NCBI GenBank assembly: GCA_017617335.1
Contig: JAFZWK010000035.1
Coordinates: 1 to 59,929, forward strand
Reading direction: 5' to 3'
DNA from: Bacteroidaceae bacterium
Lineage (GTDB): Bacteria > Bacteroidota > Bacteroidia > Bacteroidales > Bacteroidaceae
Length of the DNA stretch: 59,929 bases
Part shown: one piece after another, positions 1 to 59,929 of the stretch
How positions within the stretch are numbered: position 1 is the first letter of the stretch
Layout of the letters: each line of letters opens with the position of its first letter
Position numbers and translations under genes: made by a program
The notes under the pieces: generated by a model
Seen by the model: only the letters and a program-made list of their open reading frames with translations
What the model was told of the DNA's origin: nothing
Databases searched by the model: none

Positions 1-1
1 A

Positions 2-166
2 AACCCAATGACAGTAGTTCTCTCCGACAGCTATGTATTGGTAAGCAACGAATCAGTAAAGAACTTCAAGAAAGTAGTAAAAAACCGCTTGGTATCTGTA
101 TGCAAGTTCCTCATGTACATCAGTCCTGTATATCCGCAGTGTGTTGACTGCACGAAGAATTCATAA
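2..166 (+). CDS. 3' end of an unrecognised protein gene (partial)
   Basis: An open frame runs from the window edge to a TAA stop at 164-166, giving the last 54 residues of a protein whose start lies outside the window. The fragment is basic in the middle (KNFKKVVKNR) and ends in a Cys-containing segment (PQCVDCTKNS). I do not recognise the family. Downstream is a stem-loop followed by a T-rich stretch on the same strand, which supports this being a genuine gene end. It faces the 3' end of the long minus-strand operon. Confidence 0.5.
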   Translation, partial: NPMTVVLSDSYVLVSNESVKNFKKVVKNRLVSVCKFLMYISPVYPQCVDCTKNS

Positions 167-225
167 GACAGCCTTTGTACCTAAAGAATTGCTTCAAAAG
201 ACGATACATTTAATATAAACGCTGA

Positions 226-261
226 TCCCCACATTCTGGTTCCTAAGGATGTGGGGATTTT
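226..261 (+). terminator. Rho-independent terminator after the partial gene
   Basis: A 9-bp perfect stem (TCCCCACAT at 226-234 with ATGTGGGGA at 249-257) has a 14-nt loop and is followed by TTTTC on the plus strand. The T run on that side makes it a terminator for the partial plus-strand gene. It may also slow transcripts arriving from the flippase on the other strand, but there is no T run in that direction. Confidence 0.65.
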
Positions 262-292
262 CATGATTGGAGTGTTGAAGCAAACTTTGTAA

Positions 293-1738
293 TCATTTGA
301 AATAACGTCCCACAACGGGTAGACTTTTCAGTGGTAGATCGTGATGGATGATATATGTCACGAAAGCAAGAATCAACAGCGAGTTTATTCCCAGTTTCAG
401 CAGGATGTGCCAATTCTCAGGCACCTGTTGCATGACGAAGAAGAAAAGAATAGTCATCAGCACATACACCGCCATGCTCTTCATCGGATAGGGAATGGGA
501 TTCTTTATTTGGCCTACGATGTAACTAAGTATCATGGCTGTCGCATAGCCAGCGAATCCTCCCCATGCACAGGCCATGTAGCTGTAACGCGGAATGCCCC
601 AGATGTTAACGGCAAACAGGACAATGCAACCAGCCAACGAAAACCATGCTCCATAAATGGTTTTGTCGATAAGTTTGTACCAGAAAGAAAGATTGAAATA
701 GACTCCCATCATTATTTCTGCCGCCATGACAATAGGTACAACCTGCATTCCCTCGCGATAGCCCTTGCCCAGAATGTATTGAAGGATGTCGATGTATCCC
801 ATGACGCATAGGAAGGCCAATAACGTAAAAATCAGGTAGAACTTCATGGCCACAGCATAGTATTCATTCTTGTCACCATCCTTTGACTTAGCAAAGACAA
901 TGGGTTCGTAGGCATAGCGGAACGCTTGGGTTATTAAAGCCATTATCATTGCAATCTTTACACAACTACCGTAGATGCCCAACTGGATATTAGCTTCGGT
1001 CTTTGAGGGATAGACGAGAGGAAATATAATTTTGTCAGCCACTTGATTCAGGCTTCCAGCAATACCCAGTATAAGGATAGGCCATGAATAAGAAAGCATC
1101 TTCCATAAGAGGGTACTGTCGAAATGCCATTTGATTTTGAATAACTCAGGGATGAAAAGTAAAGAGATGAGGCTTGTGCAAACCAAGTTGATGGCAAAAA
1201 CGTAAAACACACTTGTCTTGCCCAAGAGAACGAAATAGATGATGTTCAAGGCAATACTGAAGAAGATGAAAAGTAGCTTGAGCAAGGCAAAATGAATGGC
1301 GCGCTTCTGGAACCGCAGATAGGAGAAAGGCAATGCCTGCAAAGCATCCATAGCGACGACGACAGCCATCATCAGAAGGTATTCGTGATGCTCGCTATAG
1401 CCAAGATGTCCGGCTATAGGAGTGATAAAACCAAAGATGATTACCAAAAAGAGGGTCGTCAGTAAAGCAATGAGGGCAAAGCCAGTGGAGAAGACGGTAT
1501 CGGGTTGTTCTTTTTCATCGTTGGCATAGCGGAAAAGCGTAGTTTCCATGCCAAAGGTCAACAATACCAGAATGAGTACCGTGTAGGCATAAACATTGGT
1601 GGAGATACCGTAATCGCCCGATTGCGTGGGCATATAGTGGGTATAGAGTGGAACTAGCAGATAGTTGAGGAAGCGTCCGATGATGCTGCTCAAGCCATAG
1701 ATGGCCGTATCTTTTGCTAAGGATGATAAGTTTGCCAT
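293..1738 (-). CDS. Wzx-like oligosaccharide flippase (MOP/MATE superfamily)
   Basis: This 481-residue protein is almost entirely hydrophobic, with about 12-14 predicted membrane segments. Its N-terminus (LAKDTAIYGLSSIIGRFLNY) is typical of polysaccharide-biosynthesis flippases, which move lipid-linked glycans across the inner membrane. Length is normal for the family. It begins 4 bp after the stop of the SpmA/SpmB-like gene and is the last gene of the minus-strand operon. No glycosyltransferases are nearby, so the substrate cannot be told; lipid-linked O-antigen, capsule or exopolysaccharide units are the usual candidates. Family assignment is firm, specific role is not. Confidence 0.85.
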   Translation of the reverse strand: MANLSSLAKDTAIYGLSSIIGRFLNYLLVPLYTHYMPTQSGDYGISTNVYAYTVLILVLLTFGMETTLFRYANDEKEQPDTVFSTGFALIALLTTLFLVIIFGFITPIAGHLGYSEHHEYLLMMAVVVAMDALQALPFSYLRFQKRAIHFALLKLLFIFFSIALNIIYFVLLGKTSVFYVFAINLVCTSLISLLFIPELFKIKWHFDSTLLWKMLSYSWPILILGIAGSLNQVADKIIFPLVYPSKTEANIQLGIYGSCVKIAMIMALITQAFRYAYEPIVFAKSKDGDKNEYYAVAMKFYLIFTLLAFLCVMGYIDILQYILGKGYREGMQVVPIVMAAEIMMGVYFNLSFWYKLIDKTIYGAWFSLAGCIVLFAVNIWGIPRYSYMACAWGGFAGYATAMILSYIVGQIKNPIPYPMKSMAVYVLMTILFFFVMQQVPENWHILLKLGINSLLILAFVTYIIHHDLPLKSLPVVGRYFK

Positions 1739-1741
1739 AGG

Positions 1742-2971
1742 TTATCCAAAGAAGATGTATGCAACGCCAATAGAGGCAATGACTCCAACCAAATCAGTGA
1801 GGAGACCTGCACTAACAGCATGGCGGGTGTTACGTACCCCCACACTGCCAAAGTAGACAGCAAGGATATAGAATGTAGTATCCGTTGCACCTTGGAAAAC
1901 ACACGAGAGGCGACCCACAAAAGAATCTGCTCCGTAAGTTTGCATGGCATCCACCATCATACCGCGTGCTCCACTGCCGCTTAACGGCTTCATTATTGCA
2001 GTGGGCAAAGCCGCCACGAAGTCTGAGTCACCTCCGCACAAGGCAATCAGTTTTTCCAATCCTCCAACAATGAAATCCATTGCACCACTAGCACGGAAAA
2101 CTCCAATAGAAACAAGGATTGCTACCAAATAAGGAATAATCCGAACTGCCACATCGAATCCCCCCTTGGCTCCTTCGATGAAAGCTTCGTAGACATTCAC
2201 TTTCTTGCGTACTCCTGCTATGATAAATGCAATGATGATGCCAAGAAGAATGATATTGGCTATTGTGGTACTCCATAGATTCATTGTCTCACGATCTACT
2301 TGAACGCCAATCCAAATGATGGCACTGATGAGAAGACAAAGGCCAACTGCTGTTCCCAGAATGACTCGATTGAAGAGATTGATATGCTGATAAAGGGCCG
2401 TAATAATCATGCCGGCAATAGTGGCAATGGTGGTAGCTATCAAAATAGGGATGAAAACATCGGTAGGTTGTGCTGCTCCCATCTGTGCACGATAAACCAT
2501 TACTCCGACGGGAATCAGGCAAAGGCCACTCGTGTTCAAAACCAAGAACATGATCATAGCATTGGTGGCTTTCTCCTTTTCAGGATTCAGTTCCTGCAAT
2601 CCCTCCATTGCTTTCAAGCCAAGTGGCGTGGCAGCATTATCTAAACCAAGCATGTTGGCACTCATGTTCATGAAGATATGTCCGAAAACAGGATGTCCTG
2701 CTGGAATTTCAGGGAAGAGACGTGTCATCAGGGGACTAAGCCATCGTGCAACAGCATTCACCAAACCACCTTTTTCTCCAATTTTCATGATACCCATCCA
2801 AAGACTCAATACACCAGTCAATCCTAATGAAATATCAAAAGCTGTCTTGGCAGAATCGAAGGTACTGTTCATGATAGCGGGAAAGATATCGGGATTTCCC
2901 ATTAACAATTGAATCACTGCAATGATGAATGCGATGACGAAGAATCCTATCCAAATATAGTTGAGTACCAT
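1742..2971 (-). CDS. SpmA/SpmB-type nucleoside-recognition (Gate) domain membrane protein
   Basis: A 409-residue polytopic membrane protein that looks like SpmA and SpmB of Bacillus joined end to end. The first half carries the segment NMSANMLGLDNAATPLGLKA; the second half carries a Gate-like repeat (FVAALPTAIMKPLSGSGARG). In spore formers these proteins affect spore-core dehydration; in non-sporulating Bacteroidales the fused form is common and its function is unknown, so the name should not be read as evidence of sporulation. It lies 43 bp after ruvB and 4 bp before the flippase gene, apparently in the same transcript. Confidence 0.8.
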   Translation of the reverse strand: MVLNYIWIGFFVIAFIIAVIQLLMGNPDIFPAIMNSTFDSAKTAFDISLGLTGVLSLWMGIMKIGEKGGLVNAVARWLSPLMTRLFPEIPAGHPVFGHIFMNMSANMLGLDNAATPLGLKAMEGLQELNPEKEKATNAMIMFLVLNTSGLCLIPVGVMVYRAQMGAAQPTDVFIPILIATTIATIAGMIITALYQHINLFNRVILGTAVGLCLLISAIIWIGVQVDRETMNLWSTTIANIILLGIIIAFIIAGVRKKVNVYEAFIEGAKGGFDVAVRIIPYLVAILVSIGVFRASGAMDFIVGGLEKLIALCGGDSDFVAALPTAIMKPLSGSGARGMMVDAMQTYGADSFVGRLSCVFQGATDTTFYILAVYFGSVGVRNTRHAVSAGLLTDLVGVIASIGVAYIFFG

Positions 2972-3014
2972 CTTTTTAATGTACTATTTGACGATTTGCA
3001 ATTTACTATTTTAT

Positions 3015-4052
3015 TTATTCGAAAAGGTTTCCCTGTAAAGGATTACCGTATCGGCTACCCATACTGCGTCCCAAATGACTATAGGCTAATTCTGTCACTT
3101 CTCGACCACGAGGTGTACGCTTGATGAAGCCCTCCTTGATGAGGAAAGGCTCGTATACTTCCTCGATGGTTCCACCATCCTCTCCAATAGCTGTTGCGAT
3201 AGTGTTGATACCCACAGGTCCCCCCTTAAACTTGTCGATGATAGTGAGCAGAATCTTGTTGTCTATCTCGTCCAAACCATAGCGATCAATGTTGAGGGCT
3301 TCGAGGGCATAGCGAGCAATCTTGATGTCGATGCGGCCATTACCCTTAATTTGAGCGAAGTCGCGGACACGTCGGAGAAGAGCATTAGCAATACGAGGCG
3401 TTCCACGGCTCCGACTTGCTATCTCGCCAGCAGCTTCCGTGCTGATAGGTAATCCCAGAATGCCTGCCGAGCGCATGATAATCTTTTGAAGAGTCTCTGC
3501 ATCGTAGTATTCGAGGTGCATATTGATACCAAAACGTGCTCTCAAGGGAGCTGTCAACAAACCACTTCGTGTGGTAGCTCCAACCAAGGTGAAAGGGTTT
3601 AGGTCAATCTGAATGCTTCGTGCGCTGGGACCTTTGTCAATCATGATGTCAATCCGATAATCCTCCATCGCACTATAGAGATACTCTTCCACAACAGGTG
3701 AAAGACGATGAATCTCATCAATGAAAAGGACGTCATTGGGTTCTAAACTGGTAAGAATGCCTGCCAAGTCACCAGGCTTGTCCAAAACGGGACCACTGGT
3801 AAGTTTGAAACCTACTCCCAATTCATTGGCAATGATGTTGCTCAAAGTGGTCTTTCCTAATCCAGGAGGACCGTGAAGCAAAGTGTGGTCGAGAGGTTCA
3901 CCACGGTATTTTGCGGCATCCACAAAAACTTGCAAGTTGTCGACTACCTTCTGCTGGCCACTGAAGTCCTCAAATCGTAGAGGACGAAGAGCATTCTCGT
4001 AGTCCTTTTCCTTGATGTTGGATTGTTGGCGTATATCGAAATTATCTTCCAT
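3015..4052 (-). CDS. ruvB: Holliday junction branch-migration helicase RuvB
   Basis: RuvB is the hexameric AAA+ motor that, with RuvA, drives branch migration of Holliday junctions in recombinational repair. The 345-residue product has the normal length. Walker A (GPPGLGKTT) is at about residues 61-69, Walker B (FIDEIHR) at 110-116, and sensor 1 follows in GATTRSGLL. The C-terminal winged-helix domain includes [15 protein letters not shown] and ends with the usual RTPRGR motif. Its start codon directly abuts the ybeY stop codon, implying translational coupling. ruvA and ruvC are not in the window. Confidence 0.97.
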
Positions 4053-4463
4053 TTATCTCATTTTTAAGGCTTTGTTTTCAGCCGCTTCCATCATTTCCCG
4101 CTCGCCAGGACCCTTGTCATTAATTCCACAAAGATGCAGGATGCCGTGGATAATGACACGATTCAATTCTTGCTCGTATGATGTGCCTATTTGCTTGGCA
4201 TTAGAGCGAACGGTATCCAAACTAATGAAGAGATCGCCGCTGATGGTGTCAGCATGGGAGTAGTCGAATGTGATAATGTCGGTATAATAGTCATGCTGAA
4301 GATATTGCTGGTTGACATCCAAAATTTTCTTGTCATCAACAAAGATGTAGGCTATCTCGCCTATCTTCTTTCCATAGGAAGCCGCAACAGCCTTGATCCA
4401 TGCGCTGTTCTGGCGACGCTTAATTGCTGGTAGCTTCACTCCTTCTACGTTGTATGAAATCAT
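4053..4463 (-). CDS. ybeY: Endoribonuclease YbeY (16S rRNA maturation)
   Basis: YbeY is a zinc-dependent single-strand endoribonuclease acting in 16S rRNA 3'-end maturation and ribosome quality control. The 136-residue protein carries HGILHLCGIND at residues 106-116. The textbook motif is HGxLHLxGYDH; here the third metal-binding position is Asp rather than His. From family knowledge this is common in Bacteroidetes homologues, so I do not read it as loss of function. The gene sits between the S41 protease (12 bp gap) and ruvB (abutting) in the minus-strand operon. Confidence 0.93.
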   Translation of the reverse strand: MISYNVEGVKLPAIKRRQNSAWIKAVAASYGKKIGEIAYIFVDDKKILDVNQQYLQHDYYTDIITFDYSHADTISGDLFISLDTVRSNAKQIGTSYEQELNRVIIHGILHLCGINDKGPGEREMMEAAENKALKMR

Positions 4464-4475
4464 TTTGGGACCCTC

Positions 4476-6056
4476 CTATTTAGAAAGTAATTCTATAGCC
4501 TTCTTGACCACTTCATCATTCTCGTAGATGATGGAAAAGTATTCGCTCATGTCCCAAAGATCGCGTGCGACAAGAGCTTTCATAATTAACCGTATGTTGT
4601 CTGTTGTCTTTACCTTTTCTTCCTCATTGGCAGGGGTGATTTTCTGTTTCTCTCCTTCCTCATAGATAGTTGCTATGACATCCTCGGGAATTTGGAAGTC
4701 ACTTCGGAACTTCTCAAAATCAGGATAATTCTTTGTCAACTTCTTGCGATTCTTGTCCATGTACTTAAGGTTGGCATTGATGATGACACTCTTGGCAGAA
4801 AGTTCGCGATAACACTTACTGTACTTGGTGGTGTCCAAGGGAACGAAGTAATCAGGCATGATACCTCCCCCCCCATAAACGGTACGCTTCTCCCGTAAAG
4901 TCTGATAACGTAGAGAATCTGGGAAATGGATGCTATCGGCATTGGTCAGTTCACCCTTGTTGTATCGATTCACTACATCCTTAGCGTAACTCAATTTATC
5001 TCCTTTCTCGTATGGTTTCTGAATGCATCGTCCGCTGGGAGTATAGTATTTGGCAACTGTTAAACGAATCATACTTCCATCGGGCATGTCGATAGGACGC
5101 TGTACAAGACCCTTTCCAAAGGTGCGTCGTCCGACAACGATTCCACGGTCTTGATCTTGAATAGCACCTGACAGGATTTCTGCGGCAGAGGCACTATATT
5201 CATCTACCAGCACAGCCACTTTGCCTTCTGTGAACAAACCTCCACCAGTGCTACGGAATTCCTGATTGGGAACACTCCTTCCACGAGTATATACAATCAT
5301 ATCACCTTTGGCAAGAAACTCGCTTGCAATATCGGCAGCTGCTTGCAGAAAACCTCCCCCATTCTGCTGAAGATCTAAAATCAGATCCTGCATACCTTGT
5401 TCTTTCAGTTTTTTAATGGCTTCCACAATTTCATCATGGGTCGTCTGAGCAAAATTATTGAAACGGATAAGTCCGATGGTAGAAGTGATCATATAGGCAG
5501 CATCCACTGAATTCACTGGGATTTTATCTCGGATTACGTCGAACTTCAGCGTGTCCTTGATGCCTGAACGGATGATTCCCAAATGGGCAGTGGTTCCCTT
5601 GGGGCCACGTAGACGTCGCATGATTTCCTCACGGCTCATCTTTACACCAGCAATGGCAGTATCATTTACACTAATGATACGATCTCCAGCAAGGATTCCA
5701 ACTTTTTCACTCGGGCCTTTGGGGACAGGTTGAATGACGAGAAGAGTATCTTCCAAGATATTGAACTGAACTCCGATGCCATCAAAACTTCCTGCAAGAG
5801 GTTCTGTCAACTTTTTTGTCTCGGAGGCATTGGTATAGGCAGAGTGAGGATCCAGTTTTGACAAGATGCCATTAATAGCATCCTCAGTTATTTTCTTGCA
5901 ATCTACACTATCGACGTAGTAGTTGTTGATCATCACAGTTGCCATGACCAATTTGCGGATTTGTTCATCCAATGGAGTTTGGGGCAAATTGTTTGTTTGA
6001 CCCCATGAGGTGACGATGATGAGTACAAGTGTTATACTGAAGAAAAATCTTTTCAT
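4476..6056 (-). CDS. C-terminal processing peptidase, S41 family with PDZ domain
   Basis: A 526-residue secreted or periplasm-facing serine protease of the CtpA/Prc family, which trims C-termini of envelope proteins. It has an N-terminal signal or anchor ([19 protein letters not shown]), a PDZ domain at roughly residues 85-170, and the S41 catalytic core with SASAAEILSGA (nucleophile Ser among 288-290) and the general-base Lys315 in RTFGKG. A C-terminal extension of about 150 residues is normal in Bacteroidales homologues. The first four bases overlap the coaD stop (ATGA), so the two genes are probably translated together. Confidence 0.92.
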   Translation of the reverse strand: MKRFFFSITLVLIIVTSWGQTNNLPQTPLDEQIRKLVMATVMINNYYVDSVDCKKITEDAINGILSKLDPHSAYTNASETKKLTEPLAGSFDGIGVQFNILEDTLLVIQPVPKGPSEKVGILAGDRIISVNDTAIAGVKMSREEIMRRLRGPKGTTAHLGIIRSGIKDTLKFDVIRDKIPVNSVDAAYMITSTIGLIRFNNFAQTTHDEIVEAIKKLKEQGMQDLILDLQQNGGGFLQAAADIASEFLAKGDMIVYTRGRSVPNQEFRSTGGGLFTEGKVAVLVDEYSASAAEILSGAIQDQDRGIVVGRRTFGKGLVQRPIDMPDGSMIRLTVAKYYTPSGRCIQKPYEKGDKLSYAKDVVNRYNKGELTNADSIHFPDSLRYQTLREKRTVYGGGGIMPDYFVPLDTTKYSKCYRELSAKSVIINANLKYMDKNRKKLTKNYPDFEKFRSDFQIPEDVIATIYEEGEKQKITPANEEEKVKTTDNIRLIMKALVARDLWDMSEYFSIIYENDEVVKKAIELLSK

Positions 6057-6547
6057 TGTCCTTTCTTATATATTTCTAATTTGTAATGAAGTCCTTCCGG
6101 CAGCCACTTTTGTATGTCTTTGCCAAAATGAAATAATTCTCGGAGAATACTGCTGCTGACACTGCTTAAATCTGGATTAGCAAAAAAGAAGATGGTTTCT
6201 ATGCCTGAGAGTTTCTTGTTCATCTCAGCAATGTCTCGTTCATATTCATAATCCTTTATGGAACGAATGCCACGCAGAATGAAATTTGCACCTTTTTCTT
6301 TTGCAAAATCGATTGTTAAACATTGGTAGCTCTCAATCTGAATGCGTGGTTCATTTGTATAGTATTTCCTGAGTGCAGCGACTCTCTCTTCCACAGGAAT
6401 CCATCCTTGTTTATTTTCGTTATAGCCGATGGCGATAGTAAGAGAGTCAAACAAATCAAGGCCCCTCTCTACTAAGTCGGCATGTCCGATAGTAAAAGGA
6501 TCAAAAGACCCCGGAAATATGGCTTTATGCAATTTCTTCATTTTCAT
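6053..6547 (-). CDS. coaD: Phosphopantetheine adenylyltransferase (coenzyme A synthesis)
   Basis: CoaD transfers AMP from ATP to 4'-phosphopantetheine, the penultimate step of coenzyme A synthesis. The nucleotidyltransferase motif [10 protein letters not shown] is at about residues 13-22, and the ISSSxxR-type signature appears as [10 protein letters not shown]. Length (about 160 residues) is standard. Two in-frame ATG codons are available (6547 and 6541); both lie inside the end of parE, so the genes overlap by 17-23 bp whichever is used. The 3' end overlaps the S41 protease start by 4 bp. Confidence 0.95.
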
Positions 6548-8528
6548 CCTCTGCTAAATCTTCTTCGATGATAAGGTTGTCGATGATAAAGTTTTGACGC
6601 TCCATAGTATTCTTACCCATGTAGTATGCTAGAAGTTCTGCTACTTGATCACTCTTGTTGAGAGTCACTTGCTCTAACCTGATATTGGGTCCAATAAAAT
6701 TCTTGAATTCGTCAGGACTGATTTCGCCCAAGCCTTTGAATCGTGTAATCTCAGGATCAGGCCCCAAGTCCTCAATGGCAGCCACACGTTCTTCCTCGCT
6801 ATAGCAATATTGGGTGATAAAGTCTGTTGTGATGCTCAAATGTTTGTGCTGAGATTTTTCCTCATACTCCTCGTCGCCAGATTTGACAATAGCTTCTGCC
6901 TCCAACTGTTTAACCTTATTCTTTCCTATCTTGGTCTTACGGCCACGAACACGAAAGAGAGGTGTCTGAAGAATGTAGACATGTCCTTTCTTAATAAGAT
7001 CAGGGAAGAATTGCAGGAAGAAAGTTATCATTAAAAGACGGATATGCATTCCGTCCACATCAGCATCTGTGGCCACAATAACTTTGTTGTAGCGAAGGCC
7101 TTCTAAACCATCTTCAATGTTCAAGGCAGCTTGCAGGAGATTGAACTCTTCGTTCTCATAAACCACTTTCTTGGTCATTCCATAACTGTTGAGAGGTTTT
7201 CCTCGAAGACTAAACACAGCTTGTGTGTTCACGTTTCGACTTTTAGTAATACTTCCACTGGCAGAATCGCCCTCTGTAATGAAGATGCAACTCTCTTCCT
7301 GCTGATCACCACGAGTATCAGTTAAATGAACACGGCAATCGCGCAGCTTGCGATTGTGCAAGTTAGCCTTTTTACTCATCTCTCGAGCTTTCTTGGCTAC
7401 ACCAGCCATTGCCTTACGTTCTTTTTCACTCTCGACAACTTTCTTCAAGATTACATCCGCAACGTCTGTGTTCTTGTGGAGATAATTATCTACTTGCTCT
7501 TTTACAAAATCACCAATGAACTTATCGATACTGATGCCACCTTCGGGAGCAGTTGTAAGAGAACCCAATTTGATTTTCGTTTGGGATTCGAACATGGGTT
7601 CTTGAATATCAATGCTGATGGCTGCTACCATACCATTACGGATGTCTCCATACTCAAAAGACTTCCCACTATAATCTTTGATGACCTCTGCAATGTATTT
7701 CTTGAAAGCAGCCTGGTGTGTACCACCTAAGGTGGTGTGCTGTCCATTAACAAAAGAGTAATACTCTTCTCCGTTTTGATCTGTATGGGTAAAAGCAATC
7801 TCAATATCCTCGCCTTTCAAATGTACTATTTCGTACAAAGGTTGGTAATCCATACGATCAGTCAAAAGGTCACTTAGTCCGTTACGACTGAGGATACGAC
7901 GACCGTTGAACATGATGGTCAGTCCTGTATTCAAGTAAGTATAATTCCTCAACATAATCTCGATGAATTCACTTCGGAAAGCATAGTGCTTAAAAAGCGA
8001 GGAATCGGGTTCAAAGAAAATATAAGTACCATTTTCTTCTTCTGTGGATTCTGTGACATCATTTTCCAAAATACCTTTGTCAAACGAGGTCTTTCGAACT
8101 TGACCATCACGAAAAGAATAAGCTTCAAAATGAGTGCTCAAAGCGTTCACGGCTTTTAGACCAACACCATTTAGTCCAACACTTTTCTTGAAAGCCTTGG
8201 AGTCGTATTTGCCTCCTGTGTTCAGCATGCTGACAGCTTCTACAAGTTTGCCTAAAGGAATTCCGCGTCCATAGTCACGAATGCTGACACGAAGGTTATC
8301 TTCTACATTAACTTCAATGCGTTTTCCCGCATTCATCTTGAATTCATCAATGCTGTTATCGATGACCTCTTTCAGCAGGACATAAATGCCGTCTTCGGCT
8401 TGTGAACCATCTCCCAATCGACCAATGTACATGCCAGGGCGTGTACGCACATGTTCCATGTCGCTCAGATGACGAATATTGCCCTCGTCATAATTGACGG
8501 GGGCTTGCTGTATTTCGATATTTTCCAT
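6525..8528 (-). CDS. parE: DNA topoisomerase IV subunit B (type IIA ATPase subunit)
   Basis: The 667-residue protein has a GHKL ATPase region ([33 protein letters not shown]), a transducer domain, and a TOPRIM domain with EGDSASGSI and the acidic DADVDGMHI motif. It relaxes and decatenates DNA together with ParC. The overall length is nearer ParE than the longer GyrB form, which is why I prefer parE, but the sequence alone cannot fully separate the two and parC is not in the window. It starts 2 bp after the acetyltransferase stop and overlaps coaD at its 3' end. Confidence 0.9.
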
Positions 8529-8530
8529 GT

Positions 8531-9685
8531 TTACTTAATTTCTTTACTGAATGCACAGCGTTTTTTGTGAATAATGCAGTCCAGATATTTCCATTGTGCT
8601 TGACTAGGCCCATTGTCTTCCAACTGATGGTGTGTCTCTGCCCATTCGTAGCCATCTTTGATAGCCTTGGGTATTATGTCTGAAAAAATGAGTGCATTGG
8701 CTCCCTTTTCTTGATATTCTGGCAAAACACCTACAAGAAGCATGTCCAATATTTGAGGTTGCTTGTTGAACCATAATGCCTTAGCCAAATAGAACCAGCC
8801 AAATGGGAAAAGTTTGGCTTTTGCTTTCTGGATTGCACGACTCAAGCTGGTAATGCATATACCCATGCCAATGACTTCTCCCTCCGCTGTTTCCACAACA
8901 GAAAGATAACGTTTATCTAAAAAAGTCAGATATTCATTAGCATAGGTTTCCATTTGTTTCTCGTCCATCTCGCTGTAGCCATACAGATTAGCGTAAGAAC
9001 GGTTTACCACGCCCAACACTTTCTTGATATATCCTCCTTCTCGGATTTCTTTTTTGCTCTTGAACTTGTGGATACGAAATCCATAACGTTTTTTTACCAG
9101 TTCCGCAATGTGGAAGTATTTCTGCTGATCTGCTTCATGACCATCCTTCGGAACGAAAACTTTTCGTTCCACCCATCCAACTTCTTTTTCTAAGCCAAGT
9201 TTTTTCATGTGCTCAGGATAGTATGGATAGTTGTAGATGGAATTCATGGTGGAGATTTGATCGTATCCATCAGTCAACATACCTTCCAGATCCATATCTG
9301 TGAATCCAAGAGGACCAACTATTTTGGTCATACCTCTTTCTTTTCCCCATTTCTCAACTGCTTCAAGAAGCAGACGAGTCACTTCCAAATCATCGATGAA
9401 GTCTATCCAACCAAATCGAACGTTTTTTTCACTCCAGATTTTATTTGCTTTATGATTGATAATGGCAGCTACGCGCCCCACGATTTTTCCGTGACGAACA
9501 GCTAAGAACAATTCTGCTTCACAAAAAGCAAAAGCAGGATTCTTTTTGGGATTAAATGTATCCAATGTGGTTTCCAACAAATCGGGTACTGCGTACGGAT
9601 TGTCCTTGTATAATTCATAGCTGAAGCGAATGAATGCTTTTAACTCCTTTTTTGATTTAACGTGAGAAATTATAATATTTGACAT
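8531..9685 (-). CDS. GNAT-fold acetyltransferase-like protein of unknown substrate
   Basis: A 384-residue soluble protein. The N-terminal third has acetyltransferase-like features ([19 protein letters not shown]), followed by the segment [14 protein letters not shown] typical of a conserved Bacteroidales family often labelled N-acetyltransferase. A second GNAT-like stretch sits at about residues 265-355 ([19 protein letters not shown]). The substrate is unknown. It is the first gene of the eight-gene minus-strand run and has a likely promoter 28-35 bp upstream, so its promoter probably drives parE, coaD, ybeY and ruvB. Confidence 0.75.
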
Positions 9686-9712
9686 GCTTTATATAAGCTT
9701 TTATTTAGGATA

Positions 9713-9720
9713 CAAAGTTA
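9713..9720 (-). promoter_or_regulatory. -7 element for the minus-strand housekeeping operon
   Basis: Read on the minus strand the bases are TAACTTTG, matching the Bacteroidetes -7 consensus TAnnTTTG. No good TTTG appears at the expected -33 distance. The site would start transcription close to the acetyltransferase start codon, leaving a short leader. Confidence 0.5.
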
Positions 9721-9800
9721 CATAAATCAAATGACATTTTGACTCTTTATACCATAATTTATAAAAAAAATCGTGATTATGGTCAAAAAACAGTCAATAT

Positions 9801-9832
9801 TTTGTGGTAAAATATAAAATGTGTTATTTTTG
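9801..9832 (+). promoter_or_regulatory. Promoter of the first OmpA-type gene
   Basis: TTTG at 9801-9804 and TATTTTTG at 9825-9832 are separated by 20 bp, matching the Bacteroidetes -33/-7 arrangement. Transcription would begin near 9839, leaving a leader of about 37 nt before the ATG at 9876. The same layout precedes the second OmpA-type gene. Confidence 0.75.
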
Positions 9833-9875
9833 CAAAGGCAATGACAATCTATATTAATAATAAAGAGTCAATCGG

Positions 9876-11027
9876 ATGAAAAAAATTACGAAATTTCTTG
9901 CTGCAGCCTTTTTGGCTTTGAGCATTCCTGTATCTGTTAGTGCACAGAGTACAGAGAAAGATTATGAGCCCTATCCTTACCTTTTCATTGGTGTTCAGGG
10001 CGGTGTCCAAGACACCTTTAATCCGGAGTTCAATAACTGGAAGACTTTTACTCCCACGGCAAGTCTCAGTTTTGGAAGTTTTTTTACGAAAGTATTTGGT
10101 GCACGCTTGCATTTCAATGGAATTTGGGATAAGGCAGGTGCTGAATATTTTGATCGAACAGCAGACACTCATTTCAATTACAATTATTTGACAACCAGTG
10201 CTGATGCTTTGATTAATCTTTGTACCTTGTTTGGTAAGAAGGAGAGTTATCCTGCCAATCTGTATTTTGTATTGGGTTTGGGTGCAAATTATGCATGGAA
10301 CAATGATGAGGCTGTTGATTTGGTGAATAGTGCTCCTCCCGTAAATTTAGAATATGCAGAGAATGATAAGCGTTGGGCTTTCAATAACCGATTGGGGGTA
10401 GGCTTAGATTTCCCTCTGCACAAGAATCTGAGTTTGAATGTTGAAGGTGATATCAATCACATCGTTCCTGGCAAACAGAATAAATTCGTTACGGACCTTC
10501 TCCAGTTTACTGGTCAGGTAGGATTAAATTTTAAATTTGGTTATAAGAAGAGACCTGTTCAAGCGGAAGAATATGTTACTCGCATCGATACTATTTGGTA
10601 TGATGATATTGCTTACACTCCCCGTGTTGAGGATGGTACCATTACATGGAATGTATTCTATAAGATTCGCGAGAGTGATTTCAACGATCCTGACCAACAA
10701 TTGAAGGCAATTGGTGCTTTCTTGAAGGATCACCGTGAGTGTAAGGTTTCCCTAAAGTCTTATGCTGACGTTCAGACAGGTAACCCCAAAATCAATATGG
10801 GTTATTCACAGCAGCGTTCAGAGAAGGCTGTCAAGGCTTTGACGGATGCAGGTGTAGATCCTTCTATCATCACTGCAGAGTACTTCGGAGATACCGTTCA
10901 GCCCTTTGCTGAGAACGACAAGAACCGTGTTACAATCATCAAAGCGACTGGTTTGAAGGATATAAAAGACAAGTACACTGTTAAGAAGTATCGTACCAAG
11001 GAAGTGCGTGAATTAGTAAAGAAATAG
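9876..11027 (+). CDS. OmpA-type outer-membrane protein, copy 1
   Basis: The 383-residue precursor has a clear signal peptide cleaved after VSVSAQ, an N-terminal beta-barrel-like region of about 210 residues rich in alternating aromatic residues (YPYLFIGVQGG near its start), a linker, and a C-terminal OmpA-like peptidoglycan-binding domain at about residues 260-360. The usual NxxLSxxRA signature appears as NMGYSQQRSEKAV. It probably tethers the outer membrane to peptidoglycan. The gene has its own promoter and a strong terminator. A paralogue follows with a nearly identical C-terminal half but a divergent barrel. Confidence 0.88.
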   Translation: MKKITKFLAAAFLALSIPVSVSAQSTEKDYEPYPYLFIGVQGGVQDTFNPEFNNWKTFTPTASLSFGSFFTKVFGARLHFNGIWDKAGAEYFDRTADTHFNYNYLTTSADALINLCTLFGKKESYPANLYFVLGLGANYAWNNDEAVDLVNSAPPVNLEYAENDKRWAFNNRLGVGLDFPLHKNLSLNVEGDINHIVPGKQNKFVTDLLQFTGQVGLNFKFGYKKRPVQAEEYVTRIDTIWYDDIAYTPRVEDGTITWNVFYKIRESDFNDPDQQLKAIGAFLKDHRECKVSLKSYADVQTGNPKINMGYSQQRSEKAVKALTDAGVDPSIITAEYFGDTVQPFAENDKNRVTIIKATGLKDIKDKYTVKKYRTKEVRELVKK

Positions 11028-11083
11028 TTAAAATACAGACTTTGAAGTTTCTTGATCCAAACAAAGTGTTGGATAATTCTTAA

Positions 11084-11123
11084 AAAGCCCCCTTTTGGTT
11101 CTGCCAGAAGGGGGCTTTCTTTG
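11084..11123 (+). terminator. Rho-independent terminator after OmpA-type copy 1
   Basis: An 11-bp perfect stem (AAAGCCCCCTT at 11084-11094 with AAGGGGGCTTT at 11108-11118), extended by TTGG/CCAG, is followed by CTTT on the plus strand. It separates the two tandem OmpA-type genes into independent transcripts. Confidence 0.85.
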
Positions 11124-11204
11124 ACTGATTAGAGCAGTAAAAGTAATGTCTATGCTACAAAATCAAATAATTTATATGCAAAAAGTGAAAAAAAGATAAA
11201 AATT

Positions 11205-11236
11205 TTTGGTCACCTTATAAAAAACCTATATTTTTG
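11205..11236 (+). promoter_or_regulatory. Promoter of the second OmpA-type gene
   Basis: TTTG at 11205-11208 and TATTTTTG at 11229-11236 have the same 20-bp spacing and the same -7 octamer as the promoter of copy 1. The start would be near 11243, about 34 nt before the ATG. Confidence 0.75.
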
Positions 11237-11276
11237 TTCAAAATTGTATAATTATAAGTAATTCAGTAGAGTAACT

Positions 11277-12425
11277 ATGATTCATTTCAAAAACATTTTC
11301 GCTGTTGCTGTTTTGGCATTGGGCGTTTCATCAGCTGTCTATGCTCAGAATGTTAATGATGGTAAGGATTACAAACCTTATCCCTACATGTTTGTTGGCG
11401 TTCAGGGTGGTGCTCAGACCACTTTTACTGACTACAACAATCTCAAGTTGATCACTCCCACTTCAAGTCTTTCTTTTGGTGGATTCTTCACTCCCGTTGT
11501 AGGTGCTCGTTTGCACTTCAACAGTAAGTTCTGGGACGATGGTGCTGGCAGCATGGGTGCTTACAAAGATGCATTTGAAGATTTCAAATATGATTATAAG
11601 TATTTGACTTCAGACCTTGACTTGATGATTAACTTGATTACCTTGTTTGGTAAAAAAGACTATTATCCTGTAAATTTGTATTTGCTTGGTGGTATTGGTC
11701 TAGATTACGCATGGGATAATGGTCCTGCTTATGCACGCAAGGATGTTATGCCTTTCGCATACAAGAGTGATCGTTTGAGTCACAATGGTCGTGTAGGTGC
11801 GATGGTTGATTTCAATTTGAGCAAGCATTGGAGCTTCAATGTTGAAGTTGATGCTAATAGCAAGAGCGACCGCTACAACAGTAAGGTTGCTAACAAGGAC
11901 GATTGGCAAGTGACAGCACAGGCAGGTATTGCTTACAAGTTTGGTTTCAAGAAAAAGAAGATTGAAGAGCAGTGGGAGACCCGTATCGATACCATTTGGT
12001 ATGATGACATTGCTTACACTCCCCGTGTTGAGGATGGTACCATTACATGGAACGTATTCTATAAGATTCGCGAAAGTGACTTCAACGATCCAGACGAGCA
12101 GTTGAAAGCAATTGGAGCCTTCCTGAAAGATCACCGTGAGTGCAAAGTTTCTTTGAAGTCTTATGCTGACGTTCAGACAGGTAACCCCAAGATTAACATG
12201 GGTTATTCACAGCAGCGTTCAGAAAAGGCTGTTAAGGCTTTGACGGAAGCTGGTGTAGATCCTTCCATCATGACTGCAGAGTACTTCGGTGATACCGTTC
12301 AGCCTTTTGCAGAAAATGACAAGAACCGTGTTACAATTATTACTGCAACCGGTTTGAAGGATGTAAAGGATAAGTATACCGTTAAGAAGTATCGTACTAA
12401 AGAGGTACGTTATCGAGTAAAATAA
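11277..12425 (+). CDS. OmpA-type outer-membrane protein, copy 2
   Basis: A 382-residue paralogue of the upstream gene, with a signal peptide ending AVYAQ, a barrel region and an OmpA-like peptidoglycan-binding domain. From ETRIDTIWYDDIAYTPR onward the two proteins differ at only a handful of positions for about 140 residues, while the barrels share only scattered motifs (YKPYPYMFVGVQGG). The likely role is the same: an outer-membrane barrel tied to peptidoglycan. It has its own promoter and terminator. The contrast between conserved and divergent halves is noted as a finding. Confidence 0.88.
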   Translation: MIHFKNIFAVAVLALGVSSAVYAQNVNDGKDYKPYPYMFVGVQGGAQTTFTDYNNLKLITPTSSLSFGGFFTPVVGARLHFNSKFWDDGAGSMGAYKDAFEDFKYDYKYLTSDLDLMINLITLFGKKDYYPVNLYLLGGIGLDYAWDNGPAYARKDVMPFAYKSDRLSHNGRVGAMVDFNLSKHWSFNVEVDANSKSDRYNSKVANKDDWQVTAQAGIAYKFGFKKKKIEEQWETRIDTIWYDDIAYTPRVEDGTITWNVFYKIRESDFNDPDEQLKAIGAFLKDHRECKVSLKSYADVQTGNPKINMGYSQQRSEKAVKALTEAGVDPSIMTAEYFGDTVQPFAENDKNRVTIITATGLKDVKDKYTVKKYRTKEVRYRVK

Positions 12426-12441
12426 ATTTTCTCATAAAAGG

Positions 12442-12484
12442 AAAAAGAGTGGGTCGTTCGTTTGAGTGGCCCATTCTTTTTTTC
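12442..12484 (+). terminator. Terminator after OmpA-type copy 2
   Basis: A 14-bp stem with two G-T wobbles (12442-12455 pairing with 12468-12481) has a 12-nt loop and ends in a run of T. The 5' arm starts with five A, so the hairpin could partly work in reverse too, but no gene ends from that side. Confidence 0.75.
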
Positions 12485-12582
12485 TATGCCCGATTGTTCT
12501 GTTGTAAATATGTTTCAAGAGGTTTTAAATTCCCTTTCTTTGTTTTTCTGATACAAGTTTTCTTTAAATCTATAATTCTTCT

Positions 12583-12590
12583 TACTTTTG
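12583..12590 (+). promoter_or_regulatory. -7 element of the dipeptidase gene, which decides its start codon
   Basis: TACTTTTG fits TAnnTTTG exactly. Its last three bases are also the TTG at which the longest open frame could begin. Transcription would start near 12597, downstream of that TTG, so translation must begin at the ATG at 12609 or 12612. No clear TTTG lies at -33. Confidence 0.6.
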
Positions 12591-12608
12591 TATCCTAAAT
12601 TGTACTGG

Positions 12609-13280
12609 ATGATGCATAAACCACTTTTTGTTTTATTGTTTTTTGTGAATCTTCCCCTCTCTGCGCAGAAGAGTGTTACTGCTCAGAGTATGGAAGCACA
12701 GGGGTTAATAGAAATTACCACTTTGGACTCTACCATACAGGTTAGTTTGATGTATTCTCGGGCTGATAATTTTACAGGAAAGATTCTTTATTCAGATTTG
12801 TGTGAAGCTTATTTACACCCAATAGCTGCTAAAGCTTTGGTTCAAGCGCAGAAAAGTTTGCGCCAGAGACGCCCTGATCTCAGTCTGAAAATTTATGATG
12901 CAGCACGTCCAATGAGTATTCAGCAAAAGATGTGGAATGTGGTGGCGGGTACTAAAAAGAGCATTTATGTAAGTAATCCAAAAAATGGTGGAGGACTCCA
13001 CAATTACGGTATGGCGGTTGATATAACTCTTTGTGATGTGACTACTGGAGACACTCTGGACATGGGTACTAAAATTGATTTTCTCGGCAGTTATGCCCAT
13101 ATAGATCAGGAGTCTTCACTAGTAAAAAAAGGAATCATCAGTGTTCAGGCCAAAAGGAATCGAGAATTGCTTCGCAGTGTGATGCGTGAGGCTGGATTTA
13201 CCCCTTTGCGAAGCGAATGGTGGCATTTCAATTTCATTTCGAGAGCAGAAGCGAGAGCTAAATATAAAATAATTAGATAG
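12609..13280 (+). CDS. VanX-type D-alanyl-D-alanine dipeptidase (M15D)
   Basis: A 223-residue exported zinc peptidase with a signal peptide (FVLLFFVNLPLSAQ). Counting from the ATG at 12609, the family residues are present: Arg100 in YDAARPMS, zinc ligands His131 and Asp138 in GLHNYGMAVD, Glu203 and the third ligand His206 in EWWH. These enzymes hydrolyse D-Ala-D-Ala. In organisms without vanH/vanA they serve peptidoglycan turnover or use of D-Ala-D-Ala as a nutrient, and no vancomycin-resistance genes are nearby. I chose 12609 because the longer TTG frame starts inside the promoter. The last 8 bp overlap the end of the convergent methyltransferase gene. Confidence 0.88.
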   Translation: MMHKPLFVLLFFVNLPLSAQKSVTAQSMEAQGLIEITTLDSTIQVSLMYSRADNFTGKILYSDLCEAYLHPIAAKALVQAQKSLRQRRPDLSLKIYDAARPMSIQQKMWNVVAGTKKSIYVSNPKNGGGLHNYGMAVDITLCDVTTGDTLDMGTKIDFLGSYAHIDQESSLVKKGIISVQAKRNRELLRSVMREAGFTPLRSEWWHFNFISRAEARAKYKIIR

Positions 13281-14520
13281 GAAGTGTTTTCTCTCCTCTT
13301 ATTAAAATATGGCTTCCATCAGCTTGGGTAGTGGCAAAAAGATAGTCCTTTCCACCCTCGCGAAGTTTCAATCGTTTTCGCAGAACTGCCACACTGGTAG
13401 GAAAATTACGAGTTGCCAGATTGGCTTGCTTAAGGTCTCCCAACATTTTGCATAAGCTTTGTCTGCTGAAATCACTCCATCCCACAATGTGAAAAGATCT
13501 TCCTGGAAAATCTTTTAGTAATCGGTTGTTGACGAATAGATGGCTGTTAGAATGAAGTTTTTTCAGATTATATAACGAACACAAAGCATTCTGGACACTA
13601 GCTTTCAGGATGGAGGCATTTGGTTCGTAGAGGAAAGTTTCTTCATTAGAAAGTCGTGACAATATATCTGGAGTGGTATGTCTTTCTGTTTCAGAGCAGA
13701 CAAAAACAGGATCCTCACTCCTCAAATTAACACAGTGAAACTTGACTTCACCGTTTTTTTCAGCGGTAATTACGAATAACAGTTCTTTACATTCACCTTC
13801 CACGCTGACCACATGAACCTCTGATACATTTTTAAGGGTGTGAAGAGCTAAGGAAATATCTAGCATTGGAGAGAGTTTAACAAGTGTCACATGACTTCGA
13901 AGAAGAAGTTCAGTGGCAAGTGAAGTAATGTCGGGTGTACAATCCTCCAAAGCCACTGTTTTACGTCCTGCTTTATCCCGTCGGGCAGGATCCAAATAGA
14001 CAAGAGAATAGTTTTTTTTCGTTTGTGTAAGCTGTCCTATACCATCTCCACAAACGATACTAGTATTAGATAATCCAAGCACGGGAAAGTTATGTTGAGC
14101 CAACTTGCATAGGTCAGGATTTTGTTCCACGTAGGTGGCATGTTTGAAAATAGGTGCAAGATAACTGAAATCAACTCCATAGCCTCCTGTCAGGTCAACC
14201 ATTTCCTGTCTTCTCTCTTCAGGGAGGAGTCGTTCTGCAATTTGTCGTTTATAGAGAGAAGTGTATTGGCTGCTGCATTGTTCCATTGAGAGTCGAGGCG
14301 GAAAAAGAATATCCTTTTTCTCGCTCCAATGAGGCAGTTTTTTACAAGCCAGTTGCCAGCCTTCGATTTGTTGAAGGCAAAATTGTAGATTCATTCCATC
14401 AGGAATTTTCTTGAAGGCAAGAGTATGCACGTCTTCGTTTCGATGCTGTTGTATGAATTCTGTTTCTGTCATTTTGCTTGCAACTTCCTGGTTTAGAATG
14501 AGGCTTGTCGCATGCAGCAT
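13273..14520 (-). CDS. Class I SAM-dependent methyltransferase with THUMP-like domain
   Basis: A 415-residue protein with a Rossmann methyltransferase core: the SAM-binding loop VDLTGGYGVDFSYL at about residues 110-123, an acidic VEQNPDL turn, and the catalytic-type motif YLDPARRD at about residues 176-183, typical of nucleic-acid N-methyltransferases. The C-terminal 90 residues resemble the THUMP-like domain of this Bacteroidetes family (NFPTSVAVLRKRLKL). An RNA substrate is likely but not shown. A second in-frame ATG lies at 14472; the first overlaps a 16-bp perfect palindrome. The gene converges on the dipeptidase with an 8-bp overlap and no terminator between them. Confidence 0.8.
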   Translation of the reverse strand: MLHATSLILNQEVASKMTETEFIQQHRNEDVHTLAFKKIPDGMNLQFCLQQIEGWQLACKKLPHWSEKKDILFPPRLSMEQCSSQYTSLYKRQIAERLLPEERRQEMVDLTGGYGVDFSYLAPIFKHATYVEQNPDLCKLAQHNFPVLGLSNTSIVCGDGIGQLTQTKKNYSLVYLDPARRDKAGRKTVALEDCTPDITSLATELLLRSHVTLVKLSPMLDISLALHTLKNVSEVHVVSVEGECKELLFVITAEKNGEVKFHCVNLRSEDPVFVCSETERHTTPDILSRLSNEETFLYEPNASILKASVQNALCSLYNLKKLHSNSHLFVNNRLLKDFPGRSFHIVGWSDFSRQSLCKMLGDLKQANLATRNFPTSVAVLRKRLKLREGGKDYLFATTQADGSHILIRGEKTLPI

Positions 14521-14527
14521 GCTGCAT
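14512..14527. repeat. 16-bp perfect palindrome over a methyltransferase start codon
   Basis: ATGCAGCATGCTGCAT is its own reverse complement. It contains the first possible ATG (14518-14520 on the minus strand) of the methyltransferase. In RNA it would form an 8-bp hairpin covering that start codon; as DNA it could be an operator. If the ATG at 14472 is the true start, the palindrome lies in the leader. Confidence 0.6.
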
Positions 14528-14571
14528 TTTTTTGTTTATATCTCTCCTTGAAAGATTAATAAAATGTTCTT

Positions 14572-16020
14572 TTATTCTACATGATAAAATTTCACGTCTG
14601 AGATTATGGGACATGCTCGACTTTTCAGAATAGTTAATCGTAGAGCACAGGCTTCTACCTCAGGAAAACGAAGCAAGCGCTTGTTACCAATGGTGGTAGC
14701 TGTAGCCACTTCTTTCCAGATACCTCTATTGTCTTGAGCTTCCATCTTAAATTTACATATTCTTTGTCCGAGGGCGATGTGCTCACGGATCATGGCGCGA
14801 TTCACTCGAGTGGGTTTTTTCAGAACAAAGGTAATTTCACCTGTGGTAATGCTGTCATCTGTTGCCCAATAAGTATCGAGATTGTCATCACATGCTTTTT
14901 GGGCATTGTAGATAGCTTCCCCTCCTCGAGTGTTAGATGCTTCTGCACTGACAATCTGTTTATTTATACAATTTCCAAATTCTTTTTGTAATGCTTTTCC
15001 GAATTCTTCTAATGTTTGCACATCCTCGGCATTCAATTTGCCATCACGATTGGGTGGAATATTCAGAATTAAGTTGGCTCCATGTCCTATGCTATTGTAG
15101 TAGATCTCCATCAGTTGTTCAGGTGTCTTCACCTGGGGATTCTCCTTTTCATGGAAGAACCATCCTGGACGGATGGAAACATCTACTTCAGCGGGTACCC
15201 AATTAGAGCCTTCTTCATCTCCAAATTCCAGAATCTTACCGTCGGCAATTCCAGGAGAGAAGTTTACACGCTTAATAGTACACCAGTTTGTTTCGCCCAC
15301 ATAGCCCGATTCATTGCCGCACCAACGGGTATCTGGACCTCCATCGCTGAAAATGCATGCTTGGGGTTGCAGTTCGCGAATCAAGAAATTGGTATTCTTC
15401 CAGTCATAATAAGTTCTGTTGTCTATTTTACGCACTTCTTTACGTCCACCATAATAACCGTCGCCACCGTTAGCACCATCTTCCCAGACTTCGAAGATAG
15501 AACCATATTGAGTCAGCAATTCAGTTAATTGATTGCGATAATAAGTAATGTATTCTGGTGTCCCATAGCGCAGGTCGTGACGGTCCCAAGGGGAGAGGTA
15601 AACGCCAAACTTCAGTCCATGCCTCTTGGCAGCCTCTGAAACAGACTTTACCAAATCGCCTTTCCCATTCATCCATTGGCTATTCTTTACGGAATAGTCT
15701 GTGTACTTTGAAGGCCAAAGACAGAATCCGTCATGATGTTTAGCCGTCAGGACAACACCCTTCATCCCAGCAGCTTTCATGGCTCTCATCCATTGGTCGC
15801 AATCCAGATTGACAGGATTGAAGAGATCAGGACTAGCATCACCGTATCCCCATTCCTTGTCATTGAAAGTGTTGGTAGTAAAATGAATGAAGGCATAGAA
15901 GTTCAATTTATGCCATGCCAATTGTCTTGCTGTAGGTATAGGACCGTAAGGGGCTGGTGGGTTCACTTTGGCCAGCATTACCAAAGGCATCATTGCCATC
16001 AATAAAAATATTCTTTTCAT
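14572..16020 (-). CDS. Alpha-L-fucosidase, GH29, with C-terminal discoidin-like domain
   Basis: A 482-residue secreted glycoside hydrolase with a signal peptide (MKRIFLLMAMMPLVMLA). The GH29 core has FIHFTTNTF near residues 44-52, the substrate-binding HHDGF at 95-99, and Asp181 in VWEDGANG as the probable nucleophile. Residues from about 350 form a discoidin (F5/8 C, CBM32-like) domain, including NLDTYWATDD. The arrangement fits GH29 enzymes that remove fucose from host or plant glycans. The gene stands alone, with a -7 box about 80 bp upstream and no SusCD pair or sulfatase next to it. Confidence 0.9.
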   Translation of the reverse strand: MKRIFLLMAMMPLVMLAKVNPPAPYGPIPTARQLAWHKLNFYAFIHFTTNTFNDKEWGYGDASPDLFNPVNLDCDQWMRAMKAAGMKGVVLTAKHHDGFCLWPSKYTDYSVKNSQWMNGKGDLVKSVSEAAKRHGLKFGVYLSPWDRHDLRYGTPEYITYYRNQLTELLTQYGSIFEVWEDGANGGDGYYGGRKEVRKIDNRTYYDWKNTNFLIRELQPQACIFSDGGPDTRWCGNESGYVGETNWCTIKRVNFSPGIADGKILEFGDEEGSNWVPAEVDVSIRPGWFFHEKENPQVKTPEQLMEIYYNSIGHGANLILNIPPNRDGKLNAEDVQTLEEFGKALQKEFGNCINKQIVSAEASNTRGGEAIYNAQKACDDNLDTYWATDDSITTGEITFVLKKPTRVNRAMIREHIALGQRICKFKMEAQDNRGIWKEVATATTIGNKRLLRFPEVEACALRLTILKSRACPIISDVKFYHVE

Positions 16021-16098
16021 GTTTTCTACATTTGTTATGTTTTGTTTCTTCTTATATGACTCAAATGGTTTTTATGGTTTGTTTATCAATAACCTGTA

Positions 16099-16106
16099 CA
16101 AAGATA
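16099..16106 (-). promoter_or_regulatory. -7 element for the fucosidase gene
   Basis: On the minus strand this is TATCTTTG, matching TAnnTTTG. Transcription would begin near 16092, giving a leader of about 70 nt. The -33 region is not a good TTTG. Confidence 0.5.
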
Positions 16107-16120
16107 CGAAAATTATTTGA

Positions 16121-16161
16121 ATAGAAAGAAAAAGGGACTGCGATTCACATCGCGGTCCCTT
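16121..16161 (-). terminator. Minus-strand terminator with no protein gene upstream
   Basis: A 13-bp stem with one wobble (16132-16144 with 16149-16161) has a TCAC loop. On the minus strand it is followed by TTTTTCTTTC, so it terminates minus-strand transcripts coming from above 16161. No convincing protein gene lies there, which points to a small RNA or leader transcript. Confidence 0.75.
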
Positions 16162-16400
16162 CATTCCCATGAAGAAGTAGTATTTAACTACTGTCTCCAA
16201 AAAAGATTACTCTCTTTTATCTAACCTAAAAAACGTTGTTTCTTCATTAATAGCTCAAACCTTTTTCTCTCCAAGTCATAACTGATGCACTATCAGTGAG
16301 AACATTGGCAAGAACACATTACATAAGTAATTGCCATTTCATGGTCTAATTGGTTTAATTAATATTATCAGTTAGTGGTTTTTATGTTGTTTATTTATTC
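16162..16400 (-). ncRNA. Candidate small RNA or short-peptide transcript
   Basis: This part of the 660-bp gap between the fucosidase and cardiolipin synthase genes precedes a strong minus-strand terminator. On the minus strand it contains two further hairpins: ACTGAT/ATCAGT around 16278-16298 and AGTAG/CTACT around 16176-16192. It also has tiny frames, including a 14-codon one reading MAITYVMCSCQCSH. No TAnnTTTG promoter was found upstream on this strand, and I recognise no known RNA family. The evidence is the orphan terminator plus local structure. The 5' end is a guess. Confidence 0.35.
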
Positions 16401-16615
16401 TATTTCTCAGGTTTTCTACTTTTGATACTGCAATATTAAAAAAATTTCTTTTATGTTGTATCCTTTTTCTAATAAAAAAGAGAGAAAGATGAGAAATTAT
16501 GTTCCTGAATAACAACAAATTTGTGTTTTTTATTCCATTTATCCTGTTTTTATGTCTATTCTGGAGTCTTTTCCACAAGGAGAATCAATTTTATGAATCT
16601 TTATGCGAATGAGGG

Positions 16616-16646
16616 TTTGATTTTTCATCAGGATTTGATAACTTTG
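16616..16646 (+). promoter_or_regulatory. Promoter of the cardiolipin synthase gene
   Basis: TTTG at 16616-16619 and TAACTTTG at 16639-16646, spaced by 19 bp, fit the Bacteroidetes promoter pattern. The start would be near 16653, about 32 nt before the ATG at 16685. Confidence 0.7.
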
Positions 16647-16684
16647 AAGGCAGAAACAAATATTTCTACCTAAGGCTGTCCTCT

Positions 16685-18085
16685 ATGATAATTCAGTTCT
16701 GGATCAGATTAGTCATTTTGCTCTTCGCTCTAAACCTCTCTGTTGTGGTTATGATGCAGCGACGTCGTCCTTCAGATGCTTGGGCATGGATTCTGGTGCT
16801 TATCTTTGTTCCTGTTCTGGGTATTCTGTTGTATTACCTTTTTGGATTTCCTGCAAAGGATAGACCGCTGATTACTGACGAGCGTTTGCAGACCCTCAAA
16901 TCCCATACTGCACCATTACAGGCTAAGGGAGAAGAGGGTGTGAGTCATTTGATTCCGCTGTTGCAAAATGTGAGCCAATCCTATCCTACTCGAGGTAATG
17001 GTATGAAATTCCATACTACTTTTGCTGACATGTACCAGACTTTGAAGGCAGATATCCAAGCAGCTCGGCATCACGTCCATTTGGAATTTTTTCAGATAGA
17101 ATCCGATCCTGTAGGTGATGATCTTAGCAACCTTTTAATAAGTAAGGTAAAAGAAGGAGTTGAAGTGCGTGTCATCTATGATGCGGCAGCTTGTTGGCTC
17201 GTGCCTCGCAGTTTTTATCGCAGGATGCAGAATGGCGGCGTTCAAGTGAAAGCATTCAATCCCATTTTCCCTATATTGTCACCTTTCTCTAACTACAGAG
17301 ATCATCGCAAGGTGGTCGTCATAGATGGCCAGATAGGCTACACGGGGGGCATGAACATCGCTGAGCGTTATTTGCTTGGCATACGTGGTGGCGTATGGCG
17401 TGACACTCATATACGGTTGACTGGACCCTCTGTTAGTGAGCTGCAGACAGCTTTCCTCAGTGATTGGCAGTTTACACGCAAGGAGTGGATTTGCGATGAT
17501 ATATATTATCCTGAGCCATTACATTCAAACCAGAATCTGTTGATGCAGATAATCAGTTCCAATCCAACAGACTCTTGGCGAGTGATGGATTTATCCATCT
17601 CTCAAACCATTTTCTCATCACGCCATTATCTCTATCTTCAGTCACCCTATTTCCTTCCTTCCGAGGCTATTCGTAGCGCTCTTTTTTCAGCCGCTCTTTC
17701 TGGCATAGACGTCAGGGTGATGATTCCAACTCGACCTGATAAGGGACACATTACCATCAATGCCTCGCGATGGCATGTGGAGCAGATGTTGCAAGCAGGA
17801 GTCCGCTTTTACTTTTATGACAACGGATACATGCATTCAAAGACGATAGTCTCTGATGACTTTATCACCAGTATTGGCAGCGTAAACATCGATAGCCGCA
17901 GCCTGAGCCAAGCCTTCGAAATAGATGCATTCATCTATGACCGCGAGATTGCCCTGCATCAGAAGCAGCTATTTCTGGAAGACACAAAATATTGTCATGA
18001 ATTGAATCTGGAAACTTGGCAGCAACGTCCTCGATGGGAGCATGTGAAAGAATCCTTCTGTCGATTGCTGGCACCCCTATTATAA
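16685..18085 (+). CDS. cls: Cardiolipin synthase (phospholipase D superfamily)
   Basis: The 466-residue protein has two N-terminal membrane segments and two phospholipase D (HxKxxxxD) motifs: His207/Lys209/Asp214 in DHRKVVVIDG and His384/Lys386/Asp391 in MHSKTIVSDD. It makes cardiolipin by phosphatidyl transfer at the inner membrane. Length and order match bacterial Cls. It has its own promoter and is followed after 10 bp by a VTT-domain membrane protein, so both are probably on one transcript. Confidence 0.93.
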   Translation: MIIQFWIRLVILLFALNLSVVVMMQRRRPSDAWAWILVLIFVPVLGILLYYLFGFPAKDRPLITDERLQTLKSHTAPLQAKGEEGVSHLIPLLQNVSQSYPTRGNGMKFHTTFADMYQTLKADIQAARHHVHLEFFQIESDPVGDDLSNLLISKVKEGVEVRVIYDAAACWLVPRSFYRRMQNGGVQVKAFNPIFPILSPFSNYRDHRKVVVIDGQIGYTGGMNIAERYLLGIRGGVWRDTHIRLTGPSVSELQTAFLSDWQFTRKEWICDDIYYPEPLHSNQNLLMQIISSNPTDSWRVMDLSISQTIFSSRHYLYLQSPYFLPSEAIRSALFSAALSGIDVRVMIPTRPDKGHITINASRWHVEQMLQAGVRFYFYDNGYMHSKTIVSDDFITSIGSVNIDSRSLSQAFEIDAFIYDREIALHQKQLFLEDTKYCHELNLETWQQRPRWEHVKESFCRLLAPLL

Positions 18086-18095
18086 ATTAAGAGAA

Positions 18096-18548
18096 ATGAA
18101 CGACACTTTCATATCATTGGGTTATCTGGGGCTTTTCGTCTGCTCATTCATCGCAGGCTCGCCTATCCCCATGAACTCCAAGGCCGTACTCTCAGTAGCG
18201 TTGGTGCTGGGATGGAATCCTGTGTGGTGTGTGGTATCGTGTGTGGTAGGCAACTGGCTGGGTACGGGTATCAGTTATTTCATCGGACGGTTCTTTACCT
18301 ATGAACAAGTACTTCGATGGACAAAGGTAGATCCTGTGAAATTGGAGCGTGTCCGTGATTTCTTGCGAGGGAGAGGCGTGTGGTTCGCTCTCTTGGCAGT
18401 AATGCCCATCATCGGGCATTTGGTGACCATCAGTTTTGGCATTCTCCGCGCCCCATATTGGAAGGTGGGCAGTATCATGTTGTTGGCCCAAACATTCAGC
18501 TACACAGCCTGGACTCTTCTTACGTTGGGTGTTGTATCCCTCTTTTAA
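18096..18548 (+). CDS. Small VTT/DedA-type membrane protein (YqaA-like)
   Basis: A 150-residue membrane protein with about four hydrophobic segments. The central stretch (SCVVGNWLGTGISYFIGR) and the later GRGVWFALLAVMPIIGH resemble the SNARE-associated/VTT domain of DedA and YqaA proteins. DedA relatives are linked to lipid flipping and membrane homeostasis, which suits its place 10 bp after cardiolipin synthase. The exact function is unknown. Confidence 0.75.
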   Translation: MNDTFISLGYLGLFVCSFIAGSPIPMNSKAVLSVALVLGWNPVWCVVSCVVGNWLGTGISYFIGRFFTYEQVLRWTKVDPVKLERVRDFLRGRGVWFALLAVMPIIGHLVTISFGILRAPYWKVGSIMLLAQTFSYTAWTLLTLGVVSLF

Positions 18549-18624
18549 TTTAGGACAGAGAGAGATTTTCTTGTGAAAAGGATACTGACAAAAGGTGGAT
18601 GTTACAGATTTTTTTTGTCAGAAA

Positions 18625-18656
18625 CTTGTGAATGTTAGTTATTATTACGACATTTG
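18625..18656 (+). promoter_or_regulatory. Probable promoter of the BACON lipoprotein gene
   Basis: CTTG at 18625-18628 and GACATTTG at 18649-18656 are spaced by 20 bp. Each differs from the consensus (TTTG and TAnnTTTG) at its first position, so this is a weaker match than the other promoters in the window. The start would be about 43 nt before the ATG. Confidence 0.4.
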
Positions 18657-18705
18657 CAAACAGAGATAGAATTCTACATTAACTAACAAATATAAAACAA
18701 TAGAA

Positions 18706-21363
18706 ATGAAGAAAAAATGCATGTATTGGCTTGCGCTGTCAATGATATTGACTTACGTTGCTTTGACTGGATGTAGTAGTTCGGACGACGTTGTCGAAGA
18801 TCCCGATATTAAGGTGCCCGAATATGTGGAGAACCCGCAGAAGGCGGTGCGCTATGAGAAGAGTCCACAGTTCAAGAGCGACTTGGACGCTGTGAACCAG
18901 CTGGCTTTCGTGTTGAAGGCAATGAACTGGAACTACTGGATGATGGCTTCCGACGGACTGAAAAAACCAGAGGACTTCTTCACGGTTTCGCCCGATGAGC
19001 TTGGCAAGAACCAGCCTCAACTGGCAGACGAATATTTGGAAATGTTGACCTACCTCTACAACAACCTTGACACCTACACCGAGGCGCTCGAGAACATGGA
19101 AGTTAACGGCATCCTGCCCGAAGGAGCTGTCACTCGTGGCTATTTGAGCGACTTCTTTAGTTTCAGTGTGGCTGCAAAGTCGTCAGCCGCAATGGGACGT
19201 CAGGCTGTTATGACGATTATCAGGGCAAAGGGCTGGTCGACAAACTACCAAATGCTGGAGAAGCTGTACAATCAGATTCCGGCTGGACAGCGCCGAGGCT
19301 ACAGCAATGCCATTTCCTTCTGGCAGGACTTCAGCACAGGCAAACTGGACGACCGCTCCAACCAAATTTTCAAGAACCTTTACTCTACGAGCGATGACCC
19401 GGATGTGCAGGAGTTCTACGACACATGTCGAGACATAGGTATCACGCCTGAGATGAACATGGCCACCATCACGCAGAAAATGGCAGAGTCTGGCATGAAC
19501 CTTATTGTAGATGCCTGCCCCATCAACCTGAGCACTGGTATCGACATCTACAATACATCGAATGCAACGATGGATGTAATGACCAACACGTTTAAGTTCA
19601 AGGCGAATGAGGACGGCACAGTATCCTATGACGGAGTGAACGTCGATGTCTTGAAGGAATTTGCAAAGCAATGGGGACATAACGTTGTGAACTACGGCCG
19701 AGATTACGAGAAATACATGGACCAGGTGGAGGCAGGTTTTAATTCGGTAAACTTTACCAACTGGGACGAGGGAAAGGACTGGTGGCTAGACAACGTGTTC
19801 AAGGGAGCATACGATTTCACAGCCAACGAGACGATGTTCAGCAACAATCTGAAGGAAGCATTCGATGATCACGGCAAAAAGTTGGGACTTGAGACCAAGG
19901 TGATTGTAAAGGAGGTGAACGGTCAGGAAATCTCTTTTGTCTATCTCGTTGACAAAGAGACAGGCAAGATACGCCTCGGCTTCATGAAGGATGCAGATGG
20001 CAATATAGTGATGTTCCCAGGCGAAGACCCAGGCAAGAAGACCATCACCGTTGTGAACCGCCACACAGGCAAGCGAATCACCAAGGACGTGGACATAAAC
20101 AAAGATAAAGAAACAATCATCGAGACAGACCTCGAGCACGACGAGGATTTGCTTGAAGAAGAGCCTGAAAACGGAGACCTTAGTCTCTACCCAGGTGCGA
20201 AATGGACAGAGGAGAGCGGTGAAGCAACATCGATGCGCTTCACCATCGTGACCAACTACCTCTACTACAAGTGTAAGACTGAGAGCGACTGGATTTCTGC
20301 CAACATAGCCACCGATGCAAACTACATGTACGTGAAACTGACGAAGAACGACAAGCCGCAGAACCCCAAGGACAAGAACAGCAAGCCTGTGGAGCGCACT
20401 GGAAAGGTTCTCGTAATGGCAACCAACAAGGAGGGCAAGGTGCTTAAGAGCATCACTCTCGATGTAACGCAGAAGCCATACATGCCAGAAGATGATGAGC
20501 CGTTCATCACAGCCTATCCGTCGGAAGTGATAATGGATGCAAAGGGGGGCGAACAGTTTGTGTCACTTTCTCACACATCATCATATAATTATCTCGGTGC
20601 CGATCCGAGCAACGACATCATCGGCTGGGCAGACGTGCAGCCCACATCTGAAGGCTATATCATCAGCGTCAAACCCAACAACACCGACGAGGAACGCTCA
20701 GGCACCGTCACCTTCTATGCAGCTGTTAGCCAGCAGGCACTCGAGGATGTATTCTACAACGGAGTGAAACCTGACAAGGAAAAAGTTGTCTATACCACAG
20801 TACTGGTAAAGCAGGAAAAGGGAGAGAAAAAATCTCCAATTTACGAAGTGGATTTCTACGTTTCTTCACGAGGCAAGGAAGTAGACAGGGAAAGTTTTAT
20901 AGACTACGGCACCAACTTCTATTTTGAGGATGGCGACAACTCAACAATAACTTGTGTTGAACAGGGACGCGACCTACATGTTGAATGCATAGGAAAAATT
21001 GAATATTCATGGCAAACACAGAATGCAACCCTATCGTTTGATATACAGGACTACAAAGACCTTTCGAGCGACAACCTCAAAATCATGAATGTGAAATGGC
21101 ATTACCTTTCAGAGGAAAACTATGAAACGAGCAGGGGCACGAGGGAAATCAACGCCGATCTAACCAACATACCTGTCAACGAAGCAGACAAATACAAGAT
21201 GGTTATCAATGCCAAAGTTGGTGATGGCGTTGTGTTCAACAAATGGAATGCTAAGGAAAACTCTGTTTACGACGATGGGAGAACCCACCAGAACAACTAT
21301 GCTTACGTAGAGTCCGCAAACAATAGAGTCGATATGAAAATATATTTCAGGTCGAAATACTAA
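18706..21363 (+). CDS. Large lipoprotein with two BACON-type domains
   Basis: An 885-residue lipoprotein: the signal ends in the lipobox LTGC (Cys23) followed by an SSSDD stretch typical of surface export in Bacteroidetes. Residues about 25-480 are a mostly helical region I do not recognise (it includes WNYWMMASDGLKKPEDF). Two BACON-like beta-sandwich domains follow at about 480-590 (with ESDWISANI) and 600-715 (with IIGWADVQP), each ending in the typical TLDVTQK or TVLVKQEK strand. The final 165 residues are unassigned. BACON domains often bind glycans or mucin, but no enzyme domain is visible. The gene stands alone between two large gaps. Confidence 0.75.
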   Translation: MKKKCMYWLALSMILTYVALTGCSSSDDVVEDPDIKVPEYVENPQKAVRYEKSPQFKSDLDAVNQLAFVLKAMNWNYWMMASDGLKKPEDFFTVSPDELGKNQPQLADEYLEMLTYLYNNLDTYTEALENMEVNGILPEGAVTRGYLSDFFSFSVAAKSSAAMGRQAVMTIIRAKGWSTNYQMLEKLYNQIPAGQRRGYSNAISFWQDFSTGKLDDRSNQIFKNLYSTSDDPDVQEFYDTCRDIGITPEMNMATITQKMAESGMNLIVDACPINLSTGIDIYNTSNATMDVMTNTFKFKANEDGTVSYDGVNVDVLKEFAKQWGHNVVNYGRDYEKYMDQVEAGFNSVNFTNWDEGKDWWLDNVFKGAYDFTANETMFSNNLKEAFDDHGKKLGLETKVIVKEVNGQEISFVYLVDKETGKIRLGFMKDADGNIVMFPGEDPGKKTITVVNRHTGKRITKDVDINKDKETIIETDLEHDEDLLEEEPENGDLSLYPGAKWTEESGEATSMRFTIVTNYLYYKCKTESDWISANIATDANYMYVKLTKNDKPQNPKDKNSKPVERTGKVLVMATNKEGKVLKSITLDVTQKPYMPEDDEPFITAYPSEVIMDAKGGEQFVSLSHTSSYNYLGADPSNDIIGWADVQPTSEGYIISVKPNNTDEERSGTVTFYAAVSQQALEDVFYNGVKPDKEKVVYTTVLVKQEKGEKKSPIYEVDFYVSSRGKEVDRESFIDYGTNFYFEDGDNSTITCVEQGRDLHVECIGKIEYSWQTQNATLSFDIQDYKDLSSDNLKIMNVKWHYLSEENYETSRGTREINADLTNIPVNEADKYKMVINAKVGDGVVFNKWNAKENSVYDDGRTHQNNYAYVESANNRVDMKIYFRSKY

Positions 21364-21426
21364 ACACTGGAAAACGTAGAAGACTCCTAAACCCCATGAT
21401 TTATACCCCAGCAGGATCGTTTCTTG

Positions 21427-21579
21427 ACACCCTACACTCTACACCGAACACTCATAACACGATAACTATCAACAGGATACATGGGTGTAGAGCCCTCCGA
21501 TACTCTACACCCGCTCTATACTCATCTATGTTACTGAACCTCAATGCAATACCTTCTACTGGTGTAGAGTGTAGAGTGT
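21427..21579. repeat. Cluster of GGTGTAGAG inverted repeats
   Basis: A 19-bp segment at 21427-21445 and its inverted copy at 21561-21579 match at 18 of 19 positions (GGTGTAGAGTGTAG core). Inside them lies a second, perfect 10-bp inverted pair, GGGTGTAGAG at 21483-21492 and CTCTACACCC at 21503-21512. The 153-bp unit could fold into a cruciform with a nested hairpin and has the look of a small non-coding palindromic element. No coding content is credible here. Confidence 0.65.
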
Positions 21580-21709
21580 TTTTGAGTTCATGAAAAAATC
21601 AATGAGGGGCAGGAGGTAGCCCATTCTGTTTCTGCAGTTGGGGTTACTATTATTTCTGAAATCAAAATCCTTTACAAAATAGGACACTATAGAAAGGTTT
21701 TTGGAAAGG

Positions 21710-21811
21710 GACACGTTGAAAGGGGAAAATCGACGTGTCGTCTCTGCGGTTTCGACACGTCAACTTTGTAAACTCGACACGTCGAAATCTCAAAGACAAC
21801 ACGTTGTCTTT
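21710..21811. repeat. 22-bp-periodic palindrome array, locus 1 (five units)
   Basis: Five 8-bp cores begin at 21710, 21732, 21754, 21776 and 21798, each exactly 22 bp apart: GACACGTT, GACGTGTC, GACACGTC, GACACGTC, AACACGTT. The arms are inverted (GAC/GTC or AAC/GTT) around an AC or GT centre. The last unit extends to 9-bp arms, AAAGACAAC and GTTGTCTTT. The 14-bp spacers differ. The array lies in the 770-bp gap between the BACON lipoprotein and GH51 genes. The rest of that gap holds the repeat at 21427-21579, a hairpin at 21889-21931 and AT-rich sequence. Confidence 0.85.
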
Positions 21812-21888
21812 TCATAGGAGAAAGAAGGATTGCTGTTGTTTAACACAACTAGTTAATAATCAGCTAATTATAAAAAAGAATCCTTTAC

Positions 21889-21931
21889 AAGGAAAGAGGT
21901 TGACCGAGAAACAGTCAATCCGTTTTTCCTT
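21889..21931. other. Long imperfect hairpin in the BACON-GH51 gap
   Basis: AAGGAAA (21889-21895) pairs with TTTCCTT (21925-21931), and GGTTGAC (21898-21904) pairs with GTCAATC (21914-21920) with one wobble. A 5-T run is part of the 3' side. It could terminate plus-strand transcripts leaving the lipoprotein gene, but it is 525 bp downstream and the T run falls within the stem, so I leave the role open. Confidence 0.4.
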
Positions 21932-22131
21932 ATCAAAGAAACATCTTCTGAAATCTTGACAAAACAATTTAGTGTTGGTTCCCTCACTTTGTTATTATCC
22001 TTAGTTTCTATCTCTTTCAGGATAGCTTAGTTACGGCTCAACATTATACATTGACCACGAATAATGTATAGTATCTGTTTTTATTGGTTCATTTTCATCT
22101 ATAATGCATGGATACAAGAGTCTGAGATTTC

Positions 22132-23922
22132 TCAGTACTCCACGCAAACTTTCATTGATTTGTCACCTGTCTGCACTACATAGATACCTGGAGATTGCTT
22201 CGCATTTTCATCGACTTTATATCCTGATGTTGTGTAGACATTGAAATTCTCTTCCCCTTCCACGTAAATCCGACCATCTATTACGTAGGGAAAAAGGGGC
22301 GTGGGGTTACCCAACACTTTTTCTGCTGTATCTTTTTCGAACAGGATCAAGACAGTTGCACATGGGTTAAGCGTGACTGTCGGGGAGGTTAGCTTCAGGG
22401 TAGAATTTTTTACCAGAGATCGGTCTTCTTCCGTATTTTCAGCACAAACATCATTGGCTGAAACCTGATAAGCAGAATTCATTTTATATCCATCAGGAAC
22501 CACGACGTTCACTTCCTGTTTTGTATCGTATGATCTGTTTACTATCGAAACCACCAAATGTTCTTCTTCATTCACTACAGCGGCACAATCCACGTAACAA
22601 CGATCCACTTTTTTTCCATCTTGGGAAGAGTCCGTATCACCCTCAATCTTCAGATTTTTTAATTCCAAATCCTTAATGCCTGGCCCTGTTACGTTCACAC
22701 CTACAGCACGACCTGTCATGAATTTACGGTAAAGGTTGTAGAGATAATAGCAGACCGATGGATAAGCATCTTGATTGCCCACTGTCTTTAAAAGACCATG
22801 CCCGTTCACGGGGAAAATATAATTAGCCATCGCAACATAGGGACTGGTTCGAATGAAAACATTCAGCATCCCCGCCATCGCAGCAGCATCGTAGAGCCGT
22901 CGGCCATCCTTTCGGGTGAAGGAGTAACTGCTACCATTGTAAACACTGTGCCTGCAGTTCCACTCGTCGATACTGAATCGGATTGGATTTGAGGTTCGTC
23001 CAACGGAAATGTTGTATGTGGTCAGGTCATTGATGAAGTGACGCAAGTTTGCCTCCACAAGTTCTGGAGCAAACAGGGTCTTTTCCGGATCCATCAATTG
23101 ATTGTCTTTTATTTTTGCAGTCATGTAGTAGTGCATGGTTAGGAAATCGAGGTCTTTACCACATTTTTCAACAACAACCTTATTCCAAGTTCCTGTATGT
23201 CCCACACCTAACAATTTAACTTCAGGATACATTCTCTTAATGGCGGAGGCGTAGAGAGTGAGTTGTTCGGCATATTCTGCTGCAGATTCACCCTTATGGA
23301 ATTTGTTACCGAGATAATTCTCATTGCCGATGCAAAAAAAGCGCACTCCATAGGGGACTGGATAACTGTTATTCCTTCGATAATCTCCCATAAGGGTTCC
23401 TGTCTCACCATTCACGTATTCCACCCAACTTAGGGCTTTTTCCACCGAATGGTCGTAAGTGTTGTTGTTGCCCATAGGGATATTGATGTAGGGTTCAATG
23501 TCGAGTTTTTTACACCAGTTCACAAACTCATCGGTACCGAAAGTGTAGTACTCAGTTCCGCCCCAAATGTGCTCGCTCACTGCAGTTCGCGTGGGACCAA
23601 CACCTTTTTGCCACTCATAGTCATAGATGGCAGTTCCAGCTGGCCAGCGCATTACAGGAATCCTCAGTCTCATCAATTGTTTTGTCACTGACAGATTTTC
23701 CGCACCCTTCTTATCCACCACACCGCCATAAATAACCGCATCGTTGCAATCCTCCAGCATCTGTCCGTATATCATTGAATCTATAGGGGCAAAATGTGAC
23801 AAATCAGATATTGAGACCACAGTTGTTGTTCCTGACACAGTTTGGTTGAAAACAGGTTTCTGGGAATTGATCATCAATGAACAAACAGAAAGGAGTGATG
23901 CGATAAAAAAGATTTTTTTCAT
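22132..23922 (-). CDS. Alpha-L-arabinofuranosidase, GH51, with C-terminal tail
   Basis: A 596-residue secreted enzyme with a signal peptide (MKKIFFIASLLSVCSLMINS). The GH51 barrel includes RWPAGTAIYDYEW near residue 92, acid/base Glu201 in CIGNEN, and nucleophile Glu320 in SIDEWN. It would release arabinose side chains from plant arabinan or arabinoxylan. A C-terminal beta-sandwich follows, and the last 60 residues (YTTSGYKVDE, then SPGIYVVQTGDKSMKV) resemble the short sorting-type tails of the other secreted proteins here. It lies 35 bp downstream of a truncated oxidoreductase on the same strand. Confidence 0.85.
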   Translation of the reverse strand: MKKIFFIASLLSVCSLMINSQKPVFNQTVSGTTTVVSISDLSHFAPIDSMIYGQMLEDCNDAVIYGGVVDKKGAENLSVTKQLMRLRIPVMRWPAGTAIYDYEWQKGVGPTRTAVSEHIWGGTEYYTFGTDEFVNWCKKLDIEPYINIPMGNNNTYDHSVEKALSWVEYVNGETGTLMGDYRRNNSYPVPYGVRFFCIGNENYLGNKFHKGESAAEYAEQLTLYASAIKRMYPEVKLLGVGHTGTWNKVVVEKCGKDLDFLTMHYYMTAKIKDNQLMDPEKTLFAPELVEANLRHFINDLTTYNISVGRTSNPIRFSIDEWNCRHSVYNGSSYSFTRKDGRRLYDAAAMAGMLNVFIRTSPYVAMANYIFPVNGHGLLKTVGNQDAYPSVCYYLYNLYRKFMTGRAVGVNVTGPGIKDLELKNLKIEGDTDSSQDGKKVDRCYVDCAAVVNEEEHLVVSIVNRSYDTKQEVNVVVPDGYKMNSAYQVSANDVCAENTEEDRSLVKNSTLKLTSPTVTLNPCATVLILFEKDTAEKVLGNPTPLFPYVIDGRIYVEGEENFNVYTTSGYKVDENAKQSPGIYVVQTGDKSMKVCVEY

Positions 23923-23957
23923 TTTTTCAATATTGTTTATGCAGGTCGTCAGGTATC

Positions 23958-24989
23958 CTATTTGTTGAAAGGGTTGTAATGGCTACCTTTCGATCCATCG
24001 CTCTTTTCTCGATCCAAAATCAGAGTCGGGTCTATAGTTTCTTCCAGATCTGAGTTTAAAAGGTATTGCCCTTGTAGGATCAACATCTCGCGCAGCATTT
24101 TTGTGTCCACATTTCTTGTTAAACCATCAGATTCTGCTGCCATTGCTGCTGCAGTTCCTGCGCCTTGTCCCATTGCCATACAGGTAGCCATCACTCGAAT
24201 AGATCCTGCAGCCATCTGATTAGCAGATATGCATCGTCCAGCCACCAACATGTTATCAAATTTTGTTGGAATCAGTGAGCGATAAGGAATTTCGTATACC
24301 ATCTTTCCTGAACCTGTGTAAATTTGCATTTTTCCCTGTCCTGGATGTATGTCAATAGCATAGGTGCCACATGAGATGCCATCTTCAAAAGACTTGCCTT
24401 CTAAGATGTCGCCTTCATCCAGTATATAGTCTCCAATAATATGTCGGCTTTCTCTCACTCCCACTCTAGCACCTGTTTCAACAATGTAGGAATTCTCGAA
24501 TCCTCCTACATGTTTTTTCATAAAACGGTATACTTCAACTACCTGTTTACGAAGTCTTATTTCTGCTTTTGTCAATTCCTTGGCATTCACACCTGATATT
24601 TTCTGTAGTCTGGTCACATTCATGGCGAATTGATGATGGGGAAGTTCATACATAAGTATTCTATTGGCAATTTCACTATCTAAATTTCCTTTAGCGATTT
24701 CCTCTTTTACAAGTTCGTTTAGTCCTAAGAATGCTATGCCCTTTTGGCTATCGATTTCTTTGTCAGTTGGATTATCCTTCAAAAGTTGTCTGTTCTTTTT
24801 CATCCAGGCTCGCAATTCAGAAGTATTCACGTCTCCAATTCTGAAAAACAAAGATACGGGTTGCACAATTCCTTTGCCATCACCGATAGTGAAATCGGCT
24901 CCTGCCTTTGCGGCAACATCACCGTCGCCTGTGCAATCAATAAAATGTTCCTGCTGGGCGGGCATATTTTGTTGACCTTTTAATTTCAA
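23958..24989 (-). pseudogene. 5'-truncated FAD-dependent oxidoreductase
   Basis: The 343 residues correspond to the middle and end of an FAD-dependent oxidoreductase of the FAD_oxidored type: CTGDGDVAAKAGAD near the start and CMAMGQGAGTAAAMA near the end. The N-terminal dinucleotide-binding motif (GxGxxG plus about 100 residues), essential for FAD binding, is absent and is not found in any frame in the 100 bp upstream. The longest frame must start at TTG (24989) or at the ATG at 24965. I read this as a remnant whose 5' end was deleted. It precedes the arabinofuranosidase on the same strand. A truncated but used protein cannot be excluded. Confidence 0.7.
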
Positions 24990-25097
24990 ATCAAAATTCT
25001 ATCTTCCTGCGCTTCGATGGGATTGAGACTATGACGGAATACACTCATATATTTGCAAGTCATAGGGTGCATTTGCAAAATTAAATGCCCGTTTCAC

Positions 25098-25736
25098 TCA
25101 AAGATAGAAATTGAAACCAATTCCCAGGATGTGTTGTGACGGGTGTTCCTTGTGCGTATAGTAAAGATAATATGCCTCCAACTGCATCCAACGGGTTATA
25201 TCGTAGTCGCAAGCCACATAGTGCCTCGTTTTTTTCCAATCTTTCCACGTGAAAACTTCTATGGCCAGATAGGGACTGAATCGACTGTGGGGAATAGCAT
25301 ACTGGGCTTTCAGACGGGAGCGCAGCTCATTCCCCTGTCTGTTTTCGGCTGGTATCCAGGAATGCAGGTAACGCTCACGGAGAGATAATTTGAGTGGTCC
25401 TTCCTTCAAGGTAGCCGTTACATCCATGATGGCTCTGTGCACTTGGCGGGAGGACTCTTTCACGAAGTCGTAGGCAACATCGGTCTTGAACCAGGGAAAA
25501 AGTTTAACGCCCAAGATTGTGCGAGTGTACCAGCAGTCAAAGTGGCGGTACTGGAGGTTGTCGTGCTCGAAGTAGAAACTTCCGAAGAAGGGGCTTCGAC
25601 CAAAATCATGGTTAATCTCCACGAATTCCCAGCCACCGAAGCGCCAGCCCTCGGGTTCACCTTGGGCCCGCAATTGTCTTGATGTTGCTGGCAGCAACGT
25701 GAGCAAAAGCAGGATTATAATACGAGGACGTAACAT
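25098..25736 (-). CDS. DUF2490-type outer-membrane beta-barrel protein
   Basis: Starting at the ATG at 25736 the protein has 212 residues, with a signal peptide (IIILLLLTLLPATSRQLRAQ) and a body rich in alternating aromatic and charged residues (YRHFDCWYTRTILG, SLRERYLHSW) that ends in the aromatic HILGIGFNFYL. This matches the DUF2490 family of small predicted outer-membrane barrels of unknown function. The longer frame (from 25763) adds nine residues before the signal peptide and is less likely. A strong hairpin lies just upstream. Confidence 0.75.
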   Translation of the reverse strand: MLRPRIIILLLLTLLPATSRQLRAQGEPEGWRFGGWEFVEINHDFGRSPFFGSFYFEHDNLQYRHFDCWYTRTILGVKLFPWFKTDVAYDFVKESSRQVHRAIMDVTATLKEGPLKLSLRERYLHSWIPAENRQGNELRSRLKAQYAIPHSRFSPYLAIEVFTWKDWKKTRHYVACDYDITRWMQLEAYYLYYTHKEHPSQHILGIGFNFYL

Positions 25737-25764
25737 GTGATATAATATTTGCTCGAACACCAAT

Positions 25765-25802
25765 CCGCCACCATTCAGGGGGAAACCCCTGCTTGGTGGC
25801 GG
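25765..25802. other. Strong two-part hairpin before the DUF2490 gene
   Basis: CCGCCACCA (25765-25773) pairs with TGGTGGCGG (25794-25802), and inside it CAGGGG (25776-25781) pairs with CCCCTG (25786-25791) around a GAAA tetraloop. No T run follows on either strand, so it is not a standard terminator. It sits between the end of the metallophosphoesterase gene and the DUF2490 start, where it could protect or regulate the downstream message. Confidence 0.6.
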
Positions 25803-25835
25803 TTAACAGGACAATATGAAGGAATGTTTTTAGCT

Positions 25836-25946
25836 TCTCATTGAACCAGAACCTTGATTATTAATCGAGATTCTTTCCGTTCGGCCTTTAACTCAAACAA
25901 GTTTGGTTTATGGCTCTCACTTAACCAGAACCTTATTTCCGTTAAT
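25836..25946. repeat. Partial duplication of a gene 3' end
   Basis: The segment at 25836-25865 repeats, with a few changes and gaps, 25915-25946, which encodes the last residues and stop of the metallophosphoesterase (shared core AACCAGAACCTT). The copies are about 79 bp apart. It looks like a degenerate second copy of the sorting-type tail region left after the stop codon. Confidence 0.5.
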
Positions 25947-28900
25947 GATGTAGAGACCCTTCGGGAGCTTGTCCTTTGGCGTGCTGATCTTTCTTCCCAT
26001 CAGGTCGTATATACCAGCAGGCATCTTCAAGGCGATAGGAATCTGCTTGATGCCAGTCGTCTCGACAGCACCCAGAGACTTAACCTGTAGGCCACCGATA
26101 CTTGTGTTCCAGTAGCGCAGTTCGGCAATGTCAATGGGGCCTTCCTCACCGTCCTCGTCGGCAAAGAGGTAGCACAATTGTTGCAGGGCCCATCTGCTGT
26201 TGGTTCCGTGGGTTCCATTAACCTTCACTCCGTCAAGGTAGATTCCAGTCATGGCGTTGCTGCTTACCACGAAGACAAGACGCTGCCACTGGTCCTGCAC
26301 AAATACATCATTGGAATAGTTCAAACCGCTCTGACGGATACCTATGGTCTTGTCTAAGGTAAAGAGTTCGCCGTCGCTGGTATTGGTTGGATCGGTCTGG
26401 ATGATCACATTGTAGCCCGACAATCTCTGGGGACGAATATCCATCATGAAGGTGAACGAGTTCTGGATATCGGACTCCTGATTGTGAGCCAACTGCAGGT
26501 AGCTGTCAAACGGTACGACGACTGCTCCGTTGTCTGCTGTGGGGCCTGCAATCGGAACAATACCTGCAGTTGCGGGGTCTTCCACTTCCACGGGGCCACC
26601 TGCTCCTCTCATGGCAGCACGGAGGATAGCCTCACCGGTGCCGGCCATCAGGTCATTGGGATTGTCGAAGGTCCATACGCTTACAGGATCTATGAAGGGC
26701 TCTTCATCCCATTCCTGTTCTACGCCGCCAAGGCTCTTCACCTGTTCGTCGGTGAGAGGAACGTCCCAGAAGCGTATCTCTGCCACGTCGTTGTATACTT
26801 CCTGGTTGTTTTCGTCAGCAAAGAGAAGTACTTCGGGATACATGCTCCACATATTGTTGGAGCTGGTGCTCTGTCCCACCTTGTCTCCATCAATATAGAC
26901 ACTGGCACAGCCGTCCTTTACGACATAGAGGATACGGTGCCAAATCATCTCCAGGAGTTCTCCGTGGTAGCCTAATCCGTTTGAGGCACGTCCAAGCATG
27001 CCCTTCTCGCTGACGAAGATTCCGGCATCAGTAGTATTCTTGATGTTTGCCTGATACAATGAGTTAGGCTGCTCCAAGGTGCTGGGACGGATGTCGAATA
27101 GGATGGCATAGTCCCTTAACTCAGCGATGCCTGTGTTGTTCGTCAGCCACAGATAGGAATCGGCACCAATGCCGATAGCTCCATTTCCAGGCATTGGACC
27201 TTCTTCGGCCGTGATGAAGGCAGTCTCGATATCGGTTATCTCGGGACCATTGCTCCCCTTGTATGCTGCCTGCAGGGTAGCTGTTCCCGTGCCGGCAAGC
27301 AAGTTGTTGGGATCATCGAATGTCCAGACGCCAGCTGGTTCAGGCATGTCTCCACCCAGCTTAACTTGTATCACAGGTATCTCAACAGGATCGAAGTTTT
27401 CTGTCCGTATAATGATGACACCCTCGCGACGATCTCCATCATTCAGAGGTTGGGCACGGAAGATGTAGTCCTTCTCTCCCTCGACAATCTCTATGTCAAG
27501 CGGTTCAATCCAGTCGGGTAACTCAAACGTGAAGGAAACGTTGGCATTGATGTTGATGGAGAAGTCGATCTTGTCAACAAGACGTACGTTGGGGGTTTGC
27601 ACCACGAAGAGTTCTTCCACATCGCTGTAGACATCGCCCAGTTTCTTTGCCATATCAGCACTGAACGGCACATCCCAGAAGCGGAGGGAGGCTAAGTTCA
27701 CGGTGCCTTCCTCGCCGTCTTCGTCGGCAAAGAGCAGAACCTCGTCGTTCTTGATACACTGATAACTTACGAAGCTACCGTATTCGCTCAACTTTTCACC
27801 GTTCACATAAAGTGTGGGACAGCCATCCTTCACCACAAAGAGGATGCGATACCAAACCTCTGTCTGGAAATCACCATTGTAACCTAGGTTGCCACCACGT
27901 CCCAGCTGGTTGTTCTTGAAGAAGAGGCCTGCATCGCTGGTGTTCGTAACATCGCACTGGAACAATGACTTGTAGCCACTCACGTCGTTAAGCATCACAT
28001 CATAGAGAATGGTGAAATTCCTCATTTCGGGATTTCCGGTACTTGCTTTGAGCCATAGGTAAGCATCCTTGGGTACCACAATGGCACCGTTCTCTTCCGT
28101 TGGTCCAGCAATGGCCTTAATGCCAGCTTCAGCTGGGTCGTATGTCATGGTGGGTCCGTCACCACCCTTGTATGCAGCGGTGATGTAGGCCATTGTATAG
28201 CCTTCTTCCTTCATAAGATCGTTGGGATCGTCAAAAGTCCACCAGCCCAATGGATCAGGTACTTCTTCTCCCACATATACCTGTTCCACGAGAATCTCCT
28301 GCGACTCTACTCCATCGCCCTTGACGATGATGACATCCTCGCGGCGACCAGAGAATTCCATTTCTTGGGCACGGAAGGTGTACTCGTGTCTTCCTTCGAA
28401 AGGAATTATATCTACACCCTCAATCCAGTCGGGCAACTCGAAGGTGACAGGTACATTGGCTTCAAGGGTCACTGTGAAGGTCGGGTCGTCCACCACCTTG
28501 ACGTTCGTGGTTATCAGGTTGATAAACGGTTCGTCCACAACAGGTTCCTTGCCGCAGCATTCCCTTATTTCATTGTCAGTGAGACTTCTTTCCCAGTAGG
28601 AAAATTCTGACATGTAGGTATCAGTCATTTCGTTGTCATCATCAGTAAGGACGTAGAAACCCCAAGGGTCAATCTCCCAACGGATGTCGCCAGCGCAATC
28701 AATGACCTTCTCGTCCTCAATATAGACATTAACTCGTCCGTTGCGGCAAACCATGAAGATGCGGTACCAAGTGTCATCCTTGATTTCCCCAAAATAGCCG
28801 CCCATGGCCCGCATGCCAATCGTGTTTTGGTAAACGAAGAGCTCACCGTCATTGCTGTTGCTCAAATTGGTCTGCCAAAAACCATTATAACTAACGGCAT

Positions 28901-30545
28901 CGGGCATCTTGACATACCACATGAGAGTGTAGTCCGTGGTGGCCGTAGAACCTTCGGGACGTACTACCTTCAAGCCTCTTTCCTTTGGAACAAAGATGGC
29001 TCCGTCACCCTCGGTAGGACCTTCGGCTACGGTAATGCCAGCTTCTTCAAGGCTCTCCAGAAGTGTTACGGATTTGGTTCCTACGGCAAGGGGCTGCATT
29101 ACAAACGGTCCACTCTCCACTTTCAGCAGATCGTTGGGATCCTCGAACTTCCACTGGGCATCAGGTTTGGTGTTGTCGAGCTCGGAAGGAGTCGTAAAGG
29201 TCTTAACAAGCGGGTCAGAGGTGTTGTCGTAAGAGTCGTATGCCACAATCTCCACTTTATATTCTGTATCAGAAGTGAGGCCTGTGATTGTATAATTCAG
29301 AGTAGCGGGCATGCCAGAGTAAAGATAGTACTGCGAGAAGACGAACCTTTCGGTGATACCCATTCCGTTCTTGAAGACGCGTATCCTGTAACGGAAGACG
29401 CATTCGTCGTCGGTAGCCTGCGGGAAGGTTACGGTAGCTTTGCCATTTGCTATTTCCACGCTGATTTCAGCACTCTTTGTGAAAGCAGGGGCGGGCAATC
29501 CGTTGCGCAGGGGCACATTGTTGGGATTGTCAGCAGCATCGCGGATGTCGGCATACTCAAACTTTGAGCCGTCGAACGGAGCTTTCAGCACCCAACGCTT
29601 CTCGGGGAGGATTTCCGTGTTGCGGTAAGTGTCGTAACGACGAATCTCGATGTCACCGTTCTCCAGCTCGCTGACAATCATACCCTCAGTAGCATAGACA
29701 TAGTTTTCAGGGTGAATGCCTGCAGCCACGGCTCCAGGATGAATCTCGCCGTATGTGGTGCTGGCCGTATTGATGGATGTGAAGTAGTTCTTATGTTCAG
29801 AGTCGGGGTTCGTGCCCTGGTGAATGCTGCGTGGGTCTCCCAAAGGATAGTGGCTGTGACCGGCAAAGATTACGACCTGTGGATACTTGTTCAGCACGCT
29901 GTTGAGGTCGGGCATGCCCCAAGTACTTCCGTTCTCGAATTCAGGCCATGAACCATAGACCGTCCATTGGGGTGGTACGTGAGTGAAGACAAAGATTGGC
30001 TTGCCTGGACATTCCTCGGTGGCCTGTGCCAGCCAGGTATCTAACTGCTTCCTTAGGTCGGCAGGATAGGCACCCGAACCGCCTCCCATCATACTGATGG
30101 TGATGAAGGGGTAACCTTTGATAATCTTGTACTGATGGAAGGGGTAAGGTTCACCACCATTGAAGACGCTTAGTCCATTCTGGTAGTTCGACATACCGTT
30201 GCCATGGCTGTGATCGTGGTTACCCATCATGAAGAGCAGGTCACCCACAGGATTCGTATAGTTGGCCTTGTCGTTGAAGACGCTCACGAGCAACTCATAC
30301 TGGTCAGCTCGTCCTGCATCTGCCAAGTCACCAGCAATGGCCAAAGCATCGAGCTTGGCCTGCGAGGTCAGGTTCTTCAGCGCCTGAGGCACCTTTACCA
30401 TAGCGCCCTCACCTATTCCATTGTCGAAGTGAATGTCGGAGATGACACCAAACGTCAGTCGCTCATTTTCCTGAGCCATAACAGACATGCCCAGCAAACA
30501 GATGAGTGTAGCCAGGCAGAGTGTAATTTTTCTTTTCATAGACAT
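25917..30545 (-). CDS. Secreted metallophosphoesterase with four LamG-like modules
   Basis: A 1542-residue exported protein (signal ending SVMAQ). Residues about 30-300 are a calcineurin-like metallophosphoesterase with its metal motifs: SDIHFD near 36-41, AGDLAD near 71-76, GNHDHSH near 108-114 and GHSHYP near 229-234. A fibronectin III-like domain follows (about 350-455), then four LamG/concanavalin-like modules each starting with a W-x-F-x-D/N-P-N-D/N-L motif (starts near 465, 765, 1065 and 1275), with BACON-like strands between the first three. The end (MGRKISTPKDKLPKGLYI) is a sorting-type tail. It probably cleaves a phosphoester at the cell surface while the modules bind glycans. The substrate is unknown. 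Confidence 0.8.
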   Translation of the reverse strand: MSMKRKITLCLATLICLLGMSVMAQENERLTFGVISDIHFDNGIGEGAMVKVPQALKNLTSQAKLDALAIAGDLADAGRADQYELLVSVFNDKANYTNPVGDLLFMMGNHDHSHGNGMSNYQNGLSVFNGGEPYPFHQYKIIKGYPFITISMMGGGSGAYPADLRKQLDTWLAQATEECPGKPIFVFTHVPPQWTVYGSWPEFENGSTWGMPDLNSVLNKYPQVVIFAGHSHYPLGDPRSIHQGTNPDSEHKNYFTSINTASTTYGEIHPGAVAAGIHPENYVYATEGMIVSELENGDIEIRRYDTYRNTEILPEKRWVLKAPFDGSKFEYADIRDAADNPNNVPLRNGLPAPAFTKSAEISVEIANGKATVTFPQATDDECVFRYRIRVFKNGMGITERFVFSQYYLYSGMPATLNYTITGLTSDTEYKVEIVAYDSYDNTSDPLVKTFTTPSELDNTKPDAQWKFEDPNDLLKVESGPFVMQPLAVGTKSVTLLESLEEAGITVAEGPTEGDGAIFVPKERGLKVVRPEGSTATTDYTLMWYVKMPDAVSYNGFWQTNLSNSNDGELFVYQNTIGMRAMGGYFGEIKDDTWYRIFMVCRNGRVNVYIEDEKVIDCAGDIRWEIDPWGFYVLTDDDNEMTDTYMSEFSYWERSLTDNEIRECCGKEPVVDEPFINLITTNVKVVDDPTFTVTLEANVPVTFELPDWIEGVDIIPFEGRHEYTFRAQEMEFSGRREDVIIVKGDGVESQEILVEQVYVGEEVPDPLGWWTFDDPNDLMKEEGYTMAYITAAYKGGDGPTMTYDPAEAGIKAIAGPTEENGAIVVPKDAYLWLKASTGNPEMRNFTILYDVMLNDVSGYKSLFQCDVTNTSDAGLFFKNNQLGRGGNLGYNGDFQTEVWYRILFVVKDGCPTLYVNGEKLSEYGSFVSYQCIKNDEVLLFADEDGEEGTVNLASLRFWDVPFSADMAKKLGDVYSDVEELFVVQTPNVRLVDKIDFSININANVSFTFELPDWIEPLDIEIVEGEKDYIFRAQPLNDGDRREGVIIIRTENFDPVEIPVIQVKLGGDMPEPAGVWTFDDPNNLLAGTGTATLQAAYKGSNGPEITDIETAFITAEEGPMPGNGAIGIGADSYLWLTNNTGIAELRDYAILFDIRPSTLEQPNSLYQANIKNTTDAGIFVSEKGMLGRASNGLGYHGELLEMIWHRILYVVKDGCASVYIDGDKVGQSTSSNNMWSMYPEVLLFADENNQEVYNDVAEIRFWDVPLTDEQVKSLGGVEQEWDEEPFIDPVSVWTFDNPNDLMAGTGEAILRAAMRGAGGPVEVEDPATAGIVPIAGPTADNGAVVVPFDSYLQLAHNQESDIQNSFTFMMDIRPQRLSGYNVIIQTDPTNTSDGELFTLDKTIGIRQSGLNYSNDVFVQDQWQRLVFVVSSNAMTGIYLDGVKVNGTHGTNSRWALQQLCYLFADEDGEEGPIDIAELRYWNTSIGGLQVKSLGAVETTGIKQIPIALKMPAGIYDLMGRKISTPKDKLPKGLYIINGNKVLVK

Positions 30546-30725
30546 TTTTTTTTGGTTAAATGTATTGTTATTTTTGAAAATATAAAGTTGTTTAAGGCTT
30601 TTTTAGGTACATTATATATGTTTACGAGGGTGAAAGATACGATTTTTTCGCAAACATGATGCATTTTGTGCAAAAAAAAACAGGTTTTAGACGGGAAAAA
30701 GCACTGTAGAAGAGTGAAAGGTTGC

Positions 30726-30890
30726 TCATTTTACTAGAAATTCGTTTCCTTTGATAATATAAATGCCATTCGGGAACTTGTCTTTTGTAGTTCCGATGAT
30801 TCTTCCTGACGGAGGGCATGTAACGAAGTTTTTGAACTTATGGAACCGAGCCGGTGTGTCACTATATCCCAAGCTGCCTGCGTCACTATA
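30726..30890 (-). pseudogene. Orphan C-terminal tail of a lost secreted protein
   Basis: On the minus strand a frame ending at the TGA at 30726-30728 encodes GRIIGTTKDKFPNG followed by IYIIKGNEFLVK, nearly matching the end of the neighbouring metallophosphoesterase (GRKISTPKDKLPKG, LYIINGNKVLVK). No start codon or protein body precedes it in frame; a stop interrupts about 55 codons upstream. It is therefore a degraded C-terminal sorting-type tail. The remaining sequence between 30546 and 30963 is AT-rich with no other gene. A weak promoter-like site lies near 30632-30639. Confidence 0.65.
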
Positions 30891-30963
30891 TTTTCATGGT
30901 TGGATTTATGGAATTTTTGTGAAGGGTTAATGATTAGTTTTTCCAGTGAATCGAGAGTGTTGA

Positions 30964-33042
30964 TTACCAGACGTCTTCAGGTGTTTCGGGATTGTCATAT
31001 ACCTCCTTCGGACAGTACTCAAAATAGTCCAGCACGAGATAGACGTTTTCAAAGTCCAGACAAGATTTCAGACGCAGGTAGTATGTCTCTTCGGGTCTCA
31101 TCTTTTCGCAAACGATTATGCGACGTATTTGACTTTGGAGGGTTCGCCCGTTATCTGAACCTGTAGAATGGATTTTTGCGCCTTTCATGAAGCCGTGATT
31201 ACGCAGAGTCTTGTCCACTTCTGAATTGTAATCTTCGTCGTCAATGTCAGGTTCCCATCCCATGTTACTTGGGAATTGTCCGTTGGGCGTGCTGTAATAC
31301 TGTCCACCCATGCGGAGGTCGAGAGGGATACCCATGGCACGGAGGCGGAATCTGTCGTTGCCCCAGTAGAACTGGAAGATGCCTCGATTGGTGTCGGCAG
31401 CAGTCACACCATAGCGTATCTCGTATGTTCCTTCACGAGGCACAGGAGGCAGTCTCAACGTCAAATCAGTAATGCCTCTACTGGCCATTTCATCACCGAA
31501 ATAAGTACAAAATCCGCGCGAGTCAGGCGTGCCGCCAGTGTTGACAAAGAAATTGCAGTCCTTGGTGAGCCATGCATCGTCCAGATAGTGATACTCTGGG
31601 TCGTTAGGGAAGCCAAAAATCCTGATATTACCCACTCGGCCACCGTTGTTGGTCACTTCAGGAAACATGGCAGCCAGGTCGTATCGGATGCGTTCTTTGC
31701 CCAGGTTGTTCTGAGTGGTTTCATCATAGACGAGAAGTTTATCTAACGGATAAATCATGGCATTGCTCAGGTTGCCTTTTGCCTCGCTCATGGACGTGCC
31801 TATCAGGATACCCTCCTTGTCTGGCAGACAGGAAAGCTCATGATAGGTGCCTTGCCGTCCGTTGTCTAGGATGGGGAATCTGTTGATGTGTACTCCTCCT
31901 GATTCTGCACTTTCATAGAGTTTCATCAAGCGGCGCTTGCCCATTGTTGTGTAGTACTCGGCCATAGCCGAGGAAAGGTTACGCAGGTTGGGGTCAAAGC
32001 CAAACTCGTTGCGATGTAGGACGAGGCGGTCGGCTGAAAGCCTGACAGGCAGCAGATGATAGGTTACGAACTGGTTCAGCATGTTGTCCTCGCTCTGATA
32101 GTCCTTGTTTTTTGTGGCCAATGGATAATAGCCCTTCCGATCAAGCCAATCCACCACGTCCTCCACCTGTATGTCTAATGCTGGCTTGCCCAGCGTGGCT
32201 GTCCAGAAGCTATCGGTTTCAGCAAAGAAAGTGTAGCCGTAGTATCTGTGTGCTGGGATTACCCCATCGTAATGCTCAGTCTTGATGCGTTGCTCGATAT
32301 AGCATTTCCTGTAGGCTTCGTCTTCCACGCGTGTGAGCGTGTCCTTGAGTCCGACAGCATTGGCTAACAGGCAAGCGACGTAGAATCCCGCTTTCTTCTC
32401 GGAAATCACGTCCGAGATATAGTCGCCCAGGGAGTTGCTGTTGGAGACAATTACGCCGCGCATGGAGTGTATAATGCCGTTCAGGGCAGGGATATCTCTG
32501 TTGTCCTCGTCTATCTGAATGCCGTTTACGAGGATTTCATCCACGCCTTCCCCATGAGACACCGTCAGTTTGCGATCGTACATGTTGGGACGCAGGATTT
32601 CTGCGTTTTGGGCTGAGGGGAAATCCCATGTCTGCACAGGTTCTCCGTCATCACCACTGTCGATGATGCTGCTCATCACAAGGAGTTTGCAGACAGAGTC
32701 TAGCTTTATACTATCAGAAAAGCCGTCCCATGACGCTTCGCTGATAACATTCTGCTCTTTCAATTCCTCTAGATAGGCCTGAATGGCTGTGTTCGTCGGA
32801 GCAAAGACGGTGTAGTGACCGCGTGCAGTGAGCAACTGGCGGACTGTAGTTTGGGAAATATCGCTCACTGGGGTCTCACCTGTCAGACGATAGTATTCGC
32901 TGTACTGCTCGTGTCGAGCTAGATAGTCTGATATCGTGTAGTTTTCATAGACGTAACGTACCGAGGAATCTATGTTTTCCTTGCAACTCCACAGTACTAT
33001 GGTTGCAAATAAAATGGGTATAATGTATTTATTTCTGTTCAT
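30964..33042 (-). CDS. Fasciclin-domain lipoprotein
   Basis: A 692-residue lipoprotein with lipobox LWSC (Cys20). A fasciclin-type domain occupies the N-terminal part, marked by YTVFAPTNTAIQAYL near residue 78 and by NGIIHSMRGVIV near residue 187. Bacteroidetes proteins of this type are surface lipoproteins, often next to SusCD pairs, and may mediate adhesion or carbohydrate binding. Here no SusCD pair is adjacent. The C-terminal half (from about 430) is a beta-rich region I do not recognise. It lies 134 bp downstream of the M48 peptidase gene on the same strand. Confidence 0.75.
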   Translation of the reverse strand: MNRNKYIIPILFATIVLWSCKENIDSSVRYVYENYTISDYLARHEQYSEYYRLTGETPVSDISQTTVRQLLTARGHYTVFAPTNTAIQAYLEELKEQNVISEASWDGFSDSIKLDSVCKLLVMSSIIDSGDDGEPVQTWDFPSAQNAEILRPNMYDRKLTVSHGEGVDEILVNGIQIDEDNRDIPALNGIIHSMRGVIVSNSNSLGDYISDVISEKKAGFYVACLLANAVGLKDTLTRVEDEAYRKCYIEQRIKTEHYDGVIPAHRYYGYTFFAETDSFWTATLGKPALDIQVEDVVDWLDRKGYYPLATKNKDYQSEDNMLNQFVTYHLLPVRLSADRLVLHRNEFGFDPNLRNLSSAMAEYYTTMGKRRLMKLYESAESGGVHINRFPILDNGRQGTYHELSCLPDKEGILIGTSMSEAKGNLSNAMIYPLDKLLVYDETTQNNLGKERIRYDLAAMFPEVTNNGGRVGNIRIFGFPNDPEYHYLDDAWLTKDCNFFVNTGGTPDSRGFCTYFGDEMASRGITDLTLRLPPVPREGTYEIRYGVTAADTNRGIFQFYWGNDRFRLRAMGIPLDLRMGGQYYSTPNGQFPSNMGWEPDIDDEDYNSEVDKTLRNHGFMKGAKIHSTGSDNGRTLQSQIRRIIVCEKMRPEETYYLRLKSCLDFENVYLVLDYFEYCPKEVYDNPETPEDVW

Positions 33043-33176
33043 CTTTGTTGTTTGATCCCAAAGTCACATCATACCACCTCCCTGCGGAAGTCCTTCAGTC
33101 CTATAGCCAATTTCGCTCAACTGGTTCTGCTCCAGTTGGCAGTTATTGGCGATATTATTCGGAGAGGCAGTAAGAG

Positions 33177-34004
33177 TTACTTCGCTTTGTAGTACTGCAT
33201 TGCTTCAGGAAGCCAACGCTGGATGTCAGACACACGCTTGGTGTCACTGGGATGACTGCTCAGGTAAGATTGCAAAGCCCCTCCTGAACTACTTCCACTC
33301 GAAGCCTGACTCATGCGCTTCCAAAAGGTAAGAGCTGTGTTGGGGTCGTAGCCTGCCATCGCAGCAAAGATAAGGCCCATGTGGTCGGCTTCACTCTCGT
33401 TGTCACGGCTGTAGTGAGCATTAAGGAAAGTCAGACCTGTGGAAGCCACAGAAGTGGCAAGGTTGGCAGCGTTTTCTCCCAACTTGGCACCAACGATGGA
33501 GGCACCCACCGAGGCCAGTAGGCTTTGGTTGTTCTGTTTCGACATCTGTTCAGCACTATGTTTGGCTACAGCGTGTGCTATCTCGTGACCCAACACGATA
33601 GCCAAGGATGCTTCGTCTTGAGTGACAGGTAACATGCCTTCGTAAACCACTATCTTGCCACCAGGCATACAGAAAGCGTTGACGGAATTGTTCTGCACCA
33701 GATTGAATTCCCACGCATAGTTCTTCACCTCGTTGGCATAGCCATTGTTGGCGAGATAATTTACCACAGCATTGGCGAGATTCTTTCCTACACGCTGCAC
33801 CATGGCGGTGTTGGTAGCATTGGTTGATATTTTGGCGCTGCTCAGGTATTGCTTGTATTGCGAAGCGCTCAGGCTCAGAATTTGTTCATCTGAGACAGAC
33901 AAACGTTGTTTGCGTCCAGTGATGGGCACCTTGGATGTAGTGCCGCAGGAGGCCAGCATCATCAGTGCAACGGCACTCGTCAAGAAGAATTTGAAACTTT
34001 TCAT
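33177..34004 (-). CDS. M48-family metallopeptidase lipoprotein
   Basis: A 275-residue lipoprotein (lipobox LASC, Cys20) with the zinc-binding motif HEIAH (His140, Glu141, His144) and a downstream glutamate ligand in NESEADHMG. These resemble periplasmic LoiP/YcaL-type peptidases that degrade misfolded outer-membrane proteins. Length is typical. A -7 box lies about 50 bp upstream. After the stop another frame stays open for about 40 codons but has no start codon. Confidence 0.88.
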   Translation of the reverse strand: MKSFKFFLTSAVALMMLASCGTTSKVPITGRKQRLSVSDEQILSLSASQYKQYLSSAKISTNATNTAMVQRVGKNLANAVVNYLANNGYANEVKNYAWEFNLVQNNSVNAFCMPGGKIVVYEGMLPVTQDEASLAIVLGHEIAHAVAKHSAEQMSKQNNQSLLASVGASIVGAKLGENAANLATSVASTGLTFLNAHYSRDNESEADHMGLIFAAMAGYDPNTALTFWKRMSQASSGSSSGGALQSYLSSHPSDTKRVSDIQRWLPEAMQYYKAK

Positions 34005-34053
34005 CGTTGGTATGTTTTTTAGTTTGTTTATTGTTTTTACGATGTTTATGCTG

Positions 34054-34061
34054 CAAATATA
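34054..34061 (-). promoter_or_regulatory. -7 element of the M48 peptidase gene
   Basis: On the minus strand the bases are TATATTTG, matching TAnnTTTG; the -33 region (TTTT) is only approximate. The start would be near 34047. The rest of the gap up to 34320 is AT-rich and shows nothing else I can support. Confidence 0.5.
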
Positions 34062-34320
34062 TTGATTTTTGTGGATACAGAAAAATTTTCGTCGATTTTT
34101 CTGCTCACCATGTTTTGTTGTGAATCCTCAGTTTCCCCTCTTTTTCCTTATAAATTCCTAATTACTCCTAAATTCTTCCCAACATAGTCTTGATTTTTCC
34201 TTCCAACTTGTTTTTTTCCTTTCACCTTATCTTTGCATCACGACGATGAGCCAGGCTGCATTCACCCCAAAAGATCTAAAAAATCGAAGAAGTAAATCCT
34301 GTCGTGGGATTCGAAAACAC

Positions 34321-34372
34321 AACACGTTGAAACCGTCGACACAACACGTTGTGTTTGCAAAGTCAACACGTT
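34321..34372. repeat. 22-bp-periodic palindrome array, locus 2 (three units)
   Basis: AACACGTT occurs at 34321, 34343 and 34365, exactly 22 bp apart. The second and third units extend to ACAACACGTTGTGT-like arms. The array lies about 100 bp upstream of the cobalamin riboswitch promoter, between the divergent M48 and TonB receptor genes. Confidence 0.85.
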
Positions 34373-34467
34373 GTGTTTTCCTCCTTCATCTATCTTGAAC
34401 TTGGGCGTTGATAGAGAAAAAAGATAAAATTTTGAAAGAAAAAGAATAATGTATCATAAAAAAACAG

Positions 34468-34475
34468 TATCTTTG
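34468..34475 (+). promoter_or_regulatory. -7 element of the riboswitch-controlled cobalamin operon
   Basis: TATCTTTG fits TAnnTTTG and would start transcription near 34482, immediately before the riboswitch. No TTTG is seen at the usual -33 distance. Confidence 0.6.
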
Positions 34476-34483
34476 CACTGGAT

Positions 34484-34690
34484 TTGGTAATGGAATCGTC
34501 CTTCGAGGATGAACTCCATGCAAGGGAATCAGGTGAAAGACCTGAGCTGTTCCTGCAGCTGTAATCCATTTATGGGAGTCGGCAAATGAGTCACTGCGCA
34601 AGCGGGAAGACGCCGATTCTAATGGAAAGCCAGAAGACCTGCCATTTCTGTTGAGAATAAAAAGGAGTTGCTCCCAGGATTTGGAGCCAT
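34484..34690 (+). promoter_or_regulatory. Cobalamin riboswitch and its expression platform
   Basis: The conserved cobalamin aptamer landmarks are present in order: GGGAATCAGGTG at 34524-34535, AGCTGTTCCTGCAGCTGTAA at 34545-34564, the CACTGCGCAAGCGGGAAG segment near 34592-34609, and the B12 box AGCCAGAAGACCTGCC at 34628-34643. Downstream, GGAG at 34664-34667 can pair with CTCC at 34671-34674, while GCTCC at 34670-34674 can instead pair with GGAGC at 34683-34687. These pairings exclude each other and lie just before the start codon at 34697, suggesting translational control. Cobalamin binding would lower receptor and perhaps operon expression. Confidence 0.92.
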
Positions 34691-34696
34691 CTACTT

Positions 34697-36841
34697 ATGA
34701 ATGCAAGAAAAATAGTATTGCTTGTCTTCGTGGCAAGTACTTTTGGTGTATACGGTTTCACTCAAGAACCCGTGGATACCCTCCGTGAAATTGTAATCAC
34801 TGGAACTGGAACTGAACATTTGTTAAAGAATGCACCTGTCCAGACGGAGGTGATATCCCGTCGTATGCTTGACAGTTTCGGAGGCAAGTCGATGGAGGAG
34901 ATTCTGGGTAGCCTGACGGCCTCGCTTGCGTTCAATGAGGGAGATATGGGTAGCCAGATGCAACTCAACGGGTTAGGGAACACCTACATCCTTATTCTGA
35001 TAGACGGCAAGCGTATCCATGGTGATGTAGGTGGCGAGAATGATCTTGGTCTCATTGATCCTCATAATATCGATCGCATTGAGATTGTGAAGGGAGCACA
35101 ATCGGCTCTCTACGGCAGCGATGCCATTGCTGGTGTGATAAACATCATTACAAAGAAGCATCAGGACGAGGGATTTTATTTGGAAAACACAACCCGATAC
35201 GGTTCCTTCAATGACTTGCGTCAGCACAATGGGATAGGAATGATTCAGAAGAAATGGTCCTCGATGACGAATTTCCAACTTCAGCACACCGATGGGTGGC
35301 AGAACACGGCTCAGGAATACACGGAGGCAATGGTAATCAACGATTCAAGGAACAAGACCGTAAACAAGTTTACCAATTGGCAGATAGGTGAACGGCTGAC
35401 CTACCAGCCAATTCACAATATCGATCTCTATGCCGACGGGATGTATTATACAAAAGGTATCTATCGCCCTCAGGACGGACGTTATGCCTCTTGCGACGTT
35501 TACACTTACGATTTGATGTATCGCAACGCAAGTGCATCTGTGGGAGGAAAGTGGAAAGTAAATCCTTCGGACGTAGTGACATTGGATGTGGATTGGAATA
35601 AGCATGCGTATTACTATAAGTATACTGCTACGACATTGACCGATGGTTATGATCCCAATGGAAACTTCACGAATTACTTCCCGTTTTTTGCTGGACAGAA
35701 AAACCTGCAGAGTGACCAGCAACGTCTGATGGTCAACCTCAAAGGAGTGTTCCAATTGCCTTGGAAGAATCTGCTGAGTGCAGGTATGGAATACCGTTAT
35801 GATTACCTGAATGCTCCAATGCGAACGACTACTGGTACAGCTGATGACTGGACATCTGCTCTGTATGCTCAGGATGAATTTAATTTGTTGAAATGGTTTA
35901 ATCTGACAGCAGGTCTTCGTTTCATCGAGAATGGCAGCTTTGGATTCCATGTTACTCCCAAGGTGAGCACAATGTTCTCAATGGGAGATTTCCGCCTTCG
36001 TTTAGGGTGGAGTCAGGGATTCAAGTCACCGGATACCAAGCAGTTGCACTATCGTTATTTGCATACAATGGGTTCAAGCACCTTCTTCAATATGGGCAAC
36101 ACGAATCTTGATCCTCAGACCAACAACTATTGGAGTGCAGGATTGGAATACAGAGGAGAGCGGTTGACAATCTCTGTGACAGGTTATTTGAATGTACTTG
36201 ATAATATGATAACCTTGGTTAATGTGCCTGTAAGCGAGATTCCTAAGGATGTGACTACCTCTTATCTGGGAGATGGAAGCGGCGAGGTGGTGGCCAGGCA
36301 ATATCGTAATATGGAGGATGCCAAGACCTATGGAGTGGACGTTAACTTAAGTTACAAAATCAATCGTGAACTTTTGCTGGGAGGAAACTATAATTATCTT
36401 GACACTGAGGCTCATGTCTACAATACAGATCACAATCGTCTTGATAAGGTGACAATAGACGGTATGGCGCATCATAAATGGAATGCTTATGCCACATGGT
36501 CTCATCGTTTTGTTCCCTTCTATAAGTTGGGATTGAACCTAAGTACTCGAGGTTCAAGTGAACGCTTTTATCAGAACAATGGGAATGGAAAACCTTTCCA
36601 GATATGGCGACTCAACACAACCCACGACTTTGGTCGAGAAGAGAAGAAACTTTCCTATCGAGTAGAGTTGGGGATAGACAATATTTTGGGTTATGTTGAC
36701 CGCACGATGCATCCCTATCATTTGGGAACCACCAATGCAGGCCGTACAGTTTACGCTACATTCAGTATAAAATTCAGACAAGGAAAACGTTTTATTAACT
36801 TAACATCAACAAAAAAACAAACAGATTATGATGAAGATTAA
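34697..36841 (+). CDS. btuB: TonB-dependent receptor, BtuB-like, under cobalamin riboswitch
   Basis: The 714-residue outer-membrane receptor has a signal peptide, a short TonB-box-like region (DTLREIVITGTGT), a plug domain (ILILIDGKRIHGD, GAQSALYGSDAIAGVINIIT) and a 22-strand-type barrel ending in aromatic strands. The cobalamin riboswitch directly upstream makes a corrinoid the likely substrate. Unlike SusC proteins it has no carboxypeptidase-like extension, so it is the classical BtuB type. Its end overlaps the cbiK start by 14 bp, tying uptake to the next gene. Confidence 0.9.
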   Translation: MNARKIVLLVFVASTFGVYGFTQEPVDTLREIVITGTGTEHLLKNAPVQTEVISRRMLDSFGGKSMEEILGSLTASLAFNEGDMGSQMQLNGLGNTYILILIDGKRIHGDVGGENDLGLIDPHNIDRIEIVKGAQSALYGSDAIAGVINIITKKHQDEGFYLENTTRYGSFNDLRQHNGIGMIQKKWSSMTNFQLQHTDGWQNTAQEYTEAMVINDSRNKTVNKFTNWQIGERLTYQPIHNIDLYADGMYYTKGIYRPQDGRYASCDVYTYDLMYRNASASVGGKWKVNPSDVVTLDVDWNKHAYYYKYTATTLTDGYDPNGNFTNYFPFFAGQKNLQSDQQRLMVNLKGVFQLPWKNLLSAGMEYRYDYLNAPMRTTTGTADDWTSALYAQDEFNLLKWFNLTAGLRFIENGSFGFHVTPKVSTMFSMGDFRLRLGWSQGFKSPDTKQLHYRYLHTMGSSTFFNMGNTNLDPQTNNYWSAGLEYRGERLTISVTGYLNVLDNMITLVNVPVSEIPKDVTTSYLGDGSGEVVARQYRNMEDAKTYGVDVNLSYKINRELLLGGNYNYLDTEAHVYNTDHNRLDKVTIDGMAHHKWNAYATWSHRFVPFYKLGLNLSTRGSSERFYQNNGNGKPFQIWRLNTTHDFGREEKKLSYRVELGIDNILGYVDRTMHPYHLGTTNAGRTVYATFSIKFRQGKRFINLTSTKKQTDYDED

Positions 36842-37883
36842 ATCACTTCTGATTGCAATGATGGCTATAGTAGCCTCTGCAATGACATTCACATCATGTT
36901 CCGATGATGAAGTGGAAAACAATTACACAGCTTATCAGAGTGCAGTAGATGCTCAAGTGAAAGCTCAGAAGAAGAACGTCAAGGCTATTCTGCTGGTTGC
37001 TTTCGGAAGCACATGGCAACAAGCTTACGATGCTTTCGACATCACGTTGGCTGAGTACAAAGCCACTTTTCCTGGCTATGATGTTTACCTTTCGTTCAGT
37101 TCTGCTATCTGTATCAACCGTGCAGCTGCAGCAGAGAACACTACCGCTCGCAATTTCTATGCCCCCAACTTTTGGTTACATGCCCTAGGAAGTGCACAGT
37201 ACAGCGAGATCATTATTCAAAGTATGCAGGTAATCCCTGGAGAAGAATATAGCCGTGTGATCAACTACATCAAGGACTTTGCCAACAACAGTCTTGGCGA
37301 CCTCAACGACAAGTATCTTTCTAAGGTAACATTGAAGTTGGGAACTCCTTTATTGAATAACATAGACGATGTGGCTAATGCAGCTCGTGTGCTCAATTCT
37401 TTGTATAGTGCTCAGGCAGCTAAAGGAGTAGTTGCTTTCATGGGGCATGGTAATCCTGATTCATATGACACGTATAAGGCTAATGTTCGCTACACTCAGC
37501 TTGAAGAAGCTCTCCAATCTTATAGCCCCAACTACTTTGTTGGTACGGTGGATATGCCTGATAACTACAAGCAGGACGTATTGGATCGTATGAAGGAAGC
37601 AGGCATTAATTCTGGTACAGTCAACACCTATCCCCTGATGTCAATCGCTGGTGACCATGCTCACAATGACATGGCAGGTGAAGGAGAAGAATACTGGGAT
37701 GCCAGTGAAGAGGAAAGCGAGGACAACAGTTGGTTCGAGTATTTCACTCACAAGGGTTACAACGTAAAATCCAACGTGAAAGGTCTGTTGGAGATTTCTC
37801 AGATTCGTCAGTTGTGGATCAATCATACGAAGAATCCTGTTGAGTTGGAGGATTACTACCATTCAATGTATCCGGAAGAATAA
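36828..37883 (+). CDS. cbiK: CbiK-type cobaltochelatase with a lipoprotein signal
   Basis: A 351-residue CbiK-family chelatase, which in the anaerobic cobalamin route inserts cobalt into sirohydrochlorin. The chelatase core shows ILLVAFGS near residue 54, metal-binding His207 in FMGHGN and His277 in GDHAHND. Unusually, it begins with a signal peptide ending in a lipobox (TFTSC, Cys24) plus SDDE, so it should be exported and lipid-anchored. The rest of the corrin pathway is cytoplasmic, so an exported chelatase could instead handle metal or tetrapyrroles in the periplasm. It overlaps the receptor gene and is followed by a 118-bp gap. Confidence 0.88.
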   Translation: MMKIKSLLIAMMAIVASAMTFTSCSDDEVENNYTAYQSAVDAQVKAQKKNVKAILLVAFGSTWQQAYDAFDITLAEYKATFPGYDVYLSFSSAICINRAAAAENTTARNFYAPNFWLHALGSAQYSEIIIQSMQVIPGEEYSRVINYIKDFANNSLGDLNDKYLSKVTLKLGTPLLNNIDDVANAARVLNSLYSAQAAKGVVAFMGHGNPDSYDTYKANVRYTQLEEALQSYSPNYFVGTVDMPDNYKQDVLDRMKEAGINSGTVNTYPLMSIAGDHAHNDMAGEGEEYWDASEEESEDNSWFEYFTHKGYNVKSNVKGLLEISQIRQLWINHTKNPVELEDYYHSMYPEE

Positions 37884-38001
37884 TGAATAAAGTCTCCGTG
37901 AGGAGAGTTACTATCTGCTTAATAATAAATATGTTTTGTGAGAGTAGGATTGCTGGGGAGGTCATTTCTCCCTGGCTCTCCTATTTCCCATTTATGAAAT
38001 T

Positions 38002-39153
38002 ATGAGGAAGAGATTACTGCTTATATACCTTGCTGTTTTAGGTGTGATGTCTTGCGGAAAAAGAATGCCGAGGGAACATGTCACCTTAGCCGATGAATTG
38101 TTTCAGGAGCAGGATTCCGTCTTGGCTCATGCTGATGAATTCCCAGATACGGTTTCTTTTTTTTATGCGCGCGGGTTATGTGTGCGCTATGAACAGGATG
38201 GCATCCACGTGTCCATTAAGAATCCTGACCCCTCAGCTCATGGCAGTCGTACTGAAGAAATTCTAATCACGAAACCATCTAAACGGTTTATCTGTACCAC
38301 AGCTCTTCAATTGGGCAATTTTGAGGTACTGGGATTGGAGGATCGTATCGTAGGAATGAATTCGTTGCGCAACCTCTTTTCTCCTCGTATGAAGGAGCAG
38401 ATGCAGGATGGGCGTACTGTACAAATAGGCAAGGAAGGCAATTTCGACCTCGAGACCGTGATTGCTGCACAGCCCGATTACATCTTTGTGAGTGCTTCCA
38501 AACATGGTGGTTTCGAGGCGCTCAAGGAGTGTGGCATTCCCCTGATCTCTCACCATGGCTACAAGGAGACCAATCCGTTGGGGCAGGCTGAATGGATCAA
38601 ATTGATAGGTCTGCTGACAGGCGAGACTCGTAGAGCAAATGCTGTGTTTGCCGATATCGAGCGTAAGTATTTGGCCCTGAGAGACGAAGTGTTGAAGATG
38701 GATTCTACACAACTGCGCCCCTCCATCATCAGTGGTCGACAGATTCGTGATGGATGGTATATCGTGGGTGGACGAAGTTATATGGCTCAGATTTTCCATG
38801 ATGCAGGGGCTCAGTACATCATGTGCGACAACGAGGACTCTGGTGGCACCACGCTTGACTTTGAGGCTGTCTATGCTCAAAGCATTCATGCTGATTTCTG
38901 GCAAATCGATGGTGCCTTTGATGGGGATTTCACTTTGGAGCAGTTAGCTCAGGAGGATGAACGCTATACCACATTGGATGCTTATCGAAGAGGTCATGTG
39001 CTCTTCTGCAATTTCTCCCAGACTCCTTATCGTGAGCTGGCGGGTGTGCAGCCCCATCTGGTTCTGGCAGACTTCGTGAAGGCTATGCATCCTGAATTGC
39101 TGCCTCATTACATTCCTCAATACTACAAACTACTTAAGCATGAAGATCAGTAA
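38002..39153 (+). CDS. btuF: BtuF-like substrate-binding lipoprotein of a cobalamin/iron-type ABC importer
   Basis: A 383-residue lipoprotein (lipobox VMSC, Cys18) with the periplasmic-binding fold of the BtuF/FhuD family: FICTTALQLGNFEVLGLEDRIVG, then QPDYIFVSASKHGG, and a C-terminal lobe with PHLVLADFVKAMHPE. The context (TonB receptors, BtuC-like permease, corrin enzymes) supports cobalamin or cobinamide as ligand. Its last 14 bp overlap the second TonB receptor gene. The matching permease is at 47260, after the biosynthetic genes. Confidence 0.85.
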   Translation: MRKRLLLIYLAVLGVMSCGKRMPREHVTLADELFQEQDSVLAHADEFPDTVSFFYARGLCVRYEQDGIHVSIKNPDPSAHGSRTEEILITKPSKRFICTTALQLGNFEVLGLEDRIVGMNSLRNLFSPRMKEQMQDGRTVQIGKEGNFDLETVIAAQPDYIFVSASKHGGFEALKECGIPLISHHGYKETNPLGQAEWIKLIGLLTGETRRANAVFADIERKYLALRDEVLKMDSTQLRPSIISGRQIRDGWYIVGGRSYMAQIFHDAGAQYIMCDNEDSGGTTLDFEAVYAQSIHADFWQIDGAFDGDFTLEQLAQEDERYTTLDAYRRGHVLFCNFSQTPYRELAGVQPHLVLADFVKAMHPELLPHYIPQYYKLLKHEDQ

Positions 39154-41215
39154 AGTCCTGCTATGCGTCTTATTGGCCATGAAGGGTGGCTGCATCGTTG
39201 CACAAACAGCGGACTCTGTGCAGACGATTAACCTCAATCCTGTAGTGATTACGGGTACTGGGACGTATCACAAGGCCGATAATTCACCTGTGGCCGTGAG
39301 GGTTATATCAGCCAAGGAACTGCGCGATGTGGGAGCTACTGATTTGCAGGATGCCCTGACACGCTTGACCACCAATATCACCACTCACACCAACGGTATG
39401 GGTACCTTTGTCAACTTCAATGGAGTGAGCGATGATTACATCTTGATTCTTGAGAATGGAAAACGCGTGAGTGGGGACGATCGTTGGAGCCGCATGAATC
39501 TCAACAACATCAAGCGTATTGAGATATTCAGCGGAGCAGCCAGCGCGCTATATGGAAGCGATGCCATTGCTGGCGTGATCAATATCATTACTGACGACAG
39601 CAAGGATAGTGTAAATGCAAACGTGTATACCAAAGTCATGAATCATGGTCGCTTGGAACATGACATTAATGTCGATGTGAACGCAGGTCGATTCTCCAGC
39701 CAAACGTCCTATGACTACCGCCAAGCCGATAATTGGCAGGTCAATCATTATCAGGCTTTCGACGAGGATGGCGAGCAAGTGCTGAAGTTGACAGGACGTC
39801 CCATGTCAACAGGCTTTCACAGCCATAACGTGAGCGAGAAAATGGAGTGGAAGTTTGATGATAAATGGTCTGCCTACATTCGTGGAAATTACTATGACAA
39901 CACGACACAACGCCCTCAGAGTGCTACCTATTTCACTCAGTCAAAGGATAAGACAACAGGAGGATACAAGTATAGTGAGCGTCAGGCATACACGTATGAC
40001 CTTCATCACAAGTCTTATGTTTACGGAGGTGGAGCCCGCTGGCAACCCTCCAGTAGAGTTCACGTCTATCTGGATGCCTATAGCGACAACTTCTCATCAC
40101 ACTACGACTATTGGCAAACTGCAGGAAAGGAGGCCTACGACGAGACTCGCAAGCGGACTCATTATACCAACGAGACCTTGCGTGGAATCTTTCGCCTGAC
40201 CAGTTGGAACAAGTTGTCTGCAGGGACAGAAATGGTGCAGGAATCCCTGACGAGCCAAAGCGACAATATCGATGGCGAGCATACAAATACCTACAATATC
40301 TTTGCCCAGGATGAAGTACAGATTATGAAGGGACTGGAGGCAGTCGTCGGACTCCGCTACACCTACAATGACAACTTTGGTTCCGACCTGACACCCAATG
40401 CAGGCCTTTTCTATCACGTCGCAGGTTTCCGCTTCAGAGCCAGCTATGCTGGAGGATACCGCACTCCCACGCTCTCGCAACTCTATGGAACAGATCAAGC
40501 CAAGACAGCTGCGAGATATACAATCAACAACGCTGAGCTCACGCCTGAGAAGAACGACTTCTGGAACTTCAACGCTGAGTACAGCAATCATTGGATGAGC
40601 CTGAGCGTGAGCGGATTCATCAATAAGATTCGCGACATGATCAACTATCGAACGCTTTCTCAGCAGGAGATAGAAGCCTCGACCTACCTGACCCAAATCT
40701 ACGACGAGGGATGGACCACCATTCGCCAGCGTGACAATATTGATCGAGCCACCTTGCGTGGCGTGAGTACAAATGTGAAGTTTCTGCTTCCCTATGGATT
40801 TGCATTTGGTGGAGGCTACACCTTAACACGTTCACTTGCCAGTTTCAACACGTTGAGTCAGTCAACTCAACACGTTGTCTTTACGGAGACTCCTGTTGAC
40901 AAATCCGTTCGCGACGTGGGAAACGTGAATGCCACATGGGATCGCGGATGGGGCAATTATCATCTCAATGTCTGTTTGAACGGGCACATGCAAGGTCGCC
41001 GTTACAGCAGCACGTATGGCTATGCTGATGGTTACAGCCAATGGGACCTTTCCACTCGCCATACGGTTTATCTGAAGCAGGTAACCCTGGAGCCTGGCAT
41101 TGGTGTGGAAAATATTTTCAACAAGCGCGACACCTCGTATTGGAGTTCCAACTTTTCCACTATCAATCCTGGGCGTTCGCTCTATGTAAGTTTGACACTG
41201 AAATTTCATGACTGA
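39140..41215 (+). CDS. Second TonB-dependent receptor, BtuB-like
   Basis: A 691-residue outer-membrane receptor related in layout to the riboswitch-controlled one: a TonB-box-like start (QTINLNPVVITGTGTYHKAD), a plug (ILILENGKRVSGD, SGAASALYGSDAIAGVINI) and a barrel ending LYVSLTLKFHD. Substrate is probably a corrinoid, as it lies between btuF and cobJ with overlaps at both ends. Residues 563-579 (SLASF through QHVVF) are encoded by a 22-bp-periodic repeat array, which looks inserted into an extracellular-loop region without breaking the frame. Confidence 0.88.
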   Translation: MKISKVLLCVLLAMKGGCIVAQTADSVQTINLNPVVITGTGTYHKADNSPVAVRVISAKELRDVGATDLQDALTRLTTNITTHTNGMGTFVNFNGVSDDYILILENGKRVSGDDRWSRMNLNNIKRIEIFSGAASALYGSDAIAGVINIITDDSKDSVNANVYTKVMNHGRLEHDINVDVNAGRFSSQTSYDYRQADNWQVNHYQAFDEDGEQVLKLTGRPMSTGFHSHNVSEKMEWKFDDKWSAYIRGNYYDNTTQRPQSATYFTQSKDKTTGGYKYSERQAYTYDLHHKSYVYGGGARWQPSSRVHVYLDAYSDNFSSHYDYWQTAGKEAYDETRKRTHYTNETLRGIFRLTSWNKLSAGTEMVQESLTSQSDNIDGEHTNTYNIFAQDEVQIMKGLEAVVGLRYTYNDNFGSDLTPNAGLFYHVAGFRFRASYAGGYRTPTLSQLYGTDQAKTAARYTINNAELTPEKNDFWNFNAEYSNHWMSLSVSGFINKIRDMINYRTLSQQEIEASTYLTQIYDEGWTTIRQRDNIDRATLRGVSTNVKFLLPYGFAFGGGYTLTRSLASFNTLSQSTQHVVFTETPVDKSVRDVGNVNATWDRGWGNYHLNVCLNGHMQGRRYSSTYGYADGYSQWDLSTRHTVYLKQVTLEPGIGVENIFNKRDTSYWSSNFSTINPGRSLYVSLTLKFHD
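40825..40876. repeat. 22-bp-periodic palindrome array, locus 3 (three units, inside a gene)
   Basis: AACACGTT occurs at 40825, 40847 and 40869, exactly 22 bp apart, within the second TonB receptor gene. Because 22 is not a multiple of 3, each copy is read in a different frame (as part of LTRS, FNTL and QHVV), but three units make 66 bp, which keeps the frame. Confidence 0.85.
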
Positions 41216-42620
41216 GAGAAAAATGAGAATCTATGTTGCTGGCATAGGGCCAGGTTCCCCTGGAGACATCACGCCTGCCGTTACTCAAGCAGTAGGCGAG
41301 AGCGATGTCATCGTGGGCTACAAGTATTATTTCCAGTTTATAGAACCCTTTCTGCGTCCTGGAACTGAGTGTATTGATACAGGGATGAAGAGGGAACGTG
41401 AGCGTGCTGAGCAAGCCTTTCAGTTGGCCGAGCAGGGACGCATCGTGTGTGTGATCTCCAGCGGCGATGCTGGCATTTATGGGATGACTTCCCTCATCTA
41501 CGAGATGAAGTGTCAGCGTGGGTCTGACGTAGAGATAATTTCCTTGCCTGGCATTAGCGCCTTTCAGAAGGCGGCTTCTTTGCTTGGAGCTCCTATGGGG
41601 CATGATTTCTGTGTGCTTTCGCTGAGCGATCTGATGACACCTTGGAGTCTTATAGAAAAACGCATTAGGGCGGCTGCCGAAGGAGACTTCGTCACAGCTG
41701 TTTATAATCCTCGAAGCAATGAGCGTTACTGGCAGCTCTATCGCCTGCGAGAGATTTTCCTCCAGGAACGCAATCCTCAGACGGTGGTGGGCTATGTGCG
41801 TCAGGCAGGGCGACCTGACCAGGAAGTTCACATTACAACACTTCAGGACTTCGATCCTGAGCAGGTGGATATGTTTACTGTCGTGATTGTGGGCAACAGC
41901 CAATCTTATGAGTGGGAGGGTCATTTCATTACTCCCAGAGGGTACTATCGCGACGAGTCGAATGAGGGGATGAATGTGGGGCAGTCGATAATGATACGAT
42001 CCTTTCAGTCTATCCTCGGCGAGCTGCATGACCAAGACGTTCCTCTGTGGAAACTATGGCCTATGCTGCACGCCATCCATACAACGGCTGACTTCGAGAT
42101 GGAGCGTTTACTCTGGATGGATGACGAGGCGACTTCCATCCTTTTTGACAAGGTTCGCAGCAGGCAGATACGTACTATCGTGACGGATGTCAGTATGGTA
42201 GCTGCAGGTATCCGCAAGGGCGCTTTGGAGCGATTGGGTATCCAGGTGGTATGCTACATCAATGATTCTCGTGTGGCAGAAATGGCTCAGGATCAGAACA
42301 TTACGCGGGCTCAGGCAGGAATGAGGCTGGCTTCTCAGGAACATCCTGATGCGCTCTATGCTTTCGGAAATGCTCCGACGGCCTTGCTCGAGTTGTGCAG
42401 TCTTATTCGTCATCACAAGTGTCTTCCTGCAGGTATTGTTGGAGCCCCTGTTGGCTTTGTCCATGTGGAAGAGAGTAAGCATGCCGCCAAGTCTCTCCTT
42501 GATATCCCCAAGATTCTGATTGAGGGACGCAAAGGAGGAAGTAATCTGGCTGCAACGTTAGTCAACAGTATCCTGACCTACGATGATGCGGCCCAACTAA
42601 AACCTGGACGCGATGTATGA
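41208..42620 (+). CDS. cobJ-cbiC: CobJ-CbiC fusion: precorrin-3B C17-methyltransferase and precorrin-8X methylmutase
   Basis: A 470-residue two-domain enzyme. Residues 1-245 are a corrin methyltransferase of the CobJ/CbiH type (YVAGIGPGSPGDITP at 9-23; SSGDAGIYGM at 84-93), performing C17 methylation and ring contraction. Residues about 265-465 are a CbiC/CobH methylmutase with catalytic-type His291 in HAIHTTADFE, moving the C11 methyl to C12. Start codons are possible at 41208 (overlapping the receptor stop) and 41223. It is the first corrin-ring enzyme of a chain of overlapping genes and overlaps the next gene by 8 bp. Confidence 0.9.
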   Translation: MTERKMRIYVAGIGPGSPGDITPAVTQAVGESDVIVGYKYYFQFIEPFLRPGTECIDTGMKRERERAEQAFQLAEQGRIVCVISSGDAGIYGMTSLIYEMKCQRGSDVEIISLPGISAFQKAASLLGAPMGHDFCVLSLSDLMTPWSLIEKRIRAAAEGDFVTAVYNPRSNERYWQLYRLREIFLQERNPQTVVGYVRQAGRPDQEVHITTLQDFDPEQVDMFTVVIVGNSQSYEWEGHFITPRGYYRDESNEGMNVGQSIMIRSFQSILGELHDQDVPLWKLWPMLHAIHTTADFEMERLLWMDDEATSILFDKVRSRQIRTIVTDVSMVAAGIRKGALERLGIQVVCYINDSRVAEMAQDQNITRAQAGMRLASQEHPDALYAFGNAPTALLELCSLIRHHKCLPAGIVGAPVGFVHVEESKHAAKSLLDIPKILIEGRKGGSNLAATLVNSILTYDDAAQLKPGRDV

Positions 42621-43782
42621 GTGTATTGTTATAGGAATCAGCGACAGCCGTCAGCAATGGTTCCCTCCACATGTGGAGCGGCTGATAGCAGAGGGACGTG
42701 TCTTTTCTGGCGGCAAGCGCCATCATGAGATTATGAGCAGCTATCTGCCTGCCCATGCCGAGTGGATAGACATCAGCGTTCCTTTAGATCATGTTTTCCA
42801 GCAGTATGAGCAGCATCCCAAAGTTGTCGTTTTCGCTTCTGGCGATCCTCTCTTCTATGGATTTGCTGCAACCATTCAGCGTGAGTGTCCATCATGTCGC
42901 ATACAGGTGTATCCCACGTTCAATTCCCTGCAGATGCTGGCTCACCGCATGTGTTTGCCGTATCAGAATATGAGGGCTGTTTCCTTGACAGGACGTCCTT
43001 GGGATAAACTTGATGAGGCGCTCATTCGTGGCGAAGAGCTTATCGGCGTGTTGACTGACCACAATAAAACGCCGCAAGCTGTCTGGCAACGTATGCTGGA
43101 ATACGGATACAATAATTACCAGATGACAGTAGGCGAGAATTTGGGAAATGAGGAAATGGAGCGTGTGGGGCCTTATGAAGTTGATCGCAAATACGCAATA
43201 CCTAATTGTCTGATATTGCAACGTCGCCAATCTCGCTCACACCTTTTCGGTATTCCTGAGAACGAGTTCGATTTGCTCGATGGACGAGTCAACATGATTA
43301 CTAAAGCACCTATCCGTCTGCTCACGTTGAGTGCTCTGCAACTAGGCAACCATTTCTGTTTCTGGGATATCGGATTCTGTACTGGTAGTGTAAGTGTCGA
43401 GGCTCGCCTGCAGTTTCCTCATCTCAACGTGGAGGCCTTCGAGATCCGCCCCCAGTGTGAGGAGCTAATGCATCGGAACACTCGTCACTTTGGAGCACTT
43501 GGTATCAAAGTCCACATGGGGGATTTCCTTCAATTGGATCTCTCTGAGATTGAGCGGCCTGACGCTGTCTTCATCGGTGGTCATGGGGGACGTTTGAGCG
43601 AGATAGTGCGACGTGTTCAGGACGTTCTCCTTCCTGGTGGTATTCTTGTCTTCAACTCTGTCAGCCAAGAGAGTCAGCAAGCTTTCCGAAAGGCTGTAAA
43701 AAGTGTAGGGATGCGCCTTCAGAGCGAAACTCGAGTGGCGCTCGATGATCATAATCCCATAACCATAATGTCAGCGATATGA
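42613..43782 (+). CDS. cbiET: CbiE-CbiT (CobL): precorrin-6Y/7 C5,15-methyltransferase (decarboxylating)
   Basis: A 389-residue protein uniting CbiE and CbiT. The CbiE part (about 1-200) begins CIVIGISDSR and includes VVVFASGDPLFYG. The CbiT part (about 205-389) has the SAM-binding motif FWDIGFCTGSVSVEA and a later AVFIGGHGG. Together they methylate C5 and C15 and remove the C12 acetate carboxyl. Length is typical of CobL. It overlaps the following gene by 4 bp (ATGA). Confidence 0.92.
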   Translation: MYECIVIGISDSRQQWFPPHVERLIAEGRVFSGGKRHHEIMSSYLPAHAEWIDISVPLDHVFQQYEQHPKVVVFASGDPLFYGFAATIQRECPSCRIQVYPTFNSLQMLAHRMCLPYQNMRAVSLTGRPWDKLDEALIRGEELIGVLTDHNKTPQAVWQRMLEYGYNNYQMTVGENLGNEEMERVGPYEVDRKYAIPNCLILQRRQSRSHLFGIPENEFDLLDGRVNMITKAPIRLLTLSALQLGNHFCFWDIGFCTGSVSVEARLQFPHLNVEAFEIRPQCEELMHRNTRHFGALGIKVHMGDFLQLDLSEIERPDAVFIGGHGGRLSEIVRRVQDVLLPGGILVFNSVSQESQQAFRKAVKSVGMRLQSETRVALDDHNPITIMSAI

Positions 43783-45548
43783 TTTTAATAGTATACGTCA
43801 CTGAGGTTGGCCGCCAGTTGGCTCAACGGATACTTCAGGAATTACCCTCTTGTCACATGATGCCTGTCAAGGCTTTTTCAGCCGAGAATTTTCGCAACAG
43901 CGAAGGAATCATCTTCATTGGCGCCTTAGGTATCTGTGTCCGTACGATAGTCCCTTACATAAAGGCCAAACAGAACGATCCTGCCGTGCTATGTGTGGAC
44001 AGTGGTGGTAACTATGTCATTAGTGTGTTGAGCGGTCATGTGGGGGGAGCCAACGAGTTGACTAAACGGATCTCACACGTTCTGGGATGCCAACCTGTGA
44101 TTACTACTCAGAGCGACAATCAGGGGCTGTGGGCTCTCGACCTGTTGGCTGAGCAATATGGATGGCAGGAGGAACATAGTGGAGGCAGGATTAATCACAT
44201 CATCTTCCATTATGTAGGCAAGAAGCCTACAGTCCTGAAGTTGGATGTCCGAGGGGATAAGGGGGCGCAGTATATGGAGCGTACCCGTCAGTCTCATGTC
44301 AGTCTATATGGCGGGGAAGTCATTCCTGAAGAGAGTCTACTTGTTGCCGTCAGTCCCTATTTCCGTCCCGCCGAGGAGAATTTCAAGAGCACTCTTGTCT
44401 ATCATCCTCCTGTCTTGCATCTGGGTGTGGGATGTGCTCATGATTGTGACCCTTCCGATTTGCCTCTTCTCATTCGTGAGAAGCTTCACGAACATAATCT
44501 CAGTGAGAAGAGCATTGCCACCATCGATACCATTCCCCTGAAAGCTGACGAGCCTCTTATGCAAGCTCTTCAGATGGCTTTCCCATGGGCACGTTTCGTG
44601 GTTCATCTTAACAAGGAGTTAGAAGGCATTACAGTTCCTAATCCCAGCGAATATGCCCAGAAATATATAGGTATTCCCAGTGTGAGTGAGGCGTGTGCTC
44701 TGACGTATGGTCCCCTGTTGATGGAAAAAGAGAAAATTATGGGGAGGTGCACGATAGCTGTCTCTATCTCTCAGGAAAAGGCTCTTGGAGGGCATGTCGA
44801 AATTGTGGGAGCTGGTCCTGGCGACCCAGAGTTGGTGAGTCTTCGTGGCATTCGTTTCCTGCAACAGGCTGACCTCATCCTTTATGCTGGTTCTCTGGTT
44901 CCAGAGGAACTGACACGTTATGCGAAGGCAGGTTGCACAGTCCGCTCCTCAGCCTCTATGGATTTGGAGGAACAATTTGCCCTGATGAAGGAGTTTTATG
45001 ACAAAGGTCTGTTGGTGGTGCGTCTCCACACAGGTGATCCCTGTATCTATGGTGCCATTCAGGAGCAGATGGCCTATTTCGACCAGCATGGTATGCATTA
45101 CCACATCACTCCAGGAATCAGCAGCTTTTTGGCTGCGGCGGCTGAGTTGCGCAGTCAGTTTACTATTCCTGAAAAGTGTCAGACCATCATCCTGACACGT
45201 GGTGAGGGGCGTACTTTGATGCCTGAACTCGAAAAGCTTCATCTCTTGGCTGCTCACCAGAGTACTATGTGTATCTTTCTCAGCGCTTCGTTGGCCCAGC
45301 AGGTTCAGGATGAACTTCTCGCTGGCGGCTATCCTCCCGAAACTCCTGTAGCGGCCTGCTACAAGCTCACATGGCCTGACCAGCAGATATACAGAGGTCA
45401 GCTACAGAATCTGGCGCAGATCATTGCCGATCATCATCTCACTCTGACCACCATGATCGTGGTGGGTGAGGCGATTGACAACCGCGAAGGACTGAGCCGA
45501 CTCTACGACGGGCATTTCACTCACATGTTCAGAAAAGGTCGACCATGA
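43779..45548 (+). CDS. cbiG-cobM: CbiG-CobM fusion: cobalt-precorrin-5A hydrolase and precorrin-4 C11-methyltransferase
   Basis: A 589-residue bifunctional protein. Residues 1-330 are CbiG, which opens the delta-lactone and releases acetaldehyde (GALGICVRTIVPYI, VLSGHVGGANELT). Residues about 338-589 are the C11-methyltransferase CobM/CbiF (EIVGAGPGDPELVSL at 341-355; RLHTGDPCIYGA). CbiG belongs to the early-cobalt pathway, so the route here is anaerobic. Overlaps of 4 bp join it to both neighbours. Confidence 0.92.
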   Translation: MILIVYVTEVGRQLAQRILQELPSCHMMPVKAFSAENFRNSEGIIFIGALGICVRTIVPYIKAKQNDPAVLCVDSGGNYVISVLSGHVGGANELTKRISHVLGCQPVITTQSDNQGLWALDLLAEQYGWQEEHSGGRINHIIFHYVGKKPTVLKLDVRGDKGAQYMERTRQSHVSLYGGEVIPEESLLVAVSPYFRPAEENFKSTLVYHPPVLHLGVGCAHDCDPSDLPLLIREKLHEHNLSEKSIATIDTIPLKADEPLMQALQMAFPWARFVVHLNKELEGITVPNPSEYAQKYIGIPSVSEACALTYGPLLMEKEKIMGRCTIAVSISQEKALGGHVEIVGAGPGDPELVSLRGIRFLQQADLILYAGSLVPEELTRYAKAGCTVRSSASMDLEEQFALMKEFYDKGLLVVRLHTGDPCIYGAIQEQMAYFDQHGMHYHITPGISSFLAAAAELRSQFTIPEKCQTIILTRGEGRTLMPELEKLHLLAAHQSTMCIFLSASLAQQVQDELLAGGYPPETPVAACYKLTWPDQQIYRGQLQNLAQIIADHHLTLTTMIVVGEAIDNREGLSRLYDGHFTHMFRKGRP

Positions 45549-47278
45549 TACTCATCTTTGGAGGTACAACGGAAGGGCGCATGGCCGTGGAGGTGTGTGA
45601 AGTTGCAGGTAACCCCTTCTACTATTCTACTAAGGGAGGTTCTCAGGAGGTTCCTCTCCATTATGGCGTGCGTCTTACAGGAGCCTTGACTGCCGATGGG
45701 ATACGTCAGTTCGTTGCTGAGCACGAGGTGCGCTGTATCGTAGATGCTGCCCATCCCTTTGCTCAAGAGCTTCATGCCTGCGTTGCTGATGCGGGCCTAC
45801 CTGTCATCCGACTCGAACGCACCTTTTGCCACCATTATTCAGAAATGAATTATTGCAAGGACTTTACAGATGCCGTGACTCGTCTCAACGTCTCGCCTAC
45901 CAAGTGCCTGTTGGCCCTGTCTGGAGTGAACACCATCCCCCAATTACGCGACTACTGGCAGCATCATCGCACCTTCTTCCGTATCCTGCGCAGACCTGAA
46001 AGTATCCACTTGGCTTGCCAGAATCGGTTTCCCTCGCAGAATCTCATCTACTATGCTGATGAAATGTCCCTTCCGACCAGAGAGCAGGAAAAGGAACTCA
46101 TGCAGCAGGTGGGTTGCGATGCAATCCTGACCAAGGAAAGCGGCCGAAGCGGAGGTTTCGAGGCCAAGGTAGAGGCAGCCCTGCAATTGGGTTTGCAAGT
46201 CTACGTGGTGAGTCGTCCTCAGTTGCCTGCCGAGTGGATCTATGTGACAGGGCAACATGGGTTGCGTCGAGCCATCGAACGTCTGGTGCCTGACTTCTTT
46301 CCGCTTCGCACGGGTTTTACTACAGGGGCTTGCGCTACGGCAGCAGTCAAGGCAGCCCTCATCTCCCTTCTCTCTGACGAGCAACCTGACGAGGTTCATT
46401 TCTCCCTGCCTGATGGTGAGGTAATGGCCATCCCAGTGGAAGTCAGTCGTAAAGGTGTGGCTATGGTTGTGAAGGATTTTAGCGACGACCCTGACGTGAC
46501 ACGTGGTTGCCGTATCACGGCTCAGGTGGAATGGGGACACGATGGAATCCGCTTCCTGCGAGGTAATGGGGTGGGACGCGTCACGTTGCCAGGCTTGGGT
46601 ATTCCTGTAGGGGAGCCTGCCATCAATCCTACACCTCGTCAGATGATCATTCAGGAGGTACGGAATCTCACAGATTCCGATGTGGACATCACTCTTTCTG
46701 TGGAGGATGGTGAGCAGCTTGCCCTGAAGACTTTCAATCCTCGTGTGGGCGTGCTGGATGGAATCAGCATCATCGGCACCTCGGGCATCGTCTCTCCGCT
46801 CAGTAACGAGGCTTTTGTCCAAAGCATCGAGCGCGAATTGCAGGTAGCGCGAGCCATCGGATGCCGACAGATTGGTTTTGCTTCTGGCCGACGTGGAGAA
46901 GAGGCGCTTCATGCCACAGAGCCTGACCTGCGCGTGATTCATTATGGCAACCTCATTGGTCGCAGCCTTCAGATGGCTCACGAGCAAGGTTTCCAGCGTG
47001 CTGTGGTGGGCATCATGATAGGCAAGGCTGTCAAGTTGGCAGAAGGGAACCTCGACACCCATTCGCACAAAGTAGTGATGAACAAGGACTTCCTGCGTCA
47101 AGTGGCTGGACCCGTTGACGCTGCCAAGATAGACGGAATCACCCTGGCTCGCGAGCTCTGGCAGGTCATGCCTCCCTCTTTCTTTCAGAAAATCAGGGAA
47201 CTTTGCTATCAACATTGTAGAACCGTATTCCCTTCAGGGGAACTTGAAATCCGACTTATATGCGACAATCCAGCATGA
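45545..47278 (+). CDS. cobK-cbiD: CobK-CbiD fusion: precorrin-6A reductase and C1-methyltransferase
   Basis: A 577-residue bifunctional enzyme. Residues 1-245 are the NADPH-dependent CobK/CbiJ reductase (ILIFGGTTEGR at 2-12; IVDAAHPFAQE near 65-75). From residue 251 it is CbiD, the cobalt-precorrin-5B C1-methyltransferase (RTGFTTGACATAAVKAAL, 255-272). The pairing of these consecutive or near-consecutive steps follows the fusion pattern of this cluster. Its end overlaps the permease gene by 19 bp. Confidence 0.92.
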   Translation: MILIFGGTTEGRMAVEVCEVAGNPFYYSTKGGSQEVPLHYGVRLTGALTADGIRQFVAEHEVRCIVDAAHPFAQELHACVADAGLPVIRLERTFCHHYSEMNYCKDFTDAVTRLNVSPTKCLLALSGVNTIPQLRDYWQHHRTFFRILRRPESIHLACQNRFPSQNLIYYADEMSLPTREQEKELMQQVGCDAILTKESGRSGGFEAKVEAALQLGLQVYVVSRPQLPAEWIYVTGQHGLRRAIERLVPDFFPLRTGFTTGACATAAVKAALISLLSDEQPDEVHFSLPDGEVMAIPVEVSRKGVAMVVKDFSDDPDVTRGCRITAQVEWGHDGIRFLRGNGVGRVTLPGLGIPVGEPAINPTPRQMIIQEVRNLTDSDVDITLSVEDGEQLALKTFNPRVGVLDGISIIGTSGIVSPLSNEAFVQSIERELQVARAIGCRQIGFASGRRGEEALHATEPDLRVIHYGNLIGRSLQMAHEQGFQRAVVGIMIGKAVKLAEGNLDTHSHKVVMNKDFLRQVAGPVDAAKIDGITLARELWQVMPPSFFQKIRELCYQHCRTVFPSGELEIRLICDNPA

Positions 47279-48273
47279 TGATTCTGCTCATTCTGAGCAT
47301 TCCTTTTTTTGCCCTTCTCAATCTGACGATAGGCTCAGTAGAGATTCCTCTCAATGAGGTGTTCAGCATTCTCGCTGGTCAGGGCTCAGATTCTCAGGTG
47401 TGGATCAACATAGTGTTGCGCACTCGCCTCCCTCAGACGCTCACGGCCATTGCCTGTGGGTCAGGTCTCGCGGTGGCAGGTTTGGAGATGCAGACCGTTT
47501 TCCATAACCCGTTGGCTGGCCCCTCTGTATTGGGTATCTCAAGTGCCGCCAGTTTGGGCGTGGCTTTTGTCGTCCTGTTGAATGGAACCGTTGGAGGAGG
47601 CATCATGACTCAATTCGGCTTCTTCGGCAACACGGCTCTCACGTTGGCTGCCATGATGGGAGCTGTGGGAGTCATGTCGATCATCGTGTTCCTCTCCCAG
47701 CGTGTGCGCAACAACGTCACGCTGCTCATTGTGGGCGTGCTGATAGGCTACATTGCATCAGCCATCATCGGAGTGCTCAAGTATTTCAGCAGCGAGGAGG
47801 ATATCCGCGCATACGTCATTTGGGGATTGGGTAGTTTTGCTCGAGTGACGGGTGGTCAAGTGTATGTCTTCGTGGCGTTGATGGCCGTTATCCTACCCTT
47901 CACGCTTCTTCTGGTCAAGCCTCTCAACATGTTGCTTCTGGGTGAGCGATACGCTGTCAACCTGGGGCTCAACCTTCGTCGTGCCCGCCTTTTCATCATC
48001 CTCTCGGCCAGCGTGCTGATAGCCATCGTCACGGCCTATTGCGGCCCCATCATGTTCCTTGGTCTGGCCGTTCCCCACATTTGCCGAGGTCTCTTTCACA
48101 CGTCCGATCATCGCCTCTTGCTTCCTGGTTCGCTCTTCTGTGGTGCCTCGCTGGCTCTCGTCTGCAATCTCGTTGCCCGCCTGCCAGGCTTTGAGGGTGC
48201 GCTACCCATCAACTCTGTAACTTCGCTCATCGGAGCCCCTGTGGCCCTTTATGTCCTGCTTAGAAAGAAATGA
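47260..48273 (+). CDS. btuC: BtuC-like permease of a cobalamin/iron-siderophore ABC importer
   Basis: A 337-residue FecCD-family permease with about ten membrane segments. It carries typical motifs: LRTRLPQTLTAIACGSGLAVAG, NPLAGPSVLGISSAASLG and the late FLGLAVPHICRGLF. Placed among corrin genes and matching the BtuF-like protein upstream, it probably imports cobalamin or cobinamide. The ATPase (BtuD) is not adjacent and must be encoded elsewhere. It overlaps the next gene by 4 bp. Confidence 0.9.
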   Translation: MRQSSMMILLILSIPFFALLNLTIGSVEIPLNEVFSILAGQGSDSQVWINIVLRTRLPQTLTAIACGSGLAVAGLEMQTVFHNPLAGPSVLGISSAASLGVAFVVLLNGTVGGGIMTQFGFFGNTALTLAAMMGAVGVMSIIVFLSQRVRNNVTLLIVGVLIGYIASAIIGVLKYFSSEEDIRAYVIWGLGSFARVTGGQVYVFVALMAVILPFTLLLVKPLNMLLLGERYAVNLGLNLRRARLFIILSASVLIAIVTAYCGPIMFLGLAVPHICRGLFHTSDHRLLLPGSLFCGASLALVCNLVARLPGFEGALPINSVTSLIGAPVALYVLLRKK

Positions 48274-48941
48274 AACATATCCCTTCCCTGCTCATCGGAG
48301 CAGCATCGTCCAATAGTGGAAAGACCACAATCACCATGGGGTTACAGCGTGCTCTCGTGCGCAGGGGTCTTCAGGTGCAGCCTTTCAAATGCGGGCCTGA
48401 CTACATCGATCCCATTTTCCATCAGATGGCCACTGGTCGCGAGTCCGTCAATCTCGATACCTTCCTCTCTTCGGCCGACCATATCCGCCAGCTCTTCCAT
48501 CAGTATGCAAAGGGGGCCGACGTGTGCATTATCGAAGGTGTAATGGGCCTCTTCGACGGCTACTCCGCTTCCAAGGGGAGCAGCGCCGAGATAGCCATGC
48601 TGCTCGATGTGCCTGTCGTGCTGGTCGTAAATGCCCGCTCTATGGCTTACAGCGCAGCGCCACTTCTCTACGGCTACCTCCATTTCCAGCCTCGCTTGCG
48701 CATCGCGGGTGTTATCTTCAATATGGTGGGGTCAAGCCAACACGTTGAGTCGCTGAAGTTGACGTGTCAGGATGTGGGAGTCGACTGCTTGGGGTTTCTG
48801 CCTCGAAATCCTCGTCTTTCCATCCCCAGCCGTCATTTGGGTCTGACCGTCTCTGAGCAGCAGGGAATGGAGCAGCTCATCTGTCTGGCTGCCGATGAAG
48901 TTGAGCAGCATGTGGAACTGGATAAAATCCTTGCCTTATGA
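48270..48941 (+). CDS. cbiA: Cobyrinate a,c-diamide synthase, N-terminal synthetase half
   Basis: The 223 residues match the first half of CbiA/CobB, which amidates the a and c side chains of cobyrinate using ATP and glutamine. The P-loop GAASSNSGKTT is at residues 10-20, with CGPDYIDPIFH and IIEGVMGLFDG following. CbiA is usually about 430-460 residues in one chain; here it ends after DKILAL at a TGA that overlaps the ATG of the next gene, which holds the glutaminase half. A two-unit repeat array is embedded near the end. Both halves look intact, so a two-subunit enzyme or a recent frameshift are both possible. Confidence 0.85.
   Translation: MKHIPSLLIGAASSNSGKTTITMGLQRALVRRGLQVQPFKCGPDYIDPIFHQMATGRESVNLDTFLSSADHIRQLFHQYAKGADVCIIEGVMGLFDGYSASKGSSAEIAMLLDVPVVLVVNARSMAYSAAPLLYGYLHFQPRLRIAGVIFNMVGSSQHVESLKLTCQDVGVDCLGFLPRNPRLSIPSRHLGLTVSEQQGMEQLICLAADEVEQHVELDKILAL
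48739..48768. repeat. 22-bp-periodic palindrome array, locus 4 (two units, inside cbiA)
   Basis: AACACGTT at 48739 and GACGTGTC at 48761 begin exactly 22 bp apart and have opposite centre orientation. They lie in the coding sequence of the cbiA N-terminal half, encoding SQHVESLKLTCQ. The spacer starts GAGTC, as does one spacer at locus 3. Confidence 0.55.
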
Positions 48942-49522
48942 ATATCTGTGTAGCTCGCGACGAGGCTTTCAATTTCACTTATCGCGCCAATTTGGATTCG
49001 CTGGCTCGTCTGGGACAGGTCAGCTTCTTCTCACCGCTTCGCGACTCTCGCCTGCCTGCCTGCTCTCTACTTTATCTGCCTGGCGGCTATCCTGAGTTAT
49101 ATGCCCAGCAACTTGCGGCCAACGACTCCATGCGATGCAGTATCCGCGATTTTGCTCTCTCTAATGGACATGTTTATGCTGAGTGCGGAGGTTTTATGTA
49201 TTTGTGTCAGGAGATAGATGGCCAGCCTATGTGCGGAGTGTTTCCTCTGCGGGCCACCATGCAGGATGCGCGTCTTCACTTGGGTTATCGCCAGATGGAG
49301 TGGCAGGGTCGGCGACTTCGCGGTCATGAATTCCACTATAGTAGGGTGTGTCCCTCCACGTTGCCTGCCGATGTTACCGCTCTCGTTCTCCAGCAGACAG
49401 CCAGTGGTCAGCCTGTTGATACTCCACTCTATCTCTTTCATCATGTCATAGCTGGCTACACCCATTGGTATTGGGCAGAAGGGGACGTTCCCTTCCCTTT
49501 CTTTCCTGACTTGTTGATGTAA
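48938..49522 (+). CDS. cbiA: Cobyrinate a,c-diamide synthase, C-terminal glutaminase half
   Basis: These 194 residues are the second half of CbiA: the linking motif ICVARDEAFNFTY at 3-15, the class-I-like (GATase-3) domain with nucleophile Cys83 in YAECGGFMYL, and a catalytic-type His in HEFHYS near 130-135. It would supply ammonia from glutamine to the synthetase half. The ATGA overlap with the first half allows coupled translation. No further corrin gene follows; the next 570 bp are non-coding. Confidence 0.85.
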   Translation: MNICVARDEAFNFTYRANLDSLARLGQVSFFSPLRDSRLPACSLLYLPGGYPELYAQQLAANDSMRCSIRDFALSNGHVYAECGGFMYLCQEIDGQPMCGVFPLRATMQDARLHLGYRQMEWQGRRLRGHEFHYSRVCPSTLPADVTALVLQQTASGQPVDTPLYLFHHVIAGYTHWYWAEGDVPFPFFPDLLM

Positions 49523-49728
49523 TGGGAAAGATGTAAAACTGAAAGCAGAAAAGGGATGTTCACCCTTGCAGCCCTTTGATAAGGAAAAGACGAAAGTTTG
49601 TGTGTGTCTTTAAGGGCCGAAATAAGTTCAGAAACCCCTCTCCTAGGGAGGTTCAGGGATACTTGGATTCCATTTTTACTCTCACTTCTTTTGGACGGAA
49701 ACAGGGAAACAGATGCGACCTCAGACAC

Positions 49729-49802
49729 AACGTGTTGAAACCTCAAAGATAACGTGTTGAAACCTTAAAGACAACGTGTTGTGTTGACGATTTCAACGTT
49801 TA
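49729..49802. repeat. 22-bp-periodic palindrome array, locus 5 (three units plus one degenerate)
   Basis: AACGTGTT occurs at 49729, 49751 and 49773, exactly 22 bp apart, with a decayed copy (AACGTTTA) at 49795. All have the GT centre, opposite to loci 2 and 3. The first two 14-bp spacers are nearly identical (GAAACCTCAAAGAT and GAAACCTTAAAGAC). The array lies in the 570-bp gap after cbiA; the rest of the gap is AT-rich and shows no gene or clear terminator. Confidence 0.85.
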
Positions 49803-50094
49803 GCAAGAGGTCGGCATTCTCCTTGTTCAGGACTTCGATCTTGAAGAGAGCGTTGTAGCCTGCAAGACTTTAGGAGTTTCCAAACTTTTCAATCAATTTT
49901 TACTAATTCCTTCGAAAAGTATAGGAATCTTTGAAGAAAAAGAAGTTTTTCCAAAAAAAAGTTGTGTCTTTACTCCCGATTTACAACAGGAAGACAAAAA
50001 AACATAACTCAAGGTACTGCATGTGAATGCACCTAACACACTAGAAACCAGAAACATAAACATAAAGATATAAAAAATTGTAACAATAAGAGAA

Positions 50095-53000
50095 ATGAAG
50101 CATCAATTTACCCGAATGTGCCTGGCAATATTGTTTGCTGGGCTGGCTGTAGGGGCGAAAGCCGATTTGCAGCAAAACGAGGAAGGATTTTATCTCATCA
50201 ACAACGCTGCCGATTTGGTAGCCTTTTCTGAACTGGTGAACAGTGGAGAGTTTGGCGTAAATGCCATGTTGACGGCTGACATTGATATGAGTAGTGTGGA
50301 GAACTTTACCCCTATCGGATGCTTTGGCAACGGAGCCGACGATAAATTTTACGGCATTTTTGATGGACAGGGACATAAAATTAGTCATCTTACTATCAAC
50401 CATCCTGATAAGCAGGCCGTGGGATTCATCAACACAGGACACGACAACACTCACGTGGTGGTGAAGAATTTCTGGCTTGATGAAACATGTACCATCATCG
50501 GTAACTCTCAGGTGGGTATGATAGGTAATCACAATCACGGCGAGGCTACTTTCGAAAACTTGGGTAATGCTGGTAAGGTAACGGGTACTAGTCACACTTC
50601 TGGTCTGTTAGGACGTGCATGGTCGCAATCGGGCAATACAATCGACCTCATTGCTTGCTGGACCATAAGCGAAGTAACCTCGACTGAAGGTGCCGGCCTG
50701 CTTTGCGGGTGGGCCAGCGGATCTTCTACCTATCAGCTTACTGACTGCTGGACAGCGGGAATCCTGGAGGCTCCCACAAACGGATATGTGGTGCGTGGCC
50801 CAGCCTCTTTGGTCTTCAATAACGTGTGGACGCTGAATGGTGAGCAGAGGGGAGTTGAGAATTTTCTGGAGGAAGACCTGGCTAACGGTGGCCTCTGTTA
50901 TTACATAAACGCCAACCAGAGCCAGTTCAAATGGTATCAGAGACACTGGGGCAGGATCCCTATCCCGTTACGGACAATTCTCACGGTACCGTCTATCTAA
51001 CAGAAGGTATTGGCTGCAACGGCAGAGCAAAAGGTGATGTCCCGTTTAGCAACACAGACAACGGAGTGAGTGCTGATCCTGATCCCCATGTTTTTGAGAA
51101 TGGACTCTGCTCCGTTTGCGGACAGTTGCCAGAAGCCGAAGACGGATTCTATGAAATCTCAAGTGCAGTCGCACTTGTGAAGTTCAGCGAGATGGTAAAT
51201 AGTGGTTTAGCACAAATCAATGGTCGCCTAACAGCAGACATCGACATGGCGAGCATTAATTTCATGCCTATTGGTTTATTTGGCGACAATAGCCCAAATC
51301 AGATTAACTACTATGGAACGTTTGATGGTGCAAAACATATTATCTCGAATCTTTACATCGAAACAGATGAATTGTATGAGGCTGGTCTCTTCAGCCGTGC
51401 TTACAGGGCTACAGTAAGAGATTTGGGAGTTGTGAATGCTACGATAATGTCGAACAACGGTAGCGGCCGTATCGGAGTCATTGCAGGTTTCAACCGTGAA
51501 AGCAACTTCATTAATTGTTGGTCTGCAGGCGAAATACAACTTACCTGTACGGATGAGGCTATAGAATCACCCTAGATAGGTGGTATTGCTGGAAATACCA
51601 ACAATACAGGAAAGTTTACAAATTGTTGGAGCACTTACGGAAGTGTGTTGTGTACAGGTGGTGGAACGTACACTAATTGCTATGGCTTTGACACCAATCC
51701 TGACATTATACAGGATGCTCTGAGTGGTGTCCTCTGTTATAAACTCAATGGAGAATCTTTTATGAATCCGGAATGGTTCCAGGATTTGGGTAAAGACGGT
51801 TATCCCTCGCAGAATGCAGAGAAAGGTATTGTTTACAAGAAAGTCAACGGATACGAAAGCCTCAATCCTCAAGAAGAGACTTCGTTCTCGACATTCCTTG
51901 CAAACATGATATCCATAGCCTTTCTTGGCTGCACACTCCCTCAGACCGGCATCCTGCGCGTTCCTTCTACTATCGTCGATCATGGTACTTCCTATCGGGT
52001 AAGTGCCATTCGTGCCCGTGCCATGGCAGGACAAGAAATTGTTACGGCCATTCTTCCTGAGCGATTAGACACCATTGGTCAGGATGCTTTTTATGGTTGT
52101 TCCTATCTCATGAACGTAAGTGGGCTGAAAGAGGTTGGTGTCTGCGAAGCATACGCTTTCTCCAGGACGGCTTTTACCTCCATTGATTGGAGACAGTTTA
52201 CGATAGGGAAGCTTGGTCATGGTGTTTTTGCAGGTTGTACCCAACTTACAGAAGTCCGTCTCCCTTCTCAACTCACCATTCTTCCAGAGGCACTTTTCCG
52301 CGATTGTACTTCTCTCAAAGCGGTTAATACATCCTCTCTTCCCCTGACTAAAATCGAGGCTCGTGCCTTTGCTGGTTGCACTTCCCTGCCGACTCTTGAG
52401 TTGCCAGCAACTCTTAAAGAGATAGGTGATGAAGCTTTCGCCTTCATGACTTCTCTCCCTTCCATTTCCCTGCCTTCTTCCATCACCACCATAGGTGCTT
52501 TCGCTTTTCGAGGTTGCACTCAGTTACAGACTCTTAAACTGCCTGATGAGCTTGTTTCGCTTGACGTTTCTCCTTTCCTTGGTTGCAGTTCCCTGCGCGA
52601 AGTCAACTTGCCTAAGAAACTTTCAGATATAGACGAAAAGTATATCTTTGCAGACTGTCCCGCTCTCGAATCCATCAACATGTCTGAAGGATCCTATTAT
52701 TACAGTAGCATCGACGGAGTCCTCTATGATCAGCGAGGCAATAAGATAATAGCCTATCCTGCTGTCCGCAGTCACCACACTCCACCCACACTCCGCACCA
52801 CCTCGCAACCTTTTGCTCCTGGAGCCCTCATGGGATGCCAGCTCACTCCAGCCATCTCGTTGCCTTCCCCTGTTACCGTTCTGCCTCGTGAGGTTTTTGC
52901 CAAGACGACAGGCTTAGAAAAAGTGGAGATTCCCAGTCGCTCTAATCTTACCACCATCGATTCACGCGCTTTTGCCTATAGCCGTGACCTTATATCCGTT

Positions 53001-53357
53001 ACTCTGCCCGCCAAACTGAAAACCATCGGCAATGCTGCCTTCTTTGGCTGTTCCCAGATCAGCAACGTCTACGCTCTTTCGTCTAATCCCCCTACATTGA
53101 CTGATCCTGTCTTCGCCTCCACCGTCTATGCCTCAGCCATCCTTCATACTCCCATTGGCAAAGCTGCCACTTATTCAGCCGCCCCTGGTTGGATGCTTTT
53201 TCAGGACATTCAGGACGATGGAGCCACAAATATTGAAATACCAACTTCAGAAGAAGGAGTACAGGCGACAGAAACGTATGATCTCTTTGGCAGACGTGTC
53301 AGTCACCCCATCCGAGGTATCTATATTAGCAATGGACACAAAACATTAATTCGATAA
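50095..53357 (+). pseudogene. GLUG/BspA-type surface protein gene, broken by frameshift and amber stop
   Basis: The three consecutive open frames are one ancestral gene of about 1086 codons. It has a signal peptide (MKHQFTRMCLAILFAGLAVG), two GLUG blocks (AADLVAFSELVNSGEF, then FDGQGHKISHL), BspA-type leucine-rich repeats from about 52050 (IGDEAFAFMTSLPSISLP style) and a sorting-type tail (YDLFGRRVSHPIRGIYI). At 50941-50942 an extra AG shifts the frame: WYQ-AG-TLGQDPYP restores the paralogue's WYQTLGQDANP. At 51573-51575 a TAG interrupts the frame within ESP-stop-IGGIAGNT. Two lesions make loss of function likely. An intact GLUG paralogue lies at 54351-59672. Confidence 0.85.
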
Positions 53358-53360
53358 GTC

Positions 53361-54227
53361 ATGAGAAAATCATTAGTACTGAATATTATCCTACTGGTTT
53401 TGACTTTTGTTGGGAATGCCGTTCTTCCTGTCCATGCTGGTATTTCATTGCGTGTGCTGACGTTCAACATCCGCATTATTAGTGACAGCGATGGCAAGAA
53501 CAATTGGTATTATCGCTGCAACGACGTGGTAGCCTTCTGTCGCGATATCCATCCTGACGTGATAGGTATGCAGGAAGCTACTGTTCCCCAACGGAAATTT
53601 GTGATGGACTGCCTTTCCGAATACGAATGTATAGGACAAGGGCGTGATGGCGGACAGAATGGCGAACATTGCCCTGTGTTCTACCGCAAGGATCGATTCA
53701 TCCTTGAGAAATCAGGTACATTCTGGCTCTCAGAGACACCTGATCGCGTCAGTGTCGGCTGGGATGCTGCCGCACGTCGTATTGTCTGCTGGACCATCCT
53801 GCGTGACCGCCAGAGTGGCGAACGACTCCTCTTTGCCAACACCCATTTCGACCACAAAGGTGAGACTGCCCGCACTCAGAGCTCCCTCCTTGCCAAAAAG
53901 CGTCTCACAGAATATGCCCAAGGTCTTCCCATCATCGTCACAGGTGATTTCAATGCCAGCCCTCAAAGCGAATGCTACGCCTATATGCTATCTTCTCCAG
54001 GTACTGTTCCCCTTGGCGATGCCTGGAACGAAGCACGCACTCGCATAGGACCTGTTGGTACCTATCATGGATGGGCAAAGGTTGCTTCCAGTGAAAGCAG
54101 CCGAGGTGACTTTATCTTTACTTCGCACGACATAAATGTACTTCGCTTTGTTAACGACGATTACACTCGTCGCCCACGAATGCTTTCCGATCACAACCCG
54201 CTTTATACTGACATCGAGTTACCATAA
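53361..54227 (+). CDS. Secreted endonuclease/exonuclease/phosphatase-family protein
   Basis: A 288-residue exported enzyme: signal peptide, then the EEP fold with LRVLTFNIRI, GMQEA (metal-binding Glu), NTHFDHKGE, TGDFNASP and the final SDHNP catalytic His. The family includes DNases, sphingomyelinases and inositol-phosphate phosphatases; nothing here fixes the substrate. It starts 3 bp after the broken GLUG gene and may depend on its transcript. A convergent terminator follows. Confidence 0.85.
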   Translation: MRKSLVLNIILLVLTFVGNAVLPVHAGISLRVLTFNIRIISDSDGKNNWYYRCNDVVAFCRDIHPDVIGMQEATVPQRKFVMDCLSEYECIGQGRDGGQNGEHCPVFYRKDRFILEKSGTFWLSETPDRVSVGWDAAARRIVCWTILRDRQSGERLLFANTHFDHKGETARTQSSLLAKKRLTEYAQGLPIIVTGDFNASPQSECYAYMLSSPGTVPLGDAWNEARTRIGPVGTYHGWAKVASSESSRGDFIFTSHDINVLRFVNDDYTRRPRMLSDHNPLYTDIELP

Positions 54228-54271
54228 GGATGCTCCTATGCTGAATTGTTGAGTGTCATGAGGATAATACG

Positions 54272-54304
54272 AAGGGGGCGTCTGAAAAAATCAAACGCCC
54301 CCTT
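54272..54304. terminator. Terminator between convergent genes
   Basis: A 10-bp perfect stem (AAGGGGGCGT at 54272-54281 with ACGCCCCCTT at 54295-54304) lies between the EEP gene and the convergent GLUG gene. T runs on both sides are short, but its position suits bidirectional termination. Confidence 0.7.
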
Positions 54305-54350
54305 TGTATGTTAGAATTGTCTCACAAAGGAGACTTTTGTCCTGTCATGT

Positions 54351-57300
54351 TTACTTGATCAGATACTTGTGACGTCCAATGATGTAAACACCCTTTAGAC
54401 CACGCAGATCCTTGGCGGTTGCATTCTCCTTAATCAGACGACCGTCGATGCTGTAAACATTGGTGTTGGCACCCTTCTCCACATCTTCGATAGTGATGTC
54501 CTCGATGGCATTGGGGTTCGTGTTGGTGTACTCACCCAGATAGTTGTAAACGATGGCAGTGCCAAACAGCTTGGGATGAGCATCAACGCCCAGATGCTGG
54601 AACCAAACGGGATCCTCGCTGGAGCTTCCGTTCAGTACGAAGCAGAGAGCACCACTGGTCACCTGAAGATCTGTAAGGGTATTAACTTGACTACCATACT
54701 TAGACCAGCAGTTGGTGGTGGTCACGCTACCGCAGCGAGCAAAGTATTTAGCATCGCTTTCTGAACCGTTGACCTTACTGATAGACCAGGAGTTGCTGAT
54801 CTCGGCGTTAGAGCCAACCCATCCAGAGATGGCACCTGACTCGTTGCCACCAGTGACTTCACCTGTTGAGTAGCAGTTCTCGATGTGTATGGTTGCGCTG
54901 GAACTCATACAGCAGCCAAAGATACCACCAGCATTCTGGTTGATAGTGGTCACGGTACCCTCGTTACCGATGTTTCTCATGTAGAGATCACCTGTTATAC
55001 CTGTCTGGGATTCACCGATAGGACCAGCAAACTTGGTTCCAGAGATGGAGCAGGTGTTGTCGAGCACGAAGTTTTCGATGACTGCAGGAGGAGCCACCAG
55101 ACCGAACAGACCAACACCACCATCTTCAATTCCGCTGTCGATGTTGAGGTTGCTGAACTTGTGACCCTGTCCGTCGAAGTGACCAACATAGTAATTCGTG
55201 GCTGTTCCGATAGGATTGAGGTTGATGCCTGTCATGTCGATATCAGCTGTCAGAACGGCATTGGCATTGGTGGTACCAGAGTTAACCAAAGCGCTGAACC
55301 AAATGAGGTTGAGATCGTTTCCAATCTGGTAAACACCATCCACTTCGTTAGCGGCAATGGTATTGTTCTTGAGAGCTTCGATGTTGCGGGCTTGCTCGAG
55401 AGTGTAAGAACCATCCTCAAATGCAATCCAGCATTCAGCAGCCAAAGCTTCCATAGCCTTAGCCTCGTCGCTGGTCATCTTTCCAACGTCTACCAGTGTC
55501 CAAGATACGTCACTGAGGGATTCTGCCATAGAAACCATATCAATATATGCTTCCTTGCAGTCGTAAACCTCCTGGAAGAGTTCTGAGAACTTCTGGATGA
55601 GAGCGTATTTAGCCTCTGCATCGGCAGCGCCAGCAACTGCATCCATTGTCTCCTGCAGAGCAACCTTGGTTGCCTGAGAGAAGTTGGGATACAGGTTGTA
55701 ATCATCGCCATTGCTGAACTGATAATCGTTGAGGATGGTGTTGGCACGAGCTGACATGCAAGCCAGTACGTCATCCATAGCATCGGTAGCCTCATCCATC
55801 TCACCACGATAAATCAGGTGTATGTTACCAAAGCCGAGCCAGTCACGAGCCACATTACGTGTACCCATGTTCTTGATACCCAGTGTCAGAGTTCCATCGG
55901 TAACGTTGACCAGCAGGCTGTTATTGTAACGGTCGGCATTAATAGCATAGCAGAGACCTGTGGGGCCGTGAGCAACGTAGCCAATGGTATTGCCTTCCTC
56001 GTCTGTAACATTCAAGTCTGTGGTACCATTGGGATCGAGATAGCAGTTGACGCCATCCACTGCATCCTCTACAGGAATGTAATCCTCGATGTCAGCCTGG
56101 AAGTAGTTCTGCAGGTCGTTCATGTAGAAGGTAGCAGCATAGTTGTTGCCCTTTGGATCCTGATAGGGACGGAAAGCACCATTAATCTGCAGCTCATAAA
56201 CACCATTTTGCAGGTCGGTCAGGGTCTGATACATATCCATGGTGGAAGCCCAGCACTCTGCAGCACGGTAGTTTTCGTTGGAGCCTGTACCTGTAGCCTT
56301 CTTGCCTTCCCAACCGCCGAAGTCACCACTGTTACCACCAAATCCATTGAGGAAGGTGGGGTTCTGAATTAGGGCAGTCACATCGGTACCAGGCATGATG
56401 CTGCCACGTACAGCGGCATCGATCATCTGATTGATGTAGTCAATCTCGGCTGCCAACTCCTCTTCGTTGAGCAGTTGCTCAGCCAGGATGTAGCCAGCAG
56501 CACCGTTGGGATACGTGCCAGGAGCATCGTCGAGTTCCAGATAGTCGGCCAAGAAGTCACGGGCAGCACCAGCGAGTTCGGCACCTTCACCCTCGAGATA
56601 TTCGAGCGTCTCAGTTACCTTCTTTGCGTATGCTGCGTAGGCTTCCTCACTCTTTACAACGGCATCTTTCTTGGTAGTCAACTCAGCGTATGCAGCTGCA
56701 AACTCACTCATGGAGGTTATCTCATACAGACTGGCGAGACTGGCAGCATAGTCCTCAACAAGTGTGCGCTGTGCAGTCACGTTGTCACAGTAATCCTGCT
56801 CAGATTGGGTGTAAGCCTTAACGAACGTCTGATAGGTTTCAGCATCGTGAACATCGGCGAAACTGTCGTTAGCCTTGTAAACGACACCATGTGTATTGTC
56901 GAGCACGGGATGGAGGTCCTCGCCAATAGTCTGGTACCAGCCGGGGTTAACGAATGATTCACCATTGAGCAACCAAGCGAGCTCACCGTTAGTAACCTGA
57001 TCTTCCGTGATGCGAGTAACCTGAGTACCATACAAAGAGTAACAACGTTCTGCCGTTTTAATACTGCCGTAACGGGCTGAGTAGCGATCATCACTCTCTG
57101 TACCAGTTACCTCGCTGGTGGACCAGCAGCCAACGATTTCAGCATCGCTGCCTACCCAACCAGAAAGCTGACCAGACTCGCCACCGCCGCTGATAGCACC
57201 TGTCGTGTAGCAGTTGGTAATGTGGAAGGTTGCACTGGAGCTCATACAGCAGCCGATGATACCACCAGCGTTGACGCCACCTGTAGTGACAGTACCCTCG

Positions 57301-59660
57301 TTACCCAGATTGGTCATGTAAATGTCACCGCCGGTACCACCAATGGATTCACCAATCAGACCAGAATAAGCTGCACCAGTGATGGAGCAAGTCTCGTCAA
57401 GTACAAGATTCTCGATGGTACAAGGAGCTTTGATGTAACCGAAAAGACCAGCACAGTTGGTTTCCTGCTCAACAACGAGGTTCGAGATGCGGTGACCTTG
57501 ACCATCGAACGTTGCGTTGAAGCAGTTGGCCTCAGTACCGATAGGAACGAATTTGTCGCACATACCTTCCATATCAATGTCAGCAGTCAAACGGCCCTTA
57601 GCCTGTGTGTCACCACTGTTGATGTTGCTTGCATACCAAACCAGTTGCTTGGCATCAGCGATGTTATAGAAACCTTCTGCATCAGGCTCCATGAAGCCAG
57701 GTTCCTTGGCACCACAGTTCACGCAGACACCATTTTCATATACATGATCAGGAATAGGAGCCTGAACAGAAGGATCGTTGGAGTATGAACCTGTGGCACC
57801 CTCCTTTACCCTGCCATCGCAATTCATCTCAGCAGTGGTATAAACCTGCTTGCCTAAGCCCTCGTTGTTGGGCCATGCATCAGTTCCGAGGTTCTGGGTC
57901 CAACCGATAACACTCTGGTCGCCATTCATCTTGTAGCAAATCTCACCGCTCGCTGCAGCTTCTTCGGTTGCTGCAGTGAAGCCGTCGTTTGGAGTGCCAC
58001 AAGGAGCTGCCTCAGTTTCTACATAATAGCAACCTACAGCATTAACATTGCCAGGGTTACGTGAACCAGTATTCTCGATGGTACCAGGAGTAACCTGTAC
58101 GGGCATAACAACGCAACCAGTCATCTTGGTACCTGATGAAGACCAACCTACAATACCACCACAATTAGCAGTGTTTTCTCCAATCATGGAACCATTAAAG
58201 ATACAGAATTTAATGGTCAGACCGCTTTCATTCACAGCAACAAGACCAGCATGTGTACCATCACCACTGACAGCACTAGTGATATTAATTGAAGAAGTAC
58301 AGTTGAGCACCTGAGAGCCAGAATAAGTGTGTGCTGCGATACCGGCAGCAAACTTGTTTTCGCCAGCATCGATGTTACCAGCAACCTTCAGGTTCTTGAC
58401 TGTACCATAAAGGGAGTTGAAGGGAGCGGGATTGGCACTGGGACCAATGTTGATGGTCAGTGTGTGGAATTGACCATCAAGTTCACCCTTGAAGTCGCCA
58501 CTTTCTACAATCTTGCCATACTCAGAGAAGTCAATGTCTGCAGTGAGCTTACCCTTAATTTCATTGTTGCCGTTGGAAATCTTCTGGCCAAACCACTGGA
58601 GCTGCTCAGCATTGCTGATCTGGTAGTAACCATCTACGAGAGGACAATAGTCAGCATCCTCTTTGCCGCAGTTCTTACAGATACCCTTTTCATATTCGTG
58701 AGGAGCAGGCGTATTGCCTGTGGGTTCATTGGCGTAACTTGCTTCCCCCTTACACTTTCCTACGCAAGAGATATCATCGCACTTGGCATAAACCTGCTTG
58801 CTGGTAGCAAAGGGAATAGGATTCGCATCCTGACCCAAGGTCTGATACCACTGGATGTCTGTCTGATCCGTATTCAGCAGGTAGCAAATGGCACCGCTTT
58901 GAATCATGTTTTGATTGCATTGTGCACAATAAGCGGCATTGTAGCTACTGTACTGGGTCAGGAAATAATTGTTGCCACTGGCAGAAGTCATATTTCCGTT
59001 GTTGCGACAGAAAGAGTCAGAACCATCGTTCGTGCCAAGGTTGATTTCTGCAATACACAGATTGTTCTTGAGGGTGGTCTTGCCAGACAGCCAACCTACG
59101 ACACCACCACAGTTGGTAGTCTTTTCTCCGTTGATCTTTATTGCTGAAAGACAGTTCTCGATCAAGGATCCATCATAGGAGCAACCAGCGATACCGCCAT
59201 GAGTACCATCACCCTCTATAGAGCTGTTGATGGTAACATAACTGGCACAGTTCCGAATGACACCACTGTTGTAAGTAGCAATACCAGTGGCGAACTTTCT
59301 GCTGCTGGTGATCGTACCATCCGTAATCAGGTTCTTGACAACACCTGACTTACCAATGGCCCAGAACAAGCTGGCACCATCTGCTTCACGCTCGATTGCC
59401 ACAGTTACCTTGTGACCCTGGCCATCGAAGGTACCCTGGTAATCATCACTGGAAATACCGATGATAGCCTGTGGGAATGCTGTGTAGTCGATATCGGCTG
59501 TCAGTACGGCATTGGCATCGGTCTCACCATTTGTGACGGCTTCGGCAAAAGCAGCAAGTTCTTCCGCTGTACCGATCTCATAGGTCTTCTGGGCCCATGA
59601 GGATGTTCCCCAAAGCAGGGTGACTGCAAGGGTGAACATAGAGAGTAGTTTTCTTTTCAT
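54351..59660 (-). CDS. Giant secreted GLUG-motif protein with sorting-type tail
   Basis: From the ATG at 59660 the protein has 1769 residues; the longer frame from 59672 adds four residues before the signal peptide. The signal (LLSMFTLAVTLLWGTSSWAQ) is followed by at least four GLUG blocks (EELAAFAEAVTNGETDAN; FDGQGHKVTV), Cys-pair linkers (ICKNCGKEDADYCP), a helical stretch of about 150 residues near 990-1130, and a galactose-binding-like domain near 1150-1330. Two GLUG blocks (about 740-960 and 1515-1720) are close duplicates. The end (VYSIDGRLIKE, GLKGVYIIGRHKYLIK) is a sorting-type tail. Such proteins are thought to act in adhesion. It is the intact relative of the broken gene upstream. 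Confidence 0.8.
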   Translation of the reverse strand: MKRKLLSMFTLAVTLLWGTSSWAQKTYEIGTAEELAAFAEAVTNGETDANAVLTADIDYTAFPQAIIGISSDDYQGTFDGQGHKVTVAIEREADGASLFWAIGKSGVVKNLITDGTITSSRKFATGIATYNSGVIRNCASYVTINSSIEGDGTHGGIAGCSYDGSLIENCLSAIKINGEKTTNCGGVVGWLSGKTTLKNNLCIAEINLGTNDGSDSFCRNNGNMTSASGNNYFLTQYSSYNAAYCAQCNQNMIQSGAICYLLNTDQTDIQWYQTLGQDANPIPFATSKQVYAKCDDISCVGKCKGEASYANEPTGNTPAPHEYEKGICKNCGKEDADYCPLVDGYYQISNAEQLQWFGQKISNGNNEIKGKLTADIDFSEYGKIVESGDFKGELDGQFHTLTINIGPSANPAPFNSLYGTVKNLKVAGNIDAGENKFAAGIAAHTYSGSQVLNCTSSINITSAVSGDGTHAGLVAVNESGLTIKFCIFNGSMIGENTANCGGIVGWSSSGTKMTGCVVMPVQVTPGTIENTGSRNPGNVNAVGCYYVETEAAPCGTPNDGFTAATEEAAASGEICYKMNGDQSVIGWTQNLGTDAWPNNEGLGKQVYTTAEMNCDGRVKEGATGSYSNDPSVQAPIPDHVYENGVCVNCGAKEPGFMEPDAEGFYNIADAKQLVWYASNINSGDTQAKGRLTADIDMEGMCDKFVPIGTEANCFNATFDGQGHRISNLVVEQETNCAGLFGYIKAPCTIENLVLDETCSITGAAYSGLIGESIGGTGGDIYMTNLGNEGTVTTGGVNAGGIIGCCMSSSATFHITNCYTTGAISGGGESGQLSGWVGSDAEIVGCWSTSEVTGTESDDRYSARYGSIKTAERCYSLYGTQVTRITEDQVTNGELAWLLNGESFVNPGWYQTIGEDLHPVLDNTHGVVYKANDSFADVHDAETYQTFVKAYTQSEQDYCDNVTAQRTLVEDYAASLASLYEITSMSEFAAAYAELTTKKDAVVKSEEAYAAYAKKVTETLEYLEGEGAELAGAARDFLADYLELDDAPGTYPNGAAGYILAEQLLNEEELAAEIDYINQMIDAAVRGSIMPGTDVTALIQNPTFLNGFGGNSGDFGGWEGKKATGTGSNENYRAAECWASTMDMYQTLTDLQNGVYELQINGAFRPYQDPKGNNYAATFYMNDLQNYFQADIEDYIPVEDAVDGVNCYLDPNGTTDLNVTDEEGNTIGYVAHGPTGLCYAINADRYNNSLLVNVTDGTLTLGIKNMGTRNVARDWLGFGNIHLIYRGEMDEATDAMDDVLACMSARANTILNDYQFSNGDDYNLYPNFSQATKVALQETMDAVAGAADAEAKYALIQKFSELFQEVYDCKEAYIDMVSMAESLSDVSWTLVDVGKMTSDEAKAMEALAAECWIAFEDGSYTLEQARNIEALKNNTIAANEVDGVYQIGNDLNLIWFSALVNSGTTNANAVLTADIDMTGINLNPIGTATNYYVGHFDGQGHKFSNLNIDSGIEDGGVGLFGLVAPPAVIENFVLDNTCSISGTKFAGPIGESQTGITGDLYMRNIGNEGTVTTINQNAGGIFGCCMSSSATIHIENCYSTGEVTGGNESGAISGWVGSNAEISNSWSISKVNGSESDAKYFARCGSVTTTNCWSKYGSQVNTLTDLQVTSGALCFVLNGSSSEDPVWFQHLGVDAHPKLFGTAIVYNYLGEYTNTNPNAIEDITIEDVEKGANTNVYSIDGRLIKENATAKDLRGLKGVYIIGRHKYLIK

Positions 59661-59712
59661 AAGCGAAACCATTTAGAAGTTAATAAATCAGTAAATATGT
59701 TTTTTTATGTTG

Positions 59713-59744
59713 CAAAGATAGTGATTTTTTCTGAAATATGCAAG
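59713..59744 (-). promoter_or_regulatory. Promoter of the giant GLUG gene
   Basis: On the minus strand TATCTTTG (59713-59720) is the -7 element and CTTG (59741-59744) the -33 element, spaced by 20 bp. Transcription would start near 59706, about 46 nt before the ATG at 59660. Confidence 0.6.
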
Positions 59745-59800
59745 AGGCGAACGAAGATTTTTTGGAGAAAGACACTAAAACACCACGTATCGCGCAACTT

Positions 59801-59890
59801 ACATGTTTCATGTTACATGTTACATGTTACATTTTTCGATTTTTGAATTTACGGAGTAACATGAGTAACATGAGTATCATGAGTAACATT
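59801..59890. repeat. Two short tandem-repeat tracts of related sequence
   Basis: Around 59802-59830 the 7-bp unit CATGTTA is repeated about four times; around 59854-59889 the 9-bp unit GAGTAACAT is repeated four times, with one variant GAGTATCAT. The two units are partly inverted copies of each other (GTTAC and GTAAC), and each tract is followed by CGATTTTT. The tracts lie upstream of the GLUG promoter, and nothing coding is seen to the window end. Confidence 0.7.
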
Positions 59891-59929
59891 ACGATTTTTC
59901 AATTGTGTTACATACATAGTGGGCTGAAT

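Follow-up and report, generated by a model that had tools for sequence, protein, structure and literature searches.

What is the short palindrome that recurs at a fixed interval of 22 bp in several parts of a single Bacteroidaceae contig, and what might such a design be for? The window analysed is the whole of a 59,929 nt stretch of contig JAFZWK010000035.1, from an assembly (GCA_017617335.1, hereafter G000) that is 62% complete and divided into 73 contigs. A preliminary description of this window had listed five loci with 5, 3, 3, 2 and 3 cores, all with AC or GT centres and spaced in exact 22 bp steps, and a decayed unit in phase with the last of them; all of these were found, the decayed unit being the sequence AACGTTTA that follows the fifth locus (Table 1).

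Table 1. Phased arrays and the decayed unit in the window, numbered from its first nucleotide.
Feature	Position	Strand	Cores	Context
Array 1	21710..21805	.	Five, centres AC, GT, AC, AC, AC; 22 bp	Between convergent ORFs
Array 2	34321..34372	.	Three, all AC; 22 bp	Between divergent ORFs
Array 3	40825..40876	.	Three, all AC; 22 bp	Within TonB-dependent receptor gene 39140-41215
Array 4	48739..48768	.	Two, centres AC, GT; 22 bp	Within cobB-like (CbiA) gene 48270-48941
Array 5	49729..49780	.	Three, all GT; 22 bp	About 206 bp behind GATase_3 gene ending at 49522
Decayed in-phase copy AACGTTTA	49795..49802	.		Adjoins array 5

Two of the five loci (40825-40876 and 48739-48768) are intragenic, forming part of protein-coding sequence.

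Phasing of the cores

Using the pattern RAC(AC|GT)GTY, 24 cores were detected in the window, compared with 5.9 ± 2.4 in 200 first-order Markov shuffles of the same sequence. The 20 pairs of cores lying no more than 120 bp apart were separated by 22 bp (11 pairs), 44 bp (six), 66 bp (two) or 88 bp (one), and by no other distance, whilst each pair distance was seen at most once in any shuffle. The lack of a 22 bp peak, or one like that of shuffled sequence, had been named beforehand as the result that would count against the repeat; in 435 kb of G000, the window included, the peak was strong, with 80 pairs at 22 bp, 50 at 44 bp, 26 at 66 bp and seven at 88 bp, and just five pairs within 300 bp falling off the 22 bp multiples. 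The 10-mer form of the core, CAACACGTTG, is present in 325 copies in the whole 2.37 Mb assembly, compared with four copies of the reversed control, and is balanced between the strands (162 forward and 163 reverse), such that it has no polarity.

Distribution among genomes

A survey of 301 genomes of the family found more than 40 copies in three: G000 (325), G060, a congener (474), and G030 (65). Copy numbers in the remaining genomes reached 36 at most, and in a survey of 344 genomes of the order, G000 included, all others had 27 or fewer. A scan of genome contigs gave at least 85 stretches among the matches listed; these listed matches included RGIG2783 from goat omasum (G060, also G301), a Prevotellaceae MAG with 296 copies (G302, also G411), the rumen MAGs RGIG9746 (G030, also G303; 65 copies) and RGIG8271 (G304; 25 copies), and 'uncultured Bacteroides sp.' E20 bin320 (G306; 125 copies). 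The paired labels are equated on the basis of equal core counts and, for the first pair, of equal places as well. Three loci were set aside: L053 (Nocardioides) as probably a chance match, and L051 and L097 because their contigs are likely to have been mis-binned.

The repeat exists in more than one dialect. G114, which belongs to another genus, has 22 bp arrays of the form TTTC[AT]ACRYGT[AT]GAAA, and the arrays of G306 are composed of NACRYGTN cores with GC-rich spacers, pairs of ACRYGT being found at 22 bp 53 times, at 44 bp 37 times and at 66 bp 20 times, with every other distance seen three times or fewer. Hence the phasing is common to these genomes, and the core and spacers are specific to each lineage. 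The excess of cores is missing from most genus mates, and therefore the arrays are not essential to the genus. No viral contig contained the full paired motif; a looser pattern matched 11 viral contigs, but the spacers of the family were missing there and these matches were taken as chance. Judged by eye, the neighbours of 11 arrays in array-poor or low-copy genomes had no gene in common, and the longest arrays, of nine and seven cores, lie beside ordinary-looking genes.

Anatomy of the arrays

Arrays were called in the Prevotella clade as at least two strict RAC[AC|GT]GTY cores in phase, and in G306 as at least three of the looser NACRYGTN cores in phase. Across 1.23 Mb from G000 and G060, 89 arrays were found, which span two (12 arrays), three (31), four (34) or five (12) positions, whilst 43 of the 46 arrays found in 396 kb of G306 have exactly four cores. 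As the unit number ranges from two to five in the Prevotella clade, and is nine in one instance, a fixed particle of four dimers fails there. Where CAACNNGTTG sites in G000 have a neighbour in phase, their centres are AC in 42 cases, GT in 37 and another dinucleotide in three, AT and GC both being absent; in G306, AC, AT, GC and GT are all used.

The spacers contain a separate dyad, GWNWYYGCRRWNWC, offset by 11 bp from that of the core, and phased dyads at 11 and 22 bp extend over about 90-140 bp. Spacers vary between the arrays of one genome, with no single master copy. The flanks adjoining the cores are of two types, GTTGAAA and GTTGTCT, and pairs of the former face one another in just eight of 243 distinct spacers and at four of 177 internal cores, hence the units are mostly arranged head-to-tail. 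Arrays in the Prevotella clade tend to end in an A/T-rich inverted pair, AAAAGACAAC...GTTGTCTTTT, and those of G306 in TATA.GGGC.TTTG..CGC. One unit beyond the array, the in-phase letters are partly retained, with a mean score of 3.08 over 96 positions compared with 2.03 off phase.

When arrays were folded as RNA, ten of 14 had z scores of -2.65 or below and two others had scores of -1.33 and -1.05 (window array 4 lies outside this set). RNA structure beyond that of shuffled sequence was absent from the array in the TonB gene (window array 3, z +0.05) and from window array 5 (z -0.03), and hence RNA folding does not seem to be the property conserved throughout.

Position and spacing along the chromosome

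Relative to crude longest-ORF gene calls, 57 of 65 arrays lie outside ORFs of 200 aa or longer, 53 of them with three to five cores; the other eight, each with two or three cores, are well inside such ORFs. In G306, eight of 19 arrays are inside crude ORF calls. The idea that coding arrays act as fillers where no intergenic gap is near was rejected, as such arrays are not specially remote from gaps. Distances of no more than 94 bp were more frequent to gene 3' ends than to 5' ends in G000 (23/30 vs 2/18), G301 (14/23 vs 6/19) and G306 (8/12 vs 2/10). Convergent gaps, which account for about 14% of intergenic bases, hold 13 of the 45 intergenic arrays classed in G000 and G301; divergent gaps, with about 28% of these bases, hold five.

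The arrays are more evenly distributed than expected from random placement, as tested within the contigs of these draft genomes. The 89 arrays of G000 and G060 define 74 gaps, with a mean of 12.1 kb, a median of 10.5 kb and a coefficient of variation (CV) of 0.599, compared with 0.928 for uniform placement and 0.880 for random intergenic placement; none of 4000 trials was as regular. Likewise, the 46 arrays of G306 define 40 gaps with a mean of 7.0 kb and a CV of 0.502, compared with 0.922 (uniform) and 0.887 (random intergenic), and again none of 4000 trials was as regular. An earlier, first analysis of spacing pointed in the same direction. A later set of G000 and G060 contigs, only partly independent (contigs were chosen for a listed site, the initial 60 kb of contig C38 from G060 belonged to the earlier set, and C64 and C29 had already been examined in part), gave 21 gaps with a CV of 0.487 vs 0.888 (P 0.0015); the corresponding G306 set had just two gaps, too few to be informative. 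Arrays are missing from some 69 kb of contig C83 in G306 and from the initial 45 kb of contig C38 in G060, and the even spacing is a tendency rather than a strict ruler.

Evolution of the arrays

Sequence identity is 81-90% in most of the stretches that align between G000, G060 and G302, and averages 81.7% over 91 kb of blocks shared by G000 and G060. Across six orthologous arrays of equal unit number, two of the eight listed pairs having been left out on account of unequal unit numbers, 127/132 outer core letters, 18/22 centres and 128/224 spacer positions were identical; all four centre changes come from one orthologous pair (C5 16045 and L058), the flanks of which are hardly alignable. When G000 arrays could be placed on G060 sequence, an array was present at the matching place in six of 12 cases, the rest lying mostly at broken synteny. 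Inside aligned blocks, five of six arrays match within 6 bp; the sixth, in cobB, has its counterpart 363 bp off in that gene. With G060 as the starting point, six of seven arrays have a match in G000. Intergenic arrays have gained or lost units in 22 bp steps between relatives.

The coding arrays allow comparison with orthologues that lack them. The array region of the TonB gene aligns without gaps to 27 of 27 out-group orthologues; amongst the three array-bearing species the identity is 100% in the cores, 75% in the spacers and 85% in the flanks, compared with 47%, 42% and 62%, respectively, against the out-groups. The 13 of these 27 out-group genomes that were counted have between one and 15 cores. 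In cobB, G000 has AACACGTT and GACGTGTC, 22 bp apart, and both G060 and G302 have two copies of GACACGTT, 44 bp apart, at a different place in the gene. The pair is absent from two aligned out-groups, a single GACACGTT being found elsewhere in G110, and the alignment of the cobB array regions is gap-free. As the TonB and cobB regions align without gaps to relatives lacking them, both arrays were written into pre-existing coding sequence. A further coding array, near L132:10100, is absent in G000 and coincides with a 33 bp alignment gap.

Possible function of the arrays

On a slight balance of probability, we favour the reading that these arrays are docking sites on double-stranded DNA for one nucleoid-organising protein that binds as several dimers. 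A palindrome repeated at two helix turns, with its cores held and its spacers free, looks like the trace of neighbouring dimers bound along a single face of the helix. Each dimer of this putative protein would occupy two turns, or 22 bp, with four dimers per array in G306 and mostly three to five in the clade of G000 and G060; the constant four cores in G306 suggest that the particle has a set size. Spaced roughly evenly (means of 7 and 12 kb) and often directly behind gene 3' ends, the arrays could serve as chromosome-organising markers, for instance where DNA is wrapped, loops are tethered or supercoil domains are delimited. From the layout of the DNA we infer protein binding, a multi-dimer particle and a chromosome-organising role; the even spacing in two dialect groups, the sites behind genes and the lack of polarity together suit such a role better than they suit the regulation of genes, termination on its own or a mobile repeat. 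Compared with phased protein sites, REP/RAYT elements, insertion of mobile DNA and RNA hairpins are poorer explanations. Two of the possibilities raised in the preliminary description, a cooperative protein-binding array and a nucleoid-organising site, are both strengthened by the exact helical phasing, the retention of cores whilst spacers change and the over-regular spacing along contigs, the binding being presumed in both.

Candidates for such a protein were sought amongst known families, but the counts of neither AsnC/Lrp nor ParB proteins separate array-rich from array-poor genomes. An Lrp/AsnC octamer was rejected as the binding protein, since two or three copies are present in 18 of 18 genomes whether array-rich or not, and is kept as an analogy; a ParB/Noc paralogue was likewise rejected, with one match in 16 of 18 genomes and extra matches only in two array-poor ones. 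An Lrp/AsnC operator would be expected next to an autoregulated AsnC gene; phased cores were absent from 30 AsnC loci of 3.2 kb. In G306, an AsnC domain at 53692 on C78 is preceded, at about 360 bp, by an array (C78:53258-53331), which may be by chance given the density of arrays in this genome, and a single site in G114 is about 430 bp from an AsnC domain.

The closeness of arrays to gene 3' ends might alternatively mark the boundaries of transcription units, with a bound protein array, or the T-run hairpin that many of the arrays are able to form, halting RNA polymerase behind genes in both directions. The excess in convergent gaps (13 of 45 arrays in 14% of intergenic bases, compared with five of 45 in 28% for divergent gaps), the inverted A/T-rich array ends and the folding of ten of 14 arrays (z ≤ -2.65) are as this explanation would have it, but we consider it unlikely, given that eight of 65 arrays are in ORFs of at least 200 aa, where stopping would truncate the message, that the TonB array and window array 5 lack RNA structure (z +0.05 and -0.03), and that evenness beyond random intergenic placement is not predicted. 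Self-spreading palindromes of the REP/BIME type, in mixed orientation and settling behind genes where harm is least, would account for the many copies, the sporadic distribution and the nearby 3' ends, and the layout resembles theirs in that 57/65 arrays lie outside ORFs of 200 aa or longer, with AC and GT orientations mixed. The suggestion of a mobile or expanding repeat in the preliminary description does hold as regards expansion, as unit number changes in 22 bp steps, and the 33 bp gap at the L132 coding array would be compatible with insertion; mobility fares poorly, as the TonB and cobB arrays arose without any change in length. The Y1/RAYT transposase (PF01797) is absent from all six array-bearing genomes searched (G000, G301, G302, G303, G306 and G307), one of which is 97% complete, and has matches in five of nine array-poor genomes. 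The arrays are also evenly spaced, five of the six inside aligned blocks have a G060 counterpart no more than 6 bp from the expected position, and spacers differ amongst the arrays of one genome, as though no master had been copied; such mobile elements therefore seem quite unlikely.

Strong DNA gyrase sites, in which phased, bendable DNA is wrapped behind genes where positive supercoils gather, share with the arrays the dyads phased at 11 and 22 bp across about 90-140 bp, the location behind genes and a spacing near the size of a supercoil domain. We nevertheless regard them as distinctly unlikely, because the cores are base-specific and kept letter for letter, because arrays of the Prevotella clade differ in unit number, and because the central spacer of G306 arrays has the same composition as the outer two (40 arrays), with no distinct central cleavage motif. 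To our knowledge, E. coli gyrase sites and BIME-2 have no comparable base-specific core. In favour of gyrase, the E. coli enzyme has an extended motif that includes a phased 10 bp variation in G/C content, and it cuts BIME-2 (both from the cited parts of PMC6379681). Lastly, sites might have accumulated under a genome-wide drive, with no function at any one locus, for example a DNA-uptake preference or a methyltransferase or restriction motif, the core containing ACRYGT. Sites that arise in both coding and non-coding DNA, free of orientation, in lineage dialects and absent from viral contigs would suit such a drive, as would the precedent of cyanobacterial HIP1, a dispersed palindrome linked to methyltransferases in the cited parts of PMC4390886; the exact 22 bp phasing, the four-core arrays and the even spacing are left unexplained, making this highly improbable.

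Returning to a multi-dimer protein on phased sites, a bolder version, which we put forward tentatively and at less than even confidence, is that such sites every ~7-12 kb would constitute a chromosome ruler, with the borders of loops or supercoil domains encoded in the DNA. Conserved genes could then acquire such sites, and the positions within one gene might differ slightly between sister species, as in cobB; density would be high in G000 and its relatives and, with a separate dialect, in G306, extrapolating to a few hundred arrays per genome. If correct, bacterial supercoil domains of roughly 10 kb would have sequence-encoded borders, set by chromosome-wide sites able to rewrite conserved genes such as cobB. 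For comparison, 400-500 supercoiled domains are given for the E. coli chromosome in the cited part of PMC3820752. As the spacing of the arrays is of the order of a supercoil domain, and is combined with exact phasing and lineage dialects, the question of fixed borders becomes testable.

Comparison with known systems

No description of the element was found in the open-access literature searched, most subscription papers being outside that search, and the cited part of PMC5771137 contains no 22 bp repeat. By the definitions applied, the element could be assigned to none of the known classes with which it was compared. Lrp/AsnC octamer sites and plasmid iterons both consist of several palindromic or repeated sites, about two helix turns apart, that are bound side by side. 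These are found at one promoter or origin, whereas the arrays are chromosome-wide: rather than one cluster beside a rep gene, as for iterons, two genomes have 89 arrays over 1.23 Mb, and no association with AsnC gene number was seen in 18 genomes.

The HIP1 element of cyanobacteria is similarly a short palindrome highly repeated across the genome, but phased arrays are not mentioned in the cited parts of its description (PMC4390886), whereas the cores here are phased and the arrays evenly spaced. The matS sites bound by MatP in E. coli, as described in the cited part of PMC3330122, are 13 bp long and occur 23 times in 800 kb. Like them, the cores are short, sequence-specific sites dispersed over much of the chromosome, coding DNA included, for which an architectural role is proposed; matS sites are single, however, whilst those described here form phased arrays of two to five (four in G306) in far more copies.

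REP elements and BIMEs, according to the cited part of PMC2817692, are present in over 100 copies, are lineage-specific, and have proposed roles in protein binding, in organising the chromosome and in termination. Together with their RAYT transposases they resemble the arrays in being dispersed palindromic units, found in groups and in mixed orientation; the differences from that account (PMC2817692) are the exact 22 bp helical phasing, the 8-10 bp core, the even spacing of the groups, the lack of any Y1/RAYT in six genomes and the two coding arrays formed without change in length. Compared with strong gyrase sites and BIME-2 as characterised in the cited parts of PMC6379681, the arrays have an invariant base-specific core, a variable unit number and no central cleavage motif that could be seen. 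Nevertheless, gyrase sites and E. coli BIME-2 are the nearest functional comparison, being phased DNA of ~100 bp, located behind genes, with a proposed role in genome organisation (PMC6379681, cited parts).

Distribution of the arrays

Two neighbouring arrays on contig C52 of G306 ('uncultured Bacteroides sp.' E20 bin320) share a nearly identical 34-bp left flank and differ in their cores and spacers, and perhaps arose by duplication followed by divergence. On another contig of this genome, C83 (stretches L317-L320), approximately 69 kb is devoid of arrays. The G+C content of C83 is 0.40-0.46 in the first 50 kb, a region that includes housekeeping-type genes (encoding a class I tRNA synthetase, HSP90 and DHDPS), against 0.54-0.56 in the remainder. 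The contig may be chimeric; alternatively, arrays are excluded from this region.

Two short contigs, L051 and L097, bear arrays in the dialect of the Prevotella clade but are assigned to other MAGs, in which the core is otherwise scarce; both contigs have probably been mis-binned.

Sequences adjoining the arrays

The gene downstream of the two-core array on C11 of G000, the genome containing the window, looks by eye to encode an HU-type DNA-binding protein. AsnC-family genes lie close to one array in G306 and to a single site in G114, which belongs to another genus; this proximity may be due to chance, as is possible given the density of arrays in G306.

Arrays, sites and adjacent features (L136 and L233 are sequence stretches)
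Location	Feature	Coordinates	Surroundings
Window	Inverted pair	21430-21585	beside array 1
Window	Riboswitch-like sequence	34459-34600	between array 2 and TonB receptor gene at 34697
G000 C11	Two-core array	L136:10021-10050	~130 bp upstream of gene L136:10187-10657
G306 C52	Array pair	L233:343-416, L233:2258-2331	1.9 kb between them
G306 C78	Array	53258-53331	AsnC-family gene within ~450 bp
G114 C8	Single site	72919-72934	AsnC-family gene within ~450 bp

Within the window, the inverted pair beside array 1 consists of ACACTCTACACC-like and GGTGTAGAGTGT-like sequences, is separate from the array and has no relation to the 22-bp core. The sequence following array 2 resembles a cobalamin riboswitch.

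What the first reader, a model, noticed from the sequence alone, without database searches (positions are those of the whole stretch)
21710..49802. Dispersed arrays of an interrupted palindrome at exact 22-bp spacing
Five separate loci (21710-21811, 34321-34372, 40825-40876, 48739-48768, 49729-49802) contain 8-bp cores of the form AAC-AC-GTT or GAC-AC-GTC. Within each locus the start-to-start distance is always exactly 22 bp (5, 3, 3, 2 and 3 units, plus one decayed copy in phase). Spacers vary while the period is fixed, so this is not a simple tandem duplication. 22 bp is close to two DNA turns, so every core would face the same side of the helix. The AC or GT centre gives each core an orientation: loci 2 and 3 all AC, locus 5 all GT, loci 1 and 4 mixed. 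I know of no named element with this design. It could be a cooperative protein-binding array, a mobile or expanding repeat, or a nucleoid-organising site.
Basis: seen in the sequence. Interest (0 to 1): 0.75.

Follow-up and report, generated by a model that had tools for sequence, protein, structure and literature searches.

The report
Regularly spaced 22-bp palindrome arrays
Short palindromes repeated exactly every 22 bases dot the chromosomes of rumen Bacteroidales at rather even distances, and the same palindromes sit in front of genes for an unstudied HU-like DNA-binding protein family, which suggests a hidden chromosome-organising system.

Summary
All five loci check out (11 core pairs at exactly 22 bp, none in 300 simulated windows). 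In 460 kb of the same genome there are 36 such arrays; no distance but 22 and its multiples recurs. A core-blind detector finds the same 22-bp design clearly in six sampled genomes of the genus and weakly in three smaller samples, with other palindromes in other lineages, but not in four other families. In four of five genomes arrays are more evenly spaced than chance; most lie behind genes. One intragenic array arose without insertion. The likely partner is the HU-HIG family (PF18291): 23 of 38 HU-HIG genes carry an array within 250 bp upstream, against 55 of 845 genes, mostly with the genome's own palindromes in five genomes. The link recurs in named Prevotella, Porphyromonas and other Bacteroidales. 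Best explanation: HU-HIG proteins bind the arrays side by side, control their own genes, and use dispersed arrays as chromosome anchors. Binding and chromosome function are inferred, not shown.

The parts
21710..21805 (.). Array 1: five units (21710 GACACGTT, 21732 GACGTGTC, 21754 GACACGTC, 21776 GACACGTC, 21798 AACACGTT), between two convergent genes (18706-21363 +, 22132-23922 -)
34321..34372 (.). Array 2: three AACACGTT units (34321, 34343, 34365), between a divergent M48 peptidase gene (33177-34004 -) and a TonB receptor gene (34697-36841 +); relative G052 keeps a four-unit array in the same intergenic region (L218)
40825..40876 (.). Array 3: three AACACGTT units (40825, 40847, 40869) inside a TonB receptor gene; G052 and G009 have the same three cores (24 of 24 core bases, 20 of 28 spacer bases, no gap in the array span)
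48739..48768 (.). Array 4: two units (48739 AACACGTT, 48761 GACGTGTC) inside the CbiA-domain gene; ungapped alignment with G052 and G009, which lack these cores but have two cores 44 bp apart some 350-390 bp upstream in the same gene
49729..49802 (.). Array 5: three AACGTGTT units (49729, 49751, 49773) plus a decayed in-phase copy AACGTTTA at 49795; intergenic, about 206 bp behind the gene ending at 49522; no counterpart at this place in G052
39140..41215 (+). TonB-dependent receptor gene that hosts array 3 (PF00593, PF07715)
48270..48941 (+). CbiA-domain gene of the cobalamin cluster that hosts array 4 (PF01656)

Best explanation
Each array is a row of adjacent binding sites for a dimeric, sequence-specific DNA-binding protein. 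Each 22-bp unit (about two helical turns) is one palindromic site, so neighbouring dimers sit on one face of the helix and bind cooperatively. The protein is most likely a member of the HU-HIG family (PF18291, HU/IHF fold), which is expanded in these bacteria. HU-HIG gene clades carry arrays with their own palindromes at the promoter or leader, so they probably repress themselves. The dispersed arrays, by extrapolation roughly 150-190 in the window's genome, lie mostly behind gene ends at rather even distances (mean 7-24 kb depending on the genome), and probably act as anchor points that shape or partition the chromosome. Shown by computation: the arrays, their period, their spacing, some conservation, and their link to HU-HIG genes with matching palindromes. 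Inferred: binding, cooperativity, self-repression, chromosome function.
For: (1) Exact 22-bp period with variable spacers: 78 pairs at 22 in 460 kb and no other recurring distance besides its multiples. (2) The core-blind detector at lag 22 finds 29, 8, 33, 10, 25 and 22 arrays in G000, G052, G114, G008, G012 and G024, against means of 0.3-1.7 at other lags; in four other families (160 kb) 1 against 0.86. (3) Spacing is more even than random intergenic placement: G114 CV 0.46 vs 1.07 and 0 of 28 intervals under 3 kb (11.3 expected); also G012, G000 and G052. (4) Placement: of 103 arrays 26 convergent, 55 co-directional (median 53 bp from the upstream gene's end, nearer to that end in 40), 10 divergent, 12 inside genes. 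(5) Array 3 keeps 24 of 24 core bases in G052 and G009, spacers 20 of 28. (6) HU-HIG genes: 23 of 38 have an array within 250 bp upstream vs 55 of 845 genes, Fisher p 1e-16. (7) Operator palindromes match dispersed arrays of the same genome: 29 of 29 in G000, 76% of 33 in G114, 82% of 22 in G024, 60% of 25 in G012, against 3.5-6% of random 80-bp segments. (8) Replicated in named Bacteroidales: at least 11 of 27 HU-HIG loci. (9) PF18291 gives 8-13 matches in the eight genus genomes tested vs 1-3 in the four families without arrays. (10) The predicted protein has an HU/IHF fold.
Against: No binding data exist. In genome G009, which is rich in AACACGTT arrays, no intact HU-HIG gene was found; one contig starts inside an HU-HIG leader and a 136-bp gene fragment lies elsewhere, so assembly dropout is likely but not proven. 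15 of 38 HU-HIG genes lack an array within 250 bp. 8 of 33 arrays in G114, 10 of 25 in G012 and 4 of 22 in G024 match no sampled operator of their own genome, and in the small samples only 0 of 3 (G016), 1 of 3 (G001) and 0 of 2 (G003) do. Even spacing was not significant in G024. The whole span of array 3 is no better conserved than its gene (84%), only its cores are. In one search nine of 27 loci had no array within 350 bp, among them the three of RGIG9746 and both of Porphyromonas S15M. HU-family proteins are usually weakly sequence-specific (recalled). The near-identical HU-HIG copies of G000 and G052 are not independent. In Prevotella jejuni and SUG325 the single scan hits have the sequence of HU-HIG leaders, so dispersal there is not shown.
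Confidence: 0.6

Rival explanations
1. The arrays are ordinary operators: HU-HIG (or a relative) binds them only to tune the neighbouring genes, for instance as a roadblock at gene ends, with no role in chromosome architecture.
For: Arrays lie upstream of HU-HIG genes; 7 of 21 operators have TAnnTTTG beside the array against 10 of 272 dispersed array ends; dispersed arrays lie close to gene ends.
Against: 26 of 103 arrays lie between convergent genes and 12 inside genes, only 10 between divergent ones; even spacing is not expected of a regulon; in one gene the array lies 350-390 bp away from that of relatives.
Confidence: 0.2
2. Another, unidentified regulator binds the arrays, and HU-HIG genes are merely part of its regulon.
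For: No binding test was done; G009 has arrays but no intact HU-HIG gene in its assembly.
Against: In G114, G012 and G024 different HU-HIG clades carry different palindromes, and most of these match dispersed array families of the same genome; a separate regulator would have to be duplicated alongside each clade. ParB_N (PF02195), the one other family tested, is single-copy in all 12 genomes.
Confidence: 0.12
3. The arrays are mobile or expanding repeats (MITE or minisatellite, like BrickBuilt of Porphyromonas gingivalis).
For: Some adjacent units share identical spacers and Porphyromonas canoris has a very long 22-bp array before an HU-HIG gene, so local expansion happens.
Against: 106 of 121 spacers are distinct; array 4 sits in a gene that aligns without gaps to orthologues lacking it there. 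Array 3 is no test, since both orthologues also have it.
Confidence: 0.05
4. The arrays work as RNA: hairpins, terminators or processed small RNAs.
For: Palindromic units near gene ends with T-rich ends.
Against: Flanks that would extend the palindromes are avoided: across GT-GT spacers 3 identical flanks vs 13.6 expected, across cores 24 vs 41 (not so for AC-GT spacers, 5 vs 4.4). No Rfam family matches in 7 loci, 140 kb. Arrays inside coding genes keep the same design.
Confidence: 0.03

Closest known systems
HU/IHF (DNABII) nucleoid proteins and their sites
   Same: The candidate protein has the HU/IHF fold and the profile hits E. coli HU-alpha weakly; IHF is known to have specific sites (recalled).
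   Different: Rows of palindromes at a fixed 22-bp step with clade-specific cores are not known to me for HU or IHF (recalled).
MatP/matS, Noc and ParB/parS systems (recalled)
   Same: Dispersed palindromic sites of a dedicated DNA-binding protein along the chromosome.
   Different: Those sites are single palindromes with a conserved sequence; here 2-5 phased units whose sequence changes between related lineages. ParB_N is single-copy in all 12 genomes tested.
BIME/REP elements of enterobacteria (recalled)
   Same: Arrays of palindromic units near the ends of genes.
   Different: No fixed 22-bp step there; here spacers differ between arrays, and at least one array (array 4) evolved in place inside a gene.
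BrickBuilt minisatellite of Porphyromonas gingivalis (PMC4596501; passages read)
   Same: 19 elements, mostly intergenic, most with tandem 23-nt repeats; one borders a gene annotated as a DNA-binding protein (PF00216).
   Different: Described as a transposable element with terminal inverted repeats, leader and tail; the flanks of the G000 arrays show no conserved ends beyond a decaying in-phase site, and spacers vary.
Iterons of plasmid replication origins (recalled)
   Same: Direct repeats near 22 bp that place bound proteins on one face of DNA.
   Different: Dispersed over the chromosome in dozens of places, not one origin.

Membership tests
HU/IHF superfamily, HU-HIG family PF18291 (the candidate protein) | match to the PF18291 profile above its cut-off | tested here: met
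   L265 and L277 proteins: 73.5 and 74.5 bits, cut-off 26.2
HU/IHF superfamily, HU-HIG family PF18291 (the candidate protein) | HU/IHF fold | tested here: met
HU/IHF superfamily, HU-HIG family PF18291 (the candidate protein) | binds DNA of the array | not testable with these tools
   needs a binding assay
Dispersed nucleoid-organising sites (matS-, Noc- or parS-like) | many sites spread along the chromosome | tested here: met
   36 arrays in 460 kb of G000; 33 in 240 kb of G114
Dispersed nucleoid-organising sites (matS-, Noc- or parS-like) | one dedicated binding protein, effect on chromosome folding or segregation | not testable with these tools
   needs ChIP-seq, Hi-C or gene removal
MITE / BrickBuilt | insertion into a previously intact site | tested here: inconclusive
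   array 4 aligns without gaps to orthologues that lack it there; for array 3 both orthologues have it; other arrays not tested
CRISPR array | identical long repeats with unique spacers of about 30 bp (recalled) | tested here: not met
   8-bp cores, 14-bp spacers with a shared consensus
Known structured RNA family | match to an Rfam model at the gathering score | tested here: not met
   0 matches in 7 loci, 140 kb

The most novel reading that the evidence does not exclude
A previously undescribed chromosome-organising system of Bacteroidales: paralogous HU-fold proteins, each reading its own palindrome, polymerise on helically phased 22-bp arrays placed at even intervals along the chromosome, each controlling its own supply through an array at its promoter. 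The palindrome 'language' is replaced between related species while the 22-bp step and the spacing rule are kept, so function lies in the step and the spacing rather than in the sequence.
Probability: 0.4. Interest if true: 0.92.

Novelty: new variant of a known kind. Interest (0 to 1): 0.82.

Why it matters
HU-HIG proteins are abundant in Bacteroidales (2-28 matches in each of the twelve genomes), yet I found no function or binding site for them in the held literature (searches; the arrays themselves). If they read these arrays, an HU-fold family would be shown to have strict, changeable DNA specificity, its targets could be predicted from sequence in uncultured genomes, and chromosome organisation in Bacteroidales would become directly testable. 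The replacement of many dispersed sites between related species would also be a striking case of protein-DNA co-evolution.

Tried and rejected
RNA elements: no Rfam match, and flanks that would extend the palindromes are avoided. Mobile element: most spacers not copied, no insertion at array 4; array 3 turned out to be no test because both relatives have it. ParB/Noc expansion: ParB_N single-copy in 12 of 12 genomes. Specificity residues: HU-HIG paralogues with different palindromes differ all over the protein, no clear patch. Promoter beside array: 7 of 21 operators, five of the seven from G000/G052, so not a general feature as scored. Even spacing failed in G024 (CV 0.81; p 0.30 uniform, 0.13 intergenic). 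Phage contigs: 22 stretches of IMG/VR hold the AACNNGTT pattern; not followed up. G011 (20 kb) showed no array; G039 yielded 2.4 kb and was not used. G005 had the design in the lag test on 28 kb but holds runs of N and was left out. Of 27 HU-HIG loci, 11 have an array ending 0-350 bp upstream, three are unclear (L316, L317, L322), nine have none within 350 bp, and four (L309, L321, L323, L326) were read in a wrong frame by my script and are untested; three loci that duplicate G016 were left out. The 40 loci were picked by hand from the 85 matches in eight genus genomes, mostly the stronger full-length ones; the two copies whose neighbouring arrays gave the idea (G000 C11, G012 C3) are not among them. 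In one search the upstream hits of L268 and L279 are AT-rich and the 543-bp one of L277 is not array-like; L276 is a doubtful family member (long branch). The 23 of 38 is my count; its control genes come from five genomes, the HU-HIG genes from eight. Gene calls come from simple home-made ORF callers. Deep forks of the HU-HIG tree are weak; G012 and G024 have near-identical HU-HIG proteins, so their shared operators may be plain inheritance. Papers: Burroughs et al. 2017 on HU superfamily clades is recalled only; the look-up failed. Seen as passages only: PMC5771137, PMC3969353, PMC4596501, PMC11035120; all other papers as search listings.
Full report
Observation. The five loci are real. The window holds 24 cores; core pairs occur at 22 (11), 44 (6), 66 (2) and 88 bp (1) and at no other distance up to 200 bp, and 300 simulated windows gave no pair at 22. 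A two-core model built from the window arrays gives 193 matches at E up to 1 in the window's genome, with only 150 of 1,451 candidates scored and both strands counted. In 459,929 bp (the window plus 400 kb taken) there are 200 cores, 78 pairs at 22, 52 at 44, 21 at 66 and 6 at 88; six other distances up to 300 bp occur once each. They form 36 arrays of 2-5 units: 4 of two, 10 of three, 14 of four and 8 of five, near-cores in phase counted.

Anatomy. A unit is a 22-bp imperfect palindrome: core RAC-AC/GT-GTY, then mostly G, two variable bases, A/T-rich positions, and a second symmetry point (often TTTGCAAA-like) midway between cores. Neighbouring centres tend to point the same way (86 of 121 pairs). 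Flanks that would extend the palindromes are avoided: GT-GT spacers 3 identical flanks vs 13.6 expected, GT-AC 0 vs 5.7, AC-AC 7 vs 11.1, but AC-GT 5 vs 4.4; across the same core 24 vs 41. Beyond the array ends a weak trace of the next in-phase site remains. Most spacers differ (106 distinct of 121); a few neighbours are identical, so units sometimes duplicate locally.

Not only AACACGTT. With the window model only 5 of 139 genomes of the genus ring at 1e-5; G008 and G020 ring more weakly. A search blind to the core shows why: other members use other palindromes with the same 22-bp step. Examples are CCGCGTGCGG and ATACATGTAT in G114, TTCTGCAGAA and GGTTAACC in G012 and G024, GACGCGCGTC in G001. 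A calibrated detector (three units, palindromic cores, any sequence) finds 29, 8, 33, 10, 25 and 22 arrays at lag 22 in G000, G052, G114, G008, G012 and G024, against means of 0.3-1.7 at other lags. G001, G003 and G016 give 3, 2 and 3 in samples of 40-59 kb; in G016 one other lag reached 4, so that sample is weak. The four other families (160 kb) give 1, against 0.86. No array was seen in 20 kb of G011.

Place on the chromosome. Among 103 arrays in 1.28 Mb of five genomes, 26 lie between convergent genes, 55 between co-directional ones (median 53 bp behind the upstream gene; nearer to that gene's end in 40 of 55), 10 between divergent ones and 12 inside genes; only about 8% of this DNA is intergenic. 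Spacing is more even than random intergenic placement in G114 (CV 0.46 vs 1.07; 0 of 28 intervals under 3 kb, 11.3 expected; no simulation of 3,000 as extreme), G012 (0.56 vs 1.09), G000 (0.59 vs 0.92, p 0.004) and G052 (0.38 vs 0.88, p 0.008), but not in G024 (0.81, p 0.13). Arrays of different palindrome families are pooled in this test, so they appear to share one spacing rule.

Evolution. Array 3 lies in a TonB receptor gene. Orthologues in G052 and G009 (83-84% DNA identity) have the same three cores with no gap in the array span: 24 of 24 core bases kept, 20 of 28 spacer bases; the span as a whole (84%) is no better kept than the gene. This shows persistence, not origin. Array 4 lies in a CbiA-domain gene and aligns without gaps to G052 and G009, which lack it there but have two cores 44 bp apart some 350-390 bp upstream in the same gene; so array 4 arose by substitution. 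Array 2 has a four-unit counterpart in the same intergenic region of G052. Elsewhere two more dispersed G000 arrays have partners in G052; two G052 arrays have no exact-core partner in G000, though the core-blind detector calls an array about 0.5 kb from one of these places; array 5 has none at its place. Arrays are thus often kept, and sometimes shift.

The candidate protein. PF18291 (HU-HIG) gives 8-13 matches in the eight genus genomes tested and 1-3 in the four other families (some matches are ordinary HU or fragments, and the profile also rings in 9 of 14 control genomes). Of the 85 genus matches I fetched 40 loci of eight genomes. 24 of 40 have an array within 600 bp, all upstream, and of 28 arrays in these 196 kb only one lies downstream. 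Counting arrays within 250 bp, 23 of 38 genes with enough upstream DNA have one, against 55 of 845 genes generally (Fisher 1e-16) and 8 of 185 small genes; near-identical copies are not independent. The operator palindromes are largely those of the genome's dispersed arrays: 29 of 29 arrays of G000, 88% of 8 in G052, 76% of 33 in G114, 60% of 25 in G012 and 82% of 22 in G024 match an operator unit of their own genome, against 3.5-6% of random 80-bp segments; between the G000/G052/G114 group, which shares a related palindrome, and the G012/G024 group it is 0-21%. In G016, G001 and G003, with 2-3 arrays each, only 1 of 8 arrays matches. Different HU-HIG clades in one genome carry different palindromes. 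L275 (G114) and L284 (G024) share TACATGTA and fall in one well-supported clade, together with L304 whose leader differs; L274 and L280/L283 are 76-78% identical yet have different palindromes.

Replication. Twelve genomes reached through the pattern scan all have HU-HIG matches, 2-28 each; one of them is G016 again. Of 27 loci examined in the other eleven, at least 11 have an array ending 0-350 bp upstream, in Prevotella jejuni, Prevotella SUG325, Porphyromonas canoris and the MAGs E20_bin320, RGIG8271, UBA1189, Tb.RUG.90 and IMSAGC_004; three are unclear, nine have none and four were misread. In P. jejuni and SUG325 the single scan hits have the sequence of HU-HIG leaders, so dispersal there is unproven. 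P. canoris has a very long 22-bp array before one HU-HIG gene.

Genus-wide check. At E 1e-40 the L265 protein rings in 30 of 139 genomes, among them six of the seven that ring with the AACACGTT model (G000, G052, G114, G005, G008, G020); only G000 and G052 have close copies of 86% identity or more.

Against. The seventh, G009, is rich in AACACGTT arrays but shows only ordinary or degenerate HU matches. Its contig C98 starts inside an HU-HIG leader and a 136-bp gene fragment at 98.5% identity lies in the middle of C10. In G000 five of eight copies lie at contig ends. Loss at assembly gaps is likely, not proven. 15 of 38 HU-HIG genes lack an array within 250 bp. No binding was measured.

Reading. 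The best account is a network of cooperative HU-HIG binding arrays with self-repression and a role in chromosome layout. Confidence is higher for HU-HIG as the binder than for the chromosome role. No paper found describes these arrays (searches; listings and passages of four papers seen). A passage in PMC4596501 mentions 22- and 23-nt tandem repeats in P. gingivalis W83 without places, which may be related.

Noticed in passing
L334 720-1440: Porphyromonas canoris has a very long 22-bp tandem array (AAAAAAAGTTTCATGGGCAAGG type) directly before an HU-HIG gene, reminiscent of the 23-nt BrickBuilt minisatellite of P. gingivalis.
   Followed up: partly
G000 contigs C43, C70, C9, C66, C29 and C7; G009 C98: HU-HIG genes or their leaders sit at contig ends, as expected of near-identical multi-copy genes that break assemblies.
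   Followed up: partly
L337 around 1783-1918: G009 carries a 136-bp fragment of an HU-HIG gene at 98.5% identity inside other sequence.
   Followed up: no
L113, L123, L131, L142, L145, L159 right array ends: In E20_bin320 several arrays end with a recurring sequence like GCGGACAAACG, a possible cap.
   Followed up: no
L133, L166, L177: In three of five RGIG8271 arrays the outermost arms are complementary, so the whole array forms one large inverted repeat.
   Followed up: no
window 45545-49522: Cobalamin cluster with a CbiJ-CbiD fusion (45545-47278) and the CbiA and GATase_3 domains encoded as two overlapping ORFs (48270-48941, 48938-49522).
   Followed up: no
L243-L264: 22 stretches of viral contigs hold the three-unit AACNNGTT pattern at 22-bp steps; whether they are prophage flanks, phage arrays or chance is unknown.
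   Followed up: no
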